In this document: positions 1 to 64,000 of the stretch, in pieces | Layout of the letters: every line of letters starts with the position of its first letter | Position numbering within the stretch: the stretch's first letter is position 1 | NCBI GenBank assembly: GCA_964036195.1 | Contig: OZ038455.1 | Location: 13,471,855-13,535,854, forward strand | Reading direction: 5' to 3' | Length of the DNA stretch: 64,000 bases | From: Sphaerolaimus hirsutus | Lineage: Eukaryota > Nematoda > Chromadorea > Monhysterida > Sphaerolaimidae | Position numbers and translations under genes: made by a program | The notes under the pieces: model-generated | Databases searched by the model: none | Told to the model about the DNA's origin: nothing | What the model saw: the letters and a program-made list of their open reading frames with translations, nothing else

Positions 1-46
1 CAGTGTATTCCCGGATCAATATACCCTATTCTTGATTACTTTATAA

Positions 47-206
47 ACAATTTCCTTGCGATTGCATGGGTATTCAACATTTGTCCCATCTAATCAGAAT
101 TATGTAAGACTTTATGTGACTATTCATCGGACTCGTAACACTCTTCACATAGGTTTTAGCTCAATCGCTATACTGAGCTTGTTCCTTGCAGTTTTGTTTG
201 AGCAGG
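47..206 (+). CDS. Possible N-terminal HG-motif/TM1 exon of the DEG/ENaC channel
   Basis: An open stretch reads LHGYSTFVPSN, then a basic segment (HRTRN), then a hydrophobic run (IAILSLFLAVLFEQ) ending near 206. In DEG/ENaC channels a His-Gly motif sits just before the first membrane helix, and this has the same order and roughly the same spacing. A donor GAGCAGG|gtcaaa would leave phase 1, which fits the next candidate exon at 1073. Against it: an in-frame TAA lies at 44-46 and no AG acceptor lies between it and the HG motif, so the 5' edge cannot be explained by a normal splice site. It may be chance or a degraded exon. Confidence 0.25.
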
Positions 207-719
207 GTCAAAGGACCCTGAAAAGTGTGACGTTGGGTAATAAACATCATCCAATATTTCATAAATACAACTTTGTTAAGTGTCATGCGAAATGTCAAAA
301 TTTCAATCAAAATTTTTTCTTTTTTATTTTGATTGACATTTTACACCACATTTACTTCTTGACTCAATGGCAATCCAAAATTTGAAACCTCAAAATCCTA
401 TGTTCAAAAGTGACTAGCAAAACTCGAAAATGCAATATTCTTGTAGAAAAATCGAAAGTATTCCAAAAAAAATTTGAAAACTTCATTTGAAAATTATTTT
501 TGGGGAAAAACAACTAAATTCCAAAAGTAATTTTAAAAAACACCTAAAAAACCGTAGCACTTTTTACAGATGGTGTGCTATACTTAAGCCCAAACACCCA
601 GCTGCAAAATATCAAGACAAAAAGAACAAATGTGACTGCAGTTGACTTGTATCTTGCGCCAAAAACAAATTAATAGCAGTGCATCAGCATGGCTGCATAT
701 ATTTATGAGAAGCAAAATT

Positions 720-895
720 GTTTTGGCGCTGGCGCTATTGGCGCTTGGCGCCAATATCCTCTGGCGCCATTGGCGCTTGGCGCCGTGGTCTAGAAAAGCG
801 CCATGGCGCTTTTGGCGCTTGGCGCCATTTTGCTCTGGCGCCATTGGCGCTTGGCGCTGGCGCTTGGCGCCAAAGTCCTGGCGCTTTTTCCATCA
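720..895. repeat. GCGCC/GGCGC-rich repeat
   Basis: Dense alternating GGCGCTTGGCGCCA units form imperfect palindromes. The same sequence recurs at 11060-11290, 32400-32560, 34880-34960, 51367-51705, 58499-58806 and 61550-61600. Where ends are clear (51367, 58499) it is a transposon with 8-bp target duplications. Confidence 0.7.
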
Positions 896-1072
896 CTACT
901 TCTGAGGAAAAAAGCACCCTCTTGAATAACACCCCCCTTGAATAACTCCCCTTTGAATAACTCCCCACAAAAACTCGGATTAGCTTCCCTGGGGTCTTAT
1001 TCGAGGATATACGGTAAGTTCATTACGATACGCTCTAAATTTGACGAACTTACTCCAAATTCCATTTTGAAG

Positions 1073-1207
1073 ATGGCGTTCCATGGGCCGACGGCCACCC
1101 CAACGATGTTGTCGACGACGACTGCGTTTGTGTCACCAACAATCTCATGCACTCGTGCAATTGCGCCACAAGTCCGGCACTGGTATCTGTCTGCCAAGTT
1201 ACACAAG
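1073..1207 (+). CDS. C-type-lectin-like exon (C-terminal half of the fold)
   Basis: The 135-bp phase 1-1 exon (acceptor ttttgaag, donor CAAG|gttctg) encodes DGVPWADGHPNDVVDDDCVC, then two short Cys-containing stretches ending VSVCQV. The order W-x-D-G-x-P-N, D-D-C-V, C-x-C and a final V-C-Q resembles the second half of a C-type lectin domain (WxxGxPN...DCV...C...IC). The first half of the fold is not visible, so it lies in an unrecognised exon or is missing. Phase 1 at both ends lets it splice directly to the EGF exon at 2862. The acceptor is weak. Assignment to the channel gene rests on phase and order only. Confidence 0.4.
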
Positions 1208-4200
1208 GTTCTGTTGCATGAAAACATTATGTTCTGAACTATAGCCTCCTAAATACTGTACATGGACAGTTCACGTTGGCAGCGTGCCAACGCCACTCAC
1301 CGAATGTAAGGTACAAAAAATATACCATATTACCTCGAAGTACCCCCAATGGGGTTTATTGTTTCGCCAGCAAAATTTGAGGGGATAATTAGAGGGGGGG
1401 GCTTATTCGAGGGGGGCCTATTATTTCGCCAGAATTTTTTTGAAATTCCCATACTCAGACGTAGAAAAATCAAACATTTACATCGATGTGTATGTGTTTA
1501 CAGGCATATATAACTGTATATATTTACACATAAACCCTTCCCTAATGTCACTCAATAATCGGTTTTCACGTGTTTTCTGCATTGTACAGATCACAAACTG
1601 CGGTATTTGTCATGTACGTTCTCTTTGCATTCAATTTTAGGGGGGGGGGATATTTCGAGGGGGGTTTATTATTCCCTCAGCCAAATTTTAGGGAGTATTT
1701 CGAGGGGGGGTTAATTCGAGGTGATACGGTGCCTTATATTAGAGGTATGTCTGATATTTATTGTGCCAGATTTTGCAGAAATTTAACCAACAGTGAACAA
1801 CAATGCTATTCATTTTTTCAAATTGGAATGTAAGAAAAAGGAGGAACAGGATCAATACAAAACGGTGGAAGTCGACGTAGAGTTATCTCTGTGCCATTCA
1901 GCACCATTTTCATCACTTTCCCACCGTATTTAGAAAACATTTTTATGATTTTGCGCGTCTTGGCACGCATCCAGCTGTATCTTTAATTAGAGGCACACCT
2001 TATATTGGAGATAATATGTATACTTTGTTACCTGAGTACCTGAGCAAAAAAACGTATCTCAGATGGGCCTTTATATACTGTAGATCCTTGAATAAGTCCC
2101 CCGGGGAGTTATTTTTTGGTCAGAAGTTTTTGTGGGGGGAATTATTCGAGGGTGGAGTTATTTTTTGCCAGAATTTCAAGTAAAATGTAGGATAAATTTA
2201 CTGCACAAAGGCGCTCACGTTTAGGATGAGTAAAATGAAAAAAATTATTTACGTTATTTGTACTCAGGAAGGGTGAGTCAGAAATAAATACTTTATGTTT
2301 ACATGTACCGTATATCCTTGAAATACCCCCCCCTGAATAAGCACCACCTCACGAAATACCCTCACGTCTCAGCGAGCTCAGGAAAAATAAACCCCCCTCG
2401 AAATACCCCCGTCTAGAATTAGGTCATGATGTATCGATGTCAATTTGCATCGCAGCCATCGCAGATTTAGTATGTATCTACGTTGATACGGTATAAATAA
2501 ATATATCCTGTTAGGTCACGTTTATTACCAGTTTTGTGTGTGTCAACGCCCATTCGTTACAACCGCACTTCACGAAAATTTCTGCCGAAATAATAACCTC
2601 CCTCTCGAATAAGCTCCCTCGAAATACCTCCCCTCAAAATGATATCCCTTGGAGGGTATTTCGAGGAAATACGGTACTTTGAAAAAAGTTCAGTGCTCTC
2701 AAGTTTCAACAACTATGAATTAGTGATGAAAAATGGCTATGGCGCTTTTGGCGCTTGCTGCCATTTTGCTGTAGCGGCATTTGGGCCTGGCGCTACGCCA
2801 CAAAAAGGTGCCACGGCGCTTTTTGCACTGTTCACTATACTAGCCACAATGTCTCTTACAGTGGAGCCCTGCGAGGCAGTCAACTGCGCCGCGGTGGATT
2901 TGGACGCAACATGTGAGCAAGACCTCACACAAGACACGTTTACCTGCACATGCACAGCGGACTCCGGATTCTTCGGGCCCTACTGCAATGAATGTAGGTC
3001 AATCTGAATTTCACGTCAATTATATATACCGTATTTCCTCAATTTACACCAACCCCCTTGGAAATACACCCTGGCCCCAGATTTAATTGGGCAGATTATC
3101 CCTGAGAGGGAGGACATGGCGGGCGTGTCTGGCCATTCGAGATTTGATTAGGCAGGCACGCCCGCGCCACCCGCCCGTCATGCCAGGCGCCTGACAGCCG
3201 CCGCCCGACCGCCAGGCAGAGTGAGATTTAATTGCGTGCCGGGCGGCAGCTGTCAGGTGCCTGGCAGGACAGGCGTGAACATAAGTTTTAGATACACAAA
3301 CATAAGTTTTGGATACAAAACATAAGATTTGGATACCAAAAACATAAGATTTGGATACATGAAAAATAAGATTTGGATACAAAAAAATATTTGGATACAC
3401 TATGGAAAAAGTCAAACTGAAAACATGAAAAGTTACCTGCCCTGCACCTCTATGTATGTACATGCATATGCAATGTACATGATGTATTTTTTGCTGCTAG
3501 TTTGCATCGCAGCTACACATATAGATACAATAGTTTGTATAGATGTAAAAGACCCTGTAAAGTGTGAAAGATACTGTAAAATACCATGTGACATGTAAAT
3601 GACTCTGTAAAATGTCATTTGTCATGTAAAAAAAACGCCGAATTTCATGTGCTATGTGTAAAAGACCCTGTCTAGTGTCAAATGTCATGTCAAAGACCCT
3701 GTAAAATTTCACGTGTATCCAAATCTTGCACAAAATTGTTTCATGCACAGCGGTGACCACCACAAGCACAAGCACGACCACAACAACGGAAGTACCTCTC
3801 ACACCAAGTGCCGAAGTACAACAGGCGTTGAACGACCTCTCCATTGACATGGATGTGAGCTGCCTGAAAATAATGAGCAGGAAGGGAATCTTGAAATGAA
3901 ATTGAGGCCTCCAATTCTAAAAGTTGACAAGTCCACAAAATGTGATTTTGAGTAAATCACATTATAAGTTTCATATCTAATTCATGGTCTGTGCTGCGTG
4001 TCCAATAAAGTTCCATGTGTTACCGTTAAGTTACCATTATGTTAAGTTACCATAAAGTTCCATATGTTGACAATAAAGTGTCAAATTTTCAGTACATTGT
4101 CTCAACAGATATGCAGAAAAATTGGGTGTTCAAATTGTGTTCAAATTTTGGACTTGTCGACTTTTAGAATTGGACGCCTCAATTGTAAACTGTGTGCAAC

Positions 4201-7200
4201 TAATTAATCACGCAGGAAGACCTGGAAGACGATGTGACGCTGGGAGCGAAAATGTCCGACTCTTTGACATTTGTATTGGCTTCAATGAGTGACGAAGATC
4301 GTATCGCTGCCAGCTGGACGTTTAAACAATTCTATGAATCTTGTGCCTATGAGCAGGAGCCTTGCACCAGGTGAACATTACCTTCAATTAGGTGCACCAG
4401 GTGCCAATCCCAGACCCAGACCAGGTGTCAAATGTCATGCAAAGTGTCAAAAGTCATGTGAAATGCCCTGCAAAATGGCAAACGTACGTTAGTCATTTTG
4501 CAGGGCACTTTCCACTTTCCATAGTCGCACAAAGAAAGCCCCTTATTGCTCAAATTGACAAACGCAGTGCGGACACGACAATGTTCCACGAGGCGAGTGT
4601 AGGCAACTGCGTTCAGTTCAATCCGCCAGTCGCCAACGCGTCCAGCTCCAGTCGGCGGCAAATCAGGTGCGAGTTTCACTTGCTGAAAGGTCAGCTTCAG
4701 TTCAGTTGTGCAGCCGACCCACTTTATGTGAAATTACCACTGCACCGAAAATATGCGCGGTAAATTCAATTCTGTCGCAGGTGGGCCGGCCGGCGCGGGG
4801 GACTCACAATGAAGCTCAAGGCGAACCAGCGTGGCTACCCGCAGTGGGTTCCAACGGGAGGCATGCGCGTTTTCGCACATGCAGCTGATGAAATGGTGTT
4901 CAATCCGTCGCCCGGCGTCGCCCTGGCGCCCGGCACCAATGTCATGATCGGCATCACGCTGGTCAGTTTGGGACACCCTTTGATTGACCATTGCGGTTAA
5001 TTGAACCTGATTCATCGCAGCTGAACAACGAAAAACTAGGTGGCAAATACGGGGAGTGCGTGCGCGAGCCGAATGAAGTCGCCAACTACTTCTACACGGG
5101 ACTCTACGCCACTGAGGTGATTTTCGTGAAGGGGGGTTACAGCTTGACGGAGTATAGGTAACGGAAAATTTCAACTGAAAATTGCATGCATCCAGGTAAC
5201 GTAAAATCAATATCAGTACGGAAAATACTAACCGAAAATTATAAAATTGTCAGTTCGATCCAGATGTGACCATTGACGCTGTGTTTTGGACACAACTTAA
5301 GTTTTGATAGATGAAATCCATGAAAAGTTTGAGTCCTGTTTTTTTTTTTTTACCATCATCCACTCTCATGTAACCAACTTTCCATTGAAATTTTCCATTA
5401 CCTTTTATCCATCAAGCTGTAATCGCACCCCTTCATTAACGATGGCAAACCCTCCAAAAAAAAGTATTTAAATTTTTAAATTTTAACGTGTTTTTTCCAA
5501 AATGAATTTTCGAATTTTCGAATTTTTCCTGACATTAATTTTCGAATTTCGAATTTAATTTTTGAATTTTTGAATTTTCGAATCTTTTTTGGCAATTTTC
5601 GAATTTTTTGGGCTATTTTTCGAATTTTTTCAAATAATTTTCGAATTTTTTTTGAAAAATATTGAATCTGAAGCTTTAAACGCAGAATTGGGACTGTTTT
5701 GGATGTGGGTGACACACTGAGTGTACTCAGTGCATACAGTGCTGACTTCACAAGATACGGGTACTTCTCAAACCAATACTCGAAACCACTCTTATAATCT
5801 CTTTGATCACATCCCTTTTACTTATAAATATGTGCAGTTCCTTTGGGCAGTCCCAGACACCTGTAAAATGCTCTGTGAAATGCCAAGTGTTATGCACATT
5901 GTCTAAAGTCATGGAAATGCTGTGTAAAATTTCAAATATGTTAGCCATTTTCAAGGGCATTTTCATAACTTTTGACAATTGCAAGACATTTCACATTATA
6001 CATTTCAACGTTTTTGGACGTTTTTTTGTTTTGTTTCGCTTTTTCATACGCACCGCGTATCATTTGTCGTTTTATTTTGCACGTTGAACCTATGAGTGCG
6101 TTTTTTTGCCTTGAATTCCCTAAAAAATTCGAAAAGTATTTTCGAATTTTTGAATTTTTGAATTTTCGAATTTTTTGAAAAATAAATTGATTTTTAAGTG
6201 TTTTTTCTAGGGGTGAAATAAAAATTCGAAAATTCCGAAAAAATTCGAAAATTCGAAAATGTTTTCGAATTTTCGAATCTTTTTTTGCCATCGTTACCCT
6301 TCATAGCCAAATCAATTCCGAGCTGACAGGCTTGTCATTGTCAACCCAACTCAAATTGTCAGGGCTGCCTGCTAGCCTGCTTACAAGTCCGCATGGTGGC
6401 TGAGTGCGGCTGCGCCGACCCCCGCTACCCCGCCGGCGACAACATGAAACTTTGTGGCTTGTCGAAGAAGGAGTGCGCTGACAACTTTACTGAGACAGCC
6501 AGACCCGACACATGGGAGGATTGCGTCTGCCCTGAGCCCTGCGTGTAGGTTGTGTTTCTATTAACTATTCGATTTTCAGCCATTTTTTCTGCAACGGCGC
6601 CACGACGCCATATTTCCCGACAGTTTGAGACCTGATGAGCAAAAAGTTAATTATGTCGGGTCGGTAATATTTCTGAAGCTTAGATCCGTCCAATCTGCAA
6701 TGTGTCATACTATATTCTAGAAGTTAACGTGATTCTTCAGAGATAAGCTGATTTGAAAATGATAGTAAATATAATAAATTGGATTCGCATCGCAGCACAC
6801 GCTCCCATTTGTATTCGCCAACGCGGGCGCCCTACATTTCTACAGTGAGTTCGCGAGGCGACGTTTGCCAATCGTAAAGTGTGAACGTGCAATTACAGAA
6901 TACATTTCTTGCAAACGTTCAGCTCGATGTTTGTGACGGCGAAATGTCGGCCGAATCTGTGGGGTTGTGCTATTACAACTACAGCGTGGACGTGACCACC
7001 GTGCACGTGTACCTCGACAGCACAATATACCTGACGTTCATGGAGACACCAGCTATCCCAGTGAGTGTGGATGGGAAAAAGGGGCATCTTCGTGATTAGA
7101 ATTGTGCGATTGAACGTTAAAAGCTCTGATAAAGCGATAATTCCTCTGGAATAAATCCCCTGTATAAATTTCCCGGTGAGAATTACTACGCAAGAGGCTC

Positions 7201-8313
7201 TGGACTCTGGAGATTCAAGAATACGCAGTATCTACCTAAATAATTACTCGGTCCGGCTGAAAAGACCCCTACGGTCATAAAATTTTGACAGGTTAAGGTA
7301 TCAGGTGTTTTGAGTTTTCATCTAAAATTTTACCCTTCTAGCTCCACCCACTGCGGAACTGTGGGGATTACAATTTTGGTCATTTTGTACTCTTGTACAA
7401 ATGGTGCTCTAGCTCAATGCTGCTTTAAGTTGTGATCATGAAACTTTGGCTTGTGTAAGCAACCAGTGTTGGCAATGTGCTGATAGTATTCAACACTTTC
7501 ATCAACATCATTGATATTAAGATAAAATTAATATCCAGATCAGGGTTATGTGCAAGAGACGTGGGAACCGTGATGGGTGTTTTTGGTGATCATCTGAGAT
7601 CATGTTGTATTGCAGTGCTTTTAATGTTGTTTTGAAATGTGCAGTAAATGCATTATGGGAATAAAATTTCCCTATGTTTCCCTATGTTTCATTACTAATG
7701 TGTAGTGGACATATTACCAGTGTTCAATAGACTCCAAGGGGGCTATTTTGAGAAGGATAGGCAGAATGATGAATTTGGTAATGAGAGTAGTGACAGTAAT
7801 GACAATATGGACTAGGCTTATGATATCATAGGTAATGTTAGTTAGTGCTGGCACATTGTCAACACTGGTGGCTTACACTTGCCAAAGTTTCATGATCACA
7901 ACTTAAAGCAGCATTGAGATAGAGCACCATTTGTACATCAGTACAAAATGACCAAAATTGTAACCTCCACAGTTCCGCAGTGGGTGGAGATAGAGAGGTA
8001 AAATTTTTGGTGAAAACTAAAAACACCTGATTACTTAACCTGTCAAAATTTTATGACCGTATCTTACCCCTAGCGAGAATGGCGAGCACTGCCCGGGGAC
8101 TTTTCAGCCGGACCAAGTACATTAATCTTTATGCGATAATATGGCACAAACGTCTGCATGCCCTTGTTCCAGTTCGTGTCACTGCTATCCAACACTGGCG
8201 GGATACTTGGAATATTAGCTGGTATATCTGTGTTCAGCTTCGCTGAGGTACTGTTCTACATGTGTCAAGTTGCATTCACAGCCAGCACTGGTGTCATGGT
8301 GGAGAGGATGTAG
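1073..8313 (+). CDS. DEG/ENaC (amiloride-sensitive) sodium channel with EGF module, 3' part of the gene
   Basis: Phase-consistent exons: 1073-1207 (tentative), 2862-2993, 3751-3854, 4216-4370, 4535-4666, 4781-4961, 5021-5116, 6363-6544, 6796-6844, 6899-7060 and 8173-8313 (stop TAG). Together they encode about 489 residues. The family forms trimeric cation channels with two membrane helices and a large Cys-rich ectodomain. Landmarks: FYESCAYEQEPCT and VGNCVQFNP (the family's C...C and GxCxxFN region), GGMRVFAHAADE and ALAPGTNVMIGI (palm strands), YGECV, CLLACLQ, ECGCADPRYPA, EDCVCPEPC, TFMETPAIP, and TM2 with G-I-S at the selectivity-filter position. The N-terminal part with TM1 is not securely found and may lie left of the window. 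An exon coding a TTTSTSTTTTT linker joins the EGF module to the channel domain. Introns hold several transposons. Confidence 0.85.
1325..1729. mobile_element. TA-flanked CCGTATT-type MITE
   Basis: Ends ccatattacctcgaagtaccc and gaggtgatacgg are inverted copies. The interior shares with 15002-15460 and 53693-54144 the segment around atcacaaactgcggtatttgtcatg, with G runs and TATTTCGAGG units. Confidence 0.6.
2308..2674. mobile_element. TA-flanked CCGTAT-type MITE
   Basis: Begins TA|CCGTATATCCTTGAAATACC and ends GGGTATTTCGAGGAAATACGG|TA; the interior has C-rich CTCGAAATACCCCC units. It lies in the intron just before the EGF exon. Confidence 0.6.
2862..2993 (+). CDS. EGF-like domain exon of the DEG/ENaC gene
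   Basis: The 132-bp exon is bounded by tctcttacag and AATGAAT|gtaggt, phase 1 at both ends. It encodes a six-cysteine module (EPCEAVNC, DATCEQD, FTCTCTADSGFFGPYC) with the usual C-x-C followed by aromatic-Gly-aromatic-Cys of EGF repeats. It splices in phase to the Thr-rich exon at 3751. EGF modules next to the amiloride-sensitive channel domain are known from nematode EGAS proteins; here it is a single repeat. Confidence 0.75.
3283..3400. repeat. Short tandem repeat, unit about 20 bp (cataagatttggatac-a)
   Basis: Six or so imperfect copies of cataagNtttggatacaaa follow one another in an intron of the channel gene. Confidence 0.6.
3540..3715. repeat. Intronic CATGTAAAATGTC / gaccctgtaaa repeat
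   Basis: Repeated gaccctgtaaaatgtcat units. The same family occurs at 4400-4520, 5840-5980, 19505-19640, 36596-36700, 53000-53125, and as clear hairpins at 58011-58205 and 60580-60750. Confidence 0.5.
3751..7060 (+). CDS. DEG/ENaC ectodomain exons (Thr-rich linker, finger, palm, Cys-rich thumb region)
   Basis: Nine exons carry the ectodomain: 3751-3854 (Thr-rich, then PLTPSAEVQQAL), 4216-4370 (acidic start, ends EQEPCT), 4535-4666 (VGNCVQFNP), 4781-4961 (GGLTMKL, GGMRVFAHA, LAPGTNVMIG), 5021-5116 (KYGECVRE), 6363-6544 (ECGCADPRYP, CVCPEPC), 6796-6844 and 6899-7060 (VYLDSTIYLTFMETPAIP). The exon at 6796 can be read in two frames; phase from GT|gtaggt favours VTRSHLYSPTRAPYIS. Cysteine spacing in 6363-6544 matches the thumb region of ASIC/ENaC. 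The acceptor at 4535 (cgcacaaag) is weak but is needed by phase. Confidence 0.8.
5437..6296. mobile_element. hAT-like non-autonomous element, TIR TAACGATGGCAAA, 8-bp TSD CCCTTCAT
   Basis: An 860-bp element inserted in the DEG/ENaC intron between exons 5021-5116 and 6363-6544. It begins TAACGATGGCAAA and ends TTTGCCATCGTTA, flanked on both sides by CCCTTCAT (5429-5436 and 6297-6304). The interior is rich in TTCGAATTTTCGAA runs and has no transposase reading frame. Relatives: 9640-9870 and, as fragments, about 22215, 39417 and 60940. An 8-bp duplication fits the hAT superfamily. Confidence 0.8.
7250..8114. mobile_element. Fold-back element in the last intron of the channel gene
   Basis: Arms of about 250 bp (7250-7490 and 7860-8114) are inverted copies, starting GGTCCGGCTGAAAAG and ending CTTTTCAGCCGGACC. 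The central 370 bp is unique. I found no clear target duplication. Confidence 0.75.
8173..8313 (+). CDS. Last exon of DEG/ENaC gene: TM2, pore and short C-terminus
   Basis: Acceptor cttgttccag, then FVSLLSNTGGILGILAGISV and FSFAEVLFYM, ending VMVERM and TAG at 8311-8313. This is the family's best-conserved segment (LLSxxGGxxGLxxGxSxxSxxE). The G-x-S selectivity-filter tripeptide reads GIS, where ENaC has G/S-x-S and ASIC has GAS. The cytoplasmic tail after TM2 is very short, about 20 residues. Confidence 0.9.
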   Translation, partial: FVSLLSNTGGILGILAGISVFSFAEVLFYMCQVAFTASTGVMVERM

Positions 8314-8405
8314 CTAGCTCGGTGCCTTTCGTGTTTGAGAATGTGTTTATTTGGATGTATCAGTGATTTTCGATGTTACCTTTTATTGTGACAACGTTTT
8401 ACATT

Positions 8406-8411
8406 AATAAA
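8406..8411 (+). promoter_or_regulatory. Polyadenylation signal AATAAA
   Basis: AATAAA lies 93 bases after the TAG of the channel gene, a normal position for a 3' end. Confidence 0.55.
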
Positions 8412-8430
8412 GCCGGAATTAGAGCTTAGC

Positions 8431-9270
8431 GTCGATTGGACGTAAAATGACGACGTGAAATGATGTTGTAAAATTAATTACATGAGAATGGACAAAGATA
8501 CAGTCTTGTAATTTCAGAATAAGATTGTCCTGGTAATTGTGTTAAATGTCCCAAAAAAGATTTGAAAAATATTAAGTAATTAATGTGTTATTAATTGTAC
8601 GTTTAAATTGTATCATTTCACGTCGACATTTCACGTCAAACATTTCACGTCAGCAACTTTTTATGTCAGCAACATTTCATGTGGCATAAAATGTTGATGT
8701 GAACGTAAGTTGTCGAATCTTTTCACGTTGACGTAAAAATATGTTTACTGATAAACATTCTACATCAAAAACATTTTACGTCAAGCTGTAATTGCACTTT
8801 TTTTGTGACGTAAAATGAATACGTAAAATATATTTTAAAGTGAAATGAATGGTAAAAGCGATTTAGTGTGTATAGTATTTCTATTGTAATTGTAACTTTT
8901 CATGTATTATGGTGTAAACCCATTAGTGTATGTTTTTCATGTATTCATAGAAATGCACATTCCTGTGTCCCATTCTGGTGTAGATTGGCTGATTTTGATG
9001 CCTTTTGAGAATGTTGGGGTTAGGGGCCTGGGCTATGACGAATTGTCTTGGTTTGTTCAAATAATACCCCAGTCCTGAGATAAGAAGTGTCTATAAATGG
9101 GTGGTAATTTTGAATGGCCAATCTGCACATTGATTTTGAAGCTTAATAACTCAGACATTTCTGGGCCGATTTGTATCATTCAACACTTCAAATGATCAGG
9201 ACAACCTGCAGATTCAATTGTTGTTACTGAAGTAGTGATGTCTCAATTCCGTATGCCAATTTGACTGGGT
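8431..9270. other. Intergenic stretch with ACGTAAAATG-type low complexity
   Basis: Between the channel gene and kinesin. 8431-8870 is built of degenerate tttcacgtcaNcattt / acgtaaaatg units on both strands. No exon with splice signals was recognised. 8930-9250 includes a segment resembling the centre of the fold-back at 49052 (gtgtcccattctggtgtagattggctgattttgatgcc). Confidence 0.4.
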
Positions 9271-9339
9271 TTTTAAACATGAAAAATAATTTTCTTGAAC
9301 ATGCTATCATATACTCGTGCTATCATTTCAGCAAGTTTT

Positions 9340-9545
9340 TCCATTTCCGTGCTAATTTGATTTTTCCATTTCCGTTTTTCCGGCCTCTTTTTCTGTTTTC
9401 CGGTCGCTGAAATTTGGTTCTGTAGCCGTTTCCGTTTTCCGCCAAGTGCAATTTTTTTCCGTTTTCCGTTTTCCGTTCCATTTTCCAGCCGCTGAAAAAA
9501 AATTTCTGTTTCCGTTTCCGTTTTCCGTAAAAATTTTTTTGACAC
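9340..9545. repeat. TTTCCGTTTTCCG pyrimidine-rich low-complexity tract
   Basis: About 200 bp of TTTCCG/TTTTCCG units. Open reading frames here are by-products of the repeat. Confidence 0.6.
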
Positions 9546-9639
9546 CCTATATTGCACACGCGACATGTGATCTGCTCTCGCGGGCATGTTTAGGGAGACA
9601 TACTGTGATATGGGCACTGTGGCATGTGTAGGGAGTAAC

Positions 9640-9870
9640 GATGGCAAACCCTCTGAAAAAAGTATTAAAATTTTAAAGTGTTTTTTCCAAAATGAATTTT
9701 CAGATTTTTCCTCAATCTAATTTTTCAATTTCGAATTTAGTTTTCGAATTTTTAAATTTTCAAATCTTTTTGGGCAATTTTCGAATTTTTTGGGGTAATT
9801 TTCGAATTTCTCTACATACTTTTCGAATTTTTTAGAAAAATATTGAATTAAGAGCTTTAAGCTGTTGATA
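9640..9870. mobile_element. Partial TAACGATGGC-type element
   Basis: Starts taacgatggcaaaccctctgaaaaaagtattaaaatttt, then TTCGAATTTT units, matching the left part of the element at 5437. The right end was not found. Confidence 0.5.
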
Positions 9871-12580
9871 AGCAGAGTTGTTCAAATACCAGTTGACATT
9901 TGGCGTCATTGTCAACTAGTGGGTGTAGGGTCATATCGTGTCAATTCCTTATGTGGAGAACTACTATTTATAAGTGAGAGGTTATGGCAAGTTGAATGGC
10001 AAGTGATAAGTAAAAAAAAACAGTAAATTTATAAGTGGCAAGTGGAATGCCAAGTTAAAGGGCAAATGGCACTATGGCAGGTCACAAGAAAACACTAAAA
10101 ACGTTTTTGTCTTTTTACCTGCATTTCACTTCTCAGTAATAAATTTACTTCTCTCTGACTCACTGATAAATCTTTTTGTTCTCCATGTGCGGAATTGGCA
10201 CCCTCTTGACATTAACGGAAAATGGAAATTTGACACCCTAGTGCAATACACATACATGCAGGCGGTGTTGTGGAAATGTGTGCGCACATCGGATGTGCAT
10301 GTATTTATCTTTACATACTGTTCTATTGTCAATCAAGTTGTTAATTATATTATAGTTGTAATCATTAGTAAATATTATGCATGTGTAAATCGTGTAAAAT
10401 AAGCTGATGCAAAAAGTTCCATGGTCATATGGAACATTATTTTTCAGAGTAATTTCTTACTTGATTCCCTTGGGGAGTAACTTTTCATCAGAATTGTCAA
10501 CAATGGTTTGCATAGGGGATTATTCAAAATGGAGAGTTCTTCGAGGTAACATTATAGATAATTTTATCATTATTTTTATCATATTGTTTAAAAACTTATA
10601 GAAACACACTGGTCATCATCCCTAGTCTATAATTTTTTTTCGTTTTTTTGTTTGTTATTTGTTGATGTGTCACAAAATATTTAACTGATACAATAAATAT
10701 TTTGTTGAGATCACTTATCTGTCTCACATTAATATGCAGCTTTTCCATCAACTTATTTAAACACAACTCATGCAAACAACAATAGGAACTATTGCATGAG
10801 CAACAACTGAAAGCACATCCTATTTAGCTCTCATGAATGTTGAAGATGTGGGCACTGGAAATAGGCTATAATGTATAGATAATTCCGCATGCACACACAT
10901 TTCCGTAACACCGCGCGTGTGTATGTGTATTGCTCACGCAAACTGTGATCTGCTCTCGCGGGCATGTGTAGGGAGACATACTGTGATATGGGCACTGCGG
11001 CATGTGTAGGGATACATACTGTGATATGGGCTGTATGTGTAATGTAGCACACTCCTTGAAAAGCGCCATGGCGCTTTTGGCGCTCGGCGGTATTTTCGCC
11101 CAGCGCAAGGAACAAAATGCCTGGCGCTGGCGCTTGGCGCTAGCGCCAAAGCAAAAAGCGCCATGACGCTTCTGGCGCTAGGCGCCATTTCGCTCTAGGT
11201 GCTAGGGGCTATTTTGCTCATTTTGGCGTTAGGGGTCGAAAAAGCGCCATGGCGGCCCGCCAGCGCCCGCCAAGTTCTGGCGCTTTTCACATCACTGGTC
11301 GTTGGTTTCAACGTGTGCTCTGCATTAAGCCGGAGTTACAGCATAACGATAAATAGAAGGTGATATTTACGACAAATAAAACGTCACCGATAAATCCATT
11401 ATTTTCATGTTTTCAAGTTGTTTATTGAAAATAAATGTTCAATACTTGAATTTGTATAAAAAATCTTTCATATGGGAGATGTTAAATTCGAATTTGAAAG
11501 AAAAACGTTCGATGTAAAATGGTCCGCCGACAAATCAATTTAACGGTGATGCCCTAAAATCAATTTGTCGACGGTCATTGCATGAAATGGCCATCGACAA
11601 ATTGATTTGTCGGCGGACCATTTTACATCGAACGTTTTTCTTTCAAATTCGAATTTAACATCTCCCATATGAAAGATTTTTTATACAAATTTGAGTAATG
11701 AACATTTATTTTCAATAAAAAACTTGAAAACATGAAAATAATGGATTTATCAGTGACGTTTTATTTGTCGTATCACAATCTATTTATCGCTATGCAGTAA
11801 CTCCGGCTTTATATTAATAGATCACAAACTGCGGTATTTGTCATGTACGTTGTCTTTACATTCAATTTGGGTGGGGGCATTGCGAGCGGGGGGTTATTTT
11901 TTCACCAGCTAAATTTTAGAGGGTATTTCGAGGGGAGGGATCGATTCAATGGGGATGTGGTAATTCGAGGTAATACGGTATGCATGCATCCCTGTTCTAA
12001 AGTCACTCAGTCATTAGTTTTAACATGTGTTTTGCGTTATACATACAGATCAGACACTGCGGTATCTGTCGTGTACATGCTCTTTACACCCTATTTTGGT
12101 GCGGGTATTTCAAGGGGGTGTTTTACATTTCCCCAGCTCGCTCACACCCAGTGTATTTCTAGGGGGGGTTCATTCAAGGGGTTTATTCAGGGTAATACGG
12201 TAATAGCAGGAACAAGTTGAACTAGGTACTCTGTAAAATTCACATCAGAACAATTTGTTCGTCTCGCAATGCTTAAACGTAAAATGTGCACACGGGCAAC
12301 GTTTTCCAGCAATGTCACTCCCAGCAATGTTTCAGGCGTGCCCGTCAAATATGCGGCTATTCCCGGTGCAAACAGCAGTTGTCTAATTCGGCCCTTTTGT
12401 TTTTCATTGTTTTCGCGAGTTTCCTTCATTCAGTGTGAAATGGAAGCATCTGTTTTGTGGATTTATCGGTCTGTCGCTCGGCGAATGCTTCACATATTTT
12501 GCTGAATTTGACATGGTGTATTTGAACTCACTGAATGGCAATAGATTTCGTATTAAAATCGTTTCTATCTGGACACAAAA
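9871..12580. other. Repeat-filled intergenic region upstream of kinesin
   Basis: Holds a block at 10928-11040 that matches 9550-9640 (gatctgctctcgcgggcatg, gatatgggcactg), a GCGCC repeat at 11060-11290, a fold-back at 11326-11811 set inside a TA-type MITE relic, and further MITE pieces to 12205. No protein-coding exon or RNA gene was recognised. The kinesin promoter must lie near 12.2-12.58 kb, but no core motif is clear. Confidence 0.4.
11326..11811. mobile_element. Near-perfect fold-back element
   Basis: Ends taagccggagttac and gtaactccggctttaa-like; arms 11326-11553 and about 11590-11811 are almost exact inverted copies with a loop under 40 bp. It interrupts the conserved interior of a TA-type MITE (gtgttctgcat...agatcacaaactgcgg). 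Confidence 0.8.
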
Positions 12581-15500
12581 ATGTCGTCACAATCAAATGG
12601 AGGTTCAGATTCTTGTGCAGTTACCGTTGTTGTTCGAATAAAACCAAGGTAGAGTGTATTTTACCATTTCATGGATCACATTTCTAAAAAACGGTTTTTT
12701 CAAGAACTGGAGATGCAAATGGTGCTGAGAATATATGGCATGATTCCTCGCATGTTATTGTCCGATTCACAAAGGTCAGTTAAACTGAAATTAACAATGT
12801 GTTTTTTTACATTTTAGCTGTACTATAGCGCAGTAGTAATCGACGGGCTTTTCACTATACAATTCCATGTAATGGAACAGTCCAACGAAACGCGCACGTC
12901 GCTTTAAAGGGAACCATGCGTCATGAGGACTTGGCGCAACGCCAACATATTTGGTGAACACCCGATTTAGTGAACATAAAACACTATTGTGACGGTAAAA
13001 CAGCATGAACATGCGAGCAAATACACTGCCCATTCATTGACACACTACGCACACTACGCACACTAGTTGACACAAGTTGTCAACTCAGATTTCGGCTTCA
13101 CGTGTCGCAGATGCTCCAAATGCACATGCGGCAACGTTGAAAAGCTTTGAAAAGGCAACGGAGATTGCTCTGCAACTCGCGAAGCCGAAATCTGAGTTGA
13201 CACACGTGTGTCAACTAGTGTGCGGGATATTTCCATTATCAACTATTAGCGGCCATTTCTGGTCGCTTAATTGCATTCTGCGGCCAGCGTCAGCCGAGAA
13301 CTTGGCAGCAAGCCAAGTCCTCATACGTGGTGCGATCCGCTTTAAAATGTTACGAAATGTTAGCGCCGAGCCAAAAAACTGCGTAGATTGTTAACCCATT
13401 TAACACCGGATTTGCGGACTGAGTAAAATCAACCAAAAACCGAACGGTATCCGTTTGTTCAAATTTGGATTTAGGTAATTAATTTTTAATTCGAATCGTA
13501 CCTACATTATACTGAGAAGTCAGTCTTACAAATCGATTTACAAATTGTACGAAAGTGTGGCGTGTAGACGCAATGTTGCACGGCACACTCAAATTTTCAG
13601 TTGCAGTTCGAACACTTTTTCAAGGGCGGAATTCAAAAGGGCGGAATTAAAATCGGGGGTGGAATTCAAAAACGTCCGAACCGCCCTCGATTTCAATTCC
13701 GCACATGAAACGTTCAAACACTTTGACGATGGCGGAATTGCCTCGAATTGTGCAGGGGCAGAATTAATTCGGAAAGGGCGGAAAGCGCAAAGCGTTTGCA
13801 CAATGTCCGCACTCTTTTTATGCATGGCGGAATTGCCTCGAATTGTGCACGGGCCAAATTAATTCAGAAAGCGCAAAGCGTTTGAACAATGTCCGCACTC
13901 TTTTGAGTGTGCAGTGCGCCATCTAGGCAAGAAAACATTGGGACACTTTCTAGAGGGTGGAATTCAGTTTACACAAATATGCCACACGGTGAACTTCAAT
14001 TCGTTAAAACAAGTGGATATTACTAAAAAAATTCTCTATTCATTTTTGAAGACAAAGCCTAGATCTACCTATAAAAGTTTTTTCACAAATATATTTGGCA
14101 AGATAAGTGAGATGTGTTTCTCACAACAACCTTCTCTAATGGGTGGAATTGAAAGTCAAGGGCGGAATTGAAAGTGTCCCAATCATTTTGAAACTTGCTG
14201 CGTGGAAATGTTATGACACGCAAATCAGCGAAAAGTGTACGAATTCGTCCGGATTCCGTTCGAATGTCCAAAAAATGCCCTAAAAATCCTTTAAAAAGTC
14301 GTTCGAACTGCGCTTGGAGTTCCGCCTTGGCGGAACTCAAAAACGTTCGAACTGCACTTGAAAATTTTGAGTGTGCGGTGCGCCGGAAATCCAAATGTGA
14401 GAAAATCGCACATTGCCTTCACATCAATGCATAACCTCAAAATCGCACCCTCCCATAACTCGCAGCACCACCACTCTACGTGCACAAGAAAATACGCCTT
14501 TGACCATGTATTTGATGAGTCGACGAGTCAGCAACAATTGTACGACGATTTCGGCACCAAGGCATTGATATCCTTCCAGCAACTCAACAGGAACACTTGT
14601 ATTATCACTTATGGGCAAACTGGCAGCGGCAAGACGTATTCCATGTTGGGAAGTGAGGTCTGTTATTGTCGGTTATGAGATGGCGTTTAAGCAAAAACAA
14701 TATGCAAACTTCTTGAAACTAAACGTATGTGCAACAATATGCACCATGGTGTGTCGACAAAAATTCCATTTTATAGCTATGGTTGTCAGAAATTTCTCCC
14801 AGTTCCAAATACATTATCTTTACAAAAATCGCCACTAGCAATCAAAAAACTCCACTGCTAGCAGTTCATCCCATCGTATTCGAATAATGTTGTTTGTGGG
14901 GAGCGTGTTTATTCTCAAATGGCTCATTTCTCGCTACCATTACCATAGTTGTTAAAATTACTGAACTTTCAAAAAAGTATATACCTATGTAAATGTAAGT
15001 ACCGTATTTCCTCGAAATACCCCCCGGGGGGTGATTGTTCCATAGTGGTCCCGAGAGGGGGGGGGGGGGTTAAACGAGGGGGGGGGGTATTTCGAGGGGG
15101 GGGGGTTATTATTTCACAAGAAAATTTTTGAAAACCAAGTACGAAATTGTCGTCTGAAACGTACGCAGACGTCGAAAAATGCCAACAAAAACTGCCATTT
15201 ATAAGGTTCTGTAGACTAATATTAGTACGTAGATGGTATAAACACTGTTCTAACGTGATTCCGACATTGTTTTAACGTGTGTTCTGCACTACGCAGAACA
15301 TAAACTGCCGTATTTGTCATGTACGTTCTCTTTACACTCAATTGGGGGGGGGGGTATTTCGAGGGGGGGGTGATTGTTTCATAGTGGTCTCGAGAGGGGG
15401 GGGGGGGGTCAAACGAGGGGGTATTTCAAGAGGGGGGGGGGTATTTCGAGGAAAATACGGTATTTTTGTTTTTACCCACCACAAAGTATAGAAAATGTCA

Positions 15501-16175
15501 AATACTTTTTATTCATACTCATGCATAAATGTGAGTAAAATACTTTTTATCCATGGAAAATGTAAAAGCGAGTACTTTTCCCCTGGAAAACGTAAAAAGC
15601 TACTACATGAGAGAGTGTCAGTTTTACACTGGAAGGTATAATATATGTCGTTTTTAGTGATTATTTAGTATTTTTTAGAAAAATGATAGGATTTCTTCTA
15701 AATTTTGTTAGGTATTTTAGCAAGAGAAAATTGTGATTTTAACAACAAAAATACATTTTCTCTGTACGTGTGTACTTTTCAAATGTATGCTTAAAATGAG
15801 TACATCGCTTTTGTTTAAAGTATATGTAAATGAATTTACCGCGTACTCGCGTACCCGTAATTTTCGAGTAAACGTACGTATATTTTAACAACTGTGACCA
15901 TTACAGCAGAATCCCGGTCTGTTGCCTAGGATATGCGCAGAACTATTGAAAAAGCACCGAGACTCTGCAGATGAAACTGAACTTCATTTCAGGTAGCTTC
16001 TATTCTATCAACAACATCAACAATTCATGGATTTCACATTATTTTACATTTTTTCTGTTACCACTTTACAGTCTGTATGAAATTTACAATGACAAAGTCT
16101 ATGATCTTCTGTCAAACACGAAAGGAAAGAGATGTAGAGTGAGGCAACACCCCGTCGCCGGCCCGCACGTAGAAG
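12581..16175 (+). CDS. Kinesin exons 1-5: first half of motor domain with P-loop
   Basis: Exon 1 ends in the first motor strand (AVTVVVRIKP). Exon 2 (ENIWHDSSHVIV) has a weak acceptor ttttttcaag. Exon 3 holds YAFDHVFDES, RNTCIITYGQTGSGKTYSML (P-loop). Exon 4 carries NPGLLPRICAELL, and exon 5 LYEIYNDKVYDLL and VRQHPVAGPHVEG, typical of kinesin-3 (conserved EIYN.KV.DLL and HP..GP.VE). Exon 1 ends phase 2, exons 2 and 3 phase 0, exon 4 phase 2, exon 5 phase 1. These exons are single copy in the window. Intron 2 contains two repeat elements and intron 3 a MITE. Confidence 0.9.
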
Positions 16176-19100
16176 GTATTTACGATTATCGATTTACCTA
16201 TATGTTATTTAGTGTATTAGACACCCACGTCAAAACGAAAAACTGTCCAAATAATGACTGAGCTTGGCCTGTAAAATTGATATGGACCAGGATTTTTGTG
16301 ATCTGCTTCTTTACATTGACCCGCGTATGGGGGGGGGGGGGCAGGCTCAGCCCCCCCTCAAAATGGCCCGTGGCATTGGAAAGAGACATAGAGAAAACGA
16401 TGCCTCATTTTCTAAATAAATTCTCTATACATTTTTTGTTGACATCTTCCATTCCTGCAGGGTTGAGTCGAGTCGAGTTAAAATCAGACACAGACATGCA
16501 AAATTTGATAAAAGCCTGTCACCAAGCGAGGACAACCAGTTGCAGGGATAAGCAGCACCTGAGCAGCAGGTAATCAAATTTTCATTTATGGGATCTATTA
16601 TTTGCCAGGGGTCAAATTCTGAACGTAAGTCGCATGTAAGGCATCGTGTCGTCTGTCTGACACGCGAGTTATTTATCCGTTATCTTTAGTTGCGCTGGCA
16701 GCGTGCCAACTCGTACTTATCCGTGAGTGCGCTGTTATCGATCATATTCGTTGTTGTTAAATAATTTACATTTCACATTTCAATCGCTTTGCATTTGCGC
16801 TTTTAACAGCGAGGAAATTTTTGTCAATCTACAAGAGTTGCATGCATTTCAAACAATTGGCATACTGCCAATTGGAACCGCACATGCACAGTATCATGTC
16901 GCCATCGTATATACCTGCACACTTGCTTTCGTTCCACTTCCATTTGGGGCAATTTTTCGCTCATTTGACACCCAAAAATTTCAGGAGCCATGCAATTTTC
17001 ACCCTGTGGAGAACAGGCAGCACGGGTCAAACTACACTGTTCAACATGGTTGACCTGGCTGGAAGGTTATTGCAAATATTTTTTTTTTATTTTTTCTGCT
17101 TTTTGAGGTAAAACGTGAGTGAAAATCTCGCGAAACACGAATTACGTGAAGATTAATGGTGGGTACTCAGATATGTAAACGCTTGCAGCGGTTGAACACC
17201 AGGGGCCAGATTTAATTCTCCCTTCAGATTTGTAGGGTAGGGCGTACGCCCGATAGATTTTATTAAGTTCAGCCGCATCGACGCACATGCACCGAGAGCA
17301 AGGCGGTTTGTAAAATACATGAAATTACCCTTTAAGGTCGCCGATATTGCAATATGACGTATATCGCTTCGATTTTGGCCGGGAAATCACGATTTCGTCA
17401 TTTCTTGGCCGTCTGCCAATTCGTTTTTTATTTTATTTTGTCGGGCGGGTTACTCGCATAAGTCGCGCTTTTGTACGCTCGTGCATGCATTTCATTCTTG
17501 TCGCTGCGCTCATGGTTTCGGTTGCAGACAGTGAACACTAAAAAAGTGACCACCTGACTACACAAAAGCGCGACTTATGCGAGTAACCTGCCCGACAAAA
17601 TAAAATAAAAAACGAATTGGCCGACGGCCAAGAAATGACGAAAGCATGATTTCCGTGCCAAAATCGAAGAGTTATACGTCATATTGCAATATCGGCGACC
17701 TTAAGGGATGGTTTCGTATATTTTACGAACCGCCTTGCTAGCGGTGCATGTGCGTCGATGCGGCTAAACTTTAAAAAATCTGTCGGGCGTACGCCCTACC
17801 CTACAAATCTGTAGGGAGAATTAAATCTGGCCCCTGGTAGGAAATTTCTGGTAAAAATACCTTTTTAATGTGTTCTGATGATGTAAACTCGGGAATTTGT
17901 ACCATGGTATTTATCCCGATACCACTCTCCTTTGAAATTTGAAACACGATGAAGAGCTTTGTTCTACTTTCTCTGCGACAGTTTTCAGGCACTATTATTG
18001 TTATGATGTTTGTATTTCATGACACGTGTGAGCTGAAATATCAGCTTACCTAAACGTGGTGATCCACACCCTTTCCAACCTTCCCAACAAAATTTCAGTG
18101 AACGTGTCAACGTGTCAGCAAATCACCAACGAATAAAGGAAACCGCAAGCATCAACAAATCACTGGCAACTTTAGGCAATGTGATCCTGGCACTGAGTGA
18201 GTTCAGCTACTGTTTTTGTGTGTTCTTTTGTGGAATGTGAACATGTAGAAAAACGACTGAATGTAAAATTTATCAGAACATTTGAAGAAAACATTGTTTT
18301 TATAAATTAAATTATCACTGGTTAAAACCCACCGTTTAAGTCTCAGTTTAATCGCTTCGTTATTGTATTCAAGATTATAATGTACCTAGTAGGTATGCAG
18401 AAAATTTTGTTTTATTTTTCAGGCACCAAACAGAAACTCGGCCTAGATGATAGGGCAACACGATACATTCCATACAGGTAAATACAAAATAGGTAAAATA
18501 TATCACATTTTTGTGTCTGGGGAAAGGGGTTCTTCTCATTGTCGGGTGGTTTTCACCCGGTAGAGTATCCAAATGTGTTTTTTTCACCTGAACTGGGCTC
18601 GTTGTTGTTCGATCAGCATTGACCAGTAGCTTCAATATCCACAGCACATTACTATTTACAATTGAGGAATTGTAGTGAAATTTCGGCACAGCATTTCCTT
18701 CAATATAATGGACTTGGGTAGCTGATCCTCTGTACCTGACTAGAAAATATTACCATTTTGTTCTAAAATAAACAATCAAATCAACTAAAGCAGTATTGCA
18801 GTTTTAACCATCCATATCCCAGTTCAATATACCATTCTACTAACCTGTATTGCAGAAATTCCACACTTACATGGCTATTGAGGGACACTTTGGGTGGAAA
18901 TGCCAAAACCTTCATGATTGCAAGTTCGTTGAAAAATTTATTGGTAGTTGGTGATGTAAAGAGAGTCAAGAGTTGGCGCTGTGCACCAAGAACTAAAATA
19001 GTTTTTTTTTGCAAAATAATTTCCATTTTTACTGATGGGCCGATTACTGCCACCGCCAGATGCCCTTAGAGCCACTGAAAAATGGCGCCACATAATTTCA

Positions 19101-22100
19101 GTGCTTTTTGCTTCGGCACTTTTACTTCACTAATGTATTGTTTTTTTTCTCAACTGTTCATTGTTTTCCTTCAGTAATTGTATGCCTCCAAACAATTGTG
19201 CAGCCATATCGCCATCAAATGAGTGCTATGCAGAGACCGTAAAAACCCTCAGATATGCGCACAGAACCAGGAATATTTTCTCCATTCCAGACTACATTTT
19301 CGAGGTACCAAATTTTTGAGGTTTTGAGGTTTCTTTGATTTGTATGATCGAATTTATCGAATTCCATATGTGTTATTTTTCCAACCCTCTCAGCATAGTT
19401 TTACCATTTCATTATTTCTTAGTGTGCTATTTCAAACCATATGATATGTTGATGCTGGCGGTAGCGTCAAATTTCACAGCAGCATTCTGTTCCCGGGGGC
19501 CAGCCTTACACCCTGACAGATGTCATGTAAAATGTCAGACAAATTTACAAAATGTCATGTCATGCTTTATTATGTCCAGTAAAAAAAGAAAGTATTGGTC
19601 ATGCGTAATGTTGAAAATCTTTTCAAACGTTTGTTAGACACTTTACAAATAGGTAACCATAGTCTAGTAGTTGATTGAACTTACTACAAGTTTGTGTTCA
19701 ATCAATCAACTTTACTACAGTAGGGTGCAACACTAGCCGCTGTTACATTTTCATGTGTTATTTTTTTGGCTCTGTGCCAGCTTATTTTTTACAATCCTAT
19801 CTGCTGCTAGCAGCTGATGTTATTTCCATCTGTTTACCTTCAGATCCTTCATTAAAAGTAAATACACCCATTTCATATTAATAACGCATAACGAATAACA
19901 ACTGTAAACGATTTCAGAATTGCCATGGCAACAGAGCGCAAACATCGATTCAGACAGCAGGTGATTCGCTTCTGGTTAAGCTTCAGGAGAGAATAAAACA
20001 GCTGACCGAGAGGTTGGAAAATGTTAGCTTACATGCGTTTTTTAATCCTGTTTTGTGTCATCCTGCAGCTGCGTGCATACCGTGTTTCCTCGAAATACCC
20101 CCAGGGGGTTTATTATTTCGCCAGTAATTTTTTGTTTGGAGGGGGGGTTGAATTCTGGGGGAGGGGCTTATTCGAGGGGGTTCATTATTTTTCAGAGATT
20201 TTCGTGAAGGATCATAGTAAAGAATAAACTATTACATACACAAAACTGGTTATTGAAGTGCCCAATAAGGCGAAAAAGGAGAGAAAGTTACAAGGGGGAA
20301 AATTCAAGGAAATACGGTACTTTAAAAGCTCCACACGGGCCATGGCCCATGGATGCCTTCTTTCCCATTCACTTTGAGGAATGAGTCATGGGTTTTAAAA
20401 CTGTTTATTTGTCTGTCCAACCCTTGGTCTTTGGCTATGCTAGTAGATTGGTAGCTGTATAGATATATCAAAAATGCATGGAAACTTTGTCTACATTGTT
20501 ATCATAAGCACAATGTTTCGCTACTATTATATAGCATAGCAGCCCTTTTCCCGAAACTCAGTGTATAAAGCGTGAGGTGACAGCATTATTGGTATTTGAA
20601 GTGACTCAATATTACAACAATTGTTAGGTATCAAAATGATTTCAAACGAATCACAATACAGATCAATGTAAGATGTTATAAATATTTACATGTTCTTCAG
20701 CTATGTGTGTATCAATGTGGACTAGAAAATAGCGTGCATTCATGCGACAAACCCTGCCTCGGCTGCAATGAAAATAGGCGCATGTAATTTGTAAAAGACC
20801 ATGTATAGTTGACTGCCGGTTTTTCAACAATTATACCAAAAAACATATTACCACAAATCCTTGTAAAAGTCCTTTTGACTAGGGGTTATTCTTGGGGTAG
20901 ATTTATTTTTGCAGTCAATAGATTGTACAAATGGTTCAAATTAACAAATTATTCAATTGTTAAGTGTTTGTTAATGTTCATCGGTATTTCTCATCTCAAA
21001 CGGGGTATTATTCGAACGACAGTTGTTTTCATTGTGTGGGTTTCAAGGGGGTAGTTTTCCTCATGTCAGAAACTGGGGAGGGGGATTCAAGTGAGGGGAC
21101 TTAGAAAAGGATTGACCAGGACAGTTAATTGTTGTCATCAAAAAATTTATTAGAAACTTACTCCCTATCCTAACAGGTTACGAAATTTATGCGGTTTTAA
21201 CATGTAGCAATAGCAACAACAGCATGATGTATAGTAAGAACTGGTTGTTAAAAAGTTATCTTAATAATTGGAGTTGTTCAAAATGGACATTTTCTCCAAC
21301 CCTAGCGTATGCGCGCGCATTGCACTGCGACTGTGGGCAGCTATAAAAGAAAATTGGCTTTTTCTATTTTGGCACAGTTTGATAGTTCGGCATAAAGATA
21401 GAGAGAGACAAATTGAACACCGACTATGTTTTATTCCATCCAAACTTATTTATTCATCACATAAAAATCCCACTTTCACAGTGTCCCGAATTAAAGCCAC
21501 ACCAAAGAATTTACAGAGTAAAATGGGAACATGTCGATTGTATGAACAATATCCTACCTTTAAGCTACCTAAATAAATATCAAACAAGAAAGCGACCCCT
21601 AATTAATATCAATGATCTGCTTCATTTGCGCCATGCAGAAAGGTGGTGTTGTGAGCAAAAACTGCAGCGAGAACGACGTGTCGAATTTGGGCGCGTGCAA
21701 GAGGTGCCGCTGCAATGAACCGTTGAGCATCCGCGTGGGCGACAGGTTAAAGTTGGTTGAAAATGTGATTGTACTTTTTTGCTTTGGTCTGACATTTAGG
21801 CTAGAAACAATAGTTGTCCTTTTTGCAGCATTCAGCGGCACAGCCGCAGTTGCAACACTTCACCATCATTGGCGCACTCGCGAAAGTCTCCAGTCAGCGA
21901 ACAGCAAGCAAAATTTACAGCTTACGGTCAGTCCGATCTGAACGATATACACCGTATATCCTCGAATAACACCCCAGGGGAGTTATTTTTTCGTCAGAGT
22001 TTTTGAGAGGGGGAGTAATTCAAGGAGGAGGAGTTATTCAAGGGAAGTTATTTATATCCACCCGGCCAACAGGGGATGTTATTCAAGGGAGGGACTTATT

Positions 22101-25100
22101 TGAAGAGCATCTTATTCAAGGATATACGGTAATTATGTGCCGAACGTTTTAAAGAAATTGATAAATGGTGTGATTTGTCTTCTTAGCTTGGTGGAGGGAG
22201 CACAAATTTATGGTTAACGATGGCAAAGCGAAATTCGGAAATTTTTTCAGATTTTTGGATTTCTGGAGGACGTCAGTCAAGTATTTGTTTTTTCCTCTTG
22301 ATAAGTACCGTATGTCTTCGAATAAGTCCCCCCTCTCGAATATCTGCCCGCCTCGAATAACTCCCCCCTTGAAAAAATTCTGACGAAAAATAACTCACCC
22401 AGGGATAGCGTTGGGACGATATGACTTTTCGATATCGATATTTGATATGAAAAAATGGTCGATATTTGATATTGATATTTTGATATTTTCGATATTTTGC
22501 TTTTGGTATAGCAGGGCATATCTTATTTGGCATATTGTATTTCTATTTTGGTCACAAACCCAATTGATCATCTCTACAGAAAAGTGGGTGATACAAATTT
22601 AAATGGCTCACAATGATCAAAATGAGAAAATGGTTTTAAAATGTGACAGATCAGGGGCCAGTTCCGCAAAATGAGAAGTGAGAAGTGAAATGGCAAATGC
22701 GAAGTGAAATGAGAAGTGAGAAGTGAATTGAGAAGAAAATTGGCGAAAGCAAAGGGAAATCACTTTTTATTTTTTTATTTTTACTTCGCTTTTGCCAATT
22801 TACTTGACATTTCACTTTGCTTTTGCCAATTTTCTTCTCAATTCACTTCGCATTTGCCAGTTCACTTCTCATTTTGCGGATCGGAACTGGCACCTGGTAA
22901 GGAAAAGGTGCCAGCCCCATTTATAGGTGCCATGCCAAGGTGCCAATGATGTTCCCATGGTGTAAGTAACTATTAAACATACATATACTTTTATGTGAAC
23001 ATATGTGAGTGCATTTGCACAAGATTTGATGCTGTATCAAGTGCTGTAACAAAAATACCTGTCACGTGAGAACAAAGTGCGCGCTTGTGCGCAAAATTGA
23101 AAAAAATTGCTTATGGAATCGCCTTCTTATAGTGCCATTCCTGGCTTATTTGAAGTCAGGCCCAGGGAGGATAGAATATCGAAAATATCGAAAAAAATGG
23201 TCGATATTCAATATCGATATTCGATATTTTTTTTAAATTTTTGATATCGATATTCGATATGAAAAAATAGTCGATATCCGATATTCGATATTCGATACGA
23301 TATATTGTCCCAACCCTACCCGGGGACTTATTCAAGGATTTACGGAATTTCTTAGGAGTATGATACGCCATTCTTCAAGGTTTATTTTTTTCGAGTTGAT
23401 TGCAATGCATGTAAAAATGCCCCTCAAAATACGTTTTCTGTACTCTCATACTTTCTTTCAAAAAATACACTTTAAGATCAGTGCCGGTATTTTTAAACGT
23501 AAACGTATTTCCTCTGTACACGAGTATAAGTTTTTTCCGAGTAAAGGAACAACTATGGAATTTTCTATTTATTTAAAAATAGAGGACAAATGATGGTTAT
23601 AATGTAATAAACAATGAATTTTTCCTACAAATTCAAAAGGAGCAGTTATTATGTCAATAGATTGTGCAATTCAACTTGGGTGTGGCTTGGATACGTATTT
23701 TTCCAACAATGCGTGATAATCAACGATGGGTAAGTTCTCAAAATAAAAACACTTTCTGTATTTTTAGTTTTTCAAAAATGAATATCTGTGTTTTGAGTTT
23801 TTCACGAAAAAACTTGAGTCTCTGTGTTTTGTTTCTGTTTTTTTTTGTTGTAAAAACTCTAGTCTTTTCGGTAAAAACTCAAGTTTTTTGGGGTAAAAAG
23901 TCAAGTTTTTTTTAAACAAAAAGTTGTATTTGACAGCATTTTGATCCGGAAGCAGTGTTTTTCTTATAGTTTATATACGTTTTGCACAGATTTAGACCAC
24001 ACATCTGCATATTCATTCGTGTGTCGATAAACTTACTGTATATACTCGAATAATACCCCAGGGGAGACATTATTCTTATTAGTCATTATCAGGGGGTTCT
24101 TATTCAAGGATATACAGTATTCATGTTTTGATGCTTATTTCATTGTTTAGACTGGATACTTGGATATGTATTTATCAGAGTTGTAAAAATACTGGTATTT
24201 TTGGAAAGCGTAAGCATAAGCATAAATACACTTTCCAAATTTTGAGTATGGATCATAGGCGGCGTAAGTGCTTGTGCGCTTGTGAATGTCACAAGCGGAA
24301 TTTTCGGTGTTACAAGCAGAAATACCTAGTTTACCTAGTAAAAAGTGTCACAAGGTCAAATTTTGGCCAATGTGATTGTGAATGTCACAAGCACAAATTG
24401 GGACCTTGCGTAGCCTATGGTATGGATACTAAAAGCGTAAGGTATTTTTAAAATACCTAAGAATAGCAAAAAAGCGAAAAATGTAAAAAATATTTTAGAG
24501 CGTGCTCTTGCTGTTGAGCATTGGACAACACCCTTGCTTTTACTAGATGAATTTACTATGTAATCATTTTCATTCATTATTTCAGATTATTCTCATCAAA
24601 CACAATCATCACATAATAACACAACAAATATACATTGTTTAACACCAGGGGTCTGGTAGGGTGATAGGGGGTTGCCCCCCAAAATTCTCCAGCTATCTAT
24701 CTATCCCAGAGGTTGGTCTGCTATCGATCCTCAGGTATCTTGGTCATCTTCCAACTCAGACTTTGTGCTGTCGATGGCGACAACATCGTCGTCGAAATCT
24801 ATCATCCGACCCAAAATTCTCAATCCGATGTCTAGATAATACTCGAAGACACTATTTTTTACCACACACTCATATTTTGACACAATTTCTACTTCTATCG
24901 CTATTTCCAGTGAATTCTTGCACACGCGCAGTAATTTTTTTACACGTTCTCATTCAATTTTTTTGTAGTTTTACGCTTTTTCAAAACTGAAACTGAACCG
25001 TGCGAAATTCTTTTTTTTAACTTTTATTTAGTACCCGTATAATTTGGCTGGGAAAGCGTAAAAAAAGTCTACAGGTAATTTATGAGCGTAAGCGTAAATA

Positions 25101-28100
25101 TAAATACCCATTTACCCGGGTATTTCGGGTACCCGGGTATAAATACACTTTCGCAACTCTAATATTTACATACTAGGTACCTTATGCATGCACATACTCG
25201 CATTGTTCAGTTCAAATCATGTTCCTGAAAAAAACAACTAAAAAAACATTTCTGCATTTTCTGTGTTTTCGTGTTTCCGTGTTCTCAAAAAAAAATCACT
25301 TGAATTTCTGGGTTTCCAAAGTTGTTGAGTTTCCGTGTTTCCGTGTTAAACAAAAACATGGAAGCTCTATGAGTTTCCATATTTTATATGTGTTTTTTTG
25401 CCATCGTTGGTTATAATATTGGCTCAACGCGAATGGAACACTCGAAACAAATATTTAACATTGAATCCAATCAACTACCACACTTATAAAGTGGGAGCTG
25501 CAGCTTCCCCGAAAATTAAAGTTGCAACGACAAATAAAAAAGTGACCGAAAAACTTTTTGTTTTCATATTTTCGAGTATGTTATCCAAGATTTATGTTCA
25601 AAACTCAACTTTATGTTTTAAAATTTTTTTTAGATATTGAATGAAAAACATTCGATGGAAAATTGTCAGACGTAAAATAAATTTTGCGCCTACGCATTTG
25701 TCATTGATCATTGCAAGCATTTTCTGTGACTTTTTATTTGTCATTTCAACTTTTATTTTTCGGCAATTTGTAAGTCCCTTTTAAAACAAAAACCAAAAGA
25801 TATCACGCAGACACAAACATCAAACCAACTGCTCTCCAAATCGATCAAATCAACAATTCAACGTGTTGCAACAGTTCAACATCGGCATCGACGTGCTCGT
25901 GCTCATCGTGCGTCGGCGGCAGGGGAACTGAGCACTTGGAACACAAATTGAAAGTGTTACAGTGCGTTACCGAATTGCAGAGAAGGAGAGAAGAGTGTGA
26001 GTGCTTTGTTTTGTGTGTTTTTCAATATATTGGTGTGAACACACAGTCCAACTATGGTTGGGTATTTCCGAACTTTGGGTTCAGGTTCAGGTTCAGGTAT
26101 TAAGGTAGAAAATTGTTGTTGTTTTTTGGTCTGGTCACTCCCAGTCAGGTCCAGCGTCAAGTCAAGTCGAGTTAAAGAAACAATAACTTCATCTGGGATA
26201 GCTACTACGCCTCCACACAGTGACCTGACCTGAGAAAGCCTGGCATGCGAAAATCGATATGTTCTCATGCTGTACTCAGTGCATTTGCGCAGCCCAGTCC
26301 GTGTATCCATTGGCGGAGGTGTACCCATTGTCTGTTGGAGCCAAATCCAAATTTTACCTCATTTTGTCTCTGTCCTGAACCTGTCACCGTGTTTTCTGAC
26401 GGTGCAGAATTTTGAAGCTTCATTCAGTATCATCCCTAGAGTAGAATAACAAATTATACAGTTCTACACTGTGCACTGATCAAATCTGATCGAATAATAC
26501 ATATTAGTAAAGCTTAATGATGGAAGATCCAACCCAATCCATAATAAGGTTAACCCTAGCGAGCATTTCGCGGCGCCGCAGGCTTTTCTCCAGCGCATTG
26601 TAATTTGCATTCGCGCTTGCCACGTGTCCCAAGTGTGTCGCGGGGCCACATGAGGGTGCGCCCTCGCTTCACGTGCCCGCGGCTCATGTATCACGCGCCA
26701 GCCGCCGGTGCCAGATTCTATTTGAATGTAGGACGCAGCGCACGTAAGCCTAAGGTGCCCGACGCGCGAAGGGTCGCTGAAACTGTGCACCAGAGTTGTT
26801 AAAATAACTGAATTTTGCAAAGTTTATGTATATCTAAATTACTTTTTTACTCACCCCTGAGTACATAAAATGTAAAATACTTTTTTACCCGTACTCATGT
26901 GAGTAAAATATTTTTTCTCCAATAAAATGTAAAATCGGGTACTTTTTCCCTAGAAAATGTGAAAGCAAGTAGTTTTCTTCATAGAATATGCAAAATTCGG
27001 TTTTTCATGGAAAATGTAAAAGCGCACACAATTTCATCTCACGCGCACAATGTCAATGGCTTACACACATGTAGGGCCCGAGCGCCTTATGTGCGCCTTA
27101 CGTTATTATTGAATTCGACCCCTGGTCTGGTGCGTGGTTTGTATTCCTGCGCGTGTACTGAATGTTAGCTGCTTAAGCCCGGCTGCAGACTGAGGCTATG
27201 CCGCTGTAGCATGCACATGCACCGCGTACGTACTGCCCTGCTCCTCTACATTATCTATGCATGCAATTTAGCACAATGTTAAATGCGTGACTGTGTGATA
27301 TATGGCGGTATAAGTATCCCACAGGAAATTGCACATTGTCTTTCTTTGAAACTAATATTGCATTGGATCATTTCTACATGACTTTATTGAGCATTAATAA
27401 ATATGACTGAAGTATTAATGAACTAGTGCGCCCAACCTGTCAACATGCCTGTATGAATCATACTGATGGATTTAAAAATATAAACAGATTGCTATATTAT
27501 CTGAGGTGTGTGCAACAAGAATCGTTTGAACCGCCTCAAATTCAGCATATTATTTTCTGGTTGTCAGTGCTATTTCTTGTAATTTTGACAACTATTTTAC
27601 TTGGTTTGTTTGATGGAAATTTTGTTTTTTGTTTTCTACTCGGGTACTATTCATAACACATGTACTTCAACTTGTATTTGTGTAGTGACTGCAACAGATC
27701 AGTATCCAACCATTGAGTAACTCGACATCATGCCACTACTACACACACACAGGCATGGGGTGTAAGTTTCCCGGTGCAGAACCCCCTGAGTATTGGCCAC
27801 TTTAAATAACGCAAAGCCAGCAAAAGCCATTTTTAGAAATAAAATTTTGAGTTTCTCGGATTTTGTATGTAGATTCCAAATCCACAAAAAAAAATCACTT
27901 TTAAATTTTGCACATGTCAGTTTGGTCAACACCCAAATCAAGTCTGAAGTTCACAGGCACAAGTTTCTACCCCCCCCCCCCCCCCCCGCCCAGGCACGCA
28001 CATCTTATCCGAACTGCAAGAGCCGCCCAAGTCAAACACAAACGGCTCAACCAGAGAGAACAGTGCAGCGAGCGCGCTGGACATAAGCCGACTGCAGTCG

Positions 28101-31100
28101 CAACTGGGACACTTGGAGCACAGCCTGTTGCAGCTGGTCGCGCTGCACGACCAGCCGAACAAAGGTTCGCTTAGATACTGTATTTCTTTGAATACAAAAA
28201 CGCCGTTGTATTTCTTTCATCAACTATTTACCTGGCGTTTTACTTGTATGCCGTTCTATTGAAGTCTGCCACTCTATTTTTTGGTGCAAAAATGTCAAAA
28301 CCTGTCGTTCTATTGGAAGTATACCGTTCGATTACAAGAAATACGGGCAACCACATTGTTTCCTTTGCGCGTGTTCACTCCTCCTGAACGTAACAGATTC
28401 CAAAAACGTATTGTCTGTGCGAAAGATCTTCATTGTATACCAAAATGATGTAAGGTAACTTTTGCAGAGACTGATGAAAACGACGGATTTCCGTTAAGTA
28501 CCACCAACCCATCAAACATAGCTGACGAGCAAGCGAGAAAAAAGAAAAAGCCATCTAGTCCACAAACCGGCTGTCTCGACAAAGGTTTGATTAATGCTTT
28601 CTACAAATTTCCTGAAAGATGCAGCCACACTCAACGATGGTCAAAACACAGAAATTGAACACAGAAACTCATTGAGTTTCTGTGTTTTTGTTTTACACAG
28701 AAACACGGAAACTCACAAATTTTGAAAAACTCAAAACTCAAATGAGTTTTTTTTTGGAGAACACAGAAACACAGAAACACGGAAACACAGTAAAGTTTTT
28801 TGAGTTTTTGAGTTTTTTTCAGCGAAGTGGTCGAACACATTTTCAGAATGCACATGAATTCAGTTAAACTAAACAAGATAAGATATGTATGTATAGCATG
28901 TAAATATGTACATAATGTATTCATATTTTATGATGGAACAAAAAGTAAATTGAAGATGGCATGCACATCTCCTGGTGGACATGTTTAAATATAATTGTAG
29001 TTCAAATCAATTCTGTAGTCTTCCATACAGTGCACATCCATTGAAGAATTTTGGAGTACTGCGTAAATTGTTGTTTGTGAGCATTTTGTTGATGCTGGTG
29101 TTGCGATGTGGGTGGATGTCCTCATTGAGGACATTTTTATGGACTTTTTCAACACTTGAATGAATACACATATGTTATGTGGGGTTAAAACATGTGCAAA
29201 ACCAATATTTTATAAGAAAACCACTGTTTCCACATCAAAATGCTGTAAATCAGAATTTTTTGGGGAAAAAATTGATTTTTCAACAAAAACTCAAGTTTTT
29301 TAGAAAAAAAACTCAAAAAACTCGAGTTTTAACAAAAAACACAGAAATAAAAACAGAGTTATTCAAGTTTTTTTTTCGATAAAAAAACTCAAAACACAGG
29401 TATTCATTTTTGAAAAACTCAAAACACAGAAAGTGTTTTTTTTTTGAGAACTTACCCATCGTTGGCCTAGGGTTCAAACGATATGACTTTTCGATATCGA
29501 TATTCGATATTCGATATTTTTTCAAAATTTTCGATATCGATATTCGATATTTTTTCCTGAAACTCGATATTCGATATCGATACAATATGGAACCTCGATA
29601 TCGATATTCGATATTCGATATTGAAAAACGGTCGATATTCAATATTCGATATTTCGATATTTTCGATATTGGGATATGCTTTTGGTATAGCAAGGCATAT
29701 TTCAAGTGGCATATTGTATTTTCATGTGGTTGCACACATGTTTAATCATCTCTTTACTGAAATTTGAATGGTGCAAGTGATTTTAACAAGCTTTACATCA
29801 CTCAATGGACGAAAATAGAAGAAAAACATGATGAATCAAAGTGTATCAGACAAATAACAATTGGTAGATATTACAGTTCATCCTAACCTAATTGCTTAAG
29901 GGCATGTTGCAAAAAAAGTATATCAGCATTTTCTGGCTTCAAATTTAGTACTCCAACAACAATGACATTATAAATACTGTACATTTACTCATCAAATACA
30001 ATACTATTTATAAGCACATCAGATCAACCATAAACATCTCAAAATGAAAATGAAAAGTAAATTTGGGGACACAATACAGGTTCGATACATCGCAAAAATG
30101 GTCGATATTCGATATCGATATTCGATATTTTTTCAAAATTTTAGATATCGATATTCGATATTTTTTCAAAATTTTCGATATCGATATTCGATATTCGATA
30201 TTAAAAAATGGTCGATATCCGATATTCGATATATCGTTTGAACCCTACGTTGGCCACACTTGTTCCACATTCATTAGGCCCTTATTTTTTCTGGATACTG
30301 TATCTTAGAAATTGAAGTTGCATGACACTGCGATAAGCATTTTTAATTAACGGGTCGCATGCTCTGCACAGAATGTTGCCATGTTTTGATAAATCAGGTC
30401 ATGCGATAAATTGTGTGTTAAATCATATCACAGTGAAAACGATGGATTATTTATGACGAAAATGTATATTTAAAATAATTTTCTCCATTATTCAGATGGT
30501 ATATTATATTTATAATGTTTTTCAGTGCAAAATATGCATGAACTCCGTTGACTACACTGATAACCATGCAGTTCATCAAGTTATCCCATGTTCTTTCCAA
30601 ATAAATCACTGAAAAATTGCTATAAAAAACAACAAATTTAATCACACAATCGCAGATGATCTGATAATTGAGAACAGCATGGCAGCCGACATGACAAACA
30701 TACCTGAACTTGGTGATGACTCCATAGACAGACAGGAACAACAATATCTGCTGCTTGCATCAGCGAAGATCGCTGCAGACAGAAGTGTGGCCAGCTGTTC
30801 CAGCCATTTAGCCAGCGCTGAAGGTTTTTCTTTTACTCCCTTTTAGCGTGCCAAAAATGGGTATTTTTCAGAAGATAAATATAATGAACAATAATCTCAG
30901 AACATCTCTCAAAAAAATAAATTACAGTTAAATATCTTTGAAAAATGCTGAAAAAGTATAAATAAATATAAAAGATATATCTGAGGATATAAAAGATATA
31001 AATAAAATATAAAAAAACATGATTAAATCTCTTTCGAAGAACCAGAAGAAACTATATTTATTTATATATTTTTCAAAAACAAAATCTCCTGAGATCTTTG

Positions 31101-34100
31101 GAACGCTATTCTTGTCTCCTATTTATTTATAGACGATGGCAAACAAATTCATAAGTTTACATGGATTACAGATGAAGCCAACTCTAGCGACACGTCGGAA
31201 TGGTCGGAGGGGAAAAGCGCTGCTTATAATCAAATCGCGGCTGAATCAATGAACAAAAGCTGTGCGCTACAGGATGACAAGGTATGTTTTCAGTTCAATT
31301 ATTTGGCTAGGCATGTGTGGGTGGGATTGACAAACGCAAGGCTGTCCTTTTCAAATCTTTTCACTGACAAGACAATCAGTGAACGTGGATCTGGGTTTTT
31401 TTTAATTATAATTTTTAATACTGATACCGTAGTTCTTCTAATAGAAGAACACCGTTCTATTGTTTCGTCAACTTTTTACCTGCCGTTCTATTGGAGGTGC
31501 CGTTCTATTGGAGTTATGCCGTTCCATTAGAAAAAAAATACGATATGCATTTGATAAAAAAACCGTACGATAAAAAACGGGTGATTAAAAAGATGTTACT
31601 TTCAAAGGTATACACTTGCGAGTGTCATTTCAATGTCATAACATGATGGCAGCCTGCACACTACTTGACAAGTTGCGTACTGCGTTTAGTTGGGTATTTT
31701 TACCAAACATGAGAATTTGGTGCTAGCGTCATAGCAAAAACTGACATGGTGCTCGCGTTAGACTACCATGTTGCTGTTAGACTACCATGTTGCTGTTAGA
31801 CTACCATGTTTGCTTTATACCTAGCGCCAATTTCTTTGGCGACTTTGGCGCCATTTTCTGAATTTTAACTACCGTATTTCCTCGAAATACCCCCCCCCCT
31901 CGAAATACCACCCTCGTTTGACCCCCCCCCTCTCGAGACAACTATGAAACAATCATCCCCCCCCGCTCGAAATACCCCGCCCCAGATTGAGTGTAAAGAG
32001 AACGTACATGACAAATACTGCAGTTTGTGTTCTGCGTAGTGCAGAACACACGTTAAAATAATGTTGTAATCACGTTAGAACAGTGTTTATACCATCTACG
32101 TACTACTATTAGTCTACAGGAGTNNNNNNNNNNNNNNNNNNNNNNNNNNNNNNNNNNNNNNNNNNNNNNNNNNNNNNNNNNNNNNNNNNNNNNNNNNNNN
32201 NNNNNNNNNNNNNNNNNNNNNNNNNNNNNNNNNNNNNNNNNNNNNNNNNNNNNNNNNNNNNNNNNNNNNNNNNNNNNNNNNNNNNNNNNNNNNNNNNNNN
32301 NNNNNNNNNNNNNNNNNNNNNNNAAAGTCATGGCGATTTTTCCAACACTAGTTGCATAGCATTTCAAATTTCGGTGTATTTACATGCTTGCCTGTGATTA
32401 GTGATGGAAAAGTGCCATGGCGCTGGCGCCAAAGTCATGGCGATTTTTCCATCACTAGTTGCATCGCATTTCCAATTTCGGTGCATTTCCCTGATTCCTT
32501 GTGATTAGTGATGGAAAAGCGCCATGGCACTGGCGCCAATGTCATGGCGATTTTTCCAACACTAGTTACACTGTGCATTTCAATTTGATGCAATTTTTCC
32601 ATGCTTTGTAACCTTTGTAAAATTTAGGAAAAAAATTATCAAAAGCTCGCGACTCACGCGACTGCCCATATATACGTGTACTCATGTATGGGGTGTACTC
32701 ATGTATGGGGGGGTGCCCATGTATGGGGGGGGGGGGGCAAACACAAAGTGGAGGGGCGTGTGAAAATCTCCTGCCCGGTACGCACAAATGACCAGCGCGC
32801 ACAAACGACTGGCACGCACAATGTGCGGCACGCACAAAGCTACAGTTTTTGTGCTTACCGGGCGTTTGTGCGTACCGGACTTTCATTTTGTGCGTGCCAG
32901 GCGTTTGTGCGCGCCGGGCGTTTGTGCGTAGGAGGCCTGGCCCGGCTCAGCCCCCCCTCAAAATGGCCTGTGGCATTGGAAAGAGACATAGAGAAAACGA
33001 TGCCTCGTATTCTAAATAAATTCCCTATACATTTTTTGTTGACATTGGTTCTATTCTATTCTATCTATTCCTGCAGGGTTGAGTCGAGTCGAGTTAAAAT
33101 CAGACACAGACATGCAAAATTTGATAAAAGCCTGTCACCAAGCGAGGACAACCAGTTGCAGGGATAAGCAGCACCTGAGCAGCAGGTAATCAAATTTTCA
33201 TTTATGGGATCTATTATTTGCCAGGGGTCAAATTCTGAACGTAAGTCGCATGTAAGGCATCGTGTCGTCTGTCTGACACGCGAGTTATTTATCCGTTATC
33301 TTTAGTTGCGCTGGCAGCGTGCCAACTCGTACTTATCCGTGAGTGCGCTGTTATCGATCATATTCGTTGTTGTTAAATAATTGACATTTCACATTTCAAT
33401 CGCTTTGCATTTGCGCTTTTAACAGGAGGAAATTTTTGTCAATCTACGAGAGTTGCATGCATTTCAAACGATTGGCATACTGCCAATTGGAACCGCACAT
33501 GCACAGTATCATGTCGCCATCGTATATACCTGCACACTTGCTTTCGTTCCACTTCCATTTGGGGCAATTTTTCGCTCATTTGACACCCAAAAATTTCAGG
33601 AGCCATGCAATTTTCACCCTGTGGAGAACAGGCAGCACGGGTCAAACTACACTGTTCAACATGGTTGACCTGGCTGGAAGGTTATTGCAAATTTTTTTTT
33701 TTGATTTTTTCTGCTTTTTGAGGTAAACCGTGAGTGAAAATCTCGCGAAACACGAATTACGTGAAGATTAATGGTGGGTACTCAGATATGTAAACGCTTG
33801 CAGCGGTTGAACACCAGGGGCCAGATTTAATTCTCCCTTCAGATTTGTAGGGTAGGGCGTACGCCCGATAGATTTTATTAGGTTCAGCCGCATCGACGCA
33901 CATTCACCGAGAGCAAGGCGGTTTGTAAAATACATGAAATTATCCTTTAAGGTCGCCGATATTGCAATTTGCAATATGACGTATATCGCTTCGATTTTGG
34001 CCGGGAAGTCACGATTTCGTCATTTCTTGGCCGTCTGCCAATTCGTTTTTTTATTTTTATTTTGTCGGGCGGGTTACTCGCATAAGTCGCGCTTTTGTAC

Positions 34101-37100
34101 GCTCGTGCATGCATTTCAGTCTTGTCGCTGCGCTCATGGTTTCGGTTGCAGACAGTGAACACTAAAAAAGTGACCACCTGACTACACAAAAGCGTGACTT
34201 ATGCGAGTAACCTGCCCGACAAAATAAAAATAAAACGAATTGGCCGACGGCCAAGAAATGACGAAAGCATGATTTCCGTGCCAAAATCGAAGAGTTATAC
34301 GTCATATTGCAATATCGGCGACCTTAAGGGATGGTTTTGTATATTTTACGAACCGCCTTGCTAGCGGTGCATGTGCGTCGATGCGGCTAAACTTTAAAAA
34401 ATCTGTCGGGCGTACGCCCTACCCTACAAATCTGTAGGGAGAATTAAATCTGGCCCCTGGTAGGAAATTTCTGGTAAAAATACCTTTTTAATGTGTTCTG
34501 ATGATGTAAACTCGGGAATTTGTACCATGGTATTCATCCCGATACCACTCTCCTTTGAAATTTGAAACACGATGAAGAGCTTTGTTCTACTTTCTCTGCA
34601 ACAATTTTCAGGCACTATCAGGGCCGTATCCAGGGGGGGGGGCGGGGGGGGCTGCAGCCCCCCCCCCCTCCCGGGGTGAGACCTAAAAAGTCCTGGAAAA
34701 TACAATTTCTCCTATACATTTTTCGATGTTTCTTAAAAATTTTGCGCGCAGGCGCGCAATTTCTTCCCCATACATTGTATTTTTAGCGGATCGGTACCTG
34801 TAAACAAATATCCTTAAAAATGAACACATTTTTGCGACTTTCGCAGCATATGAATGCATATTTACATCTATATAAAGCGGTTCCTGGCACTAGCGCCAAC
34901 GCCAATAGCGCCATGGCGTGGCGCCTTGGTATGGCGCTAGCGCCAAAACGCTTTTCCGTCCCTATATAGGGAAACAATTTAGGGGGGGGCTGAGCCCCCC
35001 CCCCGCTCGCCGGCCCCCGTAAACAAGCAGCCCCCCCCCCCGCTCAAAAATCCTGGATACGTCCCTGGGCACTATTATTGTTATGATGTTTGTATTTCAT
35101 GACACGTGTGAGCTGAAATATCAGCTTACCTAAACGTGGTGATCCACACCCTTTCCAACCTTCCCAACAAAATTTCAGTGAACGTGTCAACGTGTCAGCA
35201 AATCACCAACGAATAAAGGAAACCGCAAGCATCAACAAATCACTGGCAACTTTAGGCAATGTGATCCTGGCACTGAGTGAGTTCAGCTACTGTTTTTGTG
35301 TGTTCTTTTGTGGAATGTGAACATGTAGAAAACGACTGAATGTAAAATTTATTAGACCTTGCGTATCAGAACATTTGAAGACAACATTGTCTTTATAAAT
35401 TAAATTATCACTGGTTAAAACCCACCGTTTAAGTCTCAGTTTAATCGCTTCGTTATTGTATTCAAGATTATAATGTACCTAGTAGGTATGCAGAAAATTT
35501 TGTTTTATTTTTCAGGCACCAAACAGAAACTCGGCCTAGATGATAGGGCAACACGATACATTCCATACAGGTAAATACAAAATAGGTAAAATATATCACA
35601 TTTTTGTGTCTGGGGAAAGGGGTTCTTCTCATTGTCGGGTGGTTTTCACCCGGTAGAGTATCCAAATGTGTTTTTTTCACCTGAACTGGGCTCGTTGTTG
35701 TTCGATCAGCATTGACCAGTAGCTTCAATATCCACAGCACATTACTATTTACAATTGAGGAATTGTAGTGAAATTTCGGCACAGCATTTCCTTCAAAATA
35801 GTGGACTTGGGTAGCTGATCCTCTGTACCTGACTAGAAAATATTACCATTTTGTTCTAAAATAAACAATCATTCAACTAAAGCAGTATTGCAGTTTTAAC
35901 CATCCATATCCCAGTTCAATATACCATTCTACTAACCCGTATTGCAGAAATTCCACACTTACATGGCTATTGAGGGACACTTTGGGTGGAAATGCCAAAA
36001 CCTTCATGATTGCAAGTTCGTTGAAAAATTTATTGGTAGTTGGTGATGTAAAGAGAGTCAAGAGTTGGCGCTGTGCACCAAGAACCAAAATAGTTTTTTT
36101 TGCAAAATAATTTCCATTTCTACTGATGGGCCGATTACTGCCACCGCCAGATGCCCTTAGAGCCACTGAAAAATGGCGCCACATAATTTCAGTGCTTTTT
36201 GCTTCGGCACTTTTACATCACTAATGTATTGTTTTTTTTCTCAACTGTTCATTGTTTTCCTTCAGTAATTGTATGCCTCCAAACAATTGTGCAGCCATAT
36301 CGCCATCAAATGAGTGCTATGCAGAGACTGTAAAAACCCTCAGATATGCGCACAGAACCAGGAATATTTTCTCCATTCCAGACTCCATTTTCGAGGTACC
36401 AAATTTTTGAGGTTTTGAGGTTTCTTTGATTTGTATGGTCGAATTTATCGAATTCCATATGTGTTCTTTTCCCAACCCTCTCAGCATAGTTTTACCATTT
36501 CATTATTTCTTAGTGTGCTATTTCAAACCATATGATAAATATGTTTATGCTGGCGGTAGCGTCAAATTTCACAGCAGCATTCTGTTCCCGGGGCCCAGCC
36601 TTACAATCTGACAAATGTCATGTAAAATGTCAGACAAATTTACAAAATGTCATGCGTAATGTTGAAAATCTTTTGAAACGTTTGTTAGAGACTTTACATA
36701 TAGGTAACCACCATAGTCTAGTAGTTGATTGAACTTACGACAAGTTTGTGTTCAATCAACTATACTACAATAGGGTAGGGTTCAAACGATATGACTTTTC
36801 GATATCGATATTCGATATTTTTTCAAAATTTTCGATATCGATATTCGATATTAAAAATGGTCGATATCCGATATTCGATACGATATATCGTTTGAACCCT
36901 ACAATAGGGTGCAACACTAGCCGCTGTTATATTTTCATGTGTTATGTTTTTGGCTCTCTGCCAGCTTATTTTTTACAATCCTATCTGCTGCTAGCAGCTG
37001 ATGTTATTTCCATCTGTTTACCTTCAGGTCCTTCATTAAAAGTAAATACACCCATTTCATATTAATAACGCATAACGAATAACAACTGTAAACGATTTCA

Positions 37101-40100
37101 GAATTGCCATGGCAACAGAGCGCAAACATCGATTCAGACAGCAGGTGATTCGCTTCTGGTTAAGCTTCAGGAGAGAATAAAACAGCTGACCGAGAGGTTG
37201 GAAAATGTTAGCTTACATGCGTTTTTTAACCCTGTTTTGTGTTATCCTGCAGCTGCGTGCATACCGTGTTTCCTCGAAATACCCCCAGGGGGTTTATTAT
37301 TTCGCCAGTAATTTTTTGTTTGGAGGGGGGGGGGGTTGAATTCTGGGGGAGGGGCTTATTCGAGGGGGGTCATTATTTTTCAGAGATTTTCGTGAAGGAT
37401 CATAGTAAAGAATAAACTATTACATACACAAAACTGGTTATTGAAGTGCCCAATAAGGCGAAAAAGGAGAAAAAGTTACAAGGGGGAAATTCAAGGAAAT
37501 ACGGTACTTTAAAAGCTCCACACGGGCCATGGCCCATGGATGCTTTCTTTCCCATTCACTTTGAGGAATGAGTCATGGGTTTTAAAACTGTTTATTTGTC
37601 TGTCCAACCCTTGGTCTTGGGCTATGCTAGTAGATTGGTAGCCGTATAGATATATCAAAAATGCATGGAAACTTTGTCTACATTGTTATCATAAGCACAA
37701 TGTTTCGCTACTATTATATAGCGTAGCAGCCCTTTTCCCGAAACTCAGTGTATAAAGCGTGAGGTGACAGCATTATTGGTATTTGAAGTGACTCAATATT
37801 ACCACAAGTGTTAGGTATCAAAAGGATTTCAAACGAATCACAATACAGATCAATGTAAGATGTTATAAATATTTACATGTTCTTCAGCTATGTGTGTATC
37901 AATGTGGACTAGAAAATAGCGTGCATTCATGCGACAAACCCTGCCTCGGCTGCAATGAAAATAGGCGCATGTAATTTGTAAAAGACCATGTATAGTTGAC
38001 TGCCGGTTTTTCAACAATTATACCAAAAAACATATTACCACAAATCCTTGTAAAAGTCCTTTTGACTAGGGGTTATTCTAGGCGAGAGTTATTCTTGGGG
38101 TAGATTTATTTTTACAGTCAATAGATTGTACAAATGGTTCAAATCAACAAATTATTCAAGTGTTAAATGTTTGTAAATGTTCATCGGTATTTCTCATCTC
38201 AAACGGGGTATTATTCGAAAGACAGTTGTTTTCCTTGTGTGGGTTTCAAGGGGGTAGTTTTCCTCTAGTCAGAAACTGGGGAGGGGGGATTCAAGTGAGG
38301 GGACTTAGAAAAGGATTGACAAGGACAGTTAATTGTTGTCTTCAAAAAATATATTAGAAACTTACTCCCTATCTTAACAGGTTACGAAATTTATGCGGTT
38401 TTAACATGTAGCAATAGCAACAACAGCATGATGTATAGTAAGAACTGGTTGTTAAAAAGTTATCTTAATAATTGGAGTTGTTCAAAAGGACATTTTCTCC
38501 ATCCCTAGCGTATGCGCGCGCATTGCACTGCGACTGTGGGCAGCTATAAAAGAAAATTGGCTTTTTCTATTTTGGCACAGTTTGATAGTTCGGCATAAAG
38601 ATAGAGAGAGACAAATTGAACACCGACTATGTTTTATTCCATCCAAACTTATTTATTCATCACATAAAAATCCCACTTTCACAGTGTCCCGAATTAAAGC
38701 CACACCAAAGAATTTACAGAGTAAAATGGGAACATGTCGATTGTATGAACAATATCCTACCTTTAAGCTACCTAAATAAATATCAAACAAGAAAGCGACC
38801 CCTAATTAATATCAATGATCTGCTTCATTTGCGCCATGCAGAAAGGTGGTGGTGTGAGCAAAAACTGCAGCGAGAACGACGTGTCGAATTTGGGCGCGTG
38901 CAAGAAGTGCCGCTGCAATGAACCGTTGAGCATCCGCGTGGGCGACAGGTTAAAGTTGGTTGAAAATGTTATTGTACTTTTTTGCTTTGGTCTGACATTT
39001 AGGCTAGAAACAATAGTTGTCCTTTTTGCAGCATTCAGCGGCACAGCCGCAGTTGCAACACTTCACCATCATTGGCGCACTCGCGAAAGTCTCCAGTCAG
39101 CGAACAGCAAGCAAAATTTACAGCTTACGGTCAGTCCGATCTGAACGATATACACCGTATATCCTCGAATAACACCCCAGGGGAGTTATTTTTTCGTCAG
39201 AGTTTTTGAGAGGGGGAGTAATTCAAGGAGGAGGAGTTATTCAAGGGAAGTTATTTCCCCCCACCCGGCCAACAGGGGATGTTATTCAAGGGAGGGACTT
39301 AGTTGAAGAGCGTCTTATTCAAGGATATACGGTAATTATGTGCCGAACGTTTTAAAGAGATTGATAGGTGTGATTTGTCTTCTTAGCTTGGTGGAGGGAG
39401 CACAAATTTATGGTTAACGATGGCAAAGCGAAATTCGGAAATGTTTTCAGATTTTTGGATTTCTGGAGGACGTCAGTCCAGTATTTGTTTTTTCCTCTTG
39501 ATAAGTACCGTATGTCGTCGAATAAGTCCCCCTCTAGAATATCTCCCCGCCTCGAATAACTCCCCCCTTGAAAAAATTCTGACAAAAAATCACTCACCCG
39601 GGACTTATTCAAGGATTTACGGTATTTCTTAGGAGTATGATATGCCATTCTTCAAGGTTTATTTATTTTCGAGTTAAGGGCAATGCATGTAAGAATGCCC
39701 CTCAAAATACGTTTTCTGTACTCTCATACTTTCTAAAATACACTTAAAGATCAGTGCCGGTATTTTTTTTAACGTAAACGTATTTCCTCTGTACGCGAGT
39801 TTAAGTTTTTTTTCGAGTAAGGGAAGAACTATGGAATTTTCTATTTATTTAAAAATAGAGGACAAATGTAGATGGTTATGATGTAATAAACATAGAATTT
39901 TTCCTACAAATTCAAAAGGAGCAGTTTATACCGTATTACCTCGAATTATCCCCCCCCCTTGAATTAACCCCCCCCCTCGAAATACCCCCCCTTCGTAATG
40001 ATGTACGTCATGTACATAATAAATACGTCATGTACGCAATGTACATGATGTATATTACTGTTAATTTGCATTGCAGCTACACATAGAGTAGTTTGTGTAG

Positions 40101-43100
40101 CTATCTACGTTTTTATGTCCAAATATATCCTGTTTGGACACATTTTTTACCTATTTTGGGTACGCAAATGCCTACTATTTACTACGATCCTTACAAAAAT
40201 TTCTGACGAAATAATAAAACCCCACCCTCAAATTAACCCCACCCTCAAATAATAAACCCCCATGGGGGTATTTCGAGGTAATACGGTATGTCAATAGATT
40301 GTGCAATTCAACTTGGGTGTGGCTTGGATACGTATTTTTTTCAACAATGCGTTATAATCAACGATGGGTAAGTTCTCAAAATAAAAACACTTTCTGTATT
40401 TTGAGTTTTTCAAAAATGAATATCTGTGTTTTGAGTTTTTCACGAAAAAACTTGAGTCTCTGTGTTTTGTTTCTGTTTTTTTAATTTTAAACTCTAGTCT
40501 TTTTGGTAAAAAACTCAAGTTTTTTGGGGTAAAAAGTCAAGTTTTTTTTTAACAAAAAGTTGTATTTGACAGCATTTTGATCCAGAAGCAGTGTTTTTCT
40601 TATAGTTTACCGTATTTCCTCGAAATACCCCCCGGGGTTTATTGTTTCAGAGTGAGAACTTTGAGAGAAAAACGTGAAAAATGCAACAATAACCACCATG
40701 TTTAAGTTTTTACAGCCTTATATAAGGATGTAGATGGTATAAACGATGTTGTAACGTAACACAGTAAGTGTTTTGAACGTCTGTCATGCATTTCCCGGAC
40801 CACAAATCCATAGTGCCCATTTTGAGGGGGGGGGGGTATTTCGAGGAAATACGGTGTATACGTTTTGCACAGATTTAGACCACACATCCGCATATTCATT
40901 CATGTGTCGATACACCTACTGTATATACCTAGGTAAATACACTTTCCAAATTTTGAGTATGGATACTAAACGCGTGAGGTATTTTTAAAATACCTAGGAA
41001 AGCAAAAAAAGCGAAAAATGTAAAAATATTTAAGAGCGTGCTCTTGCTGTTGAGCATTGGACAACACCCTTGTTTTCACTAGATGAATTTACTATGTAAT
41101 CATTTCCATTCATTATTTCAGATTATTCTCATCAAACACAATCAACACATAATAACACAACAAATATACATTGTTCGACACCAGGGGTCTGGTATGGGGA
41201 TAGGGGGTTGCCCCCCAAAATGGACCAGCTATCTATCTATCCCACGGGTTGGTCTGCTATCGATCTTCAGGTATCTTGGTCATCTTCCAACTCAGACTTT
41301 GTGCTGTCGATGGCGAAAACATCGAAATCTATCATCCGACCCAAAATTCTCAATCCGATGTCAAGATTATACTCGAAGACACTATTTTTTACCACACACT
41401 CATATTTTGACACAATTTCTACTTTTATCGCTATTTTCAGTGAATTCTTGCACACGCGCAGTTATTTTTTTACACGTTCTCATTCAATTTTTTTGTAGTT
41501 TTACGCTTTTTCAAAACTGAAACTGAACCGTGCGAAATTCTTTTTATACTTTTATTTAGTACCCGTATAATTTGGCTGGGAAAGCGTAAAAAAAGTGTAC
41601 AGGTATTTTATGAATATAAAATATAAATACCCATTTACCCGGGTATTTCGGGTAAGTGTAAATACACCTTCGCAACTCTGATATTTACATACTAGATACC
41701 TTATGCATGCACATACTCACATTCAGGGTTGGCAAAATCTCAGAAAAAAATAAAAATAAAATAAAATGGAAAATTGGAGAATAAAATAAAATCAAATCAA
41801 ATAAAGTGGAAAATTAATAAAATAAAAATACAAATTTACTAAAATTCGAATTTTAGTAAAATTTTAGTAAAATTGTACAAAAATTCGAATTTTTGTACAA
41901 TTTTAGTAATATTTTACAAAAACTCAAGTGTCTAAAATTCTATAAAAAGTTTTCTATCCTGTTGCTGACGATTCTAGCTGCCAATTTGCAGAACTGGTGC
42001 CTTGTTGTTGCTTTCATTGTCAAAATTTCTTTGCTCAAAATCACAAACTTTCACATTTTTTAGATATTGTCACCTTAAAAATGACTAATTCATGTGATTT
42101 TTTCGTATTTACTTCGTTCCATAACTTGAAAAAGCCTATATATCAACCCCGCAAGCCCCTCCATCCCACCCAAATAACAAATTTATAGCTATCTTCCCTT
42201 GGGAAGAGAAACTAGCTGCAGATCTATCCGGCCCCTGTGAGGGTCAAAATTCAAGATACCTACATCGCAACCAATGTCACAAGTCTACATAAAATTTTTT
42301 TTGGTGTTCAGCTGTACGCTTTTAGCGTGCACATTGTTTTATGCCCTTGCATCCAAGATTTCCGATTTTATTGTAAAATTTTAGTAAAATTATTGTAAAA
42401 TTTTTGTAAAATGGTTTCATTTTATTATATTAATGACATTTCAGAATAAAATAAAATAAAATAAACTGAAACATGAATAAAATTAAAATAAAATACAATT
42501 TTAATAAAAATAAAATACAATTTTAGTAAAAAGAATTTTACTAAAACCAACCATGCTCACATTGTTCAGTTCAAATCATGTTCCTGAAAAAAAACTAAAA
42601 AAACATTTCTGCATTTTCTGTGTTTCCGTGTTTCCGTGTTCTCCAAAAAAAAACTCACTTGAATTTCTGGGTTTCCAAGATGTTGAGTTTGCGTGTTTCC
42701 GTGTTAAACAAAAACATGGAAGCTCTAGAGTTTCCATATTTTATATGTGTGTTTTTGCCATCGTTGGTTATAACATTAGCTCAACGCGAATGGAACACAC
42801 GAAACAAATATTTAACATTGAATCCAATCAACTACTACACTTATAAAGTGGGAGCTGCAGCTTCCCCGAAAATTAAAGTTGCAACGACAAATAAAAAAGT
42901 GACCGAAAAACTTTTTGTTTTCATATTTTCGAGTATGTTATCCAAGATTTATGTTCAAAACTCAACTTTAAAAAAAATGCATCATATTTTTATTTTTTAT
43001 ATTAGATTTTGAATGAAAAACATTCGATGGAAAATTGTCAGACGTAAAATAAATTTTGCGTCTACGCATTTGTCATTGATCATTGCAAGCATTTTCTGTG

Positions 43101-46100
43101 ACTTTTTATTTGTCGTTTCAACTTTTATTTTTCGGCAATTTGTAAGTCCCTTTTAAAACAACAACCAAAAGATATCACGCAGACACAAACATCAAACCAA
43201 CTGCTCTCCAAATCGATCAAATCAACAATTCAACGTGTTGCAACAGTTCAACATCGGCATCGACGTGCTCGTGCTCATCGTGCGTCGGCGGCAGGGGAAC
43301 TGAGCACTTGGAACACAAATTGAAAGTGTTACAGTGCGTTACCGAATTGCAGAGAAGGAGAGAAGAGTGTGAGTGCTTTGTTCTCGCTTTCAAATATATT
43401 TTTCTGAACACACGGTTGAACTACCGTATTTGCTCGAATTACCCCGCTCCTAAAATAATAAAATATTTCGTTTAGTGGCGTTTATAACCAGTTATGACAA
43501 CGTAATGACCTATTCTCTACTACTATCCTGGCGTAATGATAACCCCCGCCCCCGAATAAGCCCCCTCAAAATACCCATTTCTGAAAAAAACCCTGGGGGT
43601 ATTTCGGGGAAATATGGTATGTTTGTAAATTTCCAAACTGTCTGGGTTCAGATACAGGATTTAAGGTAGAAAATTTGTTTTGGTCTGGTCACTTCCAGTC
43701 AGGTCCAGCGTCAAGTCAAGTCGAGTTAAAGAAACAATAACTTCATCTGGGATAGCTACTACGCCTCCACACAGTGACCTGACCTGAGAAAGCCTGGCAT
43801 GCGAAAATCGATATGTTCTCATGCTGTACTCAGTGCATTTGCGTAGCCCATTCCGTGTATCCATTGGCGGAGGTGTACCCATTGTCTGTTGGAGCCAAAT
43901 CCAAATTTTACGGCATTTTGTCTGTGTCCTGAACCTGTCACCGTGTTTTCTGACGGTACAGAATTTGGAAACTTCATTGAGTATCATCCCTAGAGTAGAA
44001 TAACAAATTATACAGTTCTACACTGTGCACTTATCAAATCTGATCGAATGATACATATTAGTAAAGCTTAATGATGGAAGATCCAACCGAACACCATCCA
44101 GAATAAGGTTAACCCTAGCGAGCATTTCGCGGCGCCGCAGGCTTTTCTCCAGCGCATTGTAATTTGCATTCGCGCTTGCCACGTGTCCCAAGTGTGCCGC
44201 GGGGCCACATGAGGGCGCGCCCTGGCTTCACGTGCCCGCGGCTCATGTATCACGCGCCAGCCGCCGGTGCCAGATTCTATTTGAATGTAGGGCGCAGCGC
44301 ACGTAAGCCTAAGGTGCCCGACGTGCGAAGGTCGCTGAAACTGTGCACCAGAGTTGTTAAAATAACTGAATTTTGCAAAGATTATGTATATCTAAATTAC
44401 TTTTTTACTCACCCCTGAGTACAGAAAATGTAAAATACTTTTTTTACCAGTACTCATGTGAGTAAAATATTTTTTCTCCAAGAAAATGTAAAATCGGGTA
44501 CTTTTTCCCTAGAAAATGTGAAAGCAAGTAGTTTTCTTCATAGAATATGCAAAAGTCGGTTTTTCATGGAAAATGTAAAAGCGCACACAATTTCATCTCA
44601 CGCGCACAATGTCAATGGCTTACACACATGTAGGGCCCGAGCGCCTTATGTGCGCCTTACGTTCAAATTGAATTCGACCCCTGGTCTGGTGCGTGGTTTG
44701 TATTCCTGCGCGTGTACTGAATGTTAGCTGCTTAAGCCCGGCTGCAGACTGAGGCTATGCCGCTGTAGCATGCACATGCACCGCGTACGTACTGCCCTGC
44801 TCCTCTACATTATCTATGCATGCAATTTAGCACAATGTTAAATGCGTGACTGTGTGATATATGGCGGTATAAGTATCCCACAGGAAATTGCACATTGTCT
44901 TTCTTTGAAACTAATATTGCATTGGATCATTTCTACATGACTTTATTGAGCATTAATAAATATGACTGAAGTATTAATGAGCTAGTGCGCCCAACCTGTC
45001 AACATGCCTGTATGAATCATACTGATGGATTTAAAAATATAAACAGATTGCTATTTTATCTGAGGTGTGTGCAACAAGAATCGTTTGAACCGCCTCAAAT
45101 TCAGCATATTATTTTCTGGTTGTCAGTGCTATTTCTTGTAATTTTGACAACTATTTTACTTGGTTTGTTTGATGGAAATTGTGTTTTTTGTTTTCTACTC
45201 GGGTACTATTCATAACACATGTACTTCAACTTGTATTTGTGTAGTGACTGCAACAGATCAGTATCCAACCATTGAGTAACTCGACATCATGCCACTACTA
45301 CACACACACAGGCATGGAATGTAAGTTTCCCGGTGCAGAACCCCCTGAGTATTGGCCACTTTAAATAACGCAAAGCCAGCAAAAGCCATTTTTAGAAATA
45401 AAATTTTGAGTTTCTCGGATTTTGTATGTAGATTCCAAATCCACAGTAAAAAAAATCAGTTTAAAATTTTGCACATGTCGGTTTGGTTAACACCCAAATC
45501 AAGTCTCAAGTTCACAGGCACAAGTTTCTACCCCCCCCCCCCCCCGCCCAGGCACGCACATCTTATCCGAACTGCAAGAGCCGCCCAAGTCAAACACAAA
45601 CGGCTCAACCAGAGAGAACAGTGCAGCGAGCGCGCTGGACATAAGCCGACTGCAGTCGCAACTGGGACACTTGGAGCACAGCCTGTTGCAGCTGGTCGCG
45701 CTGCACGACCAGCCGAACAAAGGTTCGCTTGGATACTGTATTTCTTTGAATACAAAAACGCCGTTGTATTTCTTTCATCAACTTTTTACCTGGCGTTTTA
45801 CTTGTATGCCGTTCTATTGAAGTCTGCCACTCTATTTTTTGGTGCAAAAATGTCAAAACCTGTCGTTCTATTGGAAGTATACCGTTCGATTACAAGAAAT
45901 ACGGGCAACCACATTGTTGCCTTTGCGCGTGTTCACTCCTCCTGAACGTAAAAAATTCCAAAAACGTATTGTCTGAGCGAAAGATCTTCATTGTATACCA
46001 AAATGATGTAAGGTAACTTTTGCAGAGACTGATGAAAACGACGGATTTCCGTTAAGTACCACCAACCCATCAAACATAGCTGACGAGCAAGCGAGAAAAA

Positions 46101-49100
46101 AGAAAAAGCCATCTAGTCCACAAACCGGCTGTCTCGACAAAGGTTTGATTAATGCTTTCTACAAATTTCCTGAAAGATGCAGCCACACTTGTTCCACATT
46201 CATTAGGCCCTTATTTTTTCTGGATACTGTATCCTAGAAATTGAAGTTGCATGACACTGCGATAAGCATTTTTAATTAACGGGTCGCATGCTCTGCACAG
46301 AATGTTGCCATGTTTTGATAAATCAGGTCATGCGATAAATTGTGTGTTAAATCATCTCACAGTGAAAACGATGGATTATTTATGACGAAAATGTATATTT
46401 AAAATAATTTTCTCCATTATTCAGATGGTATATTATATTTATAATGTTTTTCAGTGCAAAATATGCATGAACTCCGTTGACTACACTGATAACCATGCAG
46501 TTCATAAAGTTATCCCATGTTCTTTCTAAATAAATCACTGAAAAATTGCTATCAAAAACACGACACATTTTATCACACAATCGCAGATGATCTGATAATT
46601 GAGAACAGCATGGCAGCCGACATGACAAACATACCTGAACTTGGTGATGACTCCATAGACAGACAGGAACAACAATATCTGCTGCTCGCATCAGCGAAGA
46701 TCGCTGCAGACAGAAGTGTGGCCAGCTGTTCCAGCCATTTAGCCAGCGCTGAAGGTTTTTATTTTATACCCTTTTAGCGTGCCAAAAATGGGTATTTTTC
46801 AGAAGATAAATATAATGAACAATAATCTCAGAACATCTCTCAAAAAAATAAATTACAGTTAAATATCTTAGAAAAATGCTGAAAAAGTATAAATAAATAT
46901 AAAAGATATAAATGAGGATATAAAAGATATAAATAAAATATTTAAAAAAAATTAAATCTCTCTCTCGAAGAACCAGAAGAAACTATATTTATTTATATAT
47001 TTTTCATATACAAAATCTCCTGAGATCTTTGGAACGCTATTCTTGTCTCCTATTTATTTATAGACGATGGCAAACAAATTCATAAGTTTACATGGATTAC
47101 AGATGAAGCCAACTCTAGCGACACGTCGGAATGGTCGGAGGGGAAAAGCGCTGCTTATAATCAAATCGCGGTTGAATCAATGAACAAAAGCTGTGCGCTA
47201 CAGGATGACAAGGTATGTTTTCAATTCAATTATTTGGCTAGGCATGTGTGGGTGGGATTGACAAACGCAAGGCTGTCCTTTTCAAATCTATTCACTGACA
47301 AGACAATCAGTGAACGTGGATCTGGTTTTTTTTAATTATAATTTTTAATACTGATACCGTAGTTCTTCTAATAGAAGAGCACTGTTCTATCGTTTCGTCA
47401 ACGTTTTACCTTTCTACGTTTTACCGTTCCCGTTCTATTGGAGGTGCCGTTCTATTGTAGTTATGCCGTTCTATTAGAAAAAAATACGGTATGCATTTGA
47501 TAAAAAACCGTACGATAAAAAACGGGTGACTAAAGAGATGTTACTTTCAAAGGTGTACACTTGCGAGTGTCATTTCAATGTTATAACGTAATGGCGGCCT
47601 GCACACTACTTGACAAGTTGCGTACTGCGTTTAGCTGGGTATTTTTACCAAACATGAGAATTTGATGCTAGCGTCAAAGCAAAAACTGACATGGTGCTCG
47701 CGTTAGACTACCATGTTTGCTTTATACCTAGCGCCAATTTCTTTGGCGACTTTGGCGCCATTTTCTGAATTTTCACTATGTAACTGAACGCGGTACGCTA
47801 ATCAGCAACTAGGTAGTGTGTTGGCCGCCAATAGGACAAAAACATACACTAATTGCTATTGCATTTTTCTCAAGGTCGCAAGCTTCTTCACGCTAGATGC
47901 AAGAATGCTGTCACCAAAAAACGTCGACCAAATCAAACCAGAAATGGACAAAATGAATAGAACATTCGATCCCAGAATGATTCAGTCTTGTAGTGAAATC
48001 CAACATGAACGAACTGAAACAGCTGACGCACAGGGCAGTGAAGGATTTCAGGGCAAAAGGCAGAATCCTTTGAGGCAGTCCTTACCCGAGGCCGCCATTC
48101 GGTTGGTTCACAAATACTCAGACATGATCTAATCCTTGCGTGGATTCGGGACTTTGACAGGGACAGCTCATTGAGTCATGTGTCTCGCCAGAAATGCCTA
48201 CTGTATTTATTTGTGTAAACCGCCCAGGTGTTATACAAAACCGAGGCAATTTTCAGCAACCTTTTTTCAACTTTTAAACCTTTTAACTTTTTTTAAACCT
48301 GGTATAACGCACGGATGTTAATTCATTTGGAGGGGGCATAATGCACAGCAAATTATCGCTTGAATATTTACATATCTTGTGTTCCCTCCCAGCGTATTTG
48401 ATGTTACGAAATATGATATTTTTTCAATGCATTAGCCACACAATCGATAAATCGCTCAGAAAACGCCGTCTACGCCTTGATATCGACTCATTTGTGGGCA
48501 GAGTTTATCCGAAATCTTTGTCAGGATCTGAGAGGCCAAAGTTCGCATTTTTGAGGAGGCATGAAGGAGCGCAATCTTTCAGCGGAGCGGACCGCACCGA
48601 CATAAAGTGCGTTTGGGACACGATTTCACAAAAAAAACATTATAGCATATAAAAAAGCTTTTTAAAGATTTAAAAAATATTATAGCTTTAAAAAATTTAA
48701 ATTATACCATTTAAAAAATGTCTTTCGCAAAATTCCAGCACCCAGTCCGTCAACAGCACAACTACCAAACCAATAATTCATTTCGATGCACTCACATCTA
48801 CCAGCCAAAATACGACAGCCCGATCCAGTCTGAAATCATGTCACGGCCAGATAGATACACATTCGAGGCTGCCAACTAGCGCTGGGAAAAATGTAGATAG
48901 TGGTGGAAATGGGCCTGGAGAAAATGAAGGTGATGTGAAGATGGGAATGGATCAGGTGGATACTGCTGTCAATAGACGGTGAGCTTTGCAAATTATGTTT
49001 AATTTTGTGTGATAAGAATATTCAGAGGTATACTCGAGGGACTGCAAAGTACAGGGGTGGGCATCTTCAGTTACCGCTGGGAAAATGCGATAGATTGAGC

Positions 49101-52100
49101 TACGGTTGAGCTATCAGAATGAAATTTTAACACAATGGAGTAGACTCCATAGGACACCTATTCTGAAGTTTGCAACCCAAACGGCCACATTTTGGGTGAG
49201 TTGTGGAACACACGGTTTTTAGTGTAATTTTGTGACTTGGCGTCACCCATAGGATAAATCGAGGGTGGCATTTGAGGGGGGGCATCGGTCGTTGGTGTCG
49301 TCCCATTCTGTCGTACATCGGCCGATTTTGATGCCCTTTGAGTATGTTGTGGTCGCGCCTACTACCAAATTCTTTTTTTACTCGAATAGTCCCCCATTCC
49401 CGAGATAAGGGGGGTGAAGTCACAAAATTACACTAAAAACTGTGTGTTCCACAACTCCTCCAAACTGTGGCCGTTTGGGTTGCAAACTTCAGCACAGGTG
49501 TCCTATGGAGTCTACTCTATTGTGTTAAAATTTCATTGTGATAGCTCAACTGTAGCTCAAGCTATCGCGTTTTTCCAGCGGTAACTGAAGATGCCCACCC
49601 CTGTATGTGCAAAATCCAACCAATATTTACTGGATAAAATCTTGTGATAAATTTCATAATGAATTATTCCATAGTAAAATGTAATATTATGGTGAAAAAA
49701 CTGTATAATAATTGGTTCATTATTCAGATGGATTATGGTAGGTTTCAATACTAAGTATGTGATGTCTGCCGAGTATAATTGAATGTGATTTGTGAATGCA
49801 GGAAGCTGCTGCGGGAGCATGCAGAAATGGCCCGCTATAGGCACAGATCATCATCCAGTGAATGTGAAAATGAAATTTCACTTGCACGGACAAATGGACG
49901 AAGAGCAGCACAGCCCAGGGGTTTGGGCAAGGTGCCAGCTAGTGAAAACAAGGCTGACAAAATTGAGGTGGAAAAACCGCCACAGTTGTACACGGAATTT
50001 GCTGCTGGAAGAGGAAACAGGTGTGAATATCGACATGTCTTCATATTGAATGATGCTATTCTTTTAAATTGCAAAACACGTCACTTTAGATCCGTCAAAA
50101 TGTCCTCACATGATGATGCACTTGGCATTATGGTCCCACCAGCAGAAAATGACAACTTCATTCAGGAACAGGATACCAATATACTCAATTTGTCAGTATG
50201 CAGTCCTAATATGCATGACAGTGGCTTGCCAACTCATGATATTGGTAAGTATGACTGGGTTTTTTAGGTAGTAGAACACCAGACAATTTCCCCACCCACA
50301 CATCCCACACATTTTTGAAAAAAAACTGAAGCAATTTGATACATGGCATAGGTTATGACGCCTCACCAGGGCGTCAGTAATAAACAATAGTATGTTCAAA
50401 TGAACAATGCGTGGAAGAATTGGTGAAAGAGATAGAATGGCAGCCAAAAACGCTTATGAACAAAAAGAACGGCGCTCTTCTATTATATGAAATACGATAC
50501 GATACAAGAAATCTCCTAATTTATCTAAAAAGCAGCAAACCAAACACATTCATTCAACATAGGCTCTCCAGAATCACACTCACCAACGGAAGACATTATT
50601 CCGGAACTGAATCAAGATGGAAAATGCTCAGCAGACAGTGTATTAAATGATGCCGCTTCTGGGGATGTATTGAATTCAGTAGAACCCAGTGGAGAGATTG
50701 AAGCTGTAACAGATTCCATGGAATGCCAACTACAAACACCTATGGATGCAAAGGTTTGTTGACTGAGATCAGACATTGCATAATAAATTATTTCCAATAT
50801 CCAAATCCCATTCCTATGTTCCAATATCCAATGCACCTACTGACATAGGTAATCACCCAAAACCTGCCACCAAAGTCTGACCAGCCTGTCAGCAATGGTA
50901 CAAACCAGCAAGAAGTTCAGTCGCCATCAATATCAACATCCTCGAGCGAACACCAACAGCCAGCTGGCACAGCAGTCAGCCCCAGCAAAACTGCCACGTT
51001 GCTGCACAAATCGTGCAGCAGCGAACAGCTCACAAATGGCACACATGCAGTTACAACATCTGGCGTGCAGCCAATTGATGTTTTTAATCAGAGTGTTACG
51101 GTATACCAGAAGTTTCTGGAAGCTTCTGACATCGCCAAAGATGCTGCTAATGGATGGCCGGAAATTGGTGGACGTGATGATGAACGTGTTGGAAATTGGC
51201 CCGATATGACCAGTGGGGCGACATCGCTGGGTGAGTATTAATTGTATGTCTTGGCTTCAATCTACTGAAATACGTTTATATAAATAAATGCATAGAATAT
51301 TTGCTTGAATACCCTCCCCCCTTGAATAATTTCCCCTCAAATAACCCCCCCCCCTTGTAAGACGAGTAGTGATGTGAAAAGCGCCAGAACTTTGGCGCCA
51401 AGCGCAAAAAGCGCCATGGCGCTTTTCCGACCCTTAGCGCCAAGCGCCAATGGCGCCAGAGGAAAATGGCGCCAAGCGCCAAAAGCGCCATGGCGCTTTT
51501 TGCTTTGGCGCTAGTGCCAAGCGCCAGCGCCAGGCATTTTGTTCCTGGCGCCAGTCAAAAATAGCGCCAAGCGCCAAAAGCGCCGTGGCGCTTTTCATGG
51601 GCATGGCGCCACAGGGAAAATAGCGCCAAGCGCCAAAAGCGCCATGGCGCTTTTTGCTTTGGCGCTAGCGCCAAGCGCCAGCGCCATGGCGCTTTTACAT
51701 CATTAAAGACGAGTGAGGAAATAAAAATTCCCGCCTTGAATAATTCTCCTCTTATGAGATTTGATCAATTTGTTGTGCATAATTTTAAGAAAAATGACAC
51801 TTTTTGTGTTATTAAAGAATATTTTTGAAATGAGTTGATAGAAATATGCTTGATATATTTGATGAAATGATAATTTCTCCCCTCGAATAAACCCCCTTGA
51901 ATAGTTCCGCCCTCCCTCAAATAGTCCCTCCTCCTCAAATAGTTCCCCCTCAAAAACATCTGACAAAAAAATAACTCCCCTGGGGATTTATTCAAGCAAA
52001 TACGGTATAATGAAGGAGTCATCATAATGTGTTCTCTCTCATGCACAACACTTCCCGTCCCACTCCCACAGACGATGTTTTTCTATCTCCATGGAATGAC

Positions 52101-55100
52101 TCATATGCAACTTCACAAAAAGCACAACCAATGGGTTATCCTACGATCGGCACATCGCCAAGCCGCAGCTCATTTATGACAGAGTTTGATTTTAATTTTG
52201 ATAATGCCAGGCGGTCAGAAACATTTATGGTTGGTGCAGCATTCAAAATATTATCATAGCGAACAGCGGGTACTGTGCGTGCGTGCAGTATAGATATGAT
52301 TACAGCTAAATAGTTTTGAAAAAATAAATATTTGTCGTTGTCATGATAAATTTGACCATGTATATACGGAAATGGAATGAGTACCAAAAATACTGAAAAA
52401 ATAGATTTTAAGTGTCTTTTCTTTCGTTGTGATATACAGTTAGCTTACTTCTAGTTTGAATATCACAGTCACAAAGCATTATGTGCAACTGTGTAGAAGC
52501 ATCTTATAATAGGCCACTTCTCAAGCATACAGCACGCTCCTAGGCTTCAACAAACTTCCTGGCGCTTACAGCCATTGTTAAATATGTATTTACCTGGCCT
52601 TAAAACATTCACACACTTCACACAGGAGCTCTACAGCATTTTGGAAAAGTGCCAAAGCACATTGCAACAAGATGAGGAGACCCTCAATGTAACTTTGGTG
52701 GATGGTGTGCCACAAAATATTTCCATGACCACAGAGAATTCTTTTGAGTCATTCAGCAATCAGGCTGAAGGTTCTCACGATAAAACACACCAAAATGGAC
52801 CAATGGAAAAGAATACAGATTTGCTCAAAAAGTGCAAAGCATTTAGCCTGGATTTATCCTGGGATAATCCGAAAGTACCACTTGCAAGAGCATTCTCAAA
52901 GTCCTGGGAGTGTCTAGATACCATGAGCAGGTACATTTCACATCTATGCATTCTTTGATCTGATGGCGGTCCCACCCTGCACCCTGTTAAGTGTACCTAA
53001 AGTAATTTGCCAAATGACATGTAAAATGTTATACAAATTTATCAAATGTCATAAATGTAAAAAGTTCAGTTATAAAATCGTTCCTCTTTTATTTTTTTTG
53101 ACATTTTACGTGACATTTGATACAGTACTTAATGCTCAGCAGTGCGAGACTGCCCCCTGTGTGAACTATCAGATATTTCCCACAAACTTTGAAAATATTT
53201 TCAGACCCATTGACATTATCTTGCCGCACTCATCTGCCATGGAAAGTTCTGATAATCCAAGTAGCTCAGAGTTGAACAATGTTGTCCACATTCACAACAA
53301 ACGGGTAGAAGGCATTGACTTTGGCCACTTTGACTCGAGCTCAGATTATGCTGATCTAGATATTTCAAAGGGACAAACTGTGGTGAGTTGTTGAAAACAC
53401 TGAACTATTTCAAAGTATTGTGAATTTACACACTGCCTGAAACGATATTAAAGTATGTAAAACTTTATGATCTAGAAAAAGACAAAAGTAATGTACCTGT
53501 ATAAAAGAAACGTTTTTTTTTCTAAATTATTACCCAGGTGATGTAAAAGTGCTTTCGACCCAGAAAAAATGCTAAGAATGTTAATGCAAATGCTAATGTT
53601 ATTTTTCAAGAATAAAATGACATGCTAATGTTATTTTTTAAGAATCGCACCAAACATGCTAACTATTTCTGTTTTCCCCAAAATACTGAATACCGTATTT
53701 CCTCGAAATACCCCCGGGGGGTTTATTGTTTCAGAGTGAGAATTTTGAGGGGGGGTTAAACGAGGGGGGGGGTATTTCGAGGGGGGGGGGTTTATTATTT
53801 CGCCAGAATTTTTTTGAAATCCCAGTACTAAAATGTAGTCTGAAACGTACGCAGACGTCGAAAAATGCAACAAAAATCGCCATTTATAAGACTCTAAAGA
53901 CATTTATAAGTGTGTAGACGTACAAACACTGTTCTCACATAACAGAGTCATCGTTTTTAACGTGTATTCTGCACTGTCGGGATGACAAACCACAGCCTTT
54001 GTCATTTACGTTCTCTATACACTAAATTTGGGGGGGGGGTATTTCGAGGGGGGGGTTTATAAGTTCATAGTGTCCATTTTGAGGGGGGGTATTTCGAGGG
54101 GGGGGGGGGTATTTCGAGGGGGGGGGTATTTCGAGGAAATACGGTAAGCATTAAGGTTGTGTTTTCTGTACTTGAGTAATAGGTGTGTATTTAAGTACCA
54201 GTAATTTAGTTTAAGGAAAGTAAAGTCTATTTACTCAGTACTCTAGTATGCGCAATTCTTGGGTAAAATTAAATAAGTTTTTGCAACTTGTTGACCTACA
54301 TTTATATTTTCTTTCAAATTCACTATTAGCTTGGGTAGTTGCTGCACAGTGCACACGTGATTTTATAGTTTAAACAAAACTACTACAGGATCAACGCAAT
54401 AACACATTGAGAATACAAGATATTAAAGAAAGAAGGGTCTCATGGGGTGATTTGCATCATGGCAAACCATTGGAAGTTGGCCCAACTTCGAACATTGAGA
54501 CAGCAGATAATAGGACTGCCACTATCAGTGAAAATGTAACTACTAGAATTCGTGCAAGTTATGGCAGCCCACTGAAACCTATTATCAAGAACAGTGGTTC
54601 CAGTGATGAAGGAAGCAAAATCAGGAAAAAAGCACCAGTTTTAAAGGTGAATAGCGTTTTCAAGTTATTATACTTCGGTATCGCATTTTCAGGTTCCGCA
54701 TTAGTGATGTCAAAAGAGCCAGCACTTTGGCGCCACGCGCCAAAAGCACCATGGCAAAGCGCTATAGCGCTTTTCATTGACATGGCACAGACTGCCAAGG
54801 CTCTTATGCATCACTATTTATTTCACATGCACATTCCATTCCCAGTTTGAGGCTGGCACACAAACAAACGAGAGGCCAAACAATAACAAAGCTACGCAAA
54901 CTGAAATCAATGTCCAGTCACCACAAGTTGAAAAAATTGTCAAAATCGTGGACGGCAGCTCACAAATGCGCCCGATTAGCCCAACAATGGATTCTAGTCC
55001 AAATTCAGTACAACTGTACAGAGTTAAAAGATTGTATGATGACCTTCGAATCCTTGTGGATGAAAGAAAAAGCATTGAGAATTGCCTGAAGCAATGCGAC

Positions 55101-56393
55101 ACAATGGTCAGTGAATTTTTCAATATCTTTACATCACCGTCACATTACTTTCATCTTTCTCTTACTCGGCTGACATCACACTTAGTATGGAAACCTACCA
55201 TAACCCATCTGCATAATGAACCAAAACTTTTACAATTTTTCCATCACAATATTTATTTTTACTATGGAATAGATAATTATGAAATTTATTACAAGATTTT
55301 ATTCATCAAATTATGGTAGGATTCTTTCTGCACATACTTTGCAGTCATACTTTGAATACTTCAAAATGTATCAACTACTGAACCCACCAAATTTCACGCA
55401 GACTCAGCAAAACGGGGGTACGCTCACGTCGCAAGTGCGCCTGATACAGAACCTGCACAGGACGCACAGCAGCGTGGAGACGCGCATTTCCGAAGTGCTC
55501 TGGTTGCTCAGCGAGCACTCGCTGCAGGGACTCAGCAGACAGGAGAGAAGCTGGATTCTGCTACAGGTTTGTGGTCTTTGGTATTTTTTGCAGTTGCCTG
55601 TTTGGGTAGGTATGCCGGCCAGCGAGAACGCTTTACAATGAATGCTACCATATTTTGATGAATAAGGTTATATGAAAAATTGTGCACAAAATTCACCCAA
55701 AGTTGGAGCAATGTGGTCTGATGAGAAAATTTTTTTGTCTGTTCATTTATTCGAGTGGGATATGGTAGATTTCATTGTGTTTAAGGTGTGCTGTCAGTAG
55801 ACTATTGATGGGGTACAAGTTTCTCCAATTACAGACATTTTGTCTTTGAGTTTCTCTTTTAGTGAATTTCAGTCGGGTTACTATCCAGTATCTCTTCAGA
55901 ATTTTTCTCACGTTCTCTTTTGTGATCATCTTTGATTATATGATAGCATCTACATAGTGGAGAATCAGCTTTAACATACTCAGTGGTGGTAAGTTTAATA
56001 ACGAACAAGTATTGGAGACTACACCTCCCTACAATTTTGCATTTCATTACCCAGGCTAATCCATCTTCAAGTGTCTCCAATGGCTACCAGTCCCCAAAAT
56101 CTGAAACCAAGCAACAATTGTTCACGGAAGAGTACACACTTCACACAAACAATCAATATCAAGAACCTCCCATTGAAACACAATTGAACTGTGCTGAGGA
56201 TTCGAGCGTTCTGAACGAGCTTAGTTTTGAAATCGACACCGGTCTCGAAGCTTTGGCATCTCTGGGCGAGCATTTGTTGAAATTAAGGCGGAGTGTAGTG
56301 TTGGGAACAAATTCAAATACGTGCAATTTAAATCATGCGAAAAATGGCAGCGCTACAGCCGTTGTGAAGTGTGAATTCAGTGGGCTGTTGTAA
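12581..56393 (+). CDS. Kinesin-3-like motor protein gene (32 exons if each is used once)
   Basis: A plus-end-type microtubule motor with an N-terminal motor domain. ATG at 12581 has an in-frame TAA 27 bases upstream. Exons 1-5: 12581-12648, 12705-12774, 14466-14657, 15907-15992, 16072-16175. Exons 6-19 exist in two copies (separate entries). Exons 20-32: 47875-48101, 48739-48978, 49802-50020, 50090-50244, 50563-50753, 50849-51230, 52072-52229, 52626-52930, 53205-53382, 54389-54646, 54846-55106, 55402-55566, 56055-56393 (TAA). All phases match and the sum is 5172 bases, 1723 residues. P-loop GQTGSGKT at about 96-103, SSRSH at 208-212, DLAGSE at 233-238, LTWLL and MIATISPS; LTWLLRDxLGGN and HVEGLS point to kinesin-3. 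No FHA or PH domain was recognised; the tail is Ser/Thr/Asn-rich. The subfamily is uncertain. Confidence 0.9.
13058..13223. repeat. Inverted repeat with CACACTAGTTGACAC ends
   Basis: Arms 13058-13106 and 13183-13223 (cacactagttgacac... and ...gtgtcaactagtgtg) both carry an atttcggctt/aagccgaaat segment. A related copy is at 58373-58498, where a GCGCC element has inserted. Confidence 0.6.
13579..14384. mobile_element. Element with GGCACACTCAAAATTTTCA ends and GGCGGAATT units
   Basis: Inverted ends (cggcacactcaaattttcag and ttgaaaattttgagtgtgcgg) enclose many ggcggaattNaaa units. It occupies the kinesin intron before exon 3 and ends 82 bases before it. Confidence 0.6.
15002..15460. mobile_element. 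TA-flanked MITE CCGTATTTCCTCGAAATACCCCC
   Basis: TA|CCGTATTTCCTCGAAATACC at the left and TTTCGAGGAAAATACGG|TA at the right. Long G runs (9-13) sit near both ends. It lies in kinesin intron 3. Confidence 0.8.
16461..19304 (+). CDS. Kinesin exons 6-11, copy 1: second half of motor domain
   Basis: Exons 16461-16569, 16985-17065, 18099-18196, 18423-18477, 18856-18923, 19204-19304. They encode LSRVELKSDTDMQ, the switch I region (QHLSSRSHAIF), switch II (NMVDLAGSER, the Ser codon split by intron 7), INKSLATLGNVILALS, ATRYIPYRNSTLTWLLRDTL, and MIATISPSNECYAETVKTLR. The exon 11 acceptor is gtgcag at 19203; an earlier ttcag breaks the frame. The Asn of the usual NxxSSR motif is Gln here. The loop between SSRSH and DLAG is about 10 residues shorter than in KIF1-type motors. 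Confidence 0.9.
17199..17837. mobile_element. Fold-back element, ends CCAGGGGCCAGATTTAATTC (copy 1, kinesin intron 7)
   Basis: A 639-bp near-palindrome: arms of about 290 bp from CCAGGGGCCAGATTTAATTC to its inverse at 17837. The same element is in copy 2 at 33814-34462. Confidence 0.8.
19918..31281 (+). CDS. Kinesin exons 12-19, copy 1: neck and proximal tail
   Basis: Exons 19918-20012, 21668-21745, 21829-21926, 25811-25996, 27994-28164, 28468-28584, 30656-30823, 31133-31281, all phase-consistent. Exon 12 has a short heptad-like helix (VKLQERIKQL), exon 13 a Cys cluster (ACKRCRC), exon 14 an Arg/Ser-rich stretch (RHSRSCNTSPSLAHSRKSP), exon 15 a Ser/Cys-rich segment, then EHLEHKLKVLQCVTELQRRR, exon 16 LQSQLGHLEHSLLQL, exon 17 a basic ARKKKKPSS, exon 18 an acidic then alanine-rich segment, exon 19 KFTWITDEAN. 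No known domain was recognised. For exon 13 two reading frames are open; phase decides. Confidence 0.75.
20080..20317. mobile_element. TA-flanked MITE (copy 1 intron 12)
   Basis: Starts CCGTGTTTCCTCGAAATACC and ends CAAGGAAATACGG, flanked by TA. The matching element in copy 2 is 37264-37504. Confidence 0.7.
21951..22130. mobile_element. CCGTATATCCTCGAATAAC-type MITE (copy 1)
   Basis: Ends ACCGTATATCCTCGAATAAC and TTATTCAAGGATATACGGT, interior GAGTTATTNAAGG units. The copy-2 counterpart is 39154-39334. Confidence 0.7.
22406..23318. mobile_element. GATATC-rich hAT-like element, copy 1 only
   Basis: Ends TAGCGTTGGGACGATAT and ATATTGTCCCAACCCTA, flanked by CCCAGGGA (22398-22405) and CCCGGGGA (23319-23326). 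Full of TCGATATCGATATTCGATAT units at both ends, with a nested palindrome (22652-22894, gagaagtgaaatggcaaa...). Confidence 0.75.
22652..22894. repeat. Hairpin repeat nested in 22406-23318
   Basis: Arms caggggccagttccgcaaaatgagaagtg and its inverse ...cacttctcattttgcgg...ggaactggcacctg, rich in GAAGTGAAATG units. Confidence 0.65.
23721..25409. mobile_element. CAACGATGG hAT-like element, copy 1
   Basis: Begins CAACGATGGGTAAGTTCTC and ends TTTTTTGCCATCGTTG. Flanks GTGATAAT (23713-23720) and GTTATAAT (25410-25417); in the copy-2 counterpart both flanks are GTTATAA[TC]. The interior has TTTTGAGTTTTTCA units and no transposase. Contains the small element at 24254. Confidence 0.75.
24254..24419. 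mobile_element. CATAGGCGGCG hAT-like element, copy 1 only
   Basis: 166 bp, ends CATAGGCGGCGTAAG and CTTGCGTAGCCTATG, perfect 8-bp duplication GTATGGAT (24246-24253, 24420-24427). The empty site in copy 2 is one GTATGGAT at 40957-40964. A larger relative is at 62334-62696. Confidence 0.85.
28632..30252. mobile_element. CAACGATGG hAT-like element with a second element nested in its end, copy 1 only
   Basis: CAACGATGGTCAAAACAC begins at 28632; CCATCGTTG ends at 29464. The 8-bp duplication GCCACACT is at 28624-28631 and 30253-30260. Between the right end and its duplication lies a later insertion (29468-30247). Copy 2 has one GCCACACT at 46182-46189. Confidence 0.85.
29468..30247. mobile_element. 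TAGGGTTCAAACGATAT hAT-like element, GATATC-rich, nested
   Basis: 780 bp, ends TAGGGTTCAAACGATATGAC and GATATATCGTTTGAACCCTA, perfect 8-bp duplication CGTTGGCC (29460-29467, 30248-30255). Confidence 0.88.
31872..32123. mobile_element. TA-flanked MITE cut off by the N gap
   Basis: Begins TA|CCGTATTTCCTCGAAATACC in reverse orientation to 15002 and continues with its conserved interior (ccgcagtttgtg-like, gttagaacagtgtttatacc). Absent at the same point in copy 2 (about 47776). Confidence 0.75.
32124..32323. other. Assembly gap (200 N)
   Basis: Exactly 200 unknown bases, a round number typical of a scaffold join of unknown size. It lies between the two copies of the duplicated block. Confidence 0.98.
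32324..32939. other. Sequence between gap and copy 2, no gene seen
   Basis: Holds repeated agtgatggaaaagcgccatggcgc units (relatives of the GCGCC element), a ggggggg run and many gcacaaa/tttgtgcg units. It has no counterpart in the same place left of copy 1 except a short tatgggggg stretch. Confidence 0.5.
33077..36395 (+). CDS. Kinesin exons 6-11, copy 2: second half of motor domain
   Basis: Exons 33077-33185, 33600-33680, 35179-35276, 35516-35570, 35948-36015, 36295-36395. Lengths, phases and splice sites are the same as in copy 1. The only coding change noted is DYIFE to DSIFE at the end of exon 11. All motor motifs are intact. Exon 6 must be entered from a phase-1 donor, which exon 5 (16175) provides and copy-1 exon 19 (31281) does not. 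Confidence 0.88.
33814..34462. mobile_element. Fold-back element CCAGGGGCCAGATTTAATTC (copy 2)
   Basis: Allele or duplicate of 17199-17837, in the same intron position, with small indels. Confidence 0.8.
34619..35067. mobile_element. CAGGGCCGTATCCAGG hAT-like element, copy 2 only
   Basis: 449 bp, ends CAGGGCCGTATCCAGG and CCTGGATACGTCCCTG, duplication GGCACTAT (34611-34618, 35068-35075). Empty site in copy 1 at 17988-17995. C and G runs near both ends; a GCGCC unit is nested at about 34880-34960. Confidence 0.88.
36776..36901. mobile_element. Short TAGGGTTCAAACGATAT element, copy 2 only
   Basis: 126 bp with the same ends as 29468-30247 and duplication CAATAGGG (36768-36775, 36902-36909). 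Copy 1 has the empty site CAGTAGGG at 19718-19725. Confidence 0.88.
37102..47212 (+). CDS. Kinesin exons 12-19, copy 2: neck and proximal tail
   Basis: Exons 37102-37196, 38871-38948, 39032-39129, 43183-43368, 45552-45722, 46026-46142, 46587-46754, 47064-47212. Every exon has the same length as in copy 1; coding differences are Arg to Lys in exon 13 (GACKKCRC) and Ala to Val in exon 19. The C run in the exon 16 acceptor is about 15 long here and about 18 in copy 1. Exon 19 ends phase 0 and joins exon 20 at 47875. Confidence 0.75.
37264..37504. mobile_element. TA-flanked MITE (copy 2 intron 12)
   Basis: Counterpart of 20080-20317 with a longer G run. Confidence 0.7.
39154..39334. mobile_element. 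CCGTATATCCTCGAATAAC-type MITE (copy 2)
   Basis: Counterpart of 21951-22130, with nearly the same sequence. Confidence 0.7.
39508..39622. mobile_element. Intact short MITE (copy 2)
   Basis: 115-bp uninterrupted counterpart of the split copy-1 element; serves as the empty site for the insertion at 22406. Confidence 0.75.
39931..40286. mobile_element. TA-flanked MITE, copy 2 only
   Basis: TA|CCGTATTACCTCGAATTATCC ... TTTCGAGGTAATACGG|TA, absent from copy 1 near 23650 (gcagttattatgtcaatag). Confidence 0.8.
40610..40854. mobile_element. TA-flanked MITE, copy 2 only
   Basis: CCGTATTTCCTCGAAATACC ... TATTTCGAGGAAATACGG inserted in cttatagttta^tatacg, which is uninterrupted in copy 1 near 23970. 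It lies inside the CAACGATGG element. Confidence 0.8.
41724..42555. mobile_element. CAGGGTTGG hAT-like element, A/T-rich, copy 2 only
   Basis: 832 bp of AAAATAAAAT and TTTAGTAAAATT units, ends CAGGGTTGGCAAAA and ACTAAAACCAACCATG, perfect duplication CTCACATT (41716-41723, 42556-42563). Empty site CTCGCATT in copy 1 at 25197-25204. Confidence 0.88.
43424..43617. mobile_element. TA-flanked MITE, copy 2 only
   Basis: CCGTATTTGCTCGAATTACC ... TTTCGGGGAAATATGG, flanked by TA. Absent from copy 1 near 26050. Follows exon 15 by 55 bases. Confidence 0.7.
47875..50753 (+). CDS. Kinesin exons 20-24: middle tail
   Basis: Exons 47875-48101, 48739-48978, 49802-50020, 50090-50244, 50563-50753. The first exon stays open to a TAA-like frame end at 48132, but a donor ATTCG|gttggt at 48101 gives phase 2 and fits the next three exons exactly. 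Segments: RMLSPKNVDQIKPEMDKM, then a Thr/Ser/Gly-rich exon, a basic helix KLLREHAEMARYRHRSSSS, and acidic Ser-rich exons (ESHSPTEDIIPEL). No domain was recognised. If 48132 were the true stop, the later exons would be a separate gene lacking a start. Confidence 0.7.
49052..49603. mobile_element. Fold-back element CAGGGGTGGGCATCTTCAG in kinesin intron 21
   Basis: 552 bp with inverted arms of about 180 bp (cagggtgggcatcttcagttaccgctgg type ends), flanked by TA on both sides. CAGGGGTGGGC is hAT-like, but no 8-bp duplication is visible. Confidence 0.75.
50849..53382 (+). CDS. Kinesin exons 25-28: Ser/Thr-rich distal tail
   Basis: Exons 50849-51230 (382 bp, the largest; SPSISTSSSEHQQ, then VTVYQKFLEASDIAKDAANG), 52072-52229 (DDVFLSPWND), 52626-52930 (ELYSILEKCQSTLQQDEE, then SLDLSWDNPKVPLARAFSKS) and 53205-53382 (VHIHNKRVEGIDFGHFDSSS). 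Phases are consistent. A GCGCC-rich transposon (51367-51705) and MITE debris lie in intron 25. Function unknown. Confidence 0.7.
51367..51705. mobile_element. GCGCC-rich hAT-like element, TSD AAGACGAG
   Basis: 339 bp, begins TAGTGATGTGAAAAGCGCC and ends GGCGCTTTTACATCATTA, with a perfect 8-bp duplication AAGACGAG (51359-51366, 51706-51713). The interior is nested GCGCCAAGCGCC palindromes. Confidence 0.88.
53693..54144. mobile_element. Full-length TA-flanked MITE in kinesin intron 28
   Basis: 452 bp, TA|CCGTATTTCCTCGAAATACC ... TATTTCGAGGAAATACGG|TA. It has G runs of 7-12 near both ends and a conserved 250-bp interior with gtacgcagacgtcgaaaaatgc. Best reference copy of the family in this window. 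Confidence 0.85.
54389..56393 (+). CDS. Kinesin exons 29-32: C-terminal tail
   Basis: Exons 54389-54646 (IKERRVSWGDLHHGKPLEV, SYGSPLKPIIKNSGSSDEG, both with likely phosphorylation sites), 54846-55106 (QLYRVKRLYDDLRILVDERK, helical), 55402-55566 (RISEVLWLLSEHSLQGLSRQ) and 56055-56393 (DTGLEALASLGEHLLKLRRS; stop TAA at 56391). All introns here are phase 0. The helical stretches could pair in a coiled coil or bind cargo; this is inference. Confidence 0.75.
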
Positions 56394-56718
56394 CATCGAA
56401 TGATTTTAATGTTGTTGTTTTTTAGAAATTCTAATTGTGTGCTGTTGCGCATCTGCTAGTTCACGGTTGGTGCCATATTTCTTCACATTTTGTGTATTAC
56501 TATAGTTATTTTTTTGACATTTTACTGATCTTATGCTTCTTTCTAGTCAAATATTTCGCATGGCTCAAGCTCCATTGAATCTCATTGATACAAAAATACT
56601 CATTCATTTTATTTTCTATGCATTGTATCCAAATAATTTCAAGTTGTGTACATAGCTAAGCTACATACCACCCATACATAGCTCAGTGAGTAAAGTATTT
56701 GCCCTCAGCAAAACAAAA

Positions 56719-56807
56719 TTTTCTCGAAATACCCCCGGGGGGTGATTGTTTCATAGTGGTCCCGAGAGGGGGGGGTCAAACGAGGGGGGTATTTCGAGGA
56801 AATACGG
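56719..56807. mobile_element. Short, left-truncated TA-type MITE
   Basis: tctcgaaatacccccgggg ... gtatttcgaggaaatacgg|TA downstream of the kinesin stop. Confidence 0.65.
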
Positions 56808-58010
56808 TACTGAAAAGCCAAGAGAATTGCCACGATAAGTAACAATGGTTTACCTTATTATCACGGTTTTAATGGTTTGGTCAAACTCATACATCTATGC
56901 AGGTGTGAATTCATACAACTATTTTAAAACGAGCTTCAATTTAAAAATATTTCGGTCATTTCAAAAAAATTATCTATTTACAATATTCTGGATGTGTATG
57001 CTAACTAAGCGCGTGCGTGGGTTTATTTCACAAATTATAAATTAGATTCCGCTTTGATCACCCACAACACTTTCTTATTTTGTCAGTGATAAATACACAC
57101 TAACATCGGGATCAGTGCGTCCACAGCGGTATCCGCAGAGTTGCAAAAATCTATACACGTCTACCCAGAATACATGGTATTCCAGGTTCCAGAATACTTA
57201 CACCGTCTAAAAATTCAACACAAAAACAGAAACAGAGAAACCCTAAAAATCGTTTGAAAAAAAAGTCTTCTATTTATTGCTATTGCATTTGTAAATAGTG
57301 GCTGAAAGAACATGCGTTTGTGAAAATTCGCCAAGCAAGCAAGTACCTCAATCCGCAAGCGTTCTTTATTCCGCACTAAATACATTCTTTGCTTGAATAT
57401 GGTGACTCTATTTCCACAACATTCAGTCACATCAGTTCACCAACATCCACTGAACAATAGGACAAACAGATTGCTTTACATACCTAAGCTATGTTATAGG
57501 TAGTTTGATGTGAAGCATAAGTCATAAAAACGGATACAATTAAGAAATTGTGAAATTGTGGAAATTACAGCTTTTTCTGATGTTCTGAATCTGATGGGGG
57601 TCACTTCAATTTTTTTTACATTTCCAAGTAGGTAGGTATTTAAACATTTTTCATGTTTTAGTATCAATGGTGAAAATTGAGAAACGAAATTAAGAAATCG
57701 TTTACATTTTTCAAATATACCAGCATTTATTTTGACAATTCTGTGTATCCGAACGGTGGATAAGGTGTTTTATCGAGAGTGATTTCGTTTAATAAATTCC
57801 AATTTTTATCGACACAATCCTTGCGTGCAGTTTGGCTGGTTTCGAATTTCGTACCTTGTAATATTTTTCATGATACCAACGCGAAAAAAAATGCATGACA
57901 TTGCAATCATCATCGCATCGCAAAAATTTTGATACTCACAAAACAGAAAACAATGCAATCTATTGCACTGGCATTATCACATAACCGTGCCTCTGTATGA
58001 TATGTATTCT

Positions 58011-58205
58011 GTGGGCACTCGCGGACTCTGTAAAAAGCTCTGCAAAATGTTGAATAACGTGCAAAGTGTCAAAAGTCATGGAAAATGCCCTGCAAAATGG
58101 CCACTCGGTTGCCATATTGCAGGGCATTTTCCATGACTTTTGACACTTTGCATGACATTTGACATTTTACAGGGCTTCTTGCAGGATCTGGGATTGTCAC
58201 CTGGG
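58011..58205. repeat. Hairpin repeat, CATGACTTTTGACACTTTG family
   Basis: Inverted arms (gtgcaaagtgtcaaaagtcatggaaaatgccctgcaaaatgg and its complement) around 58111. A second hairpin of the family is at 60580-60750. Confidence 0.65.
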
Positions 58206-58498
58206 CAGACTCTTCTTACTGGGCCTGTATCACAAATCCTCCAATCCTTTCTGTTTTCGGCTTTCTTACATTGAAGCTTCCAGAAGCAGTGTTTTCATTG
58301 CTGAGAAAAACATGGCGTGATGAGAGAAAATGTATGTTTTATATAGGTATCTAAATAAAAATATTGATTGCCCACACACTAGTTGACACGTGTGTCAACT
58401 GGCCTGTGTCACTTCAGATTTCGGCGTGGTAAGTAAGTGCATTGAAAAATCGCTCTGCGACATGCTGAAGCCGAAATTTGAGTTGACACAGACCAGAC

Positions 58499-58806
58499 TA
58501 GTGATGTGAAAAGCGCCAGAACTTTGGCAACAAGCGCCAAAAGCGCCATGGCGCTTTTCCGACTCCTAGCGCCAAGCGATAGAAGCGCCATGGCGCTTTT
58601 TGCTTTGGCGCTAGTGCAAAGCGCCAGCACCAAACATTTTTTTCCTGGCGCCGGTCAAAAAAAGCGCCAAGCGCCAAAAGCGCCATGACGCTTTTCATGG
58701 GCATGGCAACAAGCGCCAATGGCGCCACAGCAAAATAGAGCCAAGTGCCAAAGTGCCAGGACGCTTTTTGCTTTGGCGCTGGCGCCGTGGCGCTTTTACA
58801 TCACTA
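58499..58806. mobile_element. GCGCC-rich hAT-like element, TSD GACC[AG]GAC
   Basis: 308 bp, TAGTGATGTGAAAAGCGCC ... GGCGCTTTTACATCACTA; flanks GACCAGAC (58491-58498) and GACCGGAC (58807-58814), 7 of 8 matching. Inserted in a repeat related to 13058-13223. Confidence 0.8.
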
Positions 58807-59219
58807 GACCGGACACAGATGTCAGTCAGTGTGTACAGTAAGGTAAATAGTACTGTTAAGTAAAACACAGTCGTTTGACTGTAGGTAATAAACTCACACT
58901 GTGAATGCGTTTCGCTGCACTGAAAGGGGTAAACCAGTTTGTGGAGGTAGCTGGAACCCTGCACTATTACCCCAATTTCCGACTTGTAGTTGTGGTGTTG
59001 CCAGCGGATTTCTCGGTGCCCGTGCCGACTGAAATTTCATGATGAATGTAAATACCTAGTTTAGTACAGATAACGATGTATTTAACGACTTCAAAACGGA
59101 CAAAGCGGCAGTAAAAAAAGTTTAGGTATAATTAAAGACATTGTGCGAGCAAAATACACCATGCATGCTCCAGTCATACAGTTATACTTTAAGACCCTAT
59201 GTACTTCAATCCCACCCAA

Positions 59220-61861
59220 TTAGTGACACAGAAAACTGCCTGTAACCTGGCAATCAGCCAACTGCGGAGCAATTTGGCACCACAAATGTGACAAAACCTT
59301 GCCAATCCTCCCCGTGGTTGTCGCAGCGGGTGGCACGTCGGTAGTTGATTGCCTTCGCGCATTTCTTACCACAGTTGGACGTGCAGTAGAAATCGCGAGG
59401 TTTTGACTGCGCGTTAGAGTTGGGTGGAAAATTGGTTTGTGAGCTGCCAAATTGTATTTACCTGTCAAAAGCGCACTTTCTGATTATTTCACCCAAAAAG
59501 AGACGTAATTTCTGGCATAAACGAACCCTATGCTTCCCTCGACCGCTTGATTATTACCTCCGGCCGGTATTCTAGTCGGCTGCACAATGCTCCCAGCTTG
59601 TATTCTTCTTTGGCACTCCGCCAACGTGGGAAGCTTGGGGCACCAGAATGCTAGCCAAGCTTCTACAGGGTCTTCAGTACTGATAGTTGTAGTTGTTGCG
59701 GCTTCCACTTCAGATACACGTCTAGGCTCCAAAACCTTTGTGATTTTGGTGCTGGTTCTGGCATTTGGAACCTGACGCTGAAATGGTTCATTTTGCATGA
59801 TTTTTTTGGCTTAAATGGTTGATTTGGTCGTGGCGGGCATACGGTGTTGCTTTTGAAAAATTTAACACCATTTTGAGGTAAAGTAGAAAAGTTATAATAC
59901 AAAAAAAAACATTTTCGAACTGTCAGATAACACGACGCAAATCTGTCAGCACAATGAACGGAATAATGTAAAAAATGATCCGAATTATGGCGCCACAAAA
60001 GCTAGTTTTCATGGTTCCAATTTGAAAACTCGACCGAAATTTTGTCGGTCTCCTTAAACAGTAGTTCATGGACTGATCATTTCTGTAAACTAATCATTGC
60101 ATCCTGATACCAGTGCGCTAAGCTTAAGCCATCAATTGCAGGATGGTGGGAGGGAAGCGTCAATCAGTTTTAGCGTCACCATTCAGTTTTTTAGTGAGTT
60201 TTCAAATTGGGATCATGAAAACTAGCCTGTGTGGCCACAATCGACCGCCAGTTAAATGTTCAGGCTTTCGCAACAGTCACTGTGCCCACATGTTTAGCCA
60301 TCGCTTTTTGTGCTGGCCGGATGGAATAGAAACACACCCTTGTGCCACCAACGACTCCACTTTCATCGACATTTCTGTCGCGGCCACGATTAGCTCGTTT
60401 TCTCGCGACAACCCTAGTTTCTACGGGTCTGCTTCGCGTCGTCCGTGAAGTGCTCGCAGGTGTTGCCAATGGAAGTTTTGTGGTCAACTGAACTGTCTCG
60501 AGTACTTCAACCGAACTCAGTTCGACTTGAGTGGAACGGTCGCTCGGTTTTTTCGGTGCTTTGGTGGTTTCTTTTGTAGGCGCTGTGGGCACTCCCGGAC
60601 CCTGTAAAATGTCCTGTAAAATGTCATCCAAAGTGTCAAAAGTCAAGTAAAATGCCCTTTCAGTCAGGGCATTTTACATGACTTTTGACACTTTGCATGA
60701 CATTTTACATTTCACAGGGCATTTTACAGGGTCTGGAGTTGGCACCTGCAGTCAGTGCATTCGCGCCAGTGCGGGGATCGAGTTCCAGGCCGATAAGACC
60801 GCTGATATAATCGCCACCGACATACTCATCATATTCGTCTGATTCTATCGACGCGGATTGGTGGATCTGCATGTGCAAATAGATTTGTTTCAATTAATCA
60901 AGTTTTGTCAAGGATGATTACGTTATGGTCCAGGTATAGATGGCAAACCATCTGGAAAAAGTGTTTACAAAATTGTCTTTCTTTTCAAAAAAAGTTGTTT
61001 TATAGTTTCTGAAAAATTTCCAAAAATAGTTTGAGAATTCTCTAATTTTTCCGCTAGATGATTGCTTTTTCAAATTTTTCTGACCACTTCTGAATACATG
61101 TTCTATCTTCTGGTTCTAAACATTTTGCAGGACTTAGAAGTTGTAATCGAAGATACCTAGATTTTGTTTTTCGCAAGAAATAGACACATGTAAAAGTGCA
61201 GGTTTTATCTTCTGTTTTCGTACTTCACATTTCAATTTTCGTTAGATCCAAGTGAACTAAAAGGGTATCTATGATGCAGTTTTACTTGTATCTCATTTCA
61301 ACGCCAGTAGTCTATGAAAAAGTGATGTTAAATGAAAGTAGCCACACAACAAGCGAACGCACCACCTCAGCAGTTTCCGCAGAATTTGGATCACCAAGTC
61401 GCTTGATCAAACCATCATTTTCCAGCTCCTCTCGCAGCGTCGCGCCCCATGGGTTTACCCAAATCGGCTGTGTTTCAAAGGTAGAAATATATCGTGGGTG
61501 CAGGTTGTGAAACATAAGGTTGAGCTAGCGATTGAATACGCCCTGAAATGGCGCCTTCAAATGGCGCCAGCGCCATGGCGCCATTTCTATCACTAGGCAT
61601 TTGAACTACCCAAAGAATACCCAAACGAAGAATTGTTACCCTTCAGCCATTCTTAATCAAATAATTGGTACAGTATTTATCCCAAACATCAATCGCCCGT
61701 ATATTCACTCAGAATTTTTTGACATACAGATTTTTGGGGGCGGCTGATTATCTTGTAAACAGATCAAACAGCTAAAAAGCGACTTTATTCAAATTTACCT
61801 GGGAATCGATGTTGGTCACCAAAGCACAAAGAAGGCAAAATGAATGATACAAAGTTTTCAT
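59220..61861 (-). CDS. Unknown secreted Thr-rich protein with two WC-x4-P-x-LA-x-CQ motifs (6 exons, 328 aa)
   Basis: Exons in transcript order: 61861-61799, 61467-61366, 60866-60746, 60582-60338, 59771-59558, 59461-59220 (stop TAA). Phases match and the sum is 987 bases. Exon 1 is a signal peptide (MKTLYHSFCLLCALV, cleavage likely near TNIDSQ). Exon 2 has WVNPWGATLREELENDGL, exon 3 an acidic patch (ESDEYDEYVGGDY), exon 4 Thr-rich then basic (RVVARKRANRGRDR), exon 5 AFWCPKLPTLAECQRR, exon 6 a Thr-rich linker and HLWCQIAPQLADCQVTG, ending SFLCH. The two WC...CQ motifs look like repeats of one small module. No known family was recognised; an extracellular matrix, mucus or peptide-precursor role is speculative. 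Exon 6 can be read in another long frame, but phase and the motif repeat favour this one. Confidence 0.65.
60580..60750. repeat. Hairpin repeat in an intron of the secreted-protein gene
   Basis: Arms gaccctgtaaaatgtcctgtaaaatgtc... and ...gacattttacatttcacagggcattttacagggtc. It fills the intron between exons 3 and 4, so that both splice sites touch its ends. Confidence 0.65.
61799..61861 (-). CDS. Signal-peptide exon of the secreted protein
   Basis: ATG (context AAGAAAATGA) followed by a basic residue, a hydrophobic core FCLLCALV and a polar end; donor CCCAG|gtaaat, phase 0, fits exon 2. Confidence 0.65.
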
Positions 61862-62333
61862 TTTCTTGAATTTCTTGGCAGATTTCTGGTAGACAGAGCG
61901 GGGAACAGGCTACTGGTAAATAAAAAGGACACTCGTGTTGTAAATAACACACTTCTAACAAGCATCATTGTACATCATTACAATAAATTTTTGAATTAGC
62001 TGACTGTCGAATTATATAAAAACGTTTGTTTTCAATGTTCCGTTCAGTACACATGCGTGGAAAACGTAGTTTGCTGTATAACAGCTTTGGGAAAGTTATT
62101 CAAGATCGTACGGTAGTCTGTAGCGCGTACAACAGATCATTAATTAGCAAGTGCATTGTTTCACGACAAGAATCAAGAATTATGCTGCGCATGCACGCAG
62201 ATTTCATGAGAATTGGATGCATGACAACTGGTGATGTAATGGCGCCATGGCGCTATTCTTTGCTCGCGACATTTGGAGCTCAGAGCCATTGTTTTCCATG
62301 GCGCCAAGATAAATACTTCCAGGCATAGGCGGC

Positions 62334-62696
62334 GCAAGGTCCCATTTTGCGCTTGTGACATTCACATTAGCCAAAATTTCACCGTGTGACACCTTTTATC
62401 GGAGTCCTTGTGTTAAGTTGGCAGTCAGCCAAAAAAATTGAAATCGCTCTAAATATAAGTAAAATTGGCTAAAAATAGATATATAACCATGTATATAGAT
62501 GAAAATAGTGATTATAAAGGTGAAAATTGGCAAAATAGAGCCGATTGTAGTGATTGTGAGCTAATTTTGAGCTTTCACTCTAATTTATACAATACACACT
62601 TGTGAATGTCACAATGTGACACTAAAATTTATGCTTGTGACACCAAAAATCCCGCTTGTGACATTCACAAGCGTACAAGCACTTACGCCGCCTATG
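62334..62696. mobile_element. CATAGGCGGCG element, larger relative of 24254-24419
   Basis: Begins CATAGGCGGCGCAAGG and ends CACTTACGCCGCCTATG, with cttgtgaatgtcacaag palindromes at both ends. The direct repeat TTCCAGG occurs just left and 4 bases right of the element, so the duplication is imperfect. Confidence 0.65.
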
Positions 62697-62957
62697 CGAG
62701 TTCCAGGAAATAATTTTGATGATGAATAAATGCGTGGAGTGAACTGAGTGAACTGAGTGAGTGAGTTGAACTGTGTAGTGTACTATTTTAACGCCTCGCG
62801 CCATTGTTTCTGGTACCCCTTGGCGCTTGGCGCCATTTTGATCAAAAAGCGCCACGGATCTTAGCTTTTTCATCACTAATATGACAACGAAGCTGTACAT
62901 TGCTGTATTTACAACAGCTGCTGTTTTATGCTAACGATTTACACGCACAATAGCGGC

Positions 62958-63149
62958 ATGACTGATGGTGCAACAGAAAAAACGCAGAACTTGCGTCTCA
63001 GCATTACGGAAAAAATCATGGGAAAGGAATGTGCTAAAGTAGCATTTCAGTGGCAGGATAAACTTTTGGACTTAATGGGACTTTTTTATGCGAACACAGA
63101 TGCAGAAAAATCTGACTTCTCGAAGTCAGTCGAAAAACGAGAAATCTGA
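62958..63149 (+). CDS. Possible short ORF, unrecognised
   Basis: ATG to TGA, 63 residues: MTDGATEKTQNLRLSITEKI, then a helical KVAFQWQDKLLDLMGLFYA and a Ser/Glu end. Its composition is protein-like and unlike the surrounding repeats, but there is no homolog I recognise. It could be an isolated exon of a gene running off the right edge. Confidence 0.25.
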   Translation: MTDGATEKTQNLRLSITEKIMGKECAKVAFQWQDKLLDLMGLFYANTDAEKSDFSKSVEKREI

Positions 63150-63270
63150 CTAACTGAAATCCAGCACTCACAATAACACACCTATTTATTTGACTCTTAG
63201 GGGGGGGGCAAGAAGTATTTGGCCCCAATACACAAGATGCATTCACAAATCAACATCACCATATCTACTA

Positions 63271-63941
63271 CCGTATTACCTCGAATTAACCCCCCTTGAA
63301 TAAACCCCCCCTCGAAATACCCCCCACCCTAAAATTTGGCTGAGGAAAAAATAAACCCCCCCTCGAAATACCCCCCCCCCTAACATTAAATGTAAAGAGA
63401 ACGTACAAGACGAATAACACAGTTTGTGATCTGTAAAATAAATACAGTGCAGAACACACGTGCAAACCGATGATTGAGTGACGTGAGGGAAGGGTTTATG
63501 TTTACCGTATTTCCTCGAAATACACCCCCCTCGAAATACCCCCGTCTCGAAATACCCCCCCCCCCCTCAAAATGGGCACTATGAACTTATAAACCCCCTC
63601 CCCCTCGAAATACCCCCCCCCCCAATGTACTGTATAGAGAACGTAATGCGGTTTGTGATCCGCAGAACGCAGGGAAACGCAGAACACATGTGAAAAAAAA
63701 TGACTGTGTTATGTCAGAACCGGTTATATACTGTCTACGTACAAATATAAGTCCATAGAGTATTATAAATGGCGGTTTTTGTTACATTTTTCGACGTTTG
63801 TGTACGTTTCAAACAACCATTTAGTACTGGGATTTCGAAAAATTTCAGGCGAAATAATAACCCCCCCCCCCCTCGTTTAACCCCCCTCAAAATTTCTACT
63901 CTGAAAGAATAACCCCCTGGGGGTAATTCGAGGAAATACGG
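63271..63941. mobile_element. Two adjacent TA-type MITEs at the right edge
   Basis: The first begins CCGTATTACCTCGAATTAACC at 63271; the second spans 63505-63941 (CCGTATTTCCTCGAAATACA ... TTCGAGGAAATACGG). Both are in reverse orientation to 53693 and share its conserved interior. Confidence 0.7.
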
Positions 63942-64000
63942 TATATACAGTCATAAACACCTTCCCGGTCACGTTCGGCACCCATTTTTTTTTACTTCTT

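Follow-up and report, generated by a model that had tools for sequence, protein, structure and literature searches.

Organization of two kinesin gene copies around a scaffold gap

In the Sphaerolaimus hirsutus assembly (348 Mb, 762 contigs), exons 6 to 19 of a kinesin gene occur twice in direct order on one scaffold. This raises the question of whether part of the gene was duplicated in the animal or whether both alleles of a single locus were placed side by side by the assembly. We analyzed a window of 64 kb around this locus (C7:13471855-13535854; positions without a scaffold name refer to the window). A scan of the entire window for N runs revealed only one, a scaffold gap of exactly 200 N at 32124-32323 (no strand). 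BLAST aligned the sequence at the end of the left contig (16344-31871, block A) to the sequence at the start of the right contig (32944-47778, block B) in the same orientation and order, in nine pieces with 91-97% identity, gaps counted. In a piecewise alignment, the blocks differed by 305 substitutions in 12,429 aligned bases (2.45%) and by 52 short gaps. Both lie on the forward strand and contain the stretch from approximately exon 6 to exon 19; their collinearity suggests that A represents one allele and B the other. Scanning the window for Rfam families and for tRNAs gave no hits.

Large insertions with an empty counterpart in the other copy, six in B and two in A, were detected by BLAST and sequence inspection. 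Specific to A are 22404-23319, with an ambiguous target site, and 28632-30252, the latter with the 8-bp target-site duplication GCCACACT, and both sites are empty in B. Four insertions specific to B and with empty sites in A were likewise supported by BLAST and sequence: 34619-35067 (8-bp target-site duplication GGCACTAT and inverted ends CAGGG...), 36777-36898 (inverted ends), 39927-40286 (inserted at TA) and 41724-42551. Two more B-only insertions at TA have ends resembling those of the element at 31872 described below: 43424-43617, found in the sequence, with a TA target-site duplication and an empty site in A, and approximately 40610-40857, recognized by eye and with an approximate right limit. 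No strand was assigned to these eight insertions, and their target-site duplications were read by eye from the sequence, for some insertions only. Judged by their ends, the eight are putative transposons. In addition, a stretch of approximately 177 bases near 24046-24222 is present only in A.

These differences bear on the possibility that one allele was assembled twice through read errors at contig ends (homotype false duplication). Such duplications are known at contig ends, as described in the part of PMC8081667 used here, and a pair on C3 at 25.59 Mb, 100% identical over 2,894 bases (see below), would fit this explanation. In the window, however, the substitutions (2.45%) accumulate outside the inferred exons, and complete insertions stand opposite empty sites. 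Since such differences are not read errors, we consider the chance that one allele was assembled twice here to be negligible.

Coding sequence and reading frame in the two copies

The exon numbering follows the sequence-only reading, and its set of 14 exons was modeled in part. To the left of the blocks, a Pfam search detected sequence coding for part of the kinesin motor at 14433-14756 of the forward strand (Pfam Kinesin positions 23-125); this span probably contains an intron, because it includes two in-frame stop codons. Positions 235-271 of the same Pfam domain occurred once per block, in a motor exon core at 18100-18198 (A) and 35180-35278 (B), both on the forward strand. The start of the block would thus fall midway through the motor domain. 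To the right of the blocks, a Pfam search in three frames of 47781-57682 found no domain. The solved structures nearest to the kinesin belonged to mixed subfamilies, and the matches were modest.

By reading splice junctions on the forward strand, we located exon 6 (109 bases) at 16461-16569 in A and 33077-33185 in B, and exon 19 (149 bases) at 31133-31281 in A and 47064-47212 in B. For both exons, lengths and splice junctions are equal in the two copies. The order and frame of 11 inferred exon cores (1,134 bases) are also common to A and B. The cores differ at 3 of 1,134 bases (two synonymous differences and one nonsynonymous), while 300 differences were counted in the 11,261 bases of the remaining aligned sequence (Fisher P = 1.8e-9); the cores were selected by visual inspection of open frames, with the differences between A and B already visible, which makes the set incomplete and the test not blind. 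The totals are slightly below those of the piecewise alignment, because bases in overlapping pieces were counted once. As far as the sequence allows us to judge, both copies look constrained.

The sequence-only reading had described a 200-N run separating two collinear copies, differences consisting of complete insertions with empty counterparts, and matching exon order, length and phase with near-identical coding sequence. The single N run and the BLAST collinearity confirmed the first description, and the eight large insertions, found in both copies, the second. The third held for the 11 cores and for exons 6 and 19.

Next to the blocks, exon 5 (16072-16175) on the left and the start of exon 20 (47875-47992, 3' end not fixed) on the right, both on the forward strand, can be joined in frame to exon 6 and exon 19, respectively, of either copy. 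If exon 19 of A is spliced to exon 6 of B, the junction is out of phase and a stop is reached at the second codon. This frame-breaking junction, together with the near-identical coding cores, fits two alleles of a working gene and not a duplication that breaks the frame.

A recent true tandem duplication of exons 6 to 19, with a junction that was not assembled owing to repeats at the break, would account for copies that are direct, collinear and adjacent. Moreover, the repeats at the gap could interrupt the assembly and also leave a gap between the copies. Such a duplication would have to cope with the out-of-phase junction and its immediate stop, and yet the coding cores are nearly identical; there is neither a readable in-series gene nor, with 3 differences in 1,134 coding bases, a sign of relaxed constraint. 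Taken with the edge and gap data below, we find it very unlikely. An intragenic duplication could also be real if it provided two mutually exclusive 14-exon kinesin cassettes, each spliced to exon 5 and exon 20 only and both maintained by selection. In that case, exclusivity would be imposed by the out-of-phase junction. We regard such an arrangement as extremely improbable.

Repeats at the contig ends and at the edges of homology

The left contig stops inside a high-copy element, of which the first 252 bases are present at 31872-32123 on the forward strand (terminus CCGTATT..., target TA; genome matches and sequence). The site of this element is empty in B at 47778. Among the best 40 scored genome matches, all 39 other than the element itself (91-95% identity) start at window positions 31853-31870. 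The right contig starts inside an interspersed repeat at 32324-32943 (forward strand), which contains a 107-bp tandem array according to a tandem-repeat scan and has numerous matches across the genome. At the left edge of block B, 20 of the 39 strongest other matches end at 32941-32945, within two bases of the edge; 16 stop at 32930, 13 bases short of it, and 3 reach 32957, 14 bases past it. In some cases, two of these matches represent opposite ends of a single element. A weak match on the reverse strand, with 74% identity, extends 23 bases past the edge, to 32966.

Because homology stops at repeat ends on both sides, its limits resemble the edges of insertions rather than duplication breakpoints, which speaks against a true tandem duplication. 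A contiguous junction from copy A to copy B is absent from the window; its only possible place is the N gap, where both contigs end in repeats.

Copy number of the block and its flanks

When a 2.5-kb piece of block A (19800-22300) was searched against the assembly, the two copies in the window were its two full matches, and no third copy was found among the best 40 scored matches. Each flank had one full match, and no second copy of either flank was found in the assembly among the best 40 scored matches per search. The 40 candidates scored in each search were mostly repeats, so a diverged or partial extra copy could escape. The expectation that every count from this scaffold is doubled was therefore correct for counts within the block and incorrect outside it, given the single full match of each flank.

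Two further repeats were observed in the flanks. An element of approximately 560 bases with inverted ends of approximately 189 bases lies at 49049-49608. Among the best 40 scored matches there were 39 other copies, 98-100% identical and located on many scaffolds, which suggests a very recent amplification. At approximately 15000-15462, there is a repeat of approximately 460 bases, for which 37 of the 39 other matches among the best 40 scored were 93-96% identical.

Similar tandem pairs elsewhere in the assembly

By searches for myosin heads and kinases, we located other same-strand pairs on one scaffold. Upon reading, four contained similar direct copies: C16 1.74-1.77 Mb (pieces 85-97% identical), C3 15.28-15.35 Mb (86-99%), C3 25.59-25.60 Mb (100%) and C9 27.69/27.72 Mb. 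A 200-N run (no strand) was present between the copies in all three pairs with a readable interval (C16:1759082-1759281, C3:15300125-15300324 and C3:25598407-25598606); these intervals were chosen for lying between similar copies, so the count describes them and not the density of gaps across the genome, and it leaves out the C9 27.69/27.72 Mb pair and further same-scaffold pairs such as a myosin pair near C16 9.83/9.84 Mb and a kinase pair near C3 25.05/25.18 Mb. No 200-N run was found in 36 loci outside those three stretches (approximately 185 kb, partly within the window, with one 10-N run), a subset of the 47 loci read (292,669 bases). A gap of 200 N may be the default of the scaffolding program YaHS, a point that carries no weight in our argument. 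The recurrence of a 200-N run between copies is a further point against a true tandem duplication in the window.

At two of these gaps, the right contig end was compared with the other copy. At C3 25.59 Mb, homology starts with the first base after the gap and continues unbroken over 2,894 identical bases. This complete identity indicates a contig-end overlap, without evidence of allelic divergence. At C16, 35 bases of homology start with the first base after the gap, followed by an insertion of approximately 920 bases and then by homology again. The C3 15.28 Mb pair is a weaker case, because all homology observed there lies at a distance from the gap.

An unplaced contig, C524 (10 of 16.5 kb read, L028), was also compared with the assembly. 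It matched C9:18408-18414 kb in four collinear pieces of 90-96% identity, with 3.47% substitutions over 3,516 aligned bases, and is probably a retained allele. By the same method, the copies in the window differ by 2.32%, those at C16 by 4.2% and those at C3 15.28 Mb by 1.75%. The window value fits this range, but each of the pairs compared is allelic by presumption only.

Several other regions drew attention during these searches. At C9:27693001-27720000 (L046, L047), similar pieces of 92-97% identity lie on the same strand 25 kb apart, perhaps as another unmerged overlap. The C9 23.99/24.03 Mb pair from the myosin search was rejected as a duplicate: two pieces of 10 kb were read, and their matches were limited to approximately 80% identity over approximately 207 bases. 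Near C3 25.598 Mb, the left contig end at the 200-N gap (L045, 5796-6906) is palindrome-like over approximately 1.1 kb, with 91% identity to its own reverse complement, and is perhaps a fold-back read artifact. Finally, a kinesin gene and its surroundings are found on both C3:20.52-20.54 Mb and C13:15.10-15.12 Mb (L043, L038, L042, L039, L044). The five longest collinear pieces of this pair (approximately 16 kb) are 97.7-99.6% identical; either an allele was misplaced here or the region is truly duplicated.

Relation to known false duplications and proposed origin

Duplicates of divergent haplotypes with gaps between them are termed false heterotype duplications by the Vertebrate Genomes Project, according to the parts of PMC8081667 and PMC9516828 used here. 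The window is very probably one more case of this known phenomenon; the observation of the sequence-only reading is confirmed, and its allelic interpretation points to an ordinary assembly error. As in the cases presented there, the primary assembly retains divergent copies, here presumed haplotypes, which follow each other on a single scaffold, are separated by a gap (here 200 N) and interrupt a gene. We see no difference in kind; in the window, the assignment is drawn from sequence comparison. The divergence of 2.45%, which refers to one locus, compares with 1.6% as the highest genome-wide heterozygosity in the species set of PMC8081667, as far as the part used here reports it.

In the consulted part of the purge_dups paper (PMC7203741), heterozygous overlaps are described as persisting between primary contigs of highly heterozygous species, insects and marine animals are given as examples of outbred species with this problem, and long-range scaffolders are said, to the knowledge of its authors, to leave such overlaps unhandled. 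The contig ends in the window overlap as two alleles would, again without a difference in kind from the retained overlaps described in that part.

We conclude that blocks A and B are very probably two alleles of one locus placed in tandem by the assembly and not a real duplication. This judgment is based on the anatomy of the edges, the break in phase between the copies, the small number of coding differences and the recurrence of similar pairs elsewhere. The proposal of unmerged alleles in the sequence-only reading thus gained support from the repeat-end edges, the junction, the constraint, the lack of a third copy among the best 40 scored matches, the one full match of each flank and the recurring 200-N runs.

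From the sequence, we infer the following assembly history, along with the allelic state of the blocks. The animal would be a heterozygous diploid with A and B as its two alleles. The left contig would carry one allele as far as the element at 31872, present on that allele only, while the right contig would start in a repeat specific to the other allele and then carry the second allele. Divergence and interruption by insertions may have kept the overlap from being merged or purged, and the scaffolder would have set the two contig ends one after the other, separated by a fixed gap of 200 N. In the true gene, exons 6 to 19 would be present once.

Within approximately 16.3-47.8 kb of the window, any gene model, exon count or statement on copy number derived from this scaffold would consequently be wrong, and further 200-N gaps in the assembly probably conceal the same error. 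Provided that the blocks are alleles, their comparison directly shows how far two alleles have diverged, with substitutions at approximately 2.5% of positions and a minimum of eight large insertion differences over approximately 15 kb.
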